From Tetradesmus obliquus (Eukaryota; Chlorophyta; Chlorophyceae; Sphaeropleales; Scenedesmaceae), in contig CP126205.1 in assembly GCA_030272155.1 (NCBI GenBank), forward strand, positions 856,501 through 920,500: a DNA stretch of 64,000 nucleotides. The letters run 5' to 3'. A program made the translations under genes and the position numbers. Positions within the stretch are counted from its first letter, which is position 1, and the number at the start of each line of letters is the position of its first letter. Positions 1-64,000 of this stretch are shown here, one piece after another. Below the pieces are notes generated by a model. That model did no database searches. It saw only the letters and a list, made by a program, of their open reading frames with translations, and was not told where the DNA came from.

Positions 1-1706
1 GCTTTGTGTACCACATAGATGATGGAGCAGTCAAGTCCCTCACAGAGTAAGTGCCATGTGGCGCAGGAAAGAAAGAGCGCATAGTATCGTATGCAGGCCA
101 GCACAGCTGCGGGTGTGCTGGGCTGCCTGCTATCAGCACACCTGTCACATGGTCTACCCTGAACCTTGTTCGGCTCGCAGTAAGGGCCACATATTGAATT
201 GCAGCTGCTGACTTTCTGTTGCTTCGCATTTACCACTGCTGCTGCTGCTGCTGCCACCTGCGGGTTCTACAGCAGCGTGTTCCCTCCCTCGGGCAGCGAT
301 GACATTACTCAAGCCATTGTTCACGTGGTCCTGCTGCTGCTGCTGCCGCTGCTGCTGCGCGTGCTGCAGGTCCTACGCAGTGTCTTTCCTCTCTCAAGCT
401 TGCTCATTGATCACAGTCACAACCGCCTCTGACGCGTGCTATTGTCACTGCTGCTGCTGCCGCCACCTGCAGGTTCTACGGCAGCGTGTTCCCTCCCTCG
501 GGCAGCGACGACGCTCACTCATGCCATTGCTCAAGTGGTCCTGCTGCTGCTGCTGCCGCTGCTGCTGTGCCTGCTGCAGGTTCTACGCAGTGTGTTTCCT
601 CTTTCAGGCTTGCTCATTGAATCACAGTCACAACAGCCTCTGACGCGTGCTGTTGTCATTGCTGCTGCGTTGTCCTGCAGGTTCTACAGCAGCGTGTTCC
701 CTCCCTCGGGCAGTGATGACGTGGCGATGCTGGACATCTGCAGCAGCTGGGTCAGCCACTACCCGCCAGGCTACAAGGCAGGCAAGATCGTAGGTGAGCA
801 AATTGGTGGACACACAGCAGCAGCAGCAGCAGCAGCAGCCGTGGCAGCAGCTAGGTCAGCCACTAGCCGCCAGGCTACAAGGCAGGCAAGATTGTAGGTG
901 AGCAAGTTGGTCGAAGCACAGCAGCAGCAGTGGCGGCGGTGGCAGCAGCTGCAGCAACAGCAATGGGGCAGCAGCAGCCGTGGCGGGAACAACAGCAGCC
1001 GCAGAAGGGTCATGAGGCTGCAAAGAGTGTGGCTGGAGGCTGCTCATGCCTTTGCGACTCTGCCGAGCCTTCCTTCGCGACCGGCAGCAATGTGCTGCGC
1101 CCAGACACCAGGCCCTTTTGTTGTAGCCTTCAGTGCACATTTCTTGCCACTGCCCTCAAGCCCTCGTCCCTGCTATGGGCTTTGTGCTGTGTTCTGCAGC
1201 GCTGGGTATGAGTGAGGAGGAGCTCAAGGCCAACAAGGAGGCCAGTGAGTACGTGGTGCACGACCTCCACTGCGAGCCAGACCTGCTGCCGCCTCCAAAC
1301 TTCTCAACCCTCTGACCACTCCGCTTCGCTTTTTGTGCCGTGCAGTGCTGAACAAAAGAAGGTGATGAAAATTCGTAACCTGCCGCCAGCTTCAGCCTCT
1401 CAGCACGCTATTGTTCTGACTTGCCGCTGGTGTTACTGCTTGAAGCGCTGGGCATGAATGAAGAAGAGTTGAAAGCCAACAAGGAGGCCAGCGAGTATGT
1501 GGTGCATGACCTCAACTTGGAGCCAGACCTGCCCTTCCCTGACAACAGCTTTGACATCATCACAAATGCTGTCAGCGTGGACTACCTCAACAAGCCCCTG
1601 GAGGTGTGTTACATGATGTTTACATTGTGTGCTCTTCTCAGCGTGAAGTGGGGTGATCCCGATCAGGAGCCAGGACATACTGCCGCAGAGACTGTGTAGC
1701 TGGGCG

Positions 1707-1748
<42 letters not shown>

Positions 1749-2658
1749 AGTGCATGCGTTTGGGCGCTGTGGCAGAGGACATCAAGCCTTTTCCTGACAC
1801 CCATGCTGCTGCTGCTGCTGCCGCTGCCGCTGCTGCAGGTGTTCCAGGAGATCCACCGCGTGTTGAAGCCTGGGGGCAAGGCCTACATGAGCTTCTCCAA
1901 CCGCTGCTTCCCTACCAAGGGTGAGCTTTATGTGACTGGCTGCATGTATGCTGCTTCGTCCATGTCGACAGCTCAACAGCCTCCAGCACCACCTTTGGCT
2001 GCTGCCGGCTTTTGCTGCTCAGCTGTTAGTGCACTTGTTCATCAATGCACGTGTACTGCTGCCACCTCTCCCGCCGCCCTCCCTTGCCGTGCCTCCTATC
2101 CTTCAGGCATCGTGCTGTGGACAGCCATAGGCGATGAAGACCACATCTGGATCGTGGGCTCATACTTCCACTACTCTGCACTTGCCCACACTGCACACTG
2201 CCACTGATTGCTCTGCTGCTGCAGCCATTGCGTTGTGGACAGCCACGGGCGACGAGGTTCACATGTAGATTGTAGGTTCCCACCCTTCACCAGCGCACCT
2301 GCTCAAAAAGGCACTGCTGCCTTGTGCTGTATTCTTCTCCTGCTGCAACTATCGTGTTGTGGACAGCCACGGGCGATGAAGACCACATCTGGATCGTGGG
2401 CTCATACTCCTGCCTGGACACGTGCTCATACTAACACTGCTGCTTCTGCCTTGCTGCGCTGCTACCCTTGTTGCTGCAGCCATCGCGCTGTGGACAGCCA
2501 CGGGCGATGAGGACCACATCTGGATCGTGGGCTCATACTTCCACTACTCGGTGCCAGGCGGATTCCACGAGCCGCAGGCCAAGGACATCTCGCCACGGGG
2601 CGGGCTCTTTGGCAAGTCGGACCCGATGTACGTGGTGTACGCTGAAAAGAAGGCGTAG
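1..2658 (+). CDS. SAM-dependent methyltransferase (class I, Methyltransf_11-like), 5' truncated by window edge
   Basis: Exons: 1-46, 681-793, 1446-1603, 1839-1920, 2480-2658 (TAG stop). All junctions are GT-AG and phase-compatible. Joined, they give HIDDGAVKSLTEFYSSVFPP, then VAMLDICSSWVSHYPPGYKAG (motif I-like region), then a segment holding DLPFPDNSFDIITNAVSVDY, then EIHRVLKPGGKAYMSFSNRC, and end GLFGKSDPMYVVYAEKKA. The acidic DxxFD block and the HRVLKPGG block are the post-I and motif III signatures of class I SAM methyltransferases. The methyl acceptor cannot be told from the sequence. The upstream exons lie outside the window. Every internal exon has partial tandem copies in the neighbouring introns (listed separately), including one that repeats the 3' end and 3' UTR beyond the stop. 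The acceptor used at 1446 (gaag before cg) is poorer than the one on the truncated copy at 1200. Family call is confident; substrate unknown. Confidence 0.85.
262..680 (+). repeat. Array of truncated copies of the 681-793 exon 5' end
   Basis: Copies of the acceptor plus first exon bases (…gcag/gttctacagcagcgtgttccc) start at about 262 and 472, with shorter, more diverged copies at about 368 and 577. Each is followed by a CTG-rich tract. The genuine exon follows at 681. The unit is roughly 210 bp and looks like a 105-bp dimer. None of the copies runs through to the exon's donor site. Confidence 0.85.
843..906 (+). repeat. Downstream relic of exon 681-793 (3' part plus donor)
   Basis: This stretch repeats about 748-806: the end of the exon (…ccaggctacaaggcaggcaag), its gtaggtgagc donor and the following agca.gttggt intron bases. 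CAG repeats separate it from the true exon. Confidence 0.85.
1200..1318 (+). repeat. Truncated copy of exon 1446-1603 with a good acceptor
   Basis: After ttctgcag the sequence encodes ALGMSEEELKANKEASEYVV and the start of the next block, as in the genuine exon. It then diverges (PDLLPPPNFSTL and a TGA at 1313-1315). It has no homologous donor, so it is a 5' relic and not a usable exon in frame. Confidence 0.85.
1707..1749 (+). repeat. CTG trinucleotide microsatellite in intron
   Basis: About 14 uninterrupted CTG/GCT units lie in the intron before exon 1839-1920. Confidence 0.9.
2106..2410 (+). repeat. Three truncated copies of the last methyltransferase exon
   Basis: Relics at about 2106-2177, 2226-2283 and 2345-2410 each begin with a cag-like acceptor. 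They repeat the start of exon 2480-2658 (tggacagccacgggcgatga and onward) to varying lengths. The middle copy contains an in-frame TAG. Units are about 120 bp apart. Confidence 0.85.
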
Positions 2659-4329
2659 GCATGCACGCATTGGTCTGATCAGCAGCATAGCCAGGCAATT
2701 GGCCACTGCAGCAGAGGCAGGAGCATGTGGTGGAGTGGGGGCTGCTGAGGGTAGTTAGCAGCGGCTGACTCAACGTTGGCATCAAAGAGGCTGCGCTGAT
2801 GATCAGGTGGCTTCCACGAGCCTCAGGCCAAGGACATCTCACCACGCGGCGGGCTGTTTGGCAAGTCGGACCCCATGTACATGGTGTTTGCGGAGAAGAA
2901 GGCGTGATGGGGATGTGATGATGATGATCAGCAGCATAGCCAGGCAATTGGCCACTGCAGCAGAGGCAGCAGCATGGGCTGGGCTGGTGGCTGCGGAGTG
3001 TAGTTAGCAGCAGCTGTTTTGACGTCAGCAGCACAGAAGCTGTGTTGACTGCAGTAACAGGGGCAGCAGCAATCACATGTAGTGGCAGCTGCTTGGTGTT
3101 CACATGGGCAGCTGGCGGCGGGCAGCTGCTTGGACCATGGTCAATGTTGTCGCAGCTGGAAGCGAAGCGTTACGTGTCATCCAGAAAGCTGGTCGATATT
3201 GCACCAGGGCTTGTCATGATCTGGTGATGCATCAAGAGCAGCAGCATGGCAGAGTCCTGCTGCCGCAGCTGCTGCAGCGCAGTGGTTGCTGACAATCCCT
3301 TTGCTCCCGATGCATGTGTCGCATGTGACGCTGCTTCTGCAGCCCGAGCTGTTGCTGTTTTGGCAGCTATCTCTGCTGTGGCACTCATGTGCGTGGTCAA
3401 ATGCAGTGTCACTGACTTGGCCGGGATGGTGTGGGCAGACTTAATCCACTGGGTTACACCAGCCGCAGCAGAACATTTGGCAGTGCTGTGAGCATTGCAG
3501 CTGTGTGTGGCTGCCTTCCGGCCTTTTTTTGACGCCACAGGCATTGTTCAAAGGTGTGTATTGTGTTCTACGGTGCTCACTCTCTTTCCTGGTCTCAGAC
3601 CTTGTGTTCAACCTGTTGTGGAGGGTGCCCGGACCCACATGTAACTATCCTCTTTCTCAATTGCATGGGTCGGCGCCTTGCTTGCTGTGTGTGCATGGCA
3701 GAGTATCAATGCTGCCAAGTGCTGCAGTGGCATGCGCCAGCTGCGTGGAGGGCCCACGTGTAACCATCCTGTTCTCTGAATGCTGCGTTCAACTGCTGTA
3801 GTGTCATGAGACTGGCCGAGGGTACATTAGTCGGCCAGCCTGACCCTGCATGAATGAATGGTTGAGCTGCGCATGGGGTTGTTTCACACTTAACACCAGC
3901 CTAAGTCAAGGAAGGGGACATGTGTGGTGATGAGGATACCTCATGCGCCTCCGCGCCTCCTACCATCAGATGCATGATTGCAGGTCCGTACAGCTTTGCC
4001 TGCTGTGGGCTCATGTTCGGACACCTCTCTGATCCTGGTGCTGCGCAGTATCCATCAGGCACCAGTAGCATGCGTGGTTGGACAAATGGTGATTACCATG
4101 CTTCTAAGCTTCAACACCCCCCCCCTCCTCAATATGTACCTCTGGATTTCCACAAAGCACGACGCCAGGAGGGCACGGGGCCCCGGGCATAACAGCTTGA
4201 ACACAACACACGTAGTTCTTGGGCATTGATGGCAGTGCATGCACAACTTTGTCGCGACCGTACAACACACACTGCAACAGGATGCCACACTATCTGCTTG
4301 AGTGCAGCGCGCCACTCAAGCACATAGCC
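2659..4329. other. Convergent intergenic region
   Basis: This lies between two convergent genes. Apart from the duplicated 3' end at 2806-2974 I see no gene. Short open frames near 3246-3491 and 3505-3801 lack homology, splice context or codon coherence. Confidence 0.5.
2806..2974 (+). repeat. Duplicated 3' end of the methyltransferase gene, past the stop codon
   Basis: Bases 2806-2908 repeat the end of the last exon and encode GGFHEPQAKDISPRGGLFGK, then a variant of the genuine C-terminus (MYMVFAEKKA) ending in TGA instead of TAG. Bases 2927-2974 repeat the 3' UTR segment of 2677-2724 (agcagcatagccaggcaatt). The duplicated unit is about 250 bp and is untranslated in the normal mRNA. Confidence 0.9.
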
Positions 4330-5513
4330 CTAACATGGCAGTCGGCAAAGTGATGCTGTCTGCAATGGAATCGACACCAGCATGCCTGCATTCAAGTAAT
4401 AATTTTTGCCCCAACACAGCACCTGCTGAGCCGCAGTCACAGCACAGTTGGAATCGAATGCTGCGTACAGCGCTATTACGCTGCTGAGGCCTTTGACCCT
4501 TAGAGGGGCGGTGCTTCCACCTGGCTTTTCTGGTGTGCCACTGGTGTAGCCCTGCCCCAACTGACCAAACTCGTTGTAACCCCAGCAATAAACCTGACCG
4601 TCCCTGCTGTCATGTGCATTGACAAAGACACAAGCATGTCGGTCGCCCACCACGACATGCTTGATGTTGCCCGGCAGCCCAGACACCTTCCAAGGCGGCC
4701 CAGGTGGCCAGTCATTTGAACTTTTACTGAACACGCCACCCCAACCATCGTCACCCCAACACCACAGGGAGGCAATTGAAGCGGCATGGCGGACAGTGGC
4801 GCAAGCAACACTCACACCTGAGAAAGAAACATACTCCACATCGGTGACGCCAGCATCATACCAAGTTGTTGCTGCTTCTGGATACTGCGGATCACTGTAC
4901 CGGCAGACCGCAGTGCGGTTCTTCCGAAGCGTACACAGCGAGTTTAAGCCTATAGAAATCGCTGTCACGTCAGCGGTGCCTGAAAAGTCTTTGGCTTGGT
5001 TCACGTGGCCATACACCAAGTCATAGACCGCACCCCAGCATTGCACTAGGGCGCTGGCATTGAGCGCTTCAGATGCACTGTACACCACGCACGCCTGTTG
5101 GTAAGCAAGATCCAATTGTGCGATTGGTGGGGACTGCCTCAGGCCCTTCACAGCCACAGGCCTCCCAGACGCCTTGCTTTGGCCATCTCCCAGCTCACCG
5201 CTTTCTCCTCTCCCAAAGCAATACACCTTATTTCCCTCGGTCGGGGCTGCCAGCACACATGTGGACTGGTATCCAACCTTCACACTGCTGACGGGGATGC
5301 CAGCAAGGACCTTGGCAGGTGCAAGCAGCGGGTGGTCGTCCCAATCTCTACCACCACGACCAAGCTGGCCTGAGTCATGTGATCCAGCACACTCGACGCT
5401 CCCATCGTAGAGCAGCACACATACATGGCCAATTCCCATAGCGACCTGCCGTGCGCAGCGTCTGCAGGCAGGGTCATCCGCCCGATCCAAGCAGCTGTTG
5501 AGACCACCTGTGC

Positions 5514-5545
<32 letters not shown>

Positions 5546-8504
5546 TGTTTAGGAGGGCTGTGTATAAAATTTTTCTACAGTCCCAAGGGCGCTTGCCCTC
5601 CCTGCTGCTGGCCGGCAGCGCATAGCTGCATCACATGCAATGACCTGCATAGCTGGGTGCAAATCTTCTCTAGAATTCCTTCATCATATGATGGAGAGAT
5701 TTTGCGTGCGTATGATGCATAGGGCCTGACAACGTTGCACGTTGAAGTGCACTGGGTGGCATGGACCTACTTGGGCCAGGTGATGGCGAAGGGCTTGGTT
5801 TGGGCGGCTTTGGTGATGGTGAGGGTGATGGTGTGGGTGGCAGTACCGGGCTAGGTGATGCTGGTGGGTCATGGGGTAGCAGCGCGCTGCTCAGCAGCTG
5901 CGCTGTCCTGCCGCACAGCTTGAAGGGCCCCCAGCTGGCTGCGGACAGGCTGCGCAAGTGTCCAAGGTTTGATGTTACTAGCTCGGATACGACTTCAGCC
6001 TTGCGCATGTGAAGGGCATTGAGTGCAGCTGTGAATGCAAGTGTTGTCAAATCAGCTGTCAGCTTGATCAGGCGCAATGGCTGCTTTGCTGTGTACAGCA
6101 CACACCCTGAGGTGCTGACATCTCGCATAAGGGACCCCTGTTTGATCCTTTGCTTGATCACAGCAGCCTGGCTTGTGATGGTAGCCCTTGTGTACTGTAG
6201 GGCGAAGGTGTAGTCAGATTGCATGATGTAGGCGGAGCCGTAGGCCATTTGAAATTGCCGTTGAGCCCTCAAGCCTCGGACCAGCTGCATAACACACAGT
6301 ATATACGTTATGTGATGCTGATATGCTGACGAACGGGCAGTCATTCCTAGAGAGGACATGCGCAAATATTTAACAGTTATCTGTGCATCAACGCACACGC
6401 AACTGCCATTCACATGTGCGTACACGTTGCTCGGAGTTTACATGTCGGACGCCGGCTGTAGACACGTCTGTACGGCAGCATGTACGGCATTATGTCATGA
6501 CAGATTGACAACTCACAGCGCCGTTGAAAGCGTGCCCACCTGTTCTTGCACAGCCGATAGCCATCACTCACACTGCGGGGGCTGTCCCACCAACCGTAGC
6601 AGAACACAGCATGCATCCTCCCATTGGCACCTGTAGGGATGTCTTGCGCTGCAGTGAACACGCCATCTGCTGCTGCTTTGTAGTCCACAAACCGCAGAAA
6701 GTCAGTGTCTCTTAGTGCCATGGAAGTGGACACGCCACCATTCACCATGATTTGCTCCTTCACCAAAGCCATGGATGATAATGCGTTGCCATTACACACC
6801 ATGGAGAGCCCACCACATGCAGCACACAGCAACACGACTCCCGTGCATTGAAACTAAATGAAAAGCTACCATGTCGGGATTACGTGATAATACGTGGGCA
6901 ATAAACGGAGATACGTTCAATCAAGATTGCTGTGCCGCCAACATGCACATCAAGCCACTGCATGCTGAAGCGGCTACCTCAGACGCTGGTTTTAATGGCA
7001 ATGCCTGTGGTGCCTGTAAATGCCTGCATGCGCTGCCGCCTGTATGTGCTACTTTTGCTGCCTATACTAGCTGCATGCAGCACATGCTTGTACTACCTGC
7101 AGTGCTCGCGTAATGCCCACTGGTTTGAAACGTGCTGCTGCTGTTGCTAGCCAGCGCACCTAGTGGCATCTGAGATGCACCCGGGCCTGCACAATAGCCG
7201 CCAGGGCTGACAGGAAGACAGTCCTCGTCGTTGCGGAACGTGAACCCAAAGCAGCCGCGTGAAGCCCACTGCGTTACTTTGCCGTCAAAAGAATCAAGCA
7301 CTGCATCAAATGACGCGCCAATGTCGCAGCTTACCCGGGGGCGGAGCCTGCAAAAGCATACTGCGACCGCTGGTTAGCAAAGTTAGCAGCAGCAAGGGCT
7401 AAGCAGCAGGGTCTCAGCAGCAGACTCGAACAGGCAATGATCATAATCGCTGGCTGAAAGGTGCATTGCAATCCAGCTTGTACAGAACAGTGCAGCCCCG
7501 GGACCCTTGCAGCTGCTGCCACGCTGAGTTTGACCACAGCTGCCGCCAGCCCTGCCGCTGCTCACTTGCAGAAGCAGAGGTCCTTGACTGACAGGCCCCC
7601 CTTGTGCCAACTCCGCTGCCGCTGCCGCTGCCGCTGCCGCTGCCGCTGCCGCTGCCGCTGCCACTGCCGCTGCCGCTGCCGCTGCCGCTACCGCTCACTT
7701 GCAAAAGCAGAGGTCCTGCTCTGACAGGTTGAGCTTGTGCCAGCTCTGCTGCTTGTAGACATTGACGGCAGCCTCAGCAGCAGCAGTGACTGCAAACCCG
7801 ACACAGGCAGAGCAATCCCCTTGTTTCTGCACAGCAGCATGCGGCAGCGGGAAGCAGCAAGTGCAAAGCAGCAGGATGTAGCACAATCTGATGCTGCTGC
7901 AGACAACATGTACAGCTCGCCAGACCAGTGTGCAGTATCGACGCAGCATACGCTGTCCATGGCGGTTGCTACTGTGCAAAGTATCAAACAAGTATGTTAG
8001 TGTTGATGGCTCAGGTAAATGCATACGCGGACCTTTCCACAACAAAGGGCTACTGTGCCCCATACCAGAAAGGCTGCTGCCAAGACCTTCTTTTGACCAT
8101 TTTGCTGGTGTGTTATTTCCCTCGCCCTTATGAGCCTCGCGTTGGCTCCTGATGGGGCCCCACCCCTCTGTTGAGCGGAGTATGTCACGTAACGTTAACA
8201 TTACGTCACGCTTCAAGCTGCCCCCACCTGAGCAGGGCTGATGAGTGCCACACGGCCGGGCGTATCTGCCGTGTTGTTGGACGAATAGCTTGCAGGCGTC
8301 AGCGCCAGCAGCAGCACATCCGTGCAGTCTGCATCCAGTGTGTTACTTGTGTTGCATGCTGCCTGGGCAATCTGTGCTGAGCTCATGCCGGCCCCGAGGT
8401 TTAAAAGCACGTCCCTCTTCCTCCTGCTGAAGGCATAGCTCCGCTTTGTTGCATTTGGGGATGAGGCAAGGCCCTTGTCTATGTACTTCAGACCAGTGGT
8501 GTAC
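4330..8504 (-). CDS. Papain-like (C1A) domain / Pro-Ser linker / RCC1 propeller fusion, copy A (possibly a pseudogene)
   Basis: Minus-strand exons, 5' to 3': 8228-8504, 7699-7826, 7160-7347, 6540-6837, 5771-6284, 4330-5507 (stop at 4330). The layout matches copy B exon by exon; the first two exons are 277 and 128 nt in both. The papain nucleophile loop reads QGDCSACVGFA, so Cys25 (papain numbering) is kept although the usual following Trp is Val. The His is in GRMHAVFCYGWWD and the Asn in LCKN. Next come a (PSP)n linker and RCC1 repeats (CFGRGESGELGDG, CWGYNEFGQLGQG). Two defects: the acceptor homologous to copy B's at 60863 lacks AG, although a phase-compatible AG exists at 6838-6839; and exon 5771-6284 is one base short after CKN-SW, giving an early TGA in the expected phase. 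The first exon is unresolved; a phase-compatible donor sits at 8820/8819. It is probably secreted. It is either a decaying gene or spliced differently. Confidence 0.7.
7562..7600 (-). repeat. 3' relic of the active-site Cys exon, copy A
   Basis: On the minus strand this repeats the end of exon 7699-7826 and its donor (gacctctgcttctgcaagtg). It lies just downstream of the GCCGCT array. Confidence 0.75.
7613..7694 (+). repeat. GCCGCT hexanucleotide microsatellite
   Basis: About 13 GCCGCT units, with one interruption, abut the donor of exon 7699-7826 and separate it from its relic. Confidence 0.95.
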
Positions 8505-10533
8505 CTACAACAAACAGGCGAGGTCATGATAAAGCAGCAGCTGTTGTGTGCTCTGCATTGCCTGTGTCTGCAAGCTGGCGGCTGCATGAGAAAGTCAAGG
8601 CTGCTGCGCAGCAGCAACTGCGTAGCAATCAGCAGTGCAGGGCAAAGTGCTGCTGCGCGCCTTTCACACAGGCATACAGCAGTAGAGCTGCACGTGTTGC
8701 CATGTGTGGTCGTCGTTGCCCTCCCAGTAGCAGTGCAGCTGCATTGCTGTACTGCTGCAGCGATACAGCAGTACATGCACTGACTATGCACTCAGCAGGC
8801 TGCTGTGGTGCACGCTCACCCAGGTGCCACTCGCAGGAGCTCAGAGCTCGACACGCTGTTCAACACCAAGCACGCACATGCAAACAATCCTTTGCGGTCA
8901 CTGTGACAATGCACACATAGATACTGCAGCACGATGCTTGAGTATGCACAGTTTTTAACAAACACATCCAGATTCCGCCAGGAGCTCAATGCCAGCAGTA
9001 GCACTACACGTGGTGTTGCACTCAGCAGTGCAGTTGTTGGGGCATGCACACTAGTGCAGAGGGCCAACCTGCACACAACGCTCGCGTGTTCAACGTTGAT
9101 TGCAAAATTTCCCCCCCTGTTCTTGCGTTTACGCATCGTGCATCCACTGAAGACGCCTGAAAGCCTGATCAAGTGCTACAGCAGCAGCTGCTGCACAGGA
9201 TTTATCAACTAGCGCAACACGAGGCCTGCTGATAAGGCCTTAGCCTATTTCTTCTGTACACATAGCGTGTGCTACTGTTTCATAGGATGGCAGCGCCAAA
9301 ACATGCTAGTATCGGTTCCGGAAGAGGCCGCAGGTCACGTCACCGTGCCACAAGCAAGCAGCTAATTACGGTTCGTCAAGCCGTAGCTTGTGATTGAGAA
9401 GGCTTCAGCAATTGACAGATTTGGCTGCTGTTGAATACCCTTGTCACAGGCTCGCAAGCGACTGGTCGCAGGCCTCACCATGTGATTCTACGGTTCCGAA
9501 GCACCTATGGGATTAACGTATTTTGAAAATTCATCTGTCGTTTCCATCATTTTGTCTGTTCACCTGCCATAAGAGGCTTGCACGCTTGCACCCGGTGCAA
9601 GGTGACCACATGGCTGCAACTTGCAGGTGACCTGCAGGCGTGCCCCATCTCAATCAGCCATGCACGTTCGTACCGTTGAGAGCAGTCAAGCCAGACAATC
9701 ACAGCCATCACCTCAGCCTCAGCTAAATCACGCAGCATATGGGCGTGCTTCTCGATCATAACTTCAAGAATTTATCACCACAACCCACACTGCCACAACT
9801 GCCACAACTGCCACCCACTGGGACCCCCAGTGCGGCACTGGACACGCACTGCTGCACCTGGATATGCCGCTGGCCGTGCTGGCGACCACATTACACCGCA
9901 ATAGTAACGTCGGTGCTTTTCATCTACATGTATGCGTGCAACTGCAGCTACATCTGTAGCGCAGCACATGCAGTGATGCTGCCACCGTGGCAGTGGCTGC
10001 CACGTGGGTGCACCTACTGTCACCCACTAGCTGCAGAGCTGCCTGGGTAGTCACTCAACCACACACTCCACCCACTGGGCACGCATCGCTGCACACATGC
10101 CACATATGCCACCGTGGCCAGTGACTGGACATGCTGGTGACCTGACTCACGGTGATGAACACAACATCAAAAACGATGTTCTTCATCTACGTCTATGGGG
10201 TAAGCACTGTAGCGCATCGCCTGCACTGCTGACATCAGCATAACCAAACGTACCTTCCAGGTGAAATCTTTTGTCGCTTGATTGTGCATTTCGGAGATGG
10301 CATCTAAATGCACAACCAGCAGCCAAAAGAATGGAATGGTCAGGTGCAACTGCTTGGAGCAGTCGCACCAGGCCATTCAAAAACAACGTTGAATCAAAAT
10401 CGTGAATGCCAACAGCTGCATTGGCCATGCCAGCCAAGAAGAATGCCAGCTGCAACCTGTAAAGGTCAAATGTTAAGATCCAATGCTTCCACAGCACCAA
10501 ACCTCTACATCATGTGCACGCCAGCTCGGCGTT
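8505..10533. other. Region between copy A and the TauE gene
   Basis: The proximal part should hold the 5' exon(s) and promoter of copy A. A minus-strand segment ending in a GG/gtgagc donor at 8820 would join in phase to exon 8504 and is leucine-rich, but no convincing ATG was found. The rest, about 8900-10500, is the 3' flank of the TauE gene. I see only short CCACAACTG repeats near 9790-9815. Confidence 0.4.
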
Positions 10534-10759
10534 TCACCGGATGCACACCGCCTTGTGCGCTGTCAGCTTGGCTGGGTGCTTGCTGATGTCTATCATCGTA
10601 GTGACCACTACCGTCAAAGATGCCCCCAGGGCTAGTGTAAACATGCATGACAGCACGATGACGATCAGGCTGCTCCGGCCCAGCTTGCGCACCAGCCAGC
10701 TGACAATAATCTGGCCCAGCAGGGCTGAGATGAAGCCGATTGTGATCAGCGTGACGCCT

Positions 10760-10807
<48 letters not shown>

Positions 10808-13800
10808 CATGGCACAAGGTATGGGTGCGAGTTGTCATCATGCTTTGGTGGGCATATCATAAGGCGTCAGCGCTTCTGTAAAATAACAGACCAGCAGGCT
10901 GCCAGCTGAGACAGCCGCCACCAGTGTCACTAGCCGGGGTGACACTGCCGACCAGGCTGTCAAGCAACAGTCACCAGTGACACTGGCCAGGCTGACAATA
11001 ACTTCAGGCTGATAAGTGGTCGCTCACCATAGTCCCATGGGATTGCTCCAGCCACCTGCAGTAAGTACAGGCAGGCAGCCAGGCAGGACGCATGGCTCAG
11101 CGCAGCACAGCACAGCAGCTTGAATATGTGGCACTATACGTGTAGTTAAGAGTTCACCTGTTGGCAGCAGTCCGGTCAACGCACGACTTGTGGTCGTAAA
11201 TTGTAGCAACTGCCACACTCCGCTGCAGCACTGCAACATTGCCAGGACGCACACAATGGGCAGCCACACACCTGTCACATCAACTGCCCCCCTGACTTGC
11301 CAAACTGCATATTAAGATGCCCATGGCTGGCGATTACCGGCAAGCGCCGTACTGTGCAGCATGCTCACCGCGTACACGATGGCGCTTGTGCTGTTGCCGA
11401 TAAGCATAGTGATCTGGCTGGAGGCCACGCTCACAGCGGGGTGCACGCCTAGCTCTAGCATCAGCGGCGTCAGGATCAGGCCTGCGGTGGCAGCGGCGGC
11501 AGCAGCAGCAGCAGCAGAAGCAGCAGCAGAAGCAGCAGCAGCGAGCTCAGACACTAGCGCAGCAGGGTGCACGCCTAGCTCCAGCATTAGCGGCGTCAGG
11601 ATCAGCCCTGCGGCGGCAGCAGCAGCAGCAGCAGCCGCACCCCTCGTGTCAGACATGCCTGCATGCATGCATGTATGTGGCACCTCTGTTTGCACCTGGT
11701 GCTGCTTCAGCTGGCAGAAGCTTCTGCACCAAATCCCAGCAGGCCAGCAGTGAGCAGCAGAACAGTGCAACAACAATCATGCAAGTAAACAACAGCAGCA
11801 CAATACACATTGCCGCACTCGGGTATGTGTATTTGGGGTTTTTAATCCTCGTTCACACTCCTCGTTGAGTGGAGCATTTAATGTAATGTAATGTATGAAT
11901 GTATTTGCTGCAGCTGATCACTGTGCTTGCTCGCTTGCAAGCCAAATGCAGTCTCTTCTCTTTGTCGACAGCACACATGCCTCACCACCTCCCAATCCCA
12001 GCAGGCCAGCAACGAGGCCGGCAGAACACTGAAACAACCAACATGCAATCCAGCAAAAGCAGCACAGCATAGGCCTCACCCCTCCCATTTGCAACAGGCC
12101 AGCAATGAGGCCGGCAGGCACAGTGTAACAACAATCATGCATTCCAGCAAAAGCAAAATCTCACACAGGCCTCACCTCCTCCCAATCCCAGCAGGCCGGC
12201 GATGAGGCCGGCAGATATGCAGAAGGCCGGGTACAAGATGGTGTTCCTGACAGCAGCAGCAGCAGCAGCAGCACCATCAGTCAGCGAGTCCCTTTCAGGT
12301 CAGCGAATGTGTAAACAACCATTTTGCTGCTGGCCGGCAGTGCATCGTTGTTCAAGCCTATGTGCACCAACTGCAGCCAATTCTGCCCATTTGCGAGCAG
12401 ATATCTGCAGTGTATCAATACACTGTTAACCACTTTGAGGTGTGTTCACCTGTGGTTCCATTTCAGGTCTCCCGCCTGCTTGAGCCCCAGGCAGCGCTTC
12501 ACGTCAGCTCAAATCCTACATTTCCATCTTCTAATCCCCTTCACCTCGACGTCAGCAGCACATGATCACCTGCGGTTCCACTTGAGGTCTCCTGCCTGCT
12601 TCAGCCCGAGGCATCGCTTCACATCAGCCTTCCACAGTACATGCTGCCGGATGACACCCCACACCAGCAGCATCAGCGGCAGCGGGCTCAACACTACTAA
12701 CCAGTAGCGCAGGGTGCCGCAATGAACCAGATAGCCACCTGCGCAGCAGTTCAAAAAAAAGCAGAATATCAGATGTGACAGTTTGCTATTGTCTCTGGTG
12801 AGCAGCATCAGCGGCAGTGTGCTTAGCACCACCAGCCAGTAGCGCAGGGAACAAGGTTGCCACCTGCATGAGAACTTGCAGCGGCTGTGATTGAGTATGT
12901 TTGCTTTTACTACAGGCAACAGCTGCTGCTGCTGATGGGTTGAGGCAACGCAGCTGCACCAGCAGCACCGCTCTACTGCTGCACAACCTGCCGGCAACAT
13001 CGGCCACTGCTGATCATCAGCTGGCATTCACACATGCTCTGCTCCTCACAAGAAACTCATGCCCGCCCACCTGTAATGTTTGTGATCACAACTGATGACA
13101 CGATGAGCCCCAGCATGCCAACCTGCAGCAGCGGCAGCTGCGCAGCCTCCTCCCTGGCGATCTGCTGCTTCAGCTGCTCTGCATGTGCTGGGTCATGCAC
13201 GTAGCTGCTGCTGCGCAGATTCCAGCAGCTCTGCGGCAGACCAGGACATGCTGCTGCTGCTGTTGCTGTTTCTTCAGCAGCCACGTTGCTGCCGAGGTTT
13301 GCTGCTAGCTGAGCAGCTGCGTGTTGGCTGAGCGCTAGTATGTCAATGTCTTTGGAATGTGACAGGTCAGCATTACTTACTGCCGTGCTTGCTACTGCTG
13401 CTGCTTTCTTCAGCTGCTGCTGCTGCTGCTGCTGGGTAATTGGCAGGACCTCCTCCTGCTTGCTACCCGCTGTGCTGCCACTGTCCGAGGAAGCCAGGAA
13501 TGCCAGATCAGGCCCGTATGCATCAGCAATGACTGCACTGCTCCTAGCCAGGCTACAATACGTCTCACTGATTCTGTGTAGCGGGTTGTTGTGTCCGTGT
13601 GGATGGCTAGCTGTTGCTGCTGCTGGGGATGGTGATGCTGTTGGCAGCGGCAGCGCTGGTGCACGTTTTGCGGCGTTTTCGTTCCTGTACAGTGTGCGTG
13701 CCTTCTGCACCATGCGCCAGGTGATGGGGATGAGCAGCAGGAAGAGCGTCACCTTGGTCACCCTGCATGCAGCAGGTGCGCAGGCAGTGGGCATGGTGGC

Positions 13801-15079
13801 GAGGCAGTGGAGCTGCACAGAAAGCAAGCCTGCAGCGTTGCATGACGACATACCAGGTTGCAGTGGCCACAGCTGCATTGCACACGCGCTGCGACACGGC
13901 AACAGCTGCAACCATTGCTGCGGTGGTACATAGCTGCTGCTATGGCATGTACCATGCTGATGACGGAGCTGGTGTAGCCTGGCAGCTGCAAAGATTAGTA
14001 GCTCACCATGAGGGGATGATCATGTTGATGTAGGAGCCTGATATGGAGCCCACCACAGAGGGAGGCCCAAACAGCATCACCAGGTCCCTGCAGCAGTGGC
14101 AGCAGCAGCAGCAGCAGTTATATGTAGCTTGCTGTTAGGCCTCCTGGCAGAATGGTGGCACTGCTGCCAACAGCCATGTGTTATAAAGCCGGCTCTGCAG
14201 GTGACCAGCTAGGCATGCCAGACTGTGCTCCACACAACTCTTGTTCATCGGGCCGGCAGTAGCTGCCGCTGCTGCTTCATTCAGCGGCTGGCTGGTTCAG
14301 TCTGTGACTAAGTGCGCCACTTCAAGGCTTGCCGCAAACACCATCCACAATTACGTCAGAGCTGTGCTGCCGCACAACAGCTGTTGCAGCTGCAAGTGAC
14401 ACCAAGTACTGTCAAATAAGCAATGCACCCACCAGTCAATCAAAGGAGCATCCCTGACTGGGCTCCTTCTGCTGACTTGAAAGAACAGCGCCGCCACAGC
14501 CAGCGACAGCACGGTGATGTTGGACAGGCCCACGCCATCAACTGAGCCAAAACCGCCAATCATCAGCAGCGCGGGTACCACCAGGATTCCTGCAAGTCGG
14601 CAGCATTGCAGTGTCAGCAGGAGTGAGATTTGAGTAATTGGTTTTGCTGCTGATGGCAGTCACTGGTATGGCTTAAACGGTGAAAGTCCAATGATAAGCA
14701 GCTGCTGATGGCTGTTCTTGAGGCTGCAGCTGCCATTCGGACGGTGCAAGTGATCAGTGAATGCACCCCAAAAGGGTGGCTGGGCCGGTTAGGGTTCTGC
14801 CTCACCTCCACCCACGCCAGCGCCAGAAGCAATGAACAGTGAGCAAGCCACAGCAACGCATAGCCCTATGTCGTTTGGAGACAGCGGTATAAGGTGCTTG
14901 TGGCCGTATCTTGTGGTGTTGGGCATTTGCTGCTGCACATTGCTGCTGCTGCTGCTGCTGCCAGTGGCGGGGTCTGCTGCTGATGCAACAGCGAAGCCTG
15001 ACAGAAACGCATACAGCAGCATCATCGTCGCGATTTGCATGCATCTTCTCCGGAGGAGATGCATGCTGGGACCTCGCAT
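10534..15079 (-). CDS. Sulfite exporter TauE/SafE family membrane protein (602 aa)
   Basis: Exons 5' to 3': 14806-15079, 14433-14589, 14007-14087, 13071-13762, 12570-12738, 12176-12246, 11369-11481, 11028-11055, 10534-10757. They sum to 1809 nt, exactly 603 codons, with every junction in phase. ATG 15079 was chosen because it opens a signal peptide (TMMLLYAFLSGFAVASAA). Family features are the first half (SGAGVGGGGILVVPALLMIGG, FGPPSVVGSISGSYINMIIP) and the repeated second half (YPAFCISAGLIAGLLGLGGG, LILTPLMLELGVHPAVSVAS, LLGQIIVSWLVRKLGRSSLI). The G-rich N-terminal segment occurs twice, as expected for the inverted-repeat fold. It probably exports a sulfonate, sulfite or similar anion; the substrate is inferred from the family only. 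Exon 4 encodes an unusually long, about 200-residue, hydrophilic loop with a polyQ run between two membrane segments. Partial exon copies lie in several introns. A 26-nt-scale exon (11028-11055) encodes VAGAIPWDYG. Confidence 0.92.
10761..10805 (+). repeat. CAG microsatellite at an acceptor
   Basis: Fifteen CAG units (CTG on the coding strand) form the polypyrimidine/acceptor end of the last TauE intron, directly against exon 10534-10757. Confidence 0.95.
11562..11612 (-). repeat. 5' relic of TauE exon 11369-11481
   Basis: On the minus strand, the acceptor plus the LILTPLMLELGVHPA coding bases are repeated upstream of the real exon. GCAGCA-rich sequence separates the two. Confidence 0.9.
11978..12120 (-). 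repeat. Two 3' relics of TauE exon 12176-12246
   Basis: Copies at about 11978-12026 and 12073-12120 carry the exon end (gccggcctcattgctggcct type) and its donor. A weaker fragment may lie at 11726-11750. The unit is about 95-100 bp. Confidence 0.8.
12440..12520 (-). repeat. 3' relic of TauE exon 12570-12738
   Basis: This repeats the end of the exon and its donor (plus-strand acctgtggttccatttcagg, compared with acctgcggttccacttgagg). Confidence 0.85.
12800..12865 (-). repeat. 5' relic of TauE exon 12570-12738
   Basis: Upstream on the minus strand, an acceptor (…tgcag/gtggcaacc) is followed by LRYWLVVLSTLPLMLL-type coding bases and then diverges. This exon therefore has relics on both sides. 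Confidence 0.85.
15037..15066. repeat. 30-bp near-perfect palindrome in the TauE start region
   Basis: GCATGCATCTTCTCC followed by GGAGGAGATGCATGC is a 15+15 inverted repeat with no loop and only one mismatched pair. It lies inside the signal-peptide coding sequence. Confidence 0.9.
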
Positions 15080-15550
15080 TGCAAACAGCCGGTCAGTCTG
15101 CAAGTAATGCCACGAGCAAAGTGGCAGCCTGCGTTGTTTAAAGTCCACGTCGAACAGCTAGCAAATGCAGCTTCCGTAAGGTGTTTGTGTGTGCTATAAC
15201 GGTGCCCTCTGGCGTTGCCACGGTTGTACCAGCTTCATCACCCTGTCCGTAATGTTACGGCAACGTGCACCGTCGTCATCATCTACACCGGTGCAACGCA
15301 GGTGACCAATCGGGAGACACAAAGAACACGAGCAATTCGACGATGAACAAGGCTGAATTGCGACCTTTGGGGTGCATGCCAGATGGACATCATTGAACTC
15401 AAAGGTTACTTCCAGGTCGAAGTTCACCTCGTCCCACCACGAGCGAGCACACGGCCTTCACGTAGCGAATTTGCTGCATAATCGATGGAACAAGCGCCAA
15501 CAGAACGCGGAAGCTCTGCAGCTGCTGCTGCTGCTGCTGCTGCTGCAGTT
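15080..15550 (-). promoter_or_regulatory. Presumed TauE promoter and 5' UTR
   Basis: This 471-bp gap separates the TauE start from the stop of the upstream same-strand gene. It must hold the TauE promoter. No clear TATA box or operator-like motif was seen. Confidence 0.4.
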
Positions 15551-17053
15551 TTAGCGGTGCTGCTGCTGCTGCCGCGCCTCAACCACTTCTTGCTGCAGCT
15601 CCTTGAAGCGCTTCACTGCTGTGGCCTTTATCTCAGATATCTCCAGCTGGTGCTGCTGCTGCAGCTGCTGCAGCCGCACTTCGTACTCCTGCTGCTGCTG
15701 CACCAGCAGCTGCAGCAGGCCAGCCTGCAATGCACTGGCAGCTGGCATGCTGCAGGCCTGGCAGCAGCAGCTGCTGCTGGCTGTGCAACACGCTGCCAGG
15801 GCTTGCTGCAGCCTGTGCTGCAACTGCTCTGTGCCATGCTGCGGCACGACTATCTGCTGCTGGTGCTGCTGGTGGGTTGTAGCAGTTGCACTATCACCCG
15901 TCACTAGCTGGCGCTGCTGCTGCTGCTGCTGCTGCTGCTGACCGCCATGGCTGCTGACAGCAGCTGCTGCTACTGCAGCAGCTGGTGGTGGAGGAGGCTC
16001 TCGCTTCTTCAGCAGTGCCTGCTGCTGCTGTTGCCAGCTGCGCTGCAGTGAGACAGGACTCGTAACACCTGCAGCCGCTGCTGCACTGCCTGTGCTGTCG
16101 AGACTACCCCTAGACTTGATGTTGCTGCCACTTGCTGCTGCTGCTGCTGCGCTGCTGCTGCCAAGCCTGCTCCCTGCCTTAGGATCAGCAGCGGCAGCAG
16201 CAGCAACAGCAGCGTCTGTTGCACTGCGTGGGCTGCTGATATGCACGCTGCTCATAATGGTGGCTGTGTCAAGCGCTGCAAAAGGATTGATGTAGCTAAC
16301 ACCTCCCACTGCACTGTCACCTGAGCTGCCAGTATCACCAGCAGCAGCTGCTGATGCAGCAGCACCACTGCCAGAGGGCCTGCTTGTACTGCCTGTACCG
16401 TCGGCTGATGGTCGATTTGTACTGCCTGTACCGCCAGCTGAGGGCCTGCTTGTACTGCCCGTACCGCCTGCTGTTACCCTGCCTGTACCGCCTGTACTGT
16501 CAGCTGATGGCCTGCCTGTACTGCTTGTACTGCCTGCCAGTATCTGCTGTGCTGTGGCTGCCACCTCAGCTGCAGACCTGCCTAGATGTGATACTGTATG
16601 CTGCTCAGTGCTGATAGGGCGAATGGCAGCAGCAGTGCCCCCACTGCTGCTTGTCCGGCCGCTAACTAATGCTACACCTAATGCACCACTTGCTGAATTT
16701 GCAGCTGATGGTGCTGACTGCAAGCTACTGCCTGTCGGCTGTTGACTGGTCATCTGTTGACTGGTCATCGAGGTGCTGCTGCTAAGAGGATGCTGCTGCT
16801 GCAGCTGTGCAAGATGTTGCGGCGAGTTGCTTGTTTGGCTGTACTGCTGCTGCAGTACACTAGCTGCTTGTTGCTGCTGGTGCTGCTGCTGACTGGGCCA
16901 GAGCTGTTGCTGCTGCTGGCTTGGCCACTGCTGCAAGGGTTGGGGCACTGCTGGATACAAGCTGCTGCTGCTGCTGCTGTTTTGGAAGGCGCTAGCAGCA
17001 GCAGGTGGTGCTGGCGGCACCGCTGCATGTGTGACTGCTGGCGCTGCTGCTGA

Positions 17054-17089
<36 letters not shown>

Positions 17090-20000
17090 TCCTCCAGCCG
17101 TCTCCTGTATGTATCCCAATATTTCTGGGGGCACGCTGCTGCTTGCCGTACTGGCCACAGCAGCAGCCCCAGCTTGTGTCATGCTGTTGCTGCTGGCAGC
17201 GCTGCTGCTGGGGTTCAGGAAAGGGTTGTGGGTGCTGCTGGTAGGCGGCAGTGCATCACCTGTCAACAAGTCAAGGTAGGATGAGCGCGTGGTGAAGCTG
17301 CCAGCAGCCTGATGGTGCTTCAAGTCCTGCAGCCGCGGCTGCTGCTGCTGCTGCTGCTGCTGGGGCTGACTTGTGCTGCCAGCTGACGACTGTACTGCTG
17401 CTGCTGCTGACGTCCCATCCACTGCTGCTGCTGCTGCTGCTGCTGCTGCCGGCACAACAGCTGGCAGCAGGCTGCCATCTGCCAACCCTGAGGTGTCCAC
17501 TCCCAGCAGCCAAAAGAGCTCTGTGGTTGCTGCTGCTGCCCATTCTTCCAGTGTTGCATTGACCATGTCAGCCAGAGCCAGCAGGGACGACAGGAGCTGG
17601 TCTGGCAGCTGCTGCTGCACCAGCACCTGCACGGCATTTAGAATTAGTGTGAGATGGTGCGTGCAACCTCATGAGGGCCCGGTGACTTCCAGGCTGTGCC
17701 TGCTGCTGCTGTTGTGCAGCAGGGCTGCCAGAGAACTCTGCTAGGGCAATAGGTACTGTTCAAACAAGATGCAGCTGCCAGGGGAGATGCTGAGGCCCAT
17801 TATAGTCTGACAGACTAGGGGACTGGCAGGACCTGCTTGTCTGACAAGCTGACAGAGCACCCGACCTGAAGCAATACAGCAACCGCGCAAAACATGTGAC
17901 TTCTACTACCACAAGCCCGACCTGAAGCTATACAGCAACCGCGCAAAACATGTGACATCTACTACCACAAGTCCAACAGCATGCTTGGAGAAACCCCAAA
18001 ACCCCAAACCCACCTGGATCATTTCCCGCCACTCCGTGACCTTGCAAGCAGCCAGGTACGCCCTGTCCAGCTCATGCCGCAGCGCAGCATACTTGTCATC
18101 ACCTGCTGCTGCTGCTGCCGGCAGGCTGCTGCTGCTGCTTGCGCCGTTCCTTGCAAAGGGCCGTGCAGCAGCCAGGCACGCTGCCTGTGCTGTTGACAGA
18201 GCTGCTATGTCTGTCTCAACATGCCGCGTGCTGCTGAGCACCTGCAGGGCAGCGGCAGTGGGGTTTGCCTCTCATTACAAGGCATCAATGAGTTGACTGT
18301 TCACTCGAATCAGCAGCAGGCGCAGTTCAACAAATGTGAGCACCTGCGGGGCAGTGCACAGTGAAAATAGGCCCTTGAAGACAGCACGTCAAATTGTTGA
18401 CTGTCCTCTCGCATCGGTAGCAGACACAGAAAGGAACAACCTGCTTTGTGCATGTTGGCATGTGGATGATAATAAGCAAGGCGCAAATGGATAGCTGCAC
18501 ACCTGGCATGCGCCAGGCGCCTGGTCAGCACCGCAGTACTACCAGCAGCACAACAGCTTGCACACTATTTTCCAGCCACCGTCAGGCTCACCCGCTCTGC
18601 TGCCGCTCGTGGGTCACTCTGCACGCGCTCCGCCCATGCAGCAAACGTGTTGCGGCTGGCTGCTGCTGCAGCAGCAGCTGCCGCGCTGCTGCCGCTGTAG
18701 GATGCTGCGACTGCTGCTGCTGCTAGGCGGGACAGCACTGTGGGCGGCGGCGCTGTTCCTGCAAGCAGCAAGCAAAGTGAAGTCAGCAGGGCGGCATGCA
18801 TCACATCACATGCAGCTGCCGTACACTGGCCTGCAATTTTATTGCAAAGTCCATAAGTGATGTGGGTTGCACACATTCCTCGATTGCACCAGTTGACAGT
18901 ACACAGCATTGTCATCCACAACTGCAGCATTGAAGACAATGGCCTTGCCACCAGCTGGTTTACCTTATCAGCAGGACACCACAGTGCGCCATAACATTCT
19001 TCCCATGGTGCTGGCCAGTGAAAGTGCCAACTGCACCAGTCTCTTCCTATCTCCCTCAAGCGCCTACCTTTCAACCGGCCGCCAAACTGTGCTCAAAACT
19101 GCATGGCCAAAGTCCAGGCCTTTCAAAACAGCACGCAGCTGGGCATGCCCAGCTGCTGATGCTCACACGCCATTCCAGCCAACAGCATGCAACAGCATCC
19201 CTGCCAGCAGCTGCGCACTGCTGTGCTGCAAATTTCCCACCTGGCAGCAGCCCGCAAATAATGCGCTGCAAACCCAATTCAAGCCACCCACCTGTCAACA
19301 GGCCGCCAAACTGCGCTGCAAAGTGCTTCCCAAAGTCCAGGCCCCGTGCCACAGCCACAAAGCTGGGAATGCCCAGCTGCTGGTCCTCGCGCTGCAGCAC
19401 GGCAACATCAGACGCCTGCAGCAGCAGCAGCAGCAGCAGCAGCAAGGTTGACAGCAGGCTGAACCAGGTGACAGGCTCCAAGCAAGGTGCCGTGACAGCT
19501 GCCAGTGACAGGCACCACAAGCTGCAGCTGCAGCTGGGGCACTGCCTGAAGCAAGCATGAATGTTACAATTGCGAGTGTGGCTTGGTCTGTCCTACTTGG
19601 ACTGGGATGCTGCTGCTGCTGCTGCTGCATTGCACCGCTGCTGCTGATGTTGAATGCGCTGCAGCCCCACAGCTGGCCTCTACACGCTGCGGCAGTGGCT
19701 GCTGCCCGGCTGTCCCAGGATTGACTTTGGGGTTCATATCAGGTCATGTGACAGCTCGCACCTGCATGCCCTGCAGCATGGCCCTGTGCTTGCTGGTGCC
19801 AGTCAGCAGGTGGAAGGACTTGAGCCCCAGCTCCTCAGCACTGCACAGGAACATGCACATGACATGTCAACAGTGAGAGCTCAGCAGGTGGAAGGACTTG
19901 AGCCCCAGCTCCTCAGCACTGCACAGGAACATGCACATGACATGTCAACAGTGAGAGCTCAGCAGGCGGAAGGACTTGAGCCCCAGCTCCCCAGCACTGC

Positions 20001-21440
20001 ATGTGGGAACATGCACATGCACATGACACGTCAACAGTGAGAGCTCAGCAGGCGGAAGGACTTGAGCCCCAGCTCCTCAGCACTGCATGTGGGAACATGC
20101 ACATGCACATGACACGTCAACAGTGAGAGCTCAGCAGGTGGAAGGACATGAGCCCCAGCTCCTCAGCACTGCATGTGGGGAAATGCAAATAACATGTCAA
20201 CAGTGAGAGCTCAGCAGTCGGAAGGACTTGAGCCCCAGCTCCTCAGCACTGCACAAGAAAACAAGCCCAAACACACGATGATTGAGTGGCGCATACATTC
20301 TGACATGGTGCCACCTCTCTATCTGATGAGGCTCAGTGCACGAACCAGTGCCAACCAACAGCCATAGGTCTAACAGCTACCAGTGGGCATGTGCTCTCGA
20401 TGCCCTGTGTGCCCTGTAGGTTGCCAGCATAGCGCTGCAGCAATGAGGTGCAGCTGCACGTCACTCACAAGCCCGTGTCATGCTGTAAAAAGCACCACGA
20501 GGTCATTATGGCTGCTGGCAAAGTGCTGCTGCTGCTGCCGACCCAAACACCCATGGTTGCTGGTATAGGACTCCTGCTGCTGCTGCTGCTCACCCAATCA
20601 CCAATGGCTGATGGTACAGCGCTGGGATGCTTCTGCTCGTGCTGCTGCCGCTCATCCAATCGCAAAGAGGCTGCTGCTGCTCACCCAAACAGGACGCCCA
20701 GTCCATGAGCAGCTGCTGTTGCTGCTCATCAGCCAAAAATGGACGCAGGAACAGCACTGCTGCTGCTGCTGCTCACCCGAACAGGAAGGCCCAGTCCATC
20801 AGCAGCTGAGCTGCTGCCATCTCCACCCCTGGGAAGGGCGGCCTGTTGAGCAGCCGCTCCAGTTGCTTCATGCACTTGCTGAGTGCCAGCTGGTCACGCG
20901 TCTGCCTGCTGCCATTGATTGAGATGGTGTGCAGCGCCTGCAGGTGGTGTGGGGCAGTGTGACTGCTTTGAGCATAAAGCAAACGTGTGTGGTTTGTTGC
21001 GGGTGCGTTGATGCCATCAACAAAAACGTACCACAAGGGTGTTGAGGAATGCTAGAACACTAATTTGAGCAAACGTTTCTGCCGCTGCTGCTGCTGCTGC
21101 TGCAGGTGGGCACGTAGCACCCCAAGTGCTGAAGTGGCAGGTGTGAGAAGCTGCGCAGATGTGAGGGCGGGCGACCTGCCAACTGCATTAGGTTGCCTAG
21201 GGCATCAAAAACGCAGCTTCATTGCTGCATATACAGCAGTCTAGCACTGGGGATGACTAGCTGAGGCCTTACAGTCAGTGTGTTCAGCACAATATGCGTC
21301 TGCTCTGACTTCAGCCTTTCCTTGAGTGTCTGCACCAGCTCAGCTGACAGGTACGTCTTGCTGCTGGCAGCTTGCAGCACCCCAGGCCAGTAGACAGCTC
21401 CATTCCTGTCCTCCAGTATGGGTGTCCGCATGTCTGCCAT
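15551..21440 (-). CDS. VHS/GAT-like trafficking protein candidate with long Q/S/A-rich tail (1000 aa)
   Basis: Exons 5' to 3': 21273-21440, 20777-20937, 19762-19840, 19292-19415, 18592-18758, 18014-18241, 15551-17626. They sum to 3003 nt (1001 codons) and all phases close. The start is the ATG at 21440 (MADMRTPILEDRNGAVYWPG). Residues about 30-115 are a helical block (AELVQTLKERLKSEQTHIVL, then MKQLERLLNRPPFPGVEMAA and LLMDWAFLFG) that resembles a VHS domain. Residues about 230-330 (RHVETDIAALSTAQAACLAA, YAALRHELDRAYLAACKVTE, LLSSLLALADMVNATLEEW) form helices of GAT type. Together this suggests a TOM1/GGA-like ubiquitin or cargo adaptor, but the match is by eye and modest. The last 690 residues are low complexity: polyQ, polyA, polyS and about six GTGSTSRPSA-type decapeptides. 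A C-terminal coiled coil (EYEVRLQQLQQQHQLEISEI) ends the protein. It is transcribed divergently from RPN1. Confidence 0.7.
17055..17091 (+). repeat. CAG run encoding polyA in the VHS-like protein
   Basis: Twelve CAG units sit within the coding sequence of the last exon and are read as alanine codons (GCT) on the minus strand. They are one of many homopeptide tracts there. Confidence 0.9.
17861..17975. repeat. 57-bp tandem duplication in intron
   Basis: Two adjacent copies of a unit starting cccgacctgaag and ending tctactaccacaag differ at only two or three bases. It is not derived from an exon. Confidence 0.9.
19065..19165 (-). repeat. 3' relic of exon 19292-19415
   Basis: The plus-strand run ggccgccaaactg…aaagtccaggcc…gggcatgcccagctgctg matches the coding end of exon 19292-19415 with substitutions. 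A shorter fragment of the same region lies at about 19241-19275. Confidence 0.8.
19881..20260 (-). repeat. Array of five acceptor-plus-exon-start copies (77-87 bp units)
   Basis: Each unit, read on the minus strand, is an intron tail ending in a gcag acceptor, then the first ~36 coding bases of exon 19762-19840 (AEELGLKSFHLL), then a short divergent end. Together with the genuine junction there are six copies, starting near 19804, 19881, 19958, 20045, 20131 and 20213. The first copies are nearly identical to the exon. Confidence 0.95.
20535..20770 (-). repeat. Series of decaying 3' relics of exon 20777-20937
   Basis: Fragments at about 20535, 20589, 20651, 20681 and 20733 each repeat the exon end and donor. 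The 20681-20715 copy (ctcacccaaacaggacgccc) is the most exon-like. CTG tracts separate the units. Confidence 0.8.
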
Positions 21441-21835
21441 CTTGCCCTGAGGGTGCTGCTGCGGCTGGACTAGGGTCACGACATCACCAACTACAACATG
21501 TTGCGGAAGGCAACAACGACTTTAAAATACAATACAAGTTCCTATCGATACGTTCCGTCGTTACTGCATCTTCAAGTTCAAAGCTCCAGTGTCAGTTGGG
21601 GTTGGTGTACTGGAGGATAACGAGAGAGCGGATTGAAGGCAGTCTGGCGTAGCCACGTATGCTGCAGCTTTATGATCGATGCTAAACGTTTACATAAGAC
21701 GATTGAACTGTGGATCAAAGCTGCCCGGACTGCCTGTGCAGACCCTAGCTGCTGCTGCGTGCACTGATCAGCCTTTTGCCTTCGCCGAGCACGCCCACGT
21801 ACGTATTTATAGCATATAGGGGCTGATCATCAGCC
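21441..21835. promoter_or_regulatory. Divergent promoter region, VHS-like gene / RPN1
   Basis: A 395-bp gap separates the two divergent start codons. A TATA-like stretch (cgtatttatagcatatagg) at about 21801-21820 lies 16-35 bp before the RPN1 ATG, which is close for a TATA box. Nothing else was recognised. Confidence 0.5.
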
Positions 21836-24800
21836 ATGGCGGTGGCTAAGGAGGAGCAGAAGGCAGCGCCAGACAAGCAGAAGCAGGATGGAAAGAAGAA
21901 GCAGGAGCCCGAGGAGGAGCTGTCTGATGAGGACCTTGAGGTGGGTGCTTAATCTAACACGTTTATACTGAATGTCAAAATTATCAGATGTTCACCGGTG
22001 CCTGATGGCTGCTGCTCGCACTGCATACACAGTACTGCCCTGCGCATACTGCATGTCAACTGGCAGTTGCACTGCACGCATCGTGTGGTCCTACAGCAGT
22101 GTGATCAGTTGAGCATCATGCAGTGTTGGTGATTGGCTCTAGCCAGCAGCACCTGCATTGGCAGCACTTTGTAGGATGTTCAGCAATTGCCTGCGCATTG
22201 ATGCGCCATGCACCCACCCTTGTTGCTGCATCTGGCACCCCTCCTACTGCTCCCTTCTTTCACCTCCCCGTCGCAACGCTTCTGTGCCACTGGCATGCGT
22301 GTTACTTTCTAAAATTCAAATTCCTGCGACAGCTCAAGAAGAACATCGAGCTCATGGTGGAGCGCGTGAAGGATTCAGACGCAGCAATCGTCAAGGCAGC
22401 GCTGGACGCCATCACAAAAGAAATCCACACCACCACATCTTCCATGACAGCAGTACCAAAGCCCCTCAAGTTCCTGCGGCCCCACCTGGAGACCCTCATC
22501 TCCACTTTTGAGGCCATGCCTGCAGGGCCCAACCGCCAGACCCTTGCAGACGTGCTGTCGCTGCTGACCAGCACGGTTGCAGGAAAAGAGGGCGAGCGCG
22601 AGGGTCTGCGCTTTAAGCTGCAGGGCAACACCAGTGACCTGGAGACATGGGGCCATGAATACATGCGGCACCTTGCAGGAGAGATTGCAGAGGAGTACAA
22701 AGGCCGGCATGAGAAGGAGCAGCCAGTAGATGACCTGCTGCACCTGGTGGCGCAGATCGTGCCCTACCACATGACGCACAACGCAGGTGAGCAACAGCTG
22801 GTTTGAGGTGTGAGCTGAACTGGCAGCGGCTTGCAGGGGTGTCAGTAGCAGCAGCATGTCTGCACCTTGTGGCAAAGTTTGTGCCCTACCACGTGACGCG
22901 CAACGCAGGTGAGCACAGCAGCTTGTTGACTGTCGTTTGACTGAGTTGACCTGGCACAGGCTTGCAGAAAAGCGGTGCTGGAGCTTTGCAGGAAAGGGCG
23001 TCAGCAGCAGCATGTGCTTGCAGCTGGAAGGCAGCAGTGGCAGGCGTGGTGCGCCGCATGCAGACCCGTGCGGCTGGCGCATTTGGGTGCAATGCACGCA
23101 GTGGCAGCAGCAGGATCACATTCAGCAGCCATGGCAGCAGCATTTGACCAGCATCTCGACTCAGGCGCATTTTGCGGCACATGGACAGCGCAGCCTGCAA
23201 ACGCAGTCTGCCTTTGAGCTTGCAGCCAGCTACTCGCCTGCTTTTGTGTGCCTGAGCTGGCTGCCCATACTCACAATGCCGGCACTCAAGTCACTCAGCT
23301 CAACGCCCGCCTGTGTTCTGCATTTGCTTTTTTGCAACGTGTTATAAAATCGTTCAAAGCCGGGGGCTGGATGACCTGTTGCTGGAGGTTGAGCAGCTAG
23401 ACAAGCTGGAGCAGCACGTGGACGACAAGCACTGCACCTACTTGTGAAGTCAGCGTACCCCTGTTTTGGGTCATGTTGTAGCATCATATTGTTCTTATGT
23501 ACCATCCTGCAGAGCCGGAGGCTGTGGATCTGCTGCTGGAGGTTGACCAGCTGGACAAGCTGGAGCAGCACGTGGATGACAAGAACTACGCGCGCACCTG
23601 CCTCTACCTGGTCAGCTGCTGCACATACCTGCCGGAGCCTGAGGACACACAGGTTGGTGCCGCTGGAGTTAGGGGTTAGGGGGCTGTGGCAAACAAGCTT
23701 TAGATTATTTCAGCCAGCAGCAGCAGCAGCACCAGCAGCAGCAGCAGCAGCGCATGTGAGTGCTGGTCAGCTGCTGCACATACCTGCCGAAGCCTGAGGA
23801 CATAGGTAAGTGCGGCTAAAGCACAGCTCAGCCAGGCAGCTGTTTGTTGTTTTATGATGCAGTACAGCATAGCAGCAGCAGCAAGGTGGGAATCTTGTGG
23901 TGAACGCAAGCAGCGGAGCATTTAAGTGAGCAAAGCATGCATCACAAGCAGGGGACAGCCTTTTGACATGCAGCAGCATGGTTGGCAGCGGCAGGTTTGA
24001 GAAACGCAGCAGTTGCACGTCACGTTTCACCATCTGACACATATCATGCTGCTATATCTCTCCCGCTGCTGCTGCGACCTGTTCTTATGCAAACTATCAC
24101 ACCTGCACCCCCACAGGTGCTGCAGCTGGCGCACCGCGTGTACATGGCGCAGCACAAGTACCATGACGCGCTTCGTGTGGCGCTGCGCCTCAACGAGCCA
24201 GCCACAATTGAGGCCACATTCGCAGCCTGCAGCGACGTGCTGGAGCGGCGGCAGCTGGGCTACCTGCTGGCGCGGCATGGTGCCTGGGGTGCGATCAATC
24301 TGGAGGAGGGGCCCGCTGCTGTGGAGGTGAGGATGGAAACAAAAGGGCAGAGAGACCATCACAGAGCGATATGTGTTGGTTTGGGGTTTGATTTAGCATC
24401 GAACAGAACAGGGAGGCACCAGGTGGAAGAGTGGGCAAGTGCTCGGATGCATCTGCAGCTTGTGCGTGCCTTTGTGCTGGTGCTTTGGCGGGGTGTGCAG
24501 GCGGCATGCAGCGACGAGCTGGAGCGGCGGCAGCTGGGCTACCTGCTGGCAAGGCGCGGCGCGGCGCTGGGGTGCGATCAGGATCATCAGCAACAGCACC
24601 GCATGCCAGTTGCATCGGACCTCACCGTGGCTTGTGCGTACGTTGGTGGTTTGCGCTGTTGCAGGATGAGGCGGAGCGTGAGGCGCTGCACGAGATCATC
24701 AGCAGCATCAGAGCACGACATGTGAAAACAACGCTGATGTCAACGCTGTTGTGGCTGCCTGTGTGCATTTTGATTTACTGCTTGCAGGACGAGGCGGAGC

Positions 24801-27800
24801 GTGAGGCACTGCGCGAGATCATCAGCAACAGCAAGCTCAGCGAGCACTTTTTGGCGCTGGCGCGCGACCTGGACGTGATGGAGCCCAAGGTGCCTGAGGA
24901 CGTGTACAAGAGCCACCTCACGGGTGCGCTGAGGGTATTCTTCTGACGCGGTGTGCGCATGTCTGCTGCAAGGGTTTCTCATGAGCTCTATCAGTCGCCC
25001 CTGTATTGCAATGCTGTCCTGCAAGTCCTGCAGTGCTCCATTTCACCTTGTGCTATGCTTGTCGCTGCCTTCGGTCGCTGCTTTCTGCCGCAGACGGCCG
25101 GCAGCCGGCGGGCGCAGCGCTGGACAGCGCTCGCCAGAACCTGGCGTCAACCTTTGTCAACGCCTTTGTCAATGCCGGCTATGGTCAGGACAAGCTGGTC
25201 ACGGTGTCCACTGAGGGCAATGACACAGGTGCGGGCAGGACGTTTTGGGGTTGGACATCGGCGCAGCGTCCCTTATTATCGCATTGTTGGCGGTTGCGTC
25301 AATGCAGGCTAGGGTCAAGACAAGCTGCTTTTCAAATAGGAGCAACGACGCAGGTGCGCGCTTGGACACAGGACGTTACAGGAACATCAGCGCATCATCA
25401 ACCTTTGTCAACGCGGGCTATGGGCAGGACAAGCTGGTCACGGTGTCCACTGAAGGCAACGACACAGGTGGGAGCATGTAGCTACAGCCTCGCCACAGGA
25501 CACTATGAAATCAGATATGAGCATATACATATCTTGTTGTCGCATTATTGGCGGTTGCGTCAATGCCGGTGGTCAGGACAAGCTGGTCACGATGTCCACT
25601 GAGGGCAACGACACAGGTGCGAGGATAAACCTACAACATACGATCACGGCTCCGCCTTAGGAAACCCTGCAGGCGCAACAACATATTTACGCGCAACAAT
25701 AGCGCATGCACATGCTGGCCACAGTGTTGACTGCAAGGACCAGAGCCACTCGGCAGGCGTCATGCCCGGGACGCATCAGCCTGTGTACTTTTGGAACTCT
25801 TATTGAAGTCAACATTGTGGCATTTGCTCCTACTGCAGTGCACTGGATCTTCAAGAACAAGGACCACGGCAAGACCAGCGCCACCGCCAGCCTAGGCTTG
25901 ATCAGCCTGTGTACCATCCAGCATCACTAATACCATCTGCTTCTGAATCTGCTCATTATGTGCAGTGCACTGGATCTTCAAGAACAAGGACCACGGCAAG
26001 ACCAGCGCCACCGCCAGCCTAGGCTTGATCAGCCTGTGGGACGTGGAGGGAGGCCTGCCACTCATTGACAAGTACCTGTACTCCAATGATAATGCTGTGG
26101 TGGCAGGCGCACTGTTGGCGACCGGGCTGGTCAACTGCGGCGTGCAGAACGAGAACGACCCAGGTGGGTATAGGGTTTGAGTGCTTTCAACATGAAATGC
26201 GGATCTTATGACACCCTCGCCGTGTTGTGTGGCTGCTGATGGCCACTGGGCTGGTCAACTGCCTCCAACTGGGTTTGACTGCTCAAGCTTGACGCTCACC
26301 CATTTTGGGGTTATGAGTTGATCCACTGCTTCCAAGCATCTGTACAACGGGGTGTCATTCCATTGGTGCACACTGCACTGTTGATGCCGCCACCACCTGG
26401 GCTGGATGTGGTGCTTGCCAAGTGGAGCAAGGTTTGTTGCAGCGCTGTGTAGTGGCCAAACTGCTGGCACCGCAGCAGTTTTGCCACTACACGGCGCTGC
26501 AATGGATCCTTGCTTGCTCCACTGGGAAGCACCACAACAAGCCCAAAGTGGTGGCAGTGCAGCAGCAGCAGCAGCAGCAGCACTCAGTGCCATCTGCGCG
26601 CCTGGGGTGCTTTTGTCACACCTGCGCATGATTATGATCAGCCCACAGTTGCCGGGCGCAACCCACACACACACTAGGCACTGTGTGCTCTGTTCCAGGA
26701 AGTTTGCACACATTCAGACTCGTATGTTGTAACACCACTTGATAAAAATTATGTCTGCACTGATCAGTGACTGTAAGTGTAAGTCCAATGCGTACGCCGG
26801 CGTGCGCTGCGGCGCCTGGCGTGGTTGCGTTGCATAACGGCCCACTACTACTGCGTCCTCAACCTGCAGTTCTGTGTGTGATGTATGCTGTGTCGTGCTG
26901 CAGCGTTTGCGCTCATCAGCGACTATGTTTCAAACGCGGACGCGGGCATCCGTTCAGGTGCCATCCTGGGCCTGTGCATACCGGTAGTGCCACACGTGCT
27001 GACTGCTGAATCTGCTGTTGCTTGTGATGTATGCTGTGTCGTGCTGCAGCGTTTGCGCTCATCAGCGACTATGTTTCAAACGCGGACGCGGGCATCCGTT
27101 CCGGCGCCATCCTGGGCCTGGGCCTGGCGTATGCTGGCACGCAGCGGGAGGAGGTGCAGGAGCTGCTGGTGCCGCTGGTGAGCGTTTGGCAGCGCCTTAA
27201 ACATGAGTTCAGAGAGAGTGATGGTGTGTCAGCTGTTCAGCTGAAAGAAGAAGTTGGTCACATGGCTGGGAGTTTTTGGTAGGGAGAGGCGGCTTTGGCA
27301 TATGTTCTGTTTTTGATGTCCTGCGTTCTGTCCTGCTGCTCCCCACCTGTCATCCCCTTCACCATGCAGGTGCTGGACAGCGACCAGACCATGGAGGTGG
27401 CTGGCCTGGCTGCGCTGGCGCTGGGGCTGGTGTTCAGCAGCAGCTGCAAGGAGGACGTGGTGGAGGCGCTGCTCACAGCACTCATGAGCAGGTAAGGGAG
27501 GGCTTTCAGAAAGTGTGCAGGGTTGAGAGGCAGGTCTTTAAGGATTGGCAGCTGCTTTTGGTGCCCCAGCTTGCTGCAAGGAGGACGTGGTCGAGGCGTT
27601 GCTCACCGCACTTATGAGCAGGTGGGGAAGGGTTGTCTTAAGTCGGCAGATGCAGGGTTAAAACGCAGGGGGTTCAAGGCCGTTGTATTAGTAATGGCAG
27701 TTGTGCTTGGTGTGTCAGCGTGCTGCAATGACGCTGTCGAGGCGCTGCTCACAGAATTCATGGGCAAGTGCGGAGGATGAAGAAGCAGGGGTCAAACAGG

Positions 27801-27962
27801 CCGGCGTTCCTGATGATATCGGTAGTGTTTGGTGTGCCAGCTTCCAGCAATCATGACATTGTTGAGGCGTTGCTCACAGCATGTTCACTTGACAGACTCC
27901 TGTTGAACCAGAAACAATAAAGCACATTAGACACGCTGTGCAAAAACACGATGATCACGCCC

Positions 27963-28001
<39 letters not shown>

Positions 28002-28103
28002 GATGATGAACTTAATTGCAGGGGCGAGACTGAGCTGTCTGGGGTGTGGGCTAAGTTCCTGGTGCTGACTGCTGCTGTCGCTGCTGCTGCTACTGCTGCT
28101 GCT

Positions 28104-28141
<38 letters not shown>

Positions 28142-31100
28142 ATGTATTTCACTGTGCAGGGGCGAGACTGAGCTGTCGGGCGTGTGGGCCAAGTTCCTGG
28201 TGCTGACTGCTGCTGCTGCTGCCTGCTGTGTGTGCTGCAGGGGCGAGACTGAGCTGTCTGGGGTGTGGGCCAAGTTCCTGGTGCTGGGCCTGGGGCTGCT
28301 GTTCCTGGGCAAGCAGGAGGTGGTGGAGCCCACGCTGGAGGTAAGCCCGGCGCTTTCTTCCAGACAATCTTTAGGATATAAACGCACCTGCGGTCAGCAG
28401 TGATGTCTGTGTTGCTGCTGTTTTTCGCTGTATCATGTAAGGGTTGCCGCTGTGGTTTTGCACGTGCTGTGTGTTGTGAGCATCTGTGCAGAAGATGAAT
28501 GTGTGCGCACACAATCACACATAGTTGCGGCTTGTCTGGCTGTCAGCACCTTTTTACTGTGATGTGTCCCACTGATGTTACCGAATCACCAACACCAACG
28601 CGTGCTGTTTTACAGATTGCCAAGACGCTGGCCGAGAGTGTCAGCAAGTATGCTCAGGTGGTACTTGATGGCTGCTGTCCTTGCCGTATGGCCAACACTG
28701 ACGCTCTCACATTATGTTGAACGCTCTGCAGATTGCCAAGACGCTGGCCGAGTGCGTCAGCAAGTACGCGCAGGTGGTGCTGGATGGCTGCGCTTATGCT
28801 GGCAGCGGCAACGTGCTCAAGGTGCAGGAGCTGCTGGCGCTGTGCGGCGAGCACATAGAGACCGAGGAGGCGACTGCCTGGAAGGTGCGTGGCATGTTCC
28901 ATCCAGCTTCTTGCAGTCAAAGGCCTGCGGCTTCAGGGGTTGAGCACATAGAGCCTGTGGAATCGTGTAAGCGGCTTGCTGCTGTGGAGAGTTTGAAGCG
29001 GTTTACTGCCTATATGAGCAGTCAAAGCCTGTGGCTTTCAGGGGGCTGGCGTGCGGGACCAGTAGCGGCAAGGCGCTCAAGGTGCAGGAGCTGCTGGCGC
29101 TGTGTGGCGAGCACATAGAGACTGAGGAGGCCATTGCTTGGAAGGTGCGTGGCATGTTCCATAAGCTTCTTATAGTCAAAGGCCTGCGGCTTCAGGGTTG
29201 AGCACATAGAGCCTGTGGAAGCGTGTAAGCAGCTTGCTGCTGTGGAGAGTTTGAAGCGGTTTACTGCCTGTATGAACAGTCTAAGCCTGTGGCTTTAAGG
29301 GTCTGGCGTGTGGGACCAGTGGTGGCAATGTGCAGCAGCTGCTGGCGCTGTGCGGCGAGCACATGGAGAACGAGGAGGCGACGGCGTGGAAGGTGAGCAG
29401 GGGCTGTGGCAGTTGAGCATCTCCGCTTGGCCAGCAATATGCCTTACATAGCTCACTCACTCACACATCCCCTCGGCTGCCCGAGGGACCGGGTGTTCAG
29501 ATTGCAGAGGTGCAACCCCTCTATCCTATCCATCCCCTCGGTTGCCATGTCGCTGGCCTGCTGACATTGCTTGCTTGCAGGCTGTGCACCAGGGCCCAGC
29601 AGTGCTGGGCATCGCCCTCATAGCCATGGCTGAGCCGCTCGGTGCGCAGATGGCCACGCGCATGCTCGAGCACTCACATGCCTTCTGCCCTGTTGCCATA
29701 TGTTCGCGTGCCTGCTGCATCGCCACAGTGCTAGGCGTCGCTGACGGCCCACTTGCTGTGCTCTCACACCCTCTGCTGCCATGTTCATCTGCCTGCTGAA
29801 CCCACATCTCCACAGGCTGTGCACCAGGGCCCGGCAGTGCTGGGCATCGCCCTCATAGCAATGGCTGAGCCTCTCGATGCGCAGATGGCCACGCGCATGC
29901 TCGAGCACTCACATTCCTTCTGCCCTGTTGCCATATGCTCACGTGCCTGCTGCATCGCCACAGTGCTAGGCGTCGCTGACGGCCCACTTGCTGTGCTCTC
30001 ACACCCTCTGCTGCCATGTTCACCCGCCTGCTGCACCCACATCTCCACAGGCGGTGCACCAGGGCCCGGCAGTGCTGGGCATCGCCCTCATAGCAATGGC
30101 TGAGCCGCTAGGCGCGCAGATGGCCACGCACATGCTGGAGCACCTGCTGCCACTGACAGCGCTTGTGCCGTGCTGCCACGTCATTGTGCCACTGCATCGC
30201 CACATGCTGTACACCAGAGCACAGGAGTACTAAGCACTACTGTCATAGCTCTCACATACTGTATGTGGCTGCGTTGGACTGTGTTGTTACTGCAGGCTGT
30301 GCACCAGGGCCCGGCAGTGCTGGGCATCGCCCTCATAGCCATGGCTGAGCCGCTAGGAGCGCAGATGGCCACGCGCATGCTGGAGCACCTGCTGTCATAC
30401 GGGGAGCCGCCAGTGCGGCGCTGCGTGCCGCTGGCACTGGCGCTGCTGCACGTCAGCGACCCTGCGCAGCAGGTGGTGGATGCACTGAGCCGGCTGAGCC
30501 ACGACGCAGACACAGAGGTGCGTGGGGCCTTGTGAATGAGCGCAGACTGGGTGGATGATGGTGTGGTAGCATGCATGTCATCGCCGATCTGCTGCACGTC
30601 CCAGCCTGCTTAGGCACGACGCAGATAGAGAGGTGGGGTTGCAGTCGAGCAGCGTAGGGTTTGTTTGGTTGCTGAGGTGACATGCTCGTAGTTGCTGCTG
30701 CACGTCAGCGACCCTGCGCAGCAGGTGGCGGATGCACTGAGCCGGCTGAGCCACGACGCAGACACAGAGGTGGCTCCGGCGCGCGAGCAGCGTCGGCTTT
30801 GTTTGTTTCACGGGGTGTGTATATGTGCTGCTGCACGTCCGCAACCCTGCGCGGCAGGTGGAGGATAATGGACTGAGTCAGTCATATCTGCATTAAATTA
30901 CCGCTTTCACAACCCAAAGGCTGCTCAGACTGCTGTGCTGGCGCTGGGCATTGTGGGAGTGTGAGTGGGCACAGGCCCCAACAACACCCACAAGCACAGC
31001 CACTTCAATTGACAAAGTCACATGACCATGTGATCATCCCTTTTGCCTTTGGCTGCTGATATCCAACTGACGCTGCTTTGCAACCTGCAATCTGCGCTTC

Positions 31101-33769
31101 TTCCTTCTACACTCACAGGCTGCTCAGAACGCGGTGCTGGCGCTGGGCATTGTGGGTGCGGGCACCAACAACACATCCTGTGCCACCATCTCGCACTTTG
31201 CTGCTGCAACCATCTGGCTGCAAATCCTGCTGCCAACACCTGCAGACTGCTCAAGAACGTTGTGGCTGCGCTGCGTTATTGATTTCTTGTTGATTGAACT
31301 CATCATGGGCCAACACCATCTGCAATAATCACTGCTTTGCGCTCTGCAGGCTGCTCAAAACGCGGTGCTGGTGCTGGGGCATCGTGGGTGCGGGCACCAA
31401 CAACGCGCACCTGGCGGGCATCCTGCGCGGCCTGGCTTCCTACTGTTCCGCTGCTGTGCTGCTATGACTAACCTGTCAGCATTCCTGGCTGCAAACAAAT
31501 GCAGAATGGTGGCCGCGCTGGGCATCTACAGTTGAGTGACTTTCCGTAATCGCTGAGAACATTGCTGCTCATCTCAAACCTGCAGGCTGCTCAGAACGCG
31601 GTGCTAGCGCTGGGCATCGTTGGTGCTGGCACCAACAACGCGCGCCTGGCAGGTATCCTGCGCGGCCTGGCTTCTTACTACTACAAGGAGCCCAGCCTGC
31701 TGTGACTAACTTTTGCTGCAAACCGTACTGCCAATATTTGCAGGTTGGTGGCCACGCTGGGCATCCATAGCCTTTTCACGTTTCCTGATTGCCTAATAGC
31801 TTCATCATTGGCTGCTTGTGTCGTAACCTTGCAGGCTGCTCAGAACGCGGTGCTGGCGCTGGGCATCGTTGGAGCTGGCACCAACAACGCACGCCTGGCG
31901 GGCATCCTGCGCGGCCTGGCTTCTTACTACTACAAGGAGCCCAGCCTGCTGTTCCTGGTGCGGGCCGCACAGGGCCTGGCACACATGGGCAAGGGCCTGA
32001 TCGGGTTGTCACCCATCCACACGGACAAGCAGCTGCTGTCGGGTGAGTGACATATGTCAGCTGCCAGCTGGCTGCGTGACGCAATAGTACAAGCAGCTGG
32101 TTTGTGTTGGTGCTGGGTGACTTTGACAAGAAACATGTTATTGTCATTGCTGTGCGATACAGAGCAAGAAGACTGGAACCATGCAGTGGGTGGGTGTGGC
32201 CCCAGGTGCTCAGTATGGTAGCATTCTTCCTGGTGTCGTGTGGCGTTCTCAAGTAGCAGTGCTTGTTTTTACTGCTGCTGCAGGTGTGGCGCTGTCTGGC
32301 CTGCTTGCTGTGCTGACAGCCTGCCAGGACCTCAAGGCCACGATTGCGGCCAAGCACCACTACCTGCTCACAACGTTGTGTTAGTGAGCATCCGTCTTTG
32401 TGCTCTGCCACGTTGCAGGTGTGGCGCTGTCGGGTCTGCTTGCAGTGCTGACAGCTTGCCAGGACCTCAAGGCCACGATTGGCGCCACGCACCACCACCT
32501 GCATACGTCACTTTGTTACTAACAAGCAGTCCTCCTTCGTGCTCTGCTTCTGCAGGTGTGGTGCTGTCGGGCCTGCTTGCAGTGCTGACAGCCTGCCAGG
32601 ACCTGAATGCAACCATCGGGGTCAAGCACCACCACCTGCATGCATCGTCATGTTACCAACCAGCAGTCCTTTTTCTGCTCTGCTGCTGCAGGTGTGGCGC
32701 TCTCTGGCCTGCTTGCTGTGCTGACAGCATGCCAGGACCTGAAGGCTACCATCGGGGCCAAGCACCACTACCTGCTGCACTGCTTGGCGACAGCCATGAA
32801 GCCGCATGCTGCTGACAGTCCTGATTTGTGCTCTACTGCTGCAGGTGTGGCGCTGTCGGGGCTGCTTGCTGTGCTGACAGCCTGCCAGGACCTCAAGGCC
32901 ACGATTGGGGCCAAGCACCACTACCTGCTGTACTGCCTGGCAACAGCCATGAAGCCGCGCATGCTGCTGACAGTGGACAATGAGGGGCAGCTGCTCAGCG
33001 TGCCTGTGCGCGTGGGCCAGGCAGTAGACGTGGTGGCGCAAGCGGGCCGGCCCAAGACCATCACAGGTGCGCTGCTGGCATGGCTGCTGCTGGTGCACTG
33101 CTTGTGTGCAGTGTAATGTTGCATGCGAAGGCATTGCACACAGCACAGGGCGGGGCTGACAACACTGCTGTGCTAGCTTTTTGATGCGGCAGTGTGTGTG
33201 TTCTTGTTCCTGCTGCCGTGAACAGTCTTGTGGGCACTGGCAGCATCATCTGCTTATGCCAGTGTCATCGCTATTGCTTGTGTCAAGGTGCTGCTTTTGT
33301 TGAATGCTCGAGAGTGGCTGTGCTACTGCTGCTGCTGCTGCTGCTGCTGCCTGCCTGCCTCCTGAAATCTGCAATGCTGCTGCAGGCCTCCAGACGCACA
33401 CCACGCCAGTGCTGATGTTAGCATTGTCAGTAGCTATCAAGGCACTCATTTGTTTGTGCTGCTGCCACCCCTGCCTCTTTCTTCATGCAGGCTTCCAGAC
33501 ACACACCACGCCAGTGCTGATGTCAGCGGGCGAGCGTGCTGAGCTTGGCAGTTAGAAGTATCTGTCGCTGACGTTGATTTATGCTGCTGCGCTGCTGCTG
33601 CCTGCCGCCGTTGCATTCTGCAGGCTTCCAGACGCACACCACGCCTGTGCTGATGTCAGCGGGTGAGCGTGCTGAGCTGGGCAGTGAGAAGTACCTGCCG
33701 CTCACACCCATCCTGGAGGGCACAGTCATCCTGAAGACCAACCCAGACTATGTGGAGCTGGCAGAGTGA
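21836..33769 (+). CDS. RPN1: 26S proteasome regulatory particle non-ATPase subunit RPN1 (PSMD2), 892 aa
   Basis: Exons: 21836-21940, 22333-22786, 23513-23652, 24117-24326, 24788-24923, 25094-25228, 25966-26163, 27050-27177, 27370-27491, 28241-28340, 28732-28884, 30296-30517, 31835-32042, 32845-33066, 33624-33769. They total 2679 nt (893 codons) with every phase matching. The length equals that of plant RPN1 (about 891 aa). RPN1 is the largest scaffold of the proteasome base; it binds shuttle receptors, ubiquitin and Ubp6. Landmarks are the acidic N-terminus ([10 protein letters not shown]), [20 protein letters not shown], the helical repeats ([100 protein letters not shown]) and the C-terminal [19 protein letters not shown]. 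Introns are loaded with partial copies of nearly all its exons, many with intact splice sites. Their presence does not break the main frame. Confidence 0.97.
22859..22915 (+). repeat. 3' relic of RPN1 exon 2
   Basis: This copy of the exon 22333-22786 end and donor reads gccctaccacgtgacgcgca, then acgcag/gtgagca. The genuine exon has gccctaccacatgacgcaca. Confidence 0.85.
23361..23445 (+). repeat. 5' relic of RPN1 exon 3
   Basis: This repeats the exon start (gacctgttgctggaggttga, then gacaagctggagcagcacgt) and reaches a TGA. The genuine exon starts at 23513. Confidence 0.85.
23765..23812 (+). repeat. 3' relic of RPN1 exon 3
   Basis: This copy of the exon end (tcagctgctgcacatacctg, then gaagcctgaggacatag) has a better donor (gtaagt) than the gttggt donor of the genuine exon. 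Confidence 0.85.
24502..24600 (+). repeat. Internal/3' relic of RPN1 exon 4
   Basis: This duplicates the [18 protein letters not shown] coding segment of exon 24117-24326. A further partial copy of the exon 5 start (ttgcag/gatgaggcggagcgtg) lies at 24658-24705, upstream of exon 24788-24923. Confidence 0.85.
25285..25620 (+). repeat. Three 3' relics of RPN1 exon 6
   Basis: Copies at about 25285-25352 (strongly decayed), 25393-25470 and 25555-25620 carry the [20 protein letters not shown] coding end. Two keep the acacag/gtg donor. Confidence 0.9.
25826..25930 (+). repeat. 5' relic of RPN1 exon 7
   Basis: Acceptor ctactgcag is followed by an 80-base copy of the exon start ([20 protein letters not shown]), then a switch to unrelated sequence. 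The copy is nearly identical to the genuine exon at 25966. Confidence 0.92.
26883..26985 (+). repeat. 5' relic of RPN1 exon 8
   Basis: The acceptor region (tgctgtgtcgtgctgcag) and first ~75 exon bases are repeated almost exactly before the genuine exon at 27050. The unit is about 150 bp. Confidence 0.92.
27563..27885 (+). repeat. Three 3' relics of RPN1 exon 9, increasingly decayed
   Basis: Copies at about 27563-27622, 27717-27776 and 27840-27882 repeat the [14 protein letters not shown] coding end. The first keeps a gagcag/gtgggg donor; the later ones have lost it. Confidence 0.9.
28005..28205 (+). repeat. Two 5' relics of RPN1 exon 10
   Basis: At 28011-28067 and 28149-28205, a gcag acceptor and gggcgagactgagctgtc… ([15 protein letters not shown]) run straight into CTG repeats. 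The genuine exon is at 28241. Confidence 0.95.
28609..28680 (+). repeat. 5' relic of RPN1 exon 11
   Basis: Acceptor ttttacag is followed by the [20 protein letters not shown] coding start, after which the match to exon 28732-28884 ends. Confidence 0.92.
28885..29400 (+). repeat. Two 256-bp duplications of exon 11 end plus intron
   Basis: The unit comprises the exon 11 end ([19 protein letters not shown]), its gaag/gtgcgtgg donor and about 170 bp of intron. It recurs at about 29065 and 29321, exactly one unit apart each time. The last copy has a gtgagc donor. Confidence 0.92.
29575..30150 (+). repeat. Three 5' relics of RPN1 exon 12 (236-bp units)
   Basis: Copies start at 29580, 29816 and 30052; the genuine exon starts at 30296. 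Each has a cag acceptor followed by [20 protein letters not shown] and about ten more codons, then CTG/CCTGC-rich intron that is also duplicated. Confidence 0.96.
30585..30870 (+). repeat. Three 3' relics of RPN1 exon 12
   Basis: Copies of the [20 protein letters not shown] coding end lie at about 30585-30633, 30697-30775 and 30828-30870. The middle one is closest to the exon and keeps the gag/gtg junction. Confidence 0.88.
30920..31710 (+). repeat. Four 5' relics of RPN1 exon 13 in a length gradient
   Basis: Relics at about 30926, 31120, 31350 and 31585 match the first 37, 52, 100 and 120 bases of exon 31835-32042 ([20 protein letters not shown] and onward). They grow longer and more exact toward the genuine exon. 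The 31585 copy ends in a TGA. Confidence 0.93.
32275..32805 (+). repeat. Four 136-bp 5' relics of RPN1 exon 14
   Basis: Acceptor-plus-exon-start copies begin at 32283, 32419, 32556 and 32692; the genuine exon begins at 32845. Each encodes [20 protein letters not shown] and reaches about AKHHYLL before diverging. All four keep a gcag/gtgtgg or gcag/gtgtggt acceptor. Confidence 0.96.
33375..33580 (+). repeat. Two 5' relics of RPN1 exon 15
   Basis: Copies at 33384-33420 and 33490-33565 follow gcag acceptors. They repeat [20 protein letters not shown] coding bases; the second carries an in-frame TAG. Confidence 0.92.
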
Positions 33770-33794
33770 TGAAGAGCGAGGGTGTGGGGGTTGC

Positions 33795-34010
33795 GGCCAC
33801 AGTGGTTGGCAGCAACAGTAGCAGCAGTGGCAATGCGTGTGAAGCCCAACTCACACGACGCGGAGCGCGCGGAGTGATGGTATGCTTTCACAGCGAGGGT
33901 TGGGAGCTGCGCTTGCAGCTGCAGCGTTGGCAGCAGCACTGGCATCAGCGACAGTGCTTATGAAGCCCAACCCGGGCCATGTGCAGCTTGCGGAATGGTG
34001 ATATGCTTGC
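33795..34010 (+). repeat. Two relics of the RPN1 stop-codon region in the 3' flank
   Basis: Bases near 33841-33882 (VKPNSHDAERAE, stop) and 33960-34002 (MKPNPGHVQLAEW, stop) are diverged copies of the genuine [16 protein letters not shown] end. They are about 100 bp apart. Confidence 0.75.
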
Positions 34011-35561
34011 AGAGTGAGGGCTGATGCACTGCCGTTCGAGGCTGCAGGCGGCAGCAGCAGCATGTGCAGCGGCAGTTGGCGCAGCAGGGTCTGGTGGCGC
34101 AGTGTGCTGTGCTGGGGCTGGCCCTGATGGTGCCGTGTCACAGGGTTGCAGGTTGGCACCTTTTTTGTGGCAGCTTTTCTGGTCGTGTGGACTTCACAAG
34201 CCTTGAAAGCTGCTGCTGCACCAGCAACGGTGCTGCACTGTTGTGTGTCATGCCCAACGGCTGAGGATGGCTTAGCAGTTGATGAGGCGGCTCTGGTGCT
34301 GTTGGGCTGGCACATCATGCTCTCAGGCATGCCGCATGCGCATGGCCGCTGTGTCTGTAAGCAGAGGGTGTGCCACAGTGTTCAGATTGAATTTGATATG
34401 CAGGTGTGTTTCCTGCTTTTCTGTAAAGGGCTTTATGTCGAACTCACGCCTGTGAACTGCAGGAATGGCGGTTGACGGTGTTTGATGCATGTCGCAGTCA
34501 GCTGTGTAGGTTCCCTTGCATGCCATGTGGCAGCTTAGCTGCAGAGCTGCGGCAACGCCATCACCAGCCTGGCAGTGGGTACCTTGATTAATATTATATC
34601 GGGTGTTTGCTGATTTACACATGTTGGGATATGCAGGAGAGCTACCCGCCTGCATGTACATGCTGCTAGCAGTACAGTGACAGCCAACTGAGTGTACATG
34701 CAGTCGCGAAGCGCCTAGCTGCACACCCAGGCCACAGCCCTGCACTGCTGGCATTGTTTGATGCTGCAGCATCATTCAGTGCTGAACTGGTGTTCAGCAG
34801 ACTATCATTGCCGTCTCCCAGATCACGATGTGAGCCTGAACTTCGGACAGCGTGCTGCATGCACAACTCTGGGCATGACGGGCAAGCCAACAAGCTTACA
34901 GAGCTGCCATGCCCAACAAAGTTGCCGAATGAAATACGCTTTCCACATATCACGTTTCTATGGACTATGCGCACAAGCTGCCGGTGCGTATCGTTTGAAA
35001 ACCAGAGCACAGCATACTCGGCACGCTGCCCAGGCAGCTTTCAGCATTTGAACGCCTGCTTTCTCTGATGATGGTGGTTAAAAGACTCCATAGCGGCCGG
35101 CAGACATATTGAAACGGTCAAGAGCCGTTAAAAAGCCCCAAACCGAACAATCGCTGCTGTCCTGGCTGACTGAGAGCTTGCAAGCGAGCGAGTCCCTGAG
35201 CCATCCCTCAACTGCATATTTAGAAGCAGCAAGTAACAATGATTTACAGCGTTTCGCTTAAAGAGTTGGTCACGGTGCCGAGACTGATCTCTGTTAACAA
35301 GCATAGCTTTGCTTCAAACGAGGCTGATAAGCAATAAGGACGGCTGCATCATTCATTTTCTCGCAAATTAAGGGCGGGTGGACGAATATACAAAGAGCTG
35401 GGTCTTAGGTTTCCCGAGGCTGCATGTTGTTGCTCGCGCGACCCGTGCTTGTCTTCCCTGCACGGCCTTCTGGATACTAATATAAGGCATGCGCTCTGCC
35501 GAACGGAGCGCCCAAGAGATGCGATAGACGGCTGGCAACAGCGTTGTTGAGCAAAGTCACC
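34011..35561 (+). promoter_or_regulatory. RPN1 3' flank and upstream region of the Gly/Arg-rich gene
   Basis: No coding exon is recognisable. A TATA-like element (TATAAGG) sits at 35481-35487, 75 bp before the next ATG. A short hairpin (aacgg, 6-base loop, ccgtt) lies near 35114-35130. Confidence 0.45.
35481..35487 (+). promoter_or_regulatory. TATA-like box
   Basis: TATAAGG lies 75 bp upstream of the ATG at 35562, a distance compatible with a core promoter and short 5' UTR. Confidence 0.4.
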
Positions 35562-38500
35562 ATGGCTGATGGCAGTGAGAGCTCTGTGATATATCAGTGC
35601 GTGCGGGGCACAGATATCAAGGCCCGTTACAGAGTTGTATCGCAGAGCGTGCCCAAGTTCTCAGAGCAGACCTTCTATGGCACCGTTCTGTCCAGGACTG
35701 ATTTGAATAGCTTCCAGAGCCACCTGGAGCTCATGTGGGATGGCTTTGATGATCCAGAAGTGGTCATGGTGCACTGGATTGACCCCTCGCAATACGACCC
35801 AGAGAAAGCCATCATGGGCCTCGCGCCATTGTACCGGGCTAAGGCAGAGCCAAAGGTGCGAATCAGCGCGCCGGCGCTGAGCGGCTTGCCCGCATTAAAT
35901 AGCCAGGACGTTTGCCCTTATATGGTGCTCGCGGGCGGGGCGGTGCAGCGGCCGGTGTTCAAGCTGACCCCCCCTGTTTGTGCCCTGCCTCTGGGTGCTG
36001 CTGCAGCTGGGAGAGATCATTGATCTGCCCGAGTACCCGGACTGCGAGTGGCACACCAGCGCCCACGTGATTATCAACCTCAGGATGGTGGGAGGAGTGC
36101 CCTCCTACACTGTCTGGTCACGTGAGCTCCCCGCTGCAGCCAGCTACCAACATCCTGCCAGCCTGCAGCCAGCCAGCCAGCACAGCAGCGGCTGCCTAGT
36201 GGCGCTTGCAGCAGCAGCATGCTGTTGACCACCTTACAGCAGCTTGTATTGTATGCTGTTGCATTGCTGGCATGTTGGTGCCGGTACTCTACCAGCCTGT
36301 CCCAACCAGCCTGCAGGCAGTGCCACCAACAACCGCCAGCTGTATGCATGCGACCCAGCGATGCTCCTGCACAGCCGGCAGCCAAGCAGCTCAGCAAACA
36401 GCATGAGTGGCTTCCCACACCAACTCAGTCTGCCTGGACTGCCACACACCTTTCTGCAATCCTGCCTTCGCCCTCAACAATGCTCCTGCATCATTCTGCA
36501 ACTGCAGCTGTCCAGCAAACTTTGTATGTGTTTGTTTGACCTTTGTCTGCACGTGTCCTGCAAACCTTGCATCTTCCTGGGCCAGCAGTCGCGCACTCCA
36601 AGGAGGCAGGGATGGACCATGTGCAACTGCCTTTAACCTGTTTCGCAAACATCTGTCCTGCAACTGCATCTGCGCTGCAACCGCATTTGGTTCTGCACCT
36701 GCAGTCGCGCACTCCAAGGAGGCGGAGGTGGACCAGCTTTTCCGAACCAAACTGCACATGTATTCAATAGCACTTCTCTTCAACTGCACCTGCCCTGCAC
36801 CTGCACCTGTCAACTGCAGTCGCGCACTCCAAGGAGGCGGAGGTGGACCACGTGCGCTTCAACGCCAGCTACAAGGCCATGCAGTTTGACCCGGAGCTGC
36901 TGACCGACCAGCGGCGCCGCGGCTGGGGCGACCGCTGCCTGAGCAGCCTCGGCATCGAGCAGCGGCCAGACGGCGGCATCCTGGTCATCGTGGTGGTGGA
37001 GCGCATCGACGGCAAGCTGCTCAGGTGACCGCTGTGGCAGTTACTGCCGTGCCTTGCCTGTCTCTGTGTGAGCTGTGAGGCAGTGTCAGCTGGTGGTCAG
37101 CATTGGTTGATTGTTAGATGTGAAGCAGCAGCAGCCACTTGGTGATTGTGGTGGTGGAGCGCATTGATGGCAAGCTGCTCAGGTGACTGTCTTGCGTGAA
37201 ATTATAACATTGTGTATGTGTTTGGGCAGGTGCAGTGGCAGCTGGTGTCAGGGCAGCGACAAGCTGCTCAGGTGACGATGACAGCTGGTATACCCTTGTC
37301 TACATGTGTTTGTTGAGCGTGCTGTCATGGCGGCAGAGGGGCAGTGTCAGCTAGAGAGGCCAGGGCAGCGCCAGTTGGTTGTTAGCCGTGCAACAGCAGC
37401 AGTCCCTGCAGCAGCTGCAGCGGCTGTGAGTAGAAGCTGGTGTCATGGCTCGTCTCAGCTGCATGGCTGAGCCCTGTTTATATTGGCCAGTCAACTTTTG
37501 GTGTAACTTTGTGTGTTTTGGGAGGGTTTGGCCTGGTCCCGCGGCAAACATTCTTGCAGGTGCCTCTTTCCTTGCGCTGCCGTCCAGCATCACAACCAAC
37601 AGACTTGCCAAAGACTGCCGTGCCCCTGCAGGTTCCAGATCCCTGGCATGGACGGCCGCGCGGCATGGTCTCTTGCTGGCTCACATCTAATGCAGACTTA
37701 TGTTTGTTGACGGCCTTGTCGCTCTGCAGGTTCCAGATTCCTGGCATGGGCGGCCGCGAGGACTGGGGCAGGACGGAGGACGAGCTGATGCGCGCGCGCG
37801 GCGTGGTGGACGAGGTGCTGGTGTGCATGGGCCTGGCGCCAGCACACTACGACGAGAACCTGCGCGCGAGGGTGAGAGGGCGCTGTGATGGACGGGTGGA
37901 TGGGTGCATGGTTGGGTATACTGAGCAGCAGTCTGCAAGCAAAAGATTGTTGTGCTGTTCAGTGGACAGGCAGCAGGCCGTGTGACGTCTTGGCGATGTG
38001 CCCGCTGTCCTGCAGTTTCGTAGCGCTATTGCGTGAACGCAATTATTACCCTTTTGATCCGTCAGCGCTGACATGTTGGCTGCTGCCTTTGCCTTGTGCC
38101 CCTGCTGCTGCTGTTTGCTTCACTGCTGCAGCTGTATGGCGGCCTGCCCAACCTGATGGCGGTGCGGCAGTGGGTCAAGGCGCAGATCATGCAGCAGTGC
38201 CAGGGCAGCCTGCCGCGCCTCAAGCCAGACCTGCCACCGCAGGTGGGTGCAGTGTGACTTGTAACACGCCAGCACAGCAAGAGTGCATTGGGGCTGTTGC
38301 TGCAGTCATTCACTGTCTGCTGTGTACAGCTGCAGGACAGCAATGAGTTGCACGAGAGCCACAGCGATGTGTTGCATCGTGTGACGCAGGCCAGCAGCAA
38401 TGCAGCAGCATGCGCTGACGGCATGTGGTGCTTGCTCTCTCGAGTGCTGACCCTGGATGTGTGTTGTTCTGCAGGCCTGGGGCATGGGCGGCATGGGTGG

Positions 38501-40078
38501 CGGCGGCCGCGGGCGCGGCCGTGGCCGTGGGCGTGGCCGCAAGAGGCGCGGCGAGTCCAGCGATGAGGACGAGCCGGAGCCTGACCCCGAGAGCGACTCC
38601 GAGCCAGGTGAGCTGAAGACTTCGTGTTTATGGGGGTTGGGCTGCAGCGTTGTTGTGCTGTACTGGGATCGGGATGAGGACGAGCCGGAGCCTGACCCCG
38701 AGAGCGACTCCGAGCCAGGTGAGGGTGCAGGCAGCTGCTTCTGATTATATTTGTACAGTTCTCAGCAGTATGAAGAACTTATGGACAAGCAGCACGGAGA
38801 CAGGTGGTGCTTCCAATGTGGCGCTGAAGTCAGGGACTGTTGCGCGACTTGATGGCTATGTTGCTGCTTGTTTGACTGTATGTCTGCAGCTTGCAGTTGG
38901 TATTCGATGGCTTGCACTGAGGCGTGTCTGCTGCCTGGCTGTGTTGTGTCTGCAGAGGAGGAGTACACAGCATCAGGCCGCCCCAAGAGGAAGAGGAAGA
39001 CCAAGGTCAAGGGCAGGGGACCTTACGTGAGTTGCCTGCCTGCGCGTCTGTGCAGGGAGCTCAGCTGCAGCTGCAGCAGCGGGCAGGCTGTAACAGCAGC
39101 AGCAGCAGCCGCCAATGTAGCAGCAACATCAGAGTATGCTGTGACTGTGGTTCAGTTTTGCAGCACGCAAGCATTGTTTGCAGCATTATACATGACCACC
39201 AGGATGTGCAGTCGCCAGCACCTGACATCAATATGACGATGCTCCCCCCCATTACAGAGTAGTTGCGCAGTAGTGTTACCCGCCACGCCTGCTGTCCTTG
39301 TTACTCACTGCAGACAAGGGGCGACTACGTGTTTGAGGGCGATGACGAGTACTTTGACGATGCTGATGACGATGATGAGCGGCCACGGCCGCCAGGCGCG
39401 GGCCGCGGACGCGGCGGGCGCGGCGGCATGCCTGGTGGCGGCATGGGCATGGGCCCTGGCGGCCCCATGGCACCTGGCGCAGGCTACGGCATGAGGCCGG
39501 GCATGATGCAGATGCGTGAGTGGCAAGCTGGGCAGTGCTGAGGCTGTTAGTGACGTTGTCAGGAAATGCATGCGGCACGGCATGCTGCGGCAGAGTGTAG
39601 CCTTGTTTGCAGTTGTAGCAGCTACAGCGTATCCGTTTGATGTGCGCTGCACTGACTGACTGGTGTGTGCTTGCTTCCGCTGTCTGCTGCTGCTGCTGCT
39701 GCTGCAGCTGGCGGCATCATGCCGGGCCGCGGCATGGTGATGGCACCTGGCCAGATGATGGGCGTGGGCAACCCCCTGGGACCCCGCGGCTACCCGCCTG
39801 GCGGCCCAGGCGTGGGCCGGCCCCCTGGCATGGTGGGCGGCATGATCATGCCTGGTGGGCTGCCTGGTGGGCTCAACCTGCTGGGCGGCGGCGGCGGCTT
39901 CCCTGGTGGGCCCGACGGGCCGCAGGGTGGGCCTCCCAATATGAACCCGATGCTGCAGCAGCAGCTGCTGCTGCAGCAGAACCCTGCGCTGATGCAGGCG
40001 CTGCTGGCGCAGAGGCAGCAGCAGGCGCAGGGCATGCAGGGGCCGCCCGGCAGCGCGCCCATGCCTGGCCAGCAGTAG
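35562..40078 (+). CDS. Uncharacterised protein with conserved N-half and Gly/Arg/Pro-rich C-half (547 aa)
   Basis: Exons: 35562-35855, 36007-36121, 36820-37024, 37730-37871, 38132-38242, 38475-38607, 38956-39026, 39314-39515, 39708-40078. They total 1644 nt (548 codons), all in phase. ATG 35562 has a favourable caccATGG context. Residues 1-289 look globular (ELMWDGFDDPEVVMVHWIDP, EYPDCEWHTSAHVIINLRMV, GILVIVVVERIDGKLLRFQI), and I do not recognise the fold. The C-half has an RGRGRGRGRGRKRRGE stretch, an acidic DEDEPEPDPESDSEP patch, a basic RPKRKRKTKVKGRG segment that could be a nuclear localisation signal, an RGRGGRGG box and a long MPGG/Q-rich tail. RGG boxes suggest RNA or chromatin association; this is inference only. 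Relics of exons 3, 4 and 6 lie in its introns. Confidence 0.85.
36589..36750 (+). repeat. Two 5' relics of exon 36820-37024
   Basis: Copies of ag/tcgcgcactccaaggaggc… sit at 36594 and 36709. The second includes a tgcacctgcag acceptor as good as the true one. Confidence 0.9.
37140..37280 (+). repeat. Two 3' relics of exon 36820-37024
   Basis: At 37140-37188 the sequence gtggtggagcgcattgatgg is followed by caagctgctcag/gtgact. At 37257-37280 only gacaagctgctcag/gtgacg remains. Both keep the donor. Confidence 0.9.
37624..37675 (+). repeat. 5' relic of exon 37730-37871
   Basis: An acceptor (cctgcag) is followed by gttccagatccctggcatgg, encoding FQIPGMDGR. The genuine exon has FQIPGMGGR. Confidence 0.9.
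38668..38726 (+). repeat. 3' relic of exon 38475-38607
   Basis: This exact-looking copy of gatgaggacgagccggagcc through gagccag/gtgag lies about 108 bp downstream of the genuine exon end. It is open in frame and keeps a consensus donor. Confidence 0.93.
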
Positions 40079-41617
40079 AGCTGATGCTGCTGCAGCTGTG
40101 CTGTGAGGTTACCTTGCAGCATGGCATGGCGGCGTGCGCTGCGGTGGCAGCTGCTGCTGTGTTTGCAGCTGCCGGCGCAGCAGCGCTGGCTGGGTTTTAG
40201 GAATCGCGATGCGATGCGCTGGCGGCTGGGTAGCTGGAGAGCCGTGGGGCTGCTGCTGCTTAGCCCGCGGCAGCAGGCCGCGCGTGCGCGGGCTGGCGGG
40301 GCTTGTTACGGTGTATGTGTTGTTGCTGTGGCAGGCTGCCAGCCCTGGTGTTGAGTGCATGGGGTATGAGGGCGGCAGCTGGCGAGGAATGTGGGGTGGG
40401 CCTGTGATCTCTGCTGCTGGCCGAACAGATTGTACCGCAGCAGCTGGCTGTCGCTGCTAGATTGGGGGTGGGGTGAATGGGCATTGCGCGTAGCTCTGTT
40501 GATAGTGTGCAAGGGAGGGTTCTGATGCCTTGTGGTGCCAGCTGAGGCCAGTTTGCTCGGGCTGCTGCTGGGGTGCATGGCTGCAAGTGCGTGCGCTGTA
40601 TTTATCGGCAGCATCAGCCGTGCATGGCTGAGCGCAGGCAGTCACACTTATCAAGCGTCTGCTAAGTGGTGTGTGGCCTTTCAAACCACCATCTGCCAAG
40701 CATGTGGTAAAAGGGTTCTTTGTTGCTGGGCTGTTTTTGGCAGGGCTGGGGACAGAGGGCAGGAAGGGAGCCGGCACTGCTTTCAGGCCGCTGGTTGTGG
40801 TTTCATCGTACGTGCATTCACCCATAAGTGACCTGTTCATAACTGCTAGGTGCCTGCTCTGATTACAATTAGCTTTGGTACTGTCTGCACCGTTCAGCGC
40901 GCCTGATCAATTGCTGAATTGTCGGTACATGACATGTGTTGTTGCTTGGGCAGGCAGGTTATGCAAGACAGGTGTTGCAGCGAGGCTGTGTGCCGTGTTT
41001 TGCCTGACCCGCATCTCCCATACTGTGACAGAGATTTCCTGTGCATGCAAGCATACCTGGAGTGTGCGCAGTGAGGGATCAGCAGCCAACAGCCATTGCT
41101 CCTTCAGCAGGGGTATTTCGGGTGGGCAGCAATGCGCAATATGGTCAGCGGTGTCCTACTTACATGGGGTTTTCTGCCGGTCTGCAGGCAGACAGAGGTG
41201 CTGGCTGACTTGATTGGTAACACCTGAATCTGTCATGGTTTGACTGGCTTGGAGCGACTGTTGCACGTGATGTGCCACATCTCGCGTTGTGGAACCGTGC
41301 GCTGGACATGCTTATGTGCTTCCAATGCTTTCTGCCGCAGGCCTACATGAGGAGCACGCCGTGCAGTGTGTCAACTGCAACTCCGTATCCTGCCCTTAGC
41401 AGAGGCTACAAAGACCTAGGCCCTGCCTGACCAAGGCGGGAGAGGCACGCACACACTTTGCTTGCGTTCGTGGACTGTATGATACACGTACGTCAGGTGA
41501 AATGGCTCAGCTGAGGTTGTAAGAAGGCGATCTTGCGACATCCGATACACGCCTGGTGCCACGCGTGTGCTGTAGCCAGCTACAGGACCGGATCCGCGGC
41601 TTCAGGGCCTGGACGTC
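40079..41617 (+). other. 3' flank of the Gly/Arg-rich gene and upstream region of the next gene
   Basis: No supported exon was found. Open frames here are short and unsupported by homology. Confidence 0.4.
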
Positions 41618-44600
41618 ATGTTTCGAACAACAGCGACAATATTCAAGTGGTTGCTGCTGGCCTGCGTAGTGGCCGGCGTGACGTTGCTGTGCCACCACCA
41701 CTCTGCTGTAGGAGCACACATGCTTGATCGCCAGGATGCAGCTGTGCAGAAACCGTCCACGTCAGAGCCATGGACTGGTCTGCAGCTGTTGGTGAGTGAA
41801 GTTGGCTGCGACAGGGTCTGTGGTGTCTTCTGTGGTGGCATGGTGCTGCTCTGATTCTACTTCTGATCACATTCAGCATGCTGGCCAGCTCGCAGTGCTG
41901 CCTGATAGCTTGAGATGCAGAGTGGTTGCTCACAAGGCCGGTTGACTGACAGCAATGCTTCGACAGCCACTCAAGCTTGCGCCTTGGCAGCATGCAGATG
42001 TACCAGGTGTCCTGCGCTGTCACAGCGCCACAGTGTGGCAATGCCAGACGTCAGCTCTCGCGTTATCACGCTGGCTGAGCAACTGCTGCCTCTGTTGTGC
42101 CAAATCTGCTGCTCTTGCTGCTGGTATCTCTGCTCGCAGGCTTTGCACGATGTGTTTGCAGCCAGCAAGGCAGCAGTGGCAAAGCTGGATGAGGTCGCAG
42201 CAGAATCTACTGCCAGCGGTAGGGCCCTCACAACACGGAAGCTGCTGTGGCACCACACTGGAAATCACTGAGCAGCAACCGCAGCGGCAGCAGCAGCAGC
42301 AGCGGCGGCATCATGCCAGCCTGGCGAGCATATGTTCGTTGGTTACTAAATCAGTACACAGACAGCATCCGCTGAAAGCCACAATCAGCAGGGAGTGCAG
42401 CGTCAGCAGTGGACAGGAGCCAGCTGCACTGAAAGGTGACCAGAGGCAGAAGTGGGACCTGCATAGAGCCACTTGCAGCAGGTATGTTACTGATTTGCAT
42501 CCAAAGACATAAAACTTTAGTACAGCCAGGTATGCAGACCATGTTGTCAAGGCAGCATGCACAAGTGTCTCGTCCCAAGGTTGACTTGCCTGGCGGCTGC
42601 TACCGCGCCCAAGTCACTTTTGCAGGAGCTACATGTACCTTATCCTATGTGCAGCACATAGTATACGTGTTGAGCGGTGTGTAGTATATGTATTATAGTG
42701 TGCGTGGCATGGCGTGCAACCTGGGAGGCTTTCCATGTACAATTGATGTGCATCCCTTGTTTGTGTGGATGTCTGTTTCAAACAAGTACCGAAGACGCTG
42801 TGGCAGGCTGCTTCCTGGTTGTGTCGACATGTTTGGGCGGTTGCAAGTGACGCACTGCACGCATCAGCATGGGGAGAAAAACACAGCTTCCTTGGTGTTT
42901 GATGGTGATGTGTGCCATGTCTAGGCCATTAGCAGAAGAATTATCAGGGTTGGCAGCACACTGTGATGTGGTGAGCATGTGATACCATCACAACCAATGA
43001 TCGAGCTCATGGTGGTCTTTGTTAAGTGCTTGTCTACTTCATGTTTCACGTGCGTCTTCATTTTGAATGCTCAGCGGGGCATGGTGTGCCTGTTTTCGGT
43101 GCATGCCTTGGCTTGCTGCCAGTATGCTTGCAGCAGCAAGGACTGTCCTTCACACACTGTCGCACCTACTGGTACAACCATGGCTTCACTGACACCGATG
43201 TATTCGGCGTAAGCAGTTTGCAATCATGCAGAGGCGTGCATAGGGTTCACTGCATTGCAGGCACTGCATAAGCTGAGCATGCAGGCGTGCGCTGCAGAGC
43301 CTAGCACCAATGACGGAAGGACTGGGTACATTTACGCTAATCCTCATGAGCGGAGTATCGGCTCGCTGGGCTTGTGCCTGAGGGAGGTTTCAATCCTCCA
43401 AGTATTGCAGTGCCCTGCACCCCCACGACCATCATGATGGTGCGGCTGCAGCAAGGGCGCTTTTTACGCCTGTCAATGTACGTTGAAAGGTTACACCATC
43501 TTTGTGATGCAGCTGACAACAACCGTGCATGCAGGAGGGATGCCATCCCTCTTGCCCTTGCAAATGCTGCACCTCTCGTCGTATACCAGCTTTGTTTTAT
43601 ACCAAGGGATCAAAGCGCAGCGCGCCGTGTGCATCTCTGTGCCAAGCTGGGTCTAGTGGTTGCGCCTGCCAGGGCGCATGCCGTGCGGCATGCCATTTGC
43701 ATGTGCAGAGCTTCAGCACTGCTGAGCATGTGTTCTTGCAGGCGACCAGGCCAATCAGCATGCATGTGGTGTTTTGTGACTTGCTGCCTGTAGCTCGTAT
43801 GTGTACAGTATGGCCGAGCACGCCTGGCTGTGAAGCAGTCGTTGTGGCAGCAGCATCAAGTTTTGGGTGCTGTTTGCTTTGCACTTTGATAACTGTGTTT
43901 ACTGCAACTCTCCGCACAGCACCAGCCGGCGCATGATGTGCAAGCATTGCACATCAACTGCGTTCATGTGCAGCGGACTTGTGGATATGAGGTTGCAGGC
44001 GAGACAGTTGGCTGACGAATAGCTGAGTGGCTGCATCACTGTAGCAACGTAGTCTTAAGACTTAGGCATGAAGTATATACCTGGTTGTGGAACAGCGAAC
44101 TGGCGGTACAGCCACAGGACACCACTGGCATGCGGCACCGGGTGCTAGTGACTGTCGTCGTCCTGGCTTTATGCGTTGTTCGCTTCTAGGGCATCTGAAA
44201 ACAGTAAATGAACCAACTGGGAACACCACATGCAGACTTTGACCTAGTTGGCCGCATTTTGCTCAATCGTTTGCAAAGCAGATCAGTACGGGCCTCTCCC
44301 GCCGCGGCCCGCGTTTCTTGGCAATGAGCAGTCCTTGACAAACCATTGCTGAACATAAAACAGCAGGCAGTGTAGGTGATAACATGCTCTTTACTCACCG
44401 AGTCCTCGCAAAAAGGATATGACAACTACTTCACTTCAGGTCCCACCCGGCATTACTACTTATCGACCTACACGCTTGACAGTTGGTCACCAGCAAAAAA
44501 AACTGTTTCATACACTATAAGCAAACCATTTGCAACTTAGTGAAAGGGAATAAGAGGCTAGGGAAGAGCATGCAGCATACTGCACGTAGGCAGTGGTAGC

Positions 44601-46915
44601 GTCCAAGCCAGTCTTTGTCAGCTGTAATTACTGATATAGTACAAAATAATTGCTTTCGAGGGCTCCAGTCTTGCAGAAGCCCTCGCGACACAATACGCAG
44701 CGTTTCGAGCTACTGCAGTGGCAAGCACAGGAGCAGTATGGCATCATGTGCGCTTGCTTGCGCACCTCTGGTGCAAATTACACCAGCACATCTATCCGGG
44801 CTATTCCAAGGTGAGCAGAGGGCCCAGTACAGCCATGCGACCGCCAAAAGCAGCAGCATGTCGTCCAGGGAACAGACTGGAGGGGCATTTGCTTGTGTAA
44901 ACGTTTAATAATATACTTTCAAGTTTGATAAAGACAAGTAAGCCGCTTCAATGCACACCGTAACACGTGCGTCTTGTTTCCTTGCACAGTGCGGCCATGC
45001 CTGGACTCACGGCTGTTCCAGCGTCTAGACAGGAAGGCACTCATGGCTCTGGCACTCGTTGTGGACGCCTCAGCAGAGCGGGCAGACAAGGTGAGTGCTT
45101 GGGGTATATGTAGGCAATACATGAGCAGCACTAGCAATCAGCCTGGCCATACTATGACCAGCAGGACAGAGCAGCAATAGCAGACGCTGGAGTACAGCAG
45201 CTACACAGCAGCAACCCGTGGCAAGCGCGCCAGATGCATAAATAATTGTTGGTGCATCCGGCTCAACCTTCTGTCAATGTTGCTGCCACTGCAGGTGAAA
45301 GGTGCTGTGTTCAGTCAGCAGGGCGCACTGCAGCAGATAGAGGCCATGTGCCGGATACACAGACCAGAGCAAAAGCCACTGGTGGGTGTTATTGCAGGAA
45401 GCTTCGGACACTTGAGCTATTGCTAGTGCTTCCATACGCATTTCAGTGAGGCATGAACAGCCCACTGACCAAGTGCAGTAGCACAGCAGACGAAACATAC
45501 TGGAGCCAGATGCGCTCACTTTCAACAGCAAAGTATGATTTCAGCAACATGACAAAAAGTATTTCCTTGTTTAGCAGGATATTGTTTCCTCTAATGTTGC
45601 AATGACAGCAGCCATGCACGATGTCTGGCAGGCAGCCTGCTCCCGCTGCTTCGCCTGCAACCTGGCTCAAGCAGGCAACGTGCCTGTTCATGCATGATAC
45701 ATGTGCAGGACACGCTGGCTGAGATGGGAATCCTCGACTTTGTACCATACCTGGCGCGGCAGCTGGTACCAGCCAAGCAGGCAGATGCGCAGCCAAGCAT
45801 GCCACCAGGTACGCGAGCATACTGCAGCCGCAGCTGCAGCCAGCAGTCAGCAGCATGCGCAGCATGTCATCTATCCTGCAAGTGCAGTAGCTGTTGTCCA
45901 ACAGTTGACAAGTGCTTCAGTGGCTCTTGCAAGCTGATGAGGCGGGTTCCTGCAAGCAGACATGCATCTTGGCAGTGGCAACATCTTTACACTACAGCAG
46001 CAGGTGCAGAGTACTGCAAACCTTGCGACGTCTACAGCGCTGGAGCGTGGTTTAGCTTGGCAGGAGTACAGTGTCTGATTCTGCGGCCTGTGTTTCACAA
46101 TGCCCTGCAGGTGCTGCCTACATGAACTATGTGAGCATGCTGAACCAGACAGTGATGATGAGCACGCAGCTGTACAACGACGCCACCAACCCAGCACACC
46201 ACAAATACACGGCGCACCAGGTGGCGCTGCTTTATGTGAGTATGATGGACAAACAGATGTCAAGCTCTTCTAAGATAGCAGCAACCGCAACTGCAGGTGT
46301 AGCAAGCGTTGTTCCTGGAGTACATAAGTCTGTTTGAAAGCAGTTCATCCAGAGGAACATGATTGATGTAGTCAATCAACAGCGGCCGGGCCAGTGCTAC
46401 ATGTACAGCTGCTGCTTGCAGTAGACTGACAACCTGCTGCTCTGTCCTGCTGCCCCTGCAGCAAGCGCTCAACATGCTGCAAGGCGAGACCAAGCCCATT
46501 CGGCGGCTGATAGAGGGGCGCTTCGATGACATCAAGGCCATCACGGAGAGCCACACACCATACCTAGACCCGGAGCTGAGCAGCTGGTGAGTTTGGCTGT
46601 GCTGTTGTTGCTCCACTTGAAGTTGCAGGCAACATTCAAACTGTGGTATTGCATAGACGAGCATCAATACGTTGGGAGATGTTGAGCTGTGAATTGTGCC
46701 ACCCTGGTAAGGCCACTGCAGGCCACATTCTCTAGAGACAATAGGCAGCAACGGCTGGAGCTGCATGCTGACTTCCATTGCTGCTGCTGCTGCTGCTGCT
46801 ACTGGTGTGCAGGCTGCAGGGCATCACATGGGTATGCCGGGAAGAGGTGACGGTGTGCCCAAGCTACGTGCACCGGCGGCTCAGCCCCATGCTCACATGC
46901 GTGACGCAGCAGTGA
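41618..46915 (+). CDS. Uncharacterised secreted or membrane-anchored protein (middle exons unresolved)
   Basis: The start is ATG 41618 (MFRTTATIFKWLLLACVVAG), a signal peptide or anchor. Supported exons are 41618-41791 and 42140-42218 (ALHDVFAASKAAVAKLDEVA). Six further exons are phase-coherent to the stop: 44990-45090 (LDSRLFQRLDRKALMALALV), 45295-45381, 45709-45808 (TLAEMGILDFVPYLARQLVP), 46111-46235 (AAYMNYVSMLNQTVMMSTQL), 46462-46586 (QALNMLQGETKPIRRLIEGR) and 46813-46915 (LQGITWVCREEVTVCPSYVH, stop TGA). Between 42219 and 44989 some segments look coding, for example 43134-43208 (HCRTYWYNHGFTDTDVFG) and 43262-43380 (GYIYANPHERSIGSLGLCLR), but I could not close the phases. No family is recognised. 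It could be two genes if the middle block does not join. Confidence 0.55.
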
Positions 46916-49379
46916 CTGCGCGCACTATCAGCAGCCTTGCCAGCTCCATTGCTGCCGCTGAACTATAGGTTAGGCAGCTGCAGCGGGCAGGTTCCATCTG
47001 TGTGTCTTTACGCCTGTGAATAAGAGAGGAACGGCAGCCACCAGTGTGGTTGAAGGGATCGCCTGCAGCGTTGCAATAACCATGCTGTGCGTCATCAGCA
47101 GTGACCCTGACATTGGCCGGTGTTGTGGTCCGGTGCTGGGTTATGCCGGGTTCAACCAACACTGAAGGGAGGTGCACCTGCACACTGTGCTGGTTGACGT
47201 CAGCTGCTGATTGAACAGGGTTTGTGTGCCTTTCATTTCTAGGAATGTTGTCCACGGCCAGCGCCATAACGCCATTTCATCTCTTGATTGCTAAACGCCC
47301 CTCCAAGCCCAGCATGTCTTGTGCTATGCCTCTTGGAAGATGACAAGGGTGTGACAATGCAGGCAGGCAGGTCCTGTTTGGACTCAGGATGTCAGCCCAT
47401 GTGCACTGGCCGTGACTGTAGTGACGCCATCCCTCCACACACAAATGCACAGCCAAGCACTGGAACTAGGTAGTTTCTTTGGTGTGCGTGTCAGCAATGT
47501 GAGCTTGTACATGTGAGTATCCCTTTGATGCAACCTGGCTGCACTCGACCGTCTGTGTGTGTCTGTGTTGGTGTGTGGCCGTGTGCCTACAACCATCCCT
47601 TGTGCTGCTGGACTGCGTTTTGCAGTCTGCAGTTTGCTGGTTCTGCTGTGCTGCTTGCAGCCATCGCTGCACAAGCATGCACAGAAAGTGCAGTTACAAT
47701 GCCTTGTTTAGCATGGGCAATTTATTGTAGGTTCAGTGGCGGAATATTGCAGAAGCACTTGCCTGCAGGCAACCAAAGGTTTCATCTACCGAGGCTTGCG
47801 GCCATTGTGGTTTGCTCATTGTTTCAGCAGCTGAGAACCATGTGTCCCCATACACCAGGTCCTGGCATGCAACCCAGGCTGGGGGGGCTTGCCTTTCAAG
47901 CAAGCTTCCTCAGCAGCAATGTCTGCTCACAGTCATGGTGTGGCAAGCGGTTGACACGGCCACTGCCAATGCCAGGGCAAGTTAACCTGCTAGTTCATGG
48001 GGTCTACCGTCTAGCCTGATCAGACTGTGCTGGTTTGGCTCAAATTGCAGGGCAGGGGAGGGGGCAGCCTTGTCTGTGGCATGTCTGGACTACATCGATT
48101 TGCGAATGTACATGTGTCTGAACAAGCCCCTTTGCTTGCAGCAGCTTTTCACAGCTGGGCAACGCAGCTAGTTGATGCTATCATCCTGGGGCTGTCTTCC
48201 CTGCTTTGTGGGCGCACCATCTGTGCTGCCGATTTGGTGGCATATAATGCCGTAGGAGCAGCCTATCTTGGAACTGCATGCAGACATGCGTTTCAGGCTG
48301 TGTTGCATTGTATGGCTAAGGTTTAGGGGCATCCTAAAGATGCCTGGGTCCATCACTTTTCCCCTTTGATGGCTAGCGTGTCTGAAAGTTGCCTTTCTTA
48401 CTGGATCGAATGCTGTTGCCACATACGTCATGTATAAGAACGAATCTACACATCCGCAGAGTCCTCACGGACTGCATTGGATGCGAAACTGCACATTCAA
48501 GCAAAGCTGCGTCAGACTAACACAGGGCGTTATGTTAACACGTGTTCGTGTAAAATGACGAACTCTATACAAATGTACCCATGTTTCATATAACCTGCCA
48601 GCATCTTGCAGCTGCGTGGTACGTAAGACGCCCACAGCCCGGCTATGTGCCAGGCGATGTGCCCGGCTGTGTGGGCTGCACAACAGCTGCAGGTTGCTGC
48701 GCCATACTCAGGGATGCATACAGCCTGCCAGCTGTAGGCTGCTGCGTCATGCGCCTGCATAACAGCTCCAATCAACATGCACCACAGCAGCCGCCACTGC
48801 CCAGCGGCGTGGCCATGCAGTGCCTAGCACAGCTCCTCCTGGCCCCCATCTGCTGCACATCCAGCGCTTGCTACAGAACCGCAATGTACAGTCAGCTAGT
48901 GCCACTGCCACTGCAAGCTGCAAATGTGCACAGTGATGTGATTATGCTCACAATCCTGCAGGGATTTCCTCAGGAAAGTTTCCTGCAGGAACATGTCCCA
49001 GGAGAGTCGCGGCATGCCTGCTGAGCATCAACAGCAGCGCGGCTGCTGCGTTATATTTGCCTGACCTCTGCCATGCCAATGCATGCTAATGCAAAAGAAT
49101 TACTAAGAGGTTGCAGTGCTTATAGTAGCACGTCCCATCTCAAAAGGTGCCAGGACATACACTCGACCACCTCCCTCATTGCAGTGCATCTGCTAGGGCT
49201 GCTACCAGCCCATTGAATGTTGAAAAATTGCGCGACACAATGTGCACTGGCAGCCCCAGCACATCGCCTGCTGTGACCCGACCACTGCTGCGGCTAGCAG
49301 CATGCTGAGCATCAGTAGCCTGATACGGCAGCTCGGCTGCTGCATCCTACTTGCAGGCTGCCAGCCAGTCCACTGCCTG
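46916..49379. other. Convergent intergenic region
   Basis: This lies between the 3' ends of the uncharacterised gene and the UROS gene. Apart from the duplicated UROS 3' end at 49181-49275, no gene was seen. Open frames at 47513-48019 and 48027-48326 have no recognisable product. Confidence 0.45.
49181..49275 (-). repeat. Duplicated 3' end of the UROS gene beyond its stop
   Basis: This is a near-identical copy of 49384-49478. On the minus strand it reads VHIVSRNFSTFNGLVAALAD and then diverges around the stop. The unit is about 203 bp. Confidence 0.9.
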
Positions 49380-51454
49380 CTAATGCAGTGCATCTGCTAG
49401 GGCTGCTACCAGCCCATTGAATGTTGAAAAGTTGCGCGACACAATCGGCACTGGAAGACCCAGCACATCCCCTGCCCCAGCTGCTGTGTACGGCCCGTGT
49501 GCTGCCAGCACGGTGCAGTGCTGCTGCACAGCTGACACCACAGCTTCCTTGCCATCCATCAGCAGGCACAGCCCTTGTGCCTGCGCAGAAACAGATTGTG
49601 CAGCAGCAGCGGCAGCAGCAGCAGCAGCAGTAGCAGGAGCAGCAGCAGCGGCATGATGTTGGCGTAGCGCCTGTTCAATAGGTACCTGACGCGGCCTGCT
49701 GCTGCCGGTCGAAGCCCGGGGGTTACTCACCAAGCTGCAGCCTCCTTGACGCAGAAGGGTGCCACGAGCATGTCTGGTGCTGCACATGCTTGCCTGATAC
49801 CACTCTCCTGCAGTACCGCCATTGCAAGCCGCAGCTCTGCTGAATTTCACTGCCACTGCATGCTGCATTGCTGCCGCATTGCAATCAAGGTATGTGCGAC
49901 GCTGCTGCACCGGGCAGCACGCTGAATGGAACTGCCACGCCTTGCTGTGCCTGCTCAGCAGTCTGCAGTCTGTCGCATGCGCAGGCACGGCAACAGAATG
50001 ACGGAGCCAAATACAGCAGTCCGCTACCAATGCATGTCATATGCCTGCCGCCACCTACCTCTGCTGTGCTGCTAAAAGCAATGGCATCAAAGTACCCCTG
50101 CTGCAGCAGCGCAGCCTCCTTTGCGCAGCACTCAGGGCCGGGCAGTCCCAGCGAGGTGAGGTAAGCAGGCACACGCAACGCATCGGCACCAGCTGCTGCC
50201 AAGGCATCCATGAAGCGAGGCACAATGGGCGGCTCCACCAGGCCGCCTGCATGAAAGGCAGAAACCAACCACACACGTTGTGAAAACCTGCCAAGCTGCA
50301 GTGTTTCGCTGCCACGGCATCCATGAAGCGAGGCACTATGGGTGGCTCCACCAGGCCGCCTGCAGGGACCCACCATGCATGGTTGTGTAACATGGCATTG
50401 CTGGGACGAAAATGTTTCTGCTGGCTGCGAAAAAGCAGCAAGAAAGCCATGCAAGCTGGCTGTGAGGCAGTTGCCTCAACAGTGCTAGATGCTGCATATG
50501 CTCCACAACTGCATCCCCACTACTAGCAGCTGCAGGCACTGCATGCAGGCCAAGCCCATGCATGCAACTTACTCATGTTCATTACATGTGGAGCACACAC
50601 ACAGTGCACACAGTCGATAGTCAACAGCTGCACCCTTTGTCCCTGCAAGCATGCACGCTGGCTGAACACGCACCTGCAACATGTGGCACAGGGCACAGTA
50701 TGTGTGCCCCTGCTGCCTGGCTTGTTGCAGCCAGCTCAGCTGCCAGGCCCTTGGTGCTCGCTTCTTTTGGTGACACATGCACCTGCAGCAGCAGCAGCAG
50801 CAGCAGCAGCACCAGCAGCAGCAGCAGGGTGGCAGTCTGACAGCAGTGACAGCCACGGGCGTCAACTGCCACAGGGATTGTGACAACGCACAGTGCATTG
50901 TGCACTGCTGGCAGTGCACATCATAAGGCCCCCTGAGGCATGGATGTGCTACCCCACGCACACCACGCCCAGCCGGTGCAATATTTTTTTAAATACGACG
51001 TGCATCCATCCTTGCAGCAGGTTATGCTGTAATGCCTCATATACCCGCTCCATATGCTTTCATACCTGCAGCCCCGCATCTCTGAGGACCTGACCATCTG
51101 CTCCTAACGCACACAGCTTGATGCCTGACTGCTGCACATACTGCACCGCTTCTTCAGGGCCTGTAACATTGACAGCCATACAACAGCAGCAGCAGCAGCA
51201 GCAGCAGCGGCAGCAGCAGCAGCAGCAGCAGCGGCAGCAGCAGCGGCAGCAATATAAGCGCAGCAACATAAGTGCATGGCAGAGGACTGTGGTCGCAGCC
51301 GGGGTGAATGCACTTGCCTGTCTCTATTGCAACGCCACAGCACTGCTGACTGTACATATTGTGTGAGGTAAACACCAGTAGAACACTGCATATGCACTGT
51401 TGTGATTCTTGCGAGATGTGCCGCCTTTCAGATCCTTCCTCAGCTGCTGCTGCA

Positions 51455-51491
<37 letters not shown>

Positions 51492-52238
51492 TGCTCACCG
51501 CCATGCAGCGCTGCAAGGCGCTCCAGCACTGCCAGGATGCCATTCTTTGATGTGAAGGCGAGGTGGCTGTATGACTCGAGCTGTTGCAAGGAATGGTCCA
51601 GCTGCAGCACAGAATGCAATTGCACATACACAGGTGTGAGCATGGCGCATGATTCCAGCAGGCATGTGAAGGCTGGATGGCTGTAATACTCTAGCTGTTG
51701 CAAGGAGTGGTCCAGCTGCATTGCAGTGCAGTTTGACAAAATGCATGTGCACATACAGAGGTCAGCACAGAGCAGAGCGCCAGCCGACAACAGACTGCGA
51801 TGTTACAGCACCAGCTGTGTTGCAGCTATGCTGTACACCGTACTGCAATGCTGCATCATGACTTGCAAAACACTACTGCAATGCGTGTAATGCTGTTATG
51901 CTGTGCTCTGCTGCAGCGTCTCCACCAGTAAAGGGAGCTGCTGCTGCTCAACACTGCTGCAAGCATAGGTCAAGGTGTGCATCAGTGTGTTCCACACACG
52001 CCTGCCAGCCGCCTGTAGATACAACAACAGCGCTGCTGTTGCGTATGGCAAAGGCAGCTGGGCAAGCTGCATCCCACTGCTTCAAAAGCAATGCATATTT
52101 CCACTGTTGCTCTCCTGCCCACCTGCTGCCAGTGCTGCTGCTCAGAAAGCCGGCTGATGGCCACCCCAGGTACCCAGGTTGGGCGTGCTCCAGCATCCAC
52201 CAGCAATGCTGTGAGCTTGGATGCATACTGGCGCGGTG
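49380..52238 (-). CDS. Uroporphyrinogen-III synthase (HemD/UROS family), N-terminal exon not resolved
   Basis: Exons 5' to 3': 52123-52238, 51499-51601, 51066-51160, 50674-50782, 50059-50246, 49380-49580 (stop TAG at 49380). All phases match and give about 270 residues, near the usual length of the mature enzyme. UROS closes hydroxymethylbilane with D-ring inversion to make uroporphyrinogen III, the common precursor of chlorophyll and haem. Family landmarks in order are QYASKLTALLVDAGARPTWV, YSHLAFTSKNGILAVLERL (the FTSkN motif), LCALGADGQVLRDAGLQV, LAAELAATSQAAGAHILCPV, YFDAIAFSSTAE (second lobe) and LAAHGPYTAAGAGDVLGLPV followed by NFSTFNGLVAALAD. The start with the expected plastid transit peptide lies upstream of 52238 and was not found. 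Sequence similarity in this family is always low; the order of motifs carries the call. Confidence 0.82.
50296..50362 (-). repeat. 5' relic of UROS exon 50059-50246
   Basis: An acceptor (ctgcag) and the GLVEPPIVPRFMDAVAA coding start are repeated upstream of the genuine exon. Confidence 0.92.
51183..51252 (+). repeat. CAG/CGGCAG microsatellite in UROS intron
   Basis: A run of CAG units with CGG interruptions lies upstream of exon 51066-51160 on the coding strand. Confidence 0.92.
51660..51745 (-). repeat. 5' relic of UROS exon 51499-51601
   Basis: An acceptor (gcaatgcag) is followed by LDHSLQQLEYYSHPAFTC. The genuine exon reads LDHSLQQLESYSHLAFTSKN. Confidence 0.92.
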
Positions 52239-52957
52239 CTGCAGGTGCACAGAGCCCAGCAGCAGTGTCAGCAATTGCTTGCGCAAGCAGACAAGGTGAC
52301 TCAGCCAACACACAAGGCAACAGAACATGGGCCAGCTGGAGCGGGAAGGCAAGGGTTCGTTGTTTGTCTAGAAGCAGGGCAGATGCTGCGTGCTCAAGTG
52401 CTCAGCACAGAGGTCAAGCTGGCTGCTGAGCACGCACAATCGAACCAACACAAACAGACCTGTGATCAGGATTCTCTTGTTTAGTAGGGGCAGATGGTCA
52501 AAGGTTGCCAGGACATCACACTGCAAATGAATAGAGATCGTCTTTCAATACTGCGAAGCTGCTGCTGACGTTGCATGCTTTGTATGCTATGTGTAAATGC
52601 TGACTGGTTTGGTGTGCATGTGTAATGGCAGCAGAGTTCACCTGGCTGCCAGGAGCCACAGCAGCAGCCCTGCACTGCGTCCTGCAAGCTGTTTTGGGTA
52701 ATATTGGTGTAACAAATTTTGTTTGTATGCAGTGTTTGTGTACAGAAGCCTGCATGGGTGCAAAACTTCACCACCAGGCCTGATCAGCCTGCTGCTCTGG
52801 TTAGGTGTGTTAAAGGCAGTACGTATGTTTGTGTGTACTGTGCTTCATGATATAATGAAAACTAATTATCGCAAATACATTCTGGATGCTTGCTGTGCTG
52901 CTCGTGAGAAGATCTGCAGTATGTCATGCCTGCAGAGCGGTTTTGGCGAGTGAGCGC
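52239..52957. promoter_or_regulatory. Divergent region between UROS and the Mpv17-family gene
   Basis: This should contain the missing UROS first exon and both promoters. No clear transit-peptide exon or core promoter was identified. Confidence 0.35.
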
Positions 52958-55108
52958 ATGATGACGCCACTCGCCACCGCTCTTCATCCCTTTACAAAAC
53001 CCAAAAGATTACAGCCTATAAAGCTGCATCATGCCCAGCTGTTCTGGCAACGACAACCCTGCTACTGCTTCCGCTTCTGTCGTGCTCGCGTACTACGTGC
53101 TCTGCTGCTCCTCTTCATAACTTTGAAACGTAAAATTACAGTTGAGGACGTCCAGCGCATGCTAGGTGTGTTCCTGCAGGGAACACTTTTCCTGCTTGCC
53201 ATGGCAGCTTCAGCGAGGGCGCTGATTATGGGCAAGACGTCCAGCTTTTGGGCTGGATACTGTGACCAACTACGCAAGCGGCCCATCCTGACCAAGGCAG
53301 CCACAGGTGGGTACATCGGCTGTTGACTCACGACATCCCTGGACTCTTCGGCAGGCATCCATGCAGCTGTGGTTGTAAGCTCCAGCTGTGTCCCCGTCAT
53401 ATGATTGTGTTTTCTGTTTGTTTGTAAAGCCGCATGACAGCTGCAGGGGTAGGATTTATACACGTCTGGCCATTCCGTTTGCAATGCTGCTCACCTGTCC
53501 GACTCCTGCTTGCCATGTCCCCACCTGCTGCTCGTGTACAGGCGTCGTTGGGAGCCTGATTGGTGATGGCGTTGCACAGTACAGCAGCAGCAGGAGCGTC
53601 AGCCGCAGCAGCAATGGTCCTATGTTCAGCTATGATGCTGCGCGCGCGGCGCGCCTGTGTGGCTACTCTGCAGTGATTGGTTCTCCTATCGGCCACTATT
53701 GGTTCCAGTTCCTAGACAAGGTGAGCTGAAGCATCTTGGTGGCAGTATGTTTGCTTGCAACACGTGAATGGGTTGCACGTTGTTGGCATTGTTGGTCGCA
53801 GCTGTGCAGCGGCAGCGGCAGCAGCAGGAGTGGCGCTGGGTGCAGTGCGCTGCTGCAGCTGCAGCAAAGGTGGAACTGTGTGCTGCCAAGTGCATGCTTG
53901 TGGCAGCTGTAGTTGCCCTTTACGTGGTATGGTAGCGCTGTTTGTGCATTAGCAGCATCCAGTGCAATGCACATGGTCAGGCTGCTGGGCAGTGATGACA
54001 TCATCAAAGTTGCAGGGGCAGCAGTAGTAAGGGCAGTCTGCACTGGCCGCCTGCAATACTACTGCTGGCCCTGCATATCTGATGCAGAGTAGCAGCAAAG
54101 CAACTGCTTGTTGCATGCAGAGCTCGTGTTTTCATGGGATCACGCACAACATCAGCAGCAGTCAAGGATTGTTACAGCAGGAAGTTCACCCATCAACATG
54201 CTGTCATGCTGACTCATGCCTCTGTTGTGCTCTGCAGTTCATCTTCCCCAATGCTATGGGGCACCCCATGACAGCTGTCGTCAAAACGCTGCTGGACCAG
54301 GTCATCATGGCACCTGCAGGTGTGCAGCAGTTGACAGCATGTGCATGAGCGTATGCTGGGAATGTGCCGTGCCTGCAGCGCTTGCAGGAACTTGCAGGAA
54401 CTGGTATGCAGGCAGTGTGCATCCGCACCAGTTGCTGTTGGATGTGAGCAGGCCGGTCTGGTTGCAAGCAGCTGCCCTGTGTCAATCTGTACCATCTGCG
54501 GCGCCGTATCACTCCCAATTGGCAACTTCAATTTTTTTTACGATGCTTGTGCCATTGTTTCAACACTGCTTGCGTTGACACTGCTGGCGCCACTGCTTGC
54601 AGGAATTGGGCTGTTCTTCTGCGCCATGTCCATGCTGGAGGGCAACAGCTTGCAGGAGGCCTGGGCCAGCACCAAGCAGAAGTTTGCGCCCACGCTCAAG
54701 GCCAACTACCTGCTGTGGCCCGCAGCCAACCTGGTCAACTTTGCGTTTGTGCCGCCCGCGCAGCGCATCCTGTACTGCAACGTGGTCTACGTGAGTGGCC
54801 TGCTGGCTGGGTGCTGCTGATCGTGCTGGTTGGTGCAGAGCAACAGGGGTTGCAGCACATTTGTGACTATGTAGACCGCATGCAGTTGTCACCAACTGCG
54901 TCGCTGGCGATGTGCTGATGCTGTGCTGTGCCGGGCTTGGGCATAAGTCGGTGAACAACAATGCAGATGTCCCTCATATGCTTTGGCCGTGCTGCTGTGC
55001 CTGTAGATCTTCTGGGCTTCCTACCTGTCAGCCATGGCCTCCAAGAAGGGCAGCAGTGAGGATGAGATGCTGCTGGAGCCAGCATACCTGGCACAGAAGG
55101 AACTGTAG
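52958..55108 (+). CDS. Mpv17/PMP22 family membrane protein
   Basis: Exons: 52958-53306, 53542-53720, 54238-54319, 54603-54790, 55007-55108 (stop TAG). All phases match; the total is 900 nt, 299 aa from ATG 52958. If the ATG at 53228 (MGKTSSFWAGYCDQLRKRPI) is used, the protein is 209 aa, closer to the usual 180-230. The first 90 residues of the long form would then be absent or act as targeting sequence. Family features are WAGYCDQLRKRPILTKAATG, VVGSLIGDGVAQ, RLCGYSAVIGSPIGHYWFQF, LLDQVIMAPAG, FAPTLKANYLLWPAANLVNF with VPPAQRILYCN, and FWASYLSAMAS. These proteins form channels in the inner mitochondrial or peroxisomal membrane; the location here cannot be read from the sequence. A relic of the last exon lies 120 bp past the stop. 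Confidence 0.9.
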
Positions 55109-57544
55109 GCGCACATGCTGACAACAGCAGTTGAGAAAAGGACGAACAGCTCAGCAACGCATGTCATCTTGCTGAGGGGCTGCACAGCAAAGGGCGTTTG
55201 GCTGAGGGGCTGCACAGCAAGGGCGGGAGCTGCAGCTGGAGCCAGCACATCTGGCCCAGAAAGTGCTCTAGGCAGCAGTGGAGAGCGACTTTGGACGGGG
55301 TAGGCCTGGATGGCGATGGTTCGCATTTCAATGTGTGGGCCCATGTGGCTGACATTTTATTTCTGCGCAGCAGTGCTGTTGTATGCAGCACGCACATGTC
55401 CTCCTATGTTCCCCAACTTTTCTTTTTGTAGCGGTCAGCTAGCTTGAACTGCATGAGACGGGCTTTGTTCAGCCATTATGTGTTTTATGTAGCGTAGCCA
55501 TTGAGCTGCTGGTTTGGCAGCGTAGCAGATGTGGGATTTGTACAGTAGCACCGCAGCGTAAACTGGCAGTATTGGTGATGTGTTAACTTACAACTGGCTT
55601 TGGCCCACCGTATGATGTAGCAATTAGTATGTTGGTGTGATGCACGCGTGCAGGTACAGCGTGCTGGTGTTAGGGTAGAGTATCATGGTTTCAGGTGACA
55701 GAATGATGTATCTTTGTCTTGCGTGCGCACCGGTTGACAACTGCGTGACTGAGGGGCAAGATAGAGTGGTCAGCAGTTCTGTGCTGTTTGATGCCAGCAG
55801 AACTGGCATACCAGTGCCAGGTGATTTACCTGTGTGCTGCTGTGATCTGCTGCAAATGCAGATGAAGGAGGGTGGGCTGTGTTTGCCATGCGTTGATGCG
55901 CTGCAGGATGAGGTGATGAGGAACTTTTTTTAATAGAATGGTGTGCAATTGGGATTAAGGTGCAGCATGCGAATGTACTTCCTGTACGTCTGTGCTACTG
56001 GCCAGATTGTGAGTGGTGGATGTGCACATGGCAAATGAATGATCATCGTGGTTCTGGTCTGAAGTACAGCACTTTGTGACTCTGAAAGATGAGTCGGCCG
56101 GTGTGTAACAAAGAAAGCGCTAGTATATGATGCAGGAGGTGCTGGTGCTGTTGTGGCTGTGCTCCTGCTGCTGCTGCTACCGCTGTTGCTGTTGCATGCC
56201 ACGTGGAGTACATGCTTCCATACTTGCAATGCTGCATTAACACGTTGGTGATGAAAAAAAGGCATAAATGAGAGGTTGCAGTTCTTTACCAGGTTCCGTA
56301 CTAATGACTTATCACTTTTTCCGATCAGCAGTTGTTTCAACCTGATTGAGTTGGCATTTCTGACGGCGCCCAGTCGCCTGCTACCATCGCAACTTGAAGG
56401 CGGCAAGACAGTGGAAGAGTACACTTCAGCACTGTTGCTGCTGGAAAGAGCAGGCGCAGCAGTTCAGATGCAGCTAACAGTACTCAGCTGTTAAAGCCAC
56501 TCTGCTTGTGCAAGTAGCGGCAGCCATTCAGCGGCACCGCACGGGTGTCACCAGTGCCAGGGTGGTGACACCAGACCACTGCGAACTTCGTAGGTGTTAG
56601 AATCCGCACGGACAGACGATTGAACAACTCGCAGACTGCACTGCACATGTGGGCCATAAACGCTCAATTATTTCTCAAGCATTGTATGAATGGAGCGCTC
56701 GCGTCCTGAGTATTAACTCCGTATGTCCTACCAAAACCTGTCCCGTAAGACCCAAGTTGTCCCTCAGATGACCGCGAACGAGCGCATTACTGTGATCACA
56801 TCTTCAAATGAAGCTTGACCAACAAAACATTGCGCTGCTGACGGTGCTGACTTTAGCAGCAGCTGGGGCCCGTGAAATCAGGAATCTGGTTCGCCTCAGC
56901 TGGCAGGCAGCATCCCACCAAGTGAGGCCCCGCATTGAGAATATTGCTTAGCACAAACCAAATTCATGGCATCGCCTGGCCCCGCCAAGACAGGTATGAT
57001 CTACAGCAGGGTCAATGTTGTAGAAAACGAAGAAGCCTACGTCCAGCGACATGTTATCACGTTGAAACTGCCCTTTAAGGATCATGTGTGGTGCAAGCTG
57101 CTGGCGGTAGCGGGCTGTAGCAGTCTTCGAGGGGGTGATCAGGGTGCCAGTGCCTGCCCTTGTTGATACCCTGAGCAGCACCGTGCAGTGATGCAACTAT
57201 TCTCAACCCTAACTACGTACCGTACACGTATGCTGCACGGAAAGACCACAAGAGCTCTGGCAGGCTCGGGTGACTGGCGGGCGTTCGCAAAGCTTGAAAC
57301 TGCCAGCCCACGCCTCTACGGGAGACGCCTGCATACACTTTCGTCATTCTTTAAAATGATTTCAATGTGCGCTGCACTCACTGGCGGTGTGGTGGATGAG
57401 TGGTCATAGCATCAAAGATGCCGACTCAGCATCTGCACATGTGTACACTCAGTGTGCAGTGACAGTGACCACCTGGTCAGAATCGTGAGGTGCTTGACCA
57501 GACGTGGTGCTGCTGCTGCTGCTGCTGGACATGCAGGGACAACA
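55109..57544 (+). other. Intergenic region upstream of copy B
   Basis: Bases 55150-55225 hold a short tandem repeat (gaggggctgcacagcaa). Otherwise no gene is supported. Frames near 56276-56494 (+) and 56948-57196 (-) have no recognisable product. Confidence 0.4.
55224..55272 (+). repeat. Relic of the last Mpv17-family exon past the stop
   Basis: Encodes LQLEPAHLAQKVL and a TAG. The genuine C-terminus is LLEPAYLAQKEL. Confidence 0.85.
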
Positions 57545-59975
57545 ATGCTGGTGTTTCTACTCGTAACTGTGCCGCTCACCTTGGCACGGGTCAGCGGCGC
57601 GTCGGTGCAGGGTAAGCGTGCAGTAATGCTGGAACGCTGCGAGCAAACGCTATTTTCTGCTGAAGATACCGGTTTCAAATATATCAGAGTCACGGGCTTT
57701 CCTTTGCACCTGTTGTACATAAAACACGGCGCATCACACGGTGCACGTGTGTTGTTCCTGCAGGGTGCTGCGCAGCACTGCATGCAGCTGCAGCACTGCA
57801 TGCAGCTGCAGCACTGCATGCGCGTGCATGACATTGCAACGTGAGCAGCCATGCAGACGCCATTGCTGTTGAGCATCAGCTGCAGAGGGATGCAGTACAT
57901 TTCACCTGCAACCTTGCAACCTTATCACACGTTTTGAAGTAACTATGCAGCAGCCACGCTGAGCTGCCTCAGCAGCACTGCTGTTGTGGTGTTGAAAGAG
58001 ACAGCATCCAGCTGTCTGGTCCCTTTTTCCTGCAGCTCTATACCCGCTGCTTTCTCAGCAGCTTGACTAGCAGCACTTGCATGCAACTGCGCAGTTGATA
58101 CTACACCTAGCGCCCAATTGCACATAGCGCTCAGCAGCACTGCTGTTGCTGCTGCTTGTTGATGTGGCTGTTCATCTGCTGTCTGGCATTGCTGCAGGTG
58201 GCGACGGGCTGCTGGGAAGGCGCTTGGCCCAAACAGAAGGGTAGGTTCTCTAGCAGGGCTCTAACTGCCTGCTTCATCCCAGTCTTGCAGAATGTGTGAC
58301 TGCCGCTGTACTGCTTTGCCAACGAATCCAGCATGTCAGTTAACCACGTGTCTGTAATGTCACACCTGTAGCTGCTCACAGCGCATGGGGTGCTGCTGCA
58401 CTACCACTGCACTGCACTGCACTGCACTGCACTGCGCTGCGCTGCGCTGCACTGCACTGCACTGCACTGCACCGCACTGCACTTCTCTGCAATGCACTGC
58501 ACTGCACTGCAATGCAATGCACACAGTCCTGCTGTTGGTGAGTGCATTGTTGTACGGTACCTTCTTTCTCCATCTAACGATGCAGCTCTCTTGTGTACCT
58601 GTGCAGGCGCAGCACTGGCTTGGTCTATTCCGCAAAAGGCGTAAGCACCCCACCCGCAGAAGCACGCCGCACCCTGGCAGCTAGCCGTACCAGGAGGAAT
58701 GCAGTGGCTGCCCTGCCTGCTGGAGCCACCACGAAGCAGATTGCGCAGGCGGCGTGCCGCAAGGATAACCTTGAAGATCTGCAGTGTGCCGACGTGCTGC
58801 TGCTGGCGCTGACTCCTGCAAGTTACTCTTCAAACAACACAGCAGACACGCCTGGCCGGCGGGCCCTCATTAGCCCTGCTCAGGTGAGGGCGGCTTTTGG
58901 CATGTGATTTTGGAATGTGATGCGTGTATGGAACGGCAGTGGTCAAACAACACGGCAGACACGCCTGGCCGGCGCGCCTTCATCAGCCCTGCTCAGGTGA
59001 GGGCGGCTTTTGGCATGCGATCTTTGGAATGTGATGCGTGTAGTGGAACGGCAGTGGTCGAACAACACAGCAGACACGCCTGGCAGGCGGGCCCTCATTA
59101 GCCCTGCACAGGTGGGAGCATGGCAGGGTTCAAATAAAGCTGCTTGCTGATGCTTCCAGTGATTGCGCGTGCCTGCGGCTGTCCAGTTGCACAAAGCATC
59201 ATAAGCCCTAATCAGGTCGTGCGAATGCCTTGCAGGCAGGTCCACACGCAGCTGTGTGTTGCATGCAGTTGATTCATGCAGCTGCGAGTTGATGCTAGAC
59301 AGTAGCCTGATTCATGTGGCATGGTTGTGTGTCGCTCAACAGTTCGGCTTGTGGGTTGTGTGACTTGCAGGATCAATTCAGCTGCGCTGCTGGCGTAGGC
59401 TTTGCAGCTACTGCTGCTGCTGAGGCTGCCATCAACGTGTTCAAGCAGCAGGGCTGGGACAGGCTGAGCCTGTCAGAGCAAGACTTCAGCTTCTGCAAGT
59501 GAGTCGTAGCAGCAGCAGCAGCAGCAGCAGCAGGGCTGGGACAAGCTGAGCCTGTCAGAGCTGGGCTTCAGCTTCTGCAAGTAAGACAAAGCCGGCTATA
59601 CAGGGCTTGTTATACCGAGTTTGCAGTTCGATGTCTATCTGGCTTCGCAACGTTGACTTGACGACAGGATGCTGTTGAATGCGTGCAGCGCCTACGTTCA
59701 AAAAAGTGCCTTGCTAATAGTGACGCCACTTTGTGCTCTGCTTGCAGGATGAAACCGCCGGTCAACTGTGCATCCGGAGCATCATTTGAGACAGTGGTCT
59801 CTACCATCAAGGGCAGCCTTGTCACAAAATGGGCTGCTCGCAGCTGCTACAGCTACATTGATACTGGCTGCGCAAAAGTCAACGCTGGGGGCTCGTGCGC
59901 CTCGCAGCTGCCAGCTGGTGAGACGCTGTGTTTGCTGAGCGAGCGAGTGAGTGAGTGAGTGAGTGAGAGCGCACG

Positions 59976-60014
<39 letters not shown>

Positions 60015-63000
60015 ATGCTGGCATGCATGCGTGCGTTGGTGAGTTAGTGAGTTGGTGTGCGTGCCTGCGTGCGTGCGTGCCTGCGTGTGTGTGTGCGTGC
60101 GTGCGTGGGTGCGTGCGTGCGTGCTGGCATGCATGCGTGCGTTGGTGAGTTAGTGAGTTGGTGTGAGTGCGTGCGTGCGTACGTACGTGTGTGCGTGCGT
60201 GCGTGCGTGCTGGCATGCATGCGTGCGTTGATGAGTTAGTGAGTTGGTGTGAGTTGGTGTGAGCGAGTGCATGAATGAGTTAGTGTGAGTGAGTGAGTGA
60301 GTGTGAGTGAGTGAGTCGGCGTGTAGGGGCTTGCGTGGCTGTCGCAGCTGCCAGCAGAACGAAGCCGTGGTGGCAAGGCTCGGGAGCTGCTGCCATCACA
60401 TCAATTAGCTTGCAGATGCTTGCCAGGTGCAACCGAGGCATTGCGCCCCGGCCTGAACATCTGAAGCTGTCATTTTACATCTGCAGCGTGGGTTGCACGA
60501 GCTCGCCCATGACGTGGCAATCGGTGCACTCTGCTGCTTCTTGGAGTTGCCATCGCCTTCGTTGCCTGCTGCTGCCGTTGCAGCTATCCGATCCCTGCTT
60601 GCTTTCAGATTCACTTTGATCGGGAACGTGTCAGTAGCCGATGATAGGACTGCTCTCGACAGCATGGCGCAAGCAGCACTGCGCTGCTTTTGGGCATCAG
60701 CACGACTTTCTCAAACCCCCGTACACTGTGTGCACTCCTGCTGTAGGTGGTGCGCTGTCAATGGCTTGCGATGAAGCTGCCCTCAACAACAACATGGCGC
60801 CTGAAGCACTATACGGCACCTTTCCCGTAACCTGCGTGCCCTTGACTGTGTTTGTACTGTAGGTGGCGCATTTTCAATGGCCTACGATGGGGCTGCACTC
60901 GACAGCATCGCCAAAGTGAAGGAGCAAATCATGCTGACAGGAGGAGTCCTCACATCCCTGGCCATGTCGCAGCAGGCTTTCAAAGCCCTCTCTAACAATG
61001 AGACAGGCGCAAACGGGGCGTATGCGAGGGCGGAGGATCTCAGCCGGGCGGCTGTGGCAGGTGTTGTGATGCATGCGGTGTTCTGCTACAGCTGGTGGGA
61101 CAACCCGCGCAACACCAGCGACGGCTACTGGCTGTGCAAGAACAGGTGCGTGCGAATGATGCCGCTTACACTTTTGTGGAGTGATGTGCATGGCTGTCTC
61201 AGCGGGTTGCTGTGGCGGTGGCCTGCTATTTGCTGGCATAGCAGTCTGCCTATCCTTGCAACACCAGCGATGGCTACTGGCTGTGCAAGAACAGGTGCGT
61301 GCACGACACACCAGCGCCCTGCGGTGTGTGGTTTTCTCACCTGGGTCAACGTCTGCTGTGAGATGACAGTGTTGTGCTGTGCGGTGTGCTTTGCATACTG
61401 GAAGTAAGCTGGTGCTTGCAATTGGAGATGACACTGCTGCTGCTGCTGCTGCGCATGCATCCTGCGATTTAGATGGCCAGGGCCTGGTACACACAAGCTC
61501 TCTTCTCAGCGTGTGCATGACATTCAACGCTGCTTTGCCACACACCTACCCCAGTCTAAGCCTTTCCCCCTGCTGTGCCGCTTGTTGAATCGGCTGCTTG
61601 CCGCTTGTGCTTGCAGCTGGGGGACCCAGTGGGCCCTCAAAGGTTCCTTCAGGGTGGCATACGGCGCAGCCAACATCATGCAGCCCAGCTACACCTTCGC
61701 CCTACAGTACAAGCCATCTGCTGTGAACCAACGAGTGCAAGCCATCAAGCAGCAACTCAAGGCAGGCATCAAACTCGATTCCGACTACCAAGGCTGTGTG
61801 CTGTACACACCTTCTCAGCCGCAGCGCATAATCAAGCTGGTGGATGACCTGGCTCTGCTTGGAGCTAACACTGTAAGTGCAGCACAGCGCATGAGCAAAG
61901 CCGAGATCCTGGCAGGTGTGGTAGCATCTGGGGTCAACTTGCGCACCTTCTCAGCCGCCAGCAGGGGACCCTTCAGGCTGTGCGACAGGACTGCTCAGCT
62001 GGCAAGTGACCTGGTGCCTCCATCAACACCATCACCCAGCCCACCCCCACCACCCAGCCCGTCACCATCCCCCTCTCCCTCTCCGTCCCCGTCACCCAGC
62101 CCGTCACCCAGCCCATCACCCAGCCCATCACCCAGCCCGTCACCCAGCCCATCACCGTCACCCAGCCCATCACCCAGCCCGTCACCATCGCCCAGCCCAT
62201 CACCGTCACCCAGCCCTGCGCCCAGTGAGTGCAGCAGGCAGACTTGCTGCATCCAGCACGATGCTGCGGCAGCAGATTCAGCAGGTTGCGTTGGATGCCC
62301 ACATGTATGCACACGGCAGATGCAGGCAAAGGCTCTTTGCCCGACACCATCAGCAGTGCCATGCTGCAGGTGTTGCATGTTTTGACACACTTGCGTGCAT
62401 AAACACAGCTGCTTCATCTCGTGCTATGGTGTTGTCGTGGATTGAACAAAAGTGTGTACCCTTACCAATGCACATGTGTTTGAGTGCTCATCAAGGCGCA
62501 CACGCACGCTCACATCATGCTTACATGCGAACAAGGAAAGTTTTAGGCATGGTAAATGCACAACTGCGCACCTGCAAGCAACGCTGGTTAGAAGCCCCCT
62601 GCCGTACTTGTACATGTGCGCGTACTGCAGCATGATGTGTCCGATGGCTACGCAACACTTGGGCCAAGGCCATGGCAACACACATTAGTGCATGCATACA
62701 GTTTGTACATCAAGATTTCTCGCCAACAGTTTAATAGTTGCTGCGGAGAGCTGATAACAACTTGCTGCCAATGCTGCTGCAGACCTTCAGCAGTGCGACC
62801 AGCCAGGTAACACCGACCCGGTGTGTCAGAACTGCGCACGGCAGGTGGTGTCATTCAATCAGGATTGCATCTTGTTCAACAACGGCAGCCTCGCGTGCCT
62901 TGGAAGCAATGAGAATGGGCAACTCGGGCGTGGGACCACCAGCAGGGATGAACCCTTCTTTGCACTGGCGACTGTAGTGTCTGGAACCCCCATCAGATCT

Positions 63001-63996
63001 GCAGGCACAGGAGAGCAGTTCACATGCGTCTTGGCAGATTCCCCGCAGACTAATAAGGTGCTGTGCTTTGGTTATGGAGGGGGTGGTGAACTTGGGGACG
63101 GCAGGACATACGCAGCCAGCCCCCTTGACCCCGCTTCTCGGTCCCTGGCGGCTGTAGAGGTGCAGAACCTGAAGCAGTCGTCGCAGCTGTTCACAACCCC
63201 GCGCATAACCCAACTAGTAGTCGGCCAAGACAGCGCGTGCGTGTTGTACGAGTCATCAGCAGGCGCTTGGGATGCTGCAGTGCAATGCTGGGGAGCCAAC
63301 TACGGACTCTCAGCCACGAATGTGGCTGGCACAGGGGACGCAGCAGCGATCGCGATGTCCATATCAGGCAAAGGCGCATGCATGCTCGCGAAGCAAGGCA
63401 CCGTCTTTTGTTGGTCCAACGCGATCAGTTTCACGAAGCCGCTGCCTCAGATTGTAGGCGGGATGTCCAGTGTGGTCCACATCTCCTATGGTGGATACAC
63501 AACGGCGCAGAACGTCCCTGCGCCTGTCGGGTGTGGGATTGTGCGGCCCCAGGGCGAGAAGGGATCCGTGTGGTGCTGGGGCCTTGACCAGATGTTCAAG
63601 GGGCTCCTTTCAAACCGCGCAGCCCCATGGCAGGTGCAGGGGCTGCCTGACGGGAACGCGATTGATGTGGTGGTTGGTGCCGCCCACGCATGTGCGCTGG
63701 TTGATGTGCGCCGCGGTGAAGTGTACTGCTGGGGAGCCAATCACCTCGGCCAGCTGGGGCAGGGCTACAGCAACGGCACATGGGCTGATATCAAAGGCAG
63801 CGCCGTGCCGCTGAAGGTCAAAGGGCTCGACGGCGTCAGCGTGATCAGCTTGTTTGGCCGCACTCCCACGTCGACCCTCACATGCGCAAAGGCCAGCTCG
63901 CAGCGCGTGCTGTGCTGGGGTGCCGCGTTCTTCTCGTTCCAAGACCCGATAGGGACATGGTATGCCGCTAGTCCCCTGAGCGGGCTGTGTGCTTGA
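57545..63996 (+). CDS. Secreted papain-fold (C1A-like, inactive Cys) / Pro-Ser linker / RCC1 propeller fusion, copy B (929 aa)
   Basis: Exons: 57545-57611, 58198-58240, 58607-58883, 59371-59498, 59748-59917, 60863-61145, 61617-62224, 62783-63996 (TGA). The total is 2790 nt, exactly 930 codons. Residues 1-20 are a signal peptide (MLVFLLVTVPLTLARVSGAS). Residues 130-330 have the papain fold: oxyanion Gln131, then QFSCAAGVGFA where papain has QGSCGSCWAF, so the nucleophile Cys is Gly137; His299 (VMHAVFCYSWWD); Asn322-Ser-Trp (CKNSWGTQW, formed across the 61145/61617 junction). Residues about 458-524 are a PSPSP/PPPP linker like those of algal wall proteins. Residues about 540-929 hold RCC1-type repeats (CFGYGGGGELGDG, VYCWGANHLGQLGQG) rich in cysteine, fitting an extracellular propeller. 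Exon phases prove the fusion is one reading frame. It is a pseudoprotease by motif; it may bind rather than cut. The first two exons rest on phase and signal-peptide logic and are less sure than the rest. Confidence 0.85.
58407..58525 (+). repeat. ACTGC pentanucleotide microsatellite
   Basis: About 20 units of (A/G)CTGC with AATGC variants lie in the intron before exon 58607-58883. Confidence 0.95.
58930..59115 (+). repeat. Two 3' relics of exon 58607-58883 (118-bp units)
   Basis: Copies of aacaacac.gcagacacgcct… (SNNTADTPGRRALISPAQ) with cag/gtgagg or cag/gtggga donors end at about 58997 and 59111. The intron segment gtgagggcggcttttggcat is duplicated too. Confidence 0.95.
59505..59590 (+). 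repeat. 3' relic of the active-site exon, preceded by a CAG run
   Basis: CAG repeats (59507-59535) are followed by a copy of the exon end (gggctgggacaagctgagcc, then tcagcttctgcaa/gtaaga). Confidence 0.93.
59939..60322 (+). repeat. GTGA/GCGT tetranucleotide array with higher-order repeat
   Basis: Runs of GTGA and TGCG alternate. The block tgctggcatgcatgcgtgcg followed by ttggtgagttagtgagttgg recurs at about 60014, 60121 and 60209. It is intronic. Confidence 0.95.
60740..60795 (+). repeat. 5' relic of exon 60863-61145
   Basis: ctgtag/gtggtgcgctgtcaatggct copies the start of the true exon (gtag/gtggcgcattttcaatggcc). A more decayed fragment of the following bases lies at 60640-60675. Confidence 0.88.
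61258..61300 (+). repeat. 3' relic of the Asn-motif exon
   Basis: caacaccagcgatggctact, then ggctgtgcaagaacag/gtgcgtgc, copies the exon 60863-61145 end including its donor, 118 bp downstream. Confidence 0.95.
62010..62222 (+). repeat. Coding CCCAGCCC(A/G)TCA minisatellite (PSP linker)
   Basis: Short repeats such as cccagcccatca and ccgtca encode the Pro-Ser linker of copy B. The homologous linker in copy A (about 5771-5860) is much shorter. Confidence 0.93.
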
Positions 63997-64000
63997 TGAC

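Follow-up and report, generated by a model that had tools for sequence, protein, structure and literature searches.

Internal gene duplication and tandem exon duplication, reportedly treated by Gao and Lynch in 2009, are related to the exon-end copies described here in the green alga Tetradesmus obliquus, since both involve duplication within a gene and unequal exchange. However, the products of those processes are whole exons or coding repeats, whereas the partial copies in the alga cannot be an exon. Small tandem duplications arise from staggered-break repair (Pol alpha-primase/CST) in humans and plants, and their insertions are mostly shorter than 100 bp (PMC8355091). They are likewise short, local, and direct, and would yield a one-sided rule at splice junctions. 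In contrast, the alga has periods of 80–160 bp and up to four copies per exon, concentrated in some genes, and the text consulted there deals with neither arrays nor introns. In a further case, exonic DNA can be duplicated in tandem without harm, as the surplus copy is spliced out (PMC4974935). There, a new intron forms between the duplicated exon copies, whereas in the alga it is an existing intron that lengthens, and each copy carries one exon end. Introner elements also generate new intron DNA from copies, but they are dispersed (PMC9860276), while each algal copy derives from the adjoining exon. Volvocine algae have introns longer than expected for their genome size, the cause of which is an open question (PMC8226300); T. 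obliquus is also a green alga with long introns, and exon-end copies are not described in the text consulted there. The sequence-only reading knew of no named description of the pattern. None was found for this form in the open-access literature listings that we scanned, but within-gene tandem duplication as such is well known. One-sidedness follows from the geometry of duplication, and it is the number and upkeep of the exon-end copies that are unusual.

The window, which is the whole stretch of 64,000 nucleotides analyzed, is nuclear DNA of T. obliquus, and all comparisons were made within one assembly of this species (104.66 Mb, 17 contigs). A self-blastn comparison with low-complexity filtering, which was also applied to the genome samples and to the local pairs of the annotated genes, gave 75 repeat pairs in the window. 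Sixty-nine of them are direct and local, with an inter-copy gap of at most 874 bp (median 72 bp), and the six inverted pairs all come from one gene pair 50 kb apart. This comparison detected no local inverted pair in the window, nor any direct pair whose copies are separated by over 0.9 kb. First-order simulated sequences, one per piece, gave no pair of either orientation. The repeat load is very uneven across genome samples. Among 23 samples of 10 kb from outside the window, 12 had no local direct pair, one was a minisatellite, and ten had 1 to 39 pairs; in total, they held 146 direct pairs with a gap below 1 kb (58 from one minisatellite) and two inverted pairs. The 40–50 kb piece of the window contains a single pair. 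Therefore, the earlier description of the pattern as "window-wide" and present in "nearly every gene" was too strong.

We annotated four genes by hand, namely RPN1, a second gene, and papain paralog B in the window and a sugar transporter gene (L032) elsewhere. They contain 61 exon-end copies in 37 introns, of which 28 are acceptor-side and 33 are donor-side (Table 1); trinucleotide runs were masked in these counts, in the lower-cut-off search of RPN1, and in the intron-length analysis. The three window genes account for 44 copies, which bears out the claim that introns hold partial copies of the exons they adjoin. Single introns contain up to six copies, and up to four adjoin one exon. The 15 RPN1 exons join into a single frame of 892 amino acids, whose translation matches a T. 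obliquus protein record at 99% over its whole length; the record fits the 15 true exons alone, with no trace of the copies. A short match at 25775–25788, seen by eye only, lies one period further upstream of the exon 7 copy. No Pfam match was found for the 384 amino acids tested of the second gene.

Table 1. Genes and exon-end copies, with window positions unless a contig is named
Feature	Position	Strand	Remarks
RPN1 (26S proteasome non-ATPase subunit 2) gene	21836..33769	+	15 exons; 34 exon-end copies in 14 introns
RPN1 exon 2, donor-side copy	22827..22908	+	GTGAGC retained
RPN1 exon 3, acceptor-side copy	23353..23437	+	AG lost
RPN1 exon 3, donor-side copy	23763..23807	+	
RPN1 exon 4, copy of 3' part	24501..24580	+	ends short of donor
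RPN1 exon 5, acceptor-side copy	24659..24716	+	
RPN1 exon 6, three donor-side copies	25282..25621	+	ends 25353, 25467, 25616
RPN1 exon 7, acceptor-side copy	25834..25911	+	78/78 nt identical; period 127; intron part unalignable
RPN1 exon 8, acceptor-side copy	26877..26977	+	includes 28 nt of intron; weak older copy at 26753
RPN1 exon 9, three donor-side copies	27527..27881	+	
RPN1 exon 10, two acceptor-side copies	28017..28210	+	
RPN1 exon 11, acceptor-side copy	28611..28675	+	
RPN1 exon 11, two donor-side copies	29062..29397	+	first is a whole-unit 260-bp duplication
RPN1 exon 12, acceptor-side array	29576..30250	+	starts 29581, 29816, 30051 and, more weakly, 30203; the copy at 29816 combines its neighbors as a mosaic
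RPN1 exon 12, donor-side copies	30573..30881	+	30573–30636 weak; 30694–30772 98.7%; 30825–30881
RPN1 exon 13, acceptor-side array	30918..31768	+	starts 30920, 31119, 31350, 31586
RPN1 exon 14, acceptor-side array	32278..32819	+	starts 32284, 32419, 32556, 32692; the last resembles a simple tandem duplication of 153 bp
RPN1 exon 15, two acceptor-side copies	33380..33572	+	
Second gene	35563..40079	+	9 exons, one open frame; 5 copies in 8 introns
Second gene, acceptor copies	about 36585–36624, 36698–36737, 37626–37663	+	
Second gene, donor copies	37140–37187; 38673–38723	+	latter 51/51 nt identical
Papain-family (PF00112) gene, paralog B	58660..61960	+	5 copies in 4 introns
Papain paralog B, donor copies	58943–58999, 59058–59114, 59526–59585, 61258–61302	+	
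Papain paralog B, acceptor copy	about 60744–60790	+	
Papain paralog A, inverted	5920..8500	-	one donor-side copy (7555–7620) common to A and B
Unannotated gene resembling a methyltransferase by eye, exon-end-like repeats	239..3048	+	
Two acceptor-side-looking repeat pairs (locus not annotated)	49180..50364	-	each starts GCAG/TGCAG
Sugar transporter gene (L032)	contig C11		17 copies in 11 introns

The copies lie inside introns, the acceptor ones upstream and the donor ones downstream of the intact exon. For exons of at least 200 nt, queries with the expected end (110 nt of exon plus 40 nt of intron) found 25 copies, versus one for queries with the other end (90 nt of exon); copies in the form of whole exons with both acceptor and donor were thus not found on exons of this size. 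In the four genes, reverse-complement queries gave two matches and non-adjacent exons none. Introner-like, near-identical elements at unrelated sites were not encountered either, given this result and the lack of distant direct pairs in the window. With a lower score cut-off, RPN1 alone gave 40 copies, compared with three wrong-end matches, nine reverse-complement matches, and a mean of 1.25 for non-adjacent exons. The rule that had been called strict holds in these counts but has exceptions by alignment: three of the 33 donor-side copies end short of the donor, and one of the 28 acceptor-side copies starts inside the exon. It is not a separate law, because a tandem duplication spanning an acceptor leaves a partial copy upstream and one spanning a donor leaves it downstream. 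Duplications within an exon usually break the frame. A strict order of donor copies before acceptor copies was rejected, as it holds in only eight of the ten introns with both.

The excess of pairs that involve exons is not accounted for by geometry. Exon-derived sequence occurs in 58 of the 62 local pairs in the four genes, versus 30–84% expected by random placement, an expectation that varies with the gene and with the assumed former shortness of its introns; pairs within one array depend on each other, and pairs made of intron alone are lost sooner. Two further tests excluded the minisatellite (L020), pairs longer than 400 bp, and gaps above 1 kb. The codon-score test showed no clear coding excess of the repeats except at the lowest threshold (0.71 versus 0.45 in the window, 0.50 versus 0.45 in the sample), and at higher thresholds the values were at or below the null in both. 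This test has little power because partial exons are short, yet on its own it gives no support for exon enrichment. The annotation-free test of motifs at repeat edges is weak: donor motifs at right versus wrong edges numbered 8 and 0 in the window and 8 and 4 in the sample, and acceptor motifs 15 and 9, and 10 and 7, respectively. In sample pairs of at least 60 bp, the edges had fewer acceptor motifs (5) than the repeat interiors (mean 12.2).

Splice sites were scored in 52 hand-picked copies, 26 of each kind, with the more decayed ones excluded. Of the 26 donor-side copies, 24 retain GT, and 23 of the 26 acceptor-side copies retain AG. The 25th percentile of true sites is reached by 19/26 copied donors and 15/26 copied acceptors, whereas only 2.1% and 4.8% of other intronic GT and AG reach it. 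Judged by these scores, most of the tested sites appear like real ones, in agreement with the suggestion that the copies are splice-competent in appearance. Splicing probably ignores these decoys.

The exon parts of the copies differ from the true exons by 0 to about 24%, so that the copies have diverged to different degrees, as had been stated. Whole units are also duplicated. Examples are the first donor-side copy of RPN1 exon 11 (exon 93%, intron 89%), the exon 12 copies starting at 29816 and 30051 (intron 97%), a 113-bp unit in papain paralog B, and units of 125, 88, and 118 bp in L032, with spacers 93–100% identical over the 40 nt compared. The 153-bp unit at exon 14 has CAGT common to both ends (by eye), a candidate microhomology at the junction. 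A reading of the long periods as two units (235–250 bp) was discarded, since a middle copy is clear in only three of nine intervals. Inner copies in three arrays are mosaics with the polarity predicted by unequal exchange, although informative sites are few and three are contrary. The L032 copy at 3733 has, in this order, six far-copy-like sites, four true-exon-like, two contrary, and one more true-exon-like; that at 4960 has one far-copy-like site followed by two true-exon-like sites; and RPN1 exon 12 shows the mirror arrangement (one contrary, two near-side, then four far-side). Of the other arrays, L032 6852 is mixed, papain paralog B has no switch, and exon 14 has no informative signal.

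Exon parts are often 90–100% identical next to unalignable intron parts. Identities of 100, 100, 99, and 97% stand beside intron identities of 56, 48, 50, and 47% (for example, 73/73 with 0.56 and 46/46 with 0.48). Since exon parts are far more identical than the intron parts permit under one clock, gene conversion is suggested. The intron parts lack strong similarity (z < 4) in 36 of 44 hand-picked copy-exon pairs, the more decayed ones being excluded, and the 18 weak donor-side parts, taken together, retain no similarity (p = 0.14); a plain tandem origin is therefore not visible for these copies. At the one papain locus common to both paralogs, identities are 0.92 between B copies, 0.83 between A and B exons, 0.73 between A and B copies, and 0.80 between A copies. 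The shared copy seems to fit gene conversion, and parallel duplication could also account for it. The other two donor-side copy sets of paralog B were not seen in paralog A by alignment and by eye.

We consider it probable, with moderate confidence, that small tandem duplications across splice junctions were kept where the frame survived, were amplified by unequal exchange, and had their exon parts renewed by conversion. Short segments straddling an exon-intron border would duplicate in tandem, mostly with periods of 80–160 bp, and selection would discard those that break the frame, leaving an intact exon with part of it copied into the neighboring intron. Spanning the acceptor would place the copy upstream, and spanning the donor would place it downstream. 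The two exon copies would then form short direct repeats, at which unequal crossing-over or replication slippage could add units with identical spacers. Recombination without crossover (gene conversion) would allow the working exon to overwrite the exon part of the copy, while the intron part decays. Each event would lengthen the intron by about one unit, and decoy splice sites would accumulate. The copies, the side rule, the mosaics in three arrays, the link to intron length, and the splice-site-like sequence were observed directly; we infer the first break-and-repair step and gene conversion. Repeats of 40–110 bp with unrelated flanks are shorter than is usually considered efficient for gene conversion, which counts against this step. 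Copies with 100% identity suggest that duplication may still be continuing.

Alternatively, the first event may have inserted an exon end with its splice motif into the intron, tens of bp to about 170 bp away, by templated insertion in break repair or by duplication with filler DNA between the copies, with no duplication of intron sequence at any stage. The most identical copies (78/78, 51/51, 78/79, and 44/45 nt) indeed stop 3–8 nt inside the intron, with dissimilar spacers and far flanks, and the exon-side edges are sharp, with little similarity beyond them in 34/39 copies (z < 2.5). Nevertheless, we regard this route as unlikely. Permissive alignment extends 20 nt or more past the border into intron sequence in 18/28 acceptor-side and 15/33 donor-side copies; an end at the splice site is thus true of the most identical copies, and its extension to every copy was rejected (33/61 reach further). 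The whole-unit duplications, the paired similarity kept in weak acceptor-side intron parts (p = 8e-4), and a faint group similarity past the exon-side edges (p = 0.003 and 2e-4), of the kind expected from old units whose cores were renewed, also oppose it, and no machine halting at splice sites is known. It is improbable that duplication itself is aware of splice sites, copying exon ends to the splice motif and no further, so that the copies stopping after 3–8 nt are the primary event; structures linked to splicing (nascent RNA, R-loops) or cDNA-like, exon-only templates would then perhaps determine the repair template or the break.

Neutral tandem duplication would require no conversion if the exon half decayed more slowly owing to constraint on one partner, so that the exon copy stayed recognizable for longer. 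The copies do look nearly neutral and whole units are duplicated, but constraint on one partner at most halves divergence, and the contrast of exon and intron identities given above makes this account improbable. Intron change many times faster than synonymous change is opposed by RPN1 exon 12 (intron 97%, exon 92%) and exon 11 (89% and 93%). Copy-exon differences lean to third codon positions (110/163), as those of alleles placed side by side in an assembly would. Such an artefact is very improbable, as the sequence-only reading had argued from the differing divergence of the copies. Up to four copies with graded divergence adjoin one exon, mosaics have the polarity predicted, other contigs show the pattern too, and copy-specific changes are near neutral. 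By codon position (1/2/3), these changes number 20/28/39, those specific to the true exon 0/0/3, and shared patterns 2/0/18, from MAFFT alignments that include doubtful stretches for exons 6 and 13. The third-position bias of all differences had suggested that selection keeps the copies as coding exons, but the weak lean of the copy-specific changes speaks against this. Functional alternative or regulatory exons are hardly credible despite splice sites about as strong as true ones in the tested copies, as almost every copy has just one end of an exon and the RPN1 record agrees with the true exons alone.

Across the 37 introns of the four genes, length increases by 140 ± 18 bp with each copy (r = 0.79), which supports the proposal of a local duplication process that inflates introns. 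The slope is not proof of direction because longer introns are larger targets. Preferring duplication across splice junctions with renewal of exon parts, we take this slope as an indication of a concrete source of intron growth that can be counted. The copies also offer a natural test of splice-site choice, in which many decoys score like real sites, with up to six copies per intron, and leave no trace in the RPN1 protein. Gene finders and repeat annotation in such genomes may take the copies for exons.

The gene for the 26S proteasome non-ATPase subunit 2 (RPN1) was annotated by hand with confidence, and its 15 exons join into a single frame of 892 codons plus a stop. The top match of its protein is from Tetradesmus obliquus (99%), and a few residues separate it from another, otherwise identical, T. 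obliquus protein record. Three further models, listed in the table, also join into open frames. All 37 introns of the four genes have GT-AG borders.

Each intron was searched with its two adjoining exon ends, which revealed 61 partial exon duplicates (exon-end copies) in the 37 introns: 28 on the acceptor side, 5' of the exon, and 33 on the donor side, 3' of it. Across the same introns, reverse-complement control queries gave 2 matches and non-adjacent exon queries none. The copies occupy 35% of the intron bases in RPN1 and 12-27% in the other three genes. The sequence-only reading had proposed a strict rule, in which the side of a copy determines the exon end that it carries. Where the exon was 200 nt or longer, the expected end was found in 25 copies and the other end in 1, the wrong-end query being somewhat shorter; in RPN1 alone, a lower cut-off gave 40 copies, 3 wrong-end and 9 reverse-complement matches. 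The preference therefore holds, but not its strictness, because by alignment three donor-side copies do not reach the donor and one acceptor-side copy starts within the exon. The side rule is a necessary outcome of tandem duplication, since the whole-exon copy stays functional and the other copy is one-ended, on the side of the spanned junction. On an unannotated reading, repeat pairs in four sampled 10-kb stretches outside the window (L025, L027, L029, and L033) include pairs of this form, exon-like stretches bordered by CAG| or |GTGAG, and others resembling coding or simple repeats.

Compared with itself, the window yielded 69 direct pairs, every one local with copies no more than 874 bp apart; 6 further pairs are inverted and belong to two paralogous genes 50 kb apart. 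Simulated sequence with the same first-order make-up contained no pairs (one simulation per 10-kb piece). Taken in successive 10-kb pieces, the first 60 kb of the window hold 9, 9, 19, 22-23, 1, and 5 pairs. For the genome sample, seven contigs supplied 25 stretches of 10 kb each, 20 of which came from two contigs; 2 stretches read N. At the window's threshold, 10 stretches had 1 to 39 pairs, one was a minisatellite, and 12 lacked a local direct pair. Local pairs in the sample were direct in 146 cases (58 of them from the minisatellite) and inverted in 2. The copy load is concentrated in some genes; therefore, the earlier claim that nearly every gene carries such copies was too strong.

The four genes contain 62 local pairs: 52 involve a true exon, in 6 both members are exon-derived copies, and the other 4 consist of intron sequence alone. 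If placed at random, units of 80-160 bp would span a junction in 30-47% of cases with the present introns and in 64-84% if the introns were once one third as long. The size of the junction excess is uncertain, because the pairs are non-independent and intron-only pairs decay faster. Two annotation-free tests, on repeat-edge motifs and a codon score, were weak or negative.

The median intron length is 253 bp without copies (n = 12) and 684 bp with copies (n = 25). Over the 37 introns, length increases with copy number, by 140 ± 18 bp for each copy (r = 0.79), longer introns also being larger targets. This increment lies near the usual period of the repeats; in the histogram of periods, the main peak is at 100-140 bp and a second one at 220-260 bp. 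CTG/CAG trinucleotide runs are very common in introns of the window and the samples, often directly 5' of acceptors, at which CTGCAG is itself the common motif of the splice site.

Copied splice sites were scored in 52 hand-chosen copies, more decayed ones being excluded. Of the 26 donor-side copies, 24 retained GT; of the 26 acceptor-side copies, 23 retained AG. Median donor scores were 9.6 bits for copies, 9.7 for true sites, and -3.4 for other intronic GT; the acceptor values were 9.3, 10.0, and -2.0 (other intronic AG). The matrix was built from the 37 true introns, the very sites copied, which favours the copies. They hold putative decoy splice sites with scores near those of true sites.

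Features in the window and in sampled 10-kb stretches (L numbers), with identities of exon copies and inner spacers for arrays
Feature	Location	Strand	Exon	Spacer	Remarks
Unnamed second gene	35563-40079				Joined open frame
Papain-family gene	58660-61960				Family assignment, joined open frame
Sugar transporter	L032 (contig C11)				Family assignment, joined open frame
Paralog A	4333-8500	minus			Papain-family peptidase, proline/serine-rich stretch, RCC1-like domain, in this order (by eye); putative single gene
Paralog B, inverted relative to A	58660-63993	plus			Same order (by Pfam matches); putative single gene
TGCG-type tetranucleotide expansion	59974-60228				Papain-family gene intron; higher 86-106-bp period
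ATCAGGAGCCAAC... then CTCATA	~8100-8155	minus			By eye; possibly a dispersed element
Similar stretch, unrelated intron	L032 ~6125-6165				By eye
705-codon open frame	15554-17668	minus			Single frame with abundant runs of Q, A, and S
33/66-bp repeat	16374-16537				Within the 705-codon frame
Minisatellite	L020 1-9031 (contig C1)				Nine kb; 36-bp and 66-bp units
Tandem duplication	L014 4889-10000				1.4 kb, 100% identical; more partial copies
Array	L032 3800		0.87	0.95	
Array	L032 4997		0.94	1.00	
Array	L032 6901		0.92	0.95	
Papain array	58883		0.93	0.93	
RPN1 exon 12 array			0.92	0.97	

In arrays of at least three copies, the inner spacers are 93-100% identical (40 nt compared), often above the neighbouring exon copies. 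Unequal exchange between two exon copies would make the new inner copy a mosaic; in a donor-side array, its 5' side would resemble the far copy and its 3' side the true exon, and the reverse would apply on the acceptor side. Three arrays fit: L032 3733 (6 far-copy sites, 4 true-exon, 2 contrary, 1 more true-exon), L032 4960 (1 site followed by 2 in the head of the intron), and RPN1 exon 12 (1 contrary site, 2 near-side, 4 far-side). The pattern at L032 6852 is mixed, RPN1 exon 14 is uninformative, and no switch was seen in the paralog B array. Mosaic sites, though few, and identical spacers show that repeats as short as about 40-95 bp undergo exchange.

Many copies nearly match their exon, yet the intron parts expected from joint duplication are unalignable. 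Exon and intron parts match at 73/73 and 0.56 in an RPN1 exon 7 copy, 46/46 and 0.48 in a second-gene copy, 0.97 and 0.47 in a papain copy, and 0.99 and 0.50 in a donor-side copy of RPN1 exon 12. We read this mismatch as probable gene conversion, in which the working exon would refresh the exon part of a copy by exchange and the intron part would drift apart. Copy-specific substitutions are near neutral (20/28/39 by codon position), the three specific to true exons are all at third positions, and shared patterns number 2/0/18, as expected of dead copies derived at various times from a living exon. Alternatively, exon ends alone may have been copied at the first event, the intron parts never having been duplicated; weak donor-side pairs accordingly have no residual intron similarity (p = 0.14), but weak acceptor-side pairs retain some (p = 8e-4). 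A single molecular clock for both parts does not account for the identity gap, because constraint on one partner at most halves divergence and whole-unit pairs, such as that of RPN1 exon 11 (exon 93%, intron 89%), show no especially fast intron change.

Past the exon-side edges, similarity is low in 34 of 39 copies (z < 2.5), though group by group it is higher than in unpaired controls (p = 0.003 and 2e-4). Older decayed copies further upstream, a weak match at RPN1 exon 8 and one suggested by eye at exon 7, favour old arrays with renewal. For gene conversion, the papain-family paralogs offer a comparison: one donor-side copy lies at the same site in both, with an alikeness of 0.80 for the A copies, 0.92 for the B copies, 0.83 for A/B exons, and 0.73 for A/B copies. 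This pattern is as within-gene conversion would give; a parallel origin is possible. Two other B copy sets were not seen in paralog A by alignment and eye and so represent either a gain in B or a loss from A. The A/B introns are too diverged for an empty site to show.

Four related processes are already known: small tandem duplications left by break repair, duplication within genes, unequal exchange, and the gain of introns through tandem duplication. Searches of an open-access library listed no report of introns packed with one-ended exon copies.
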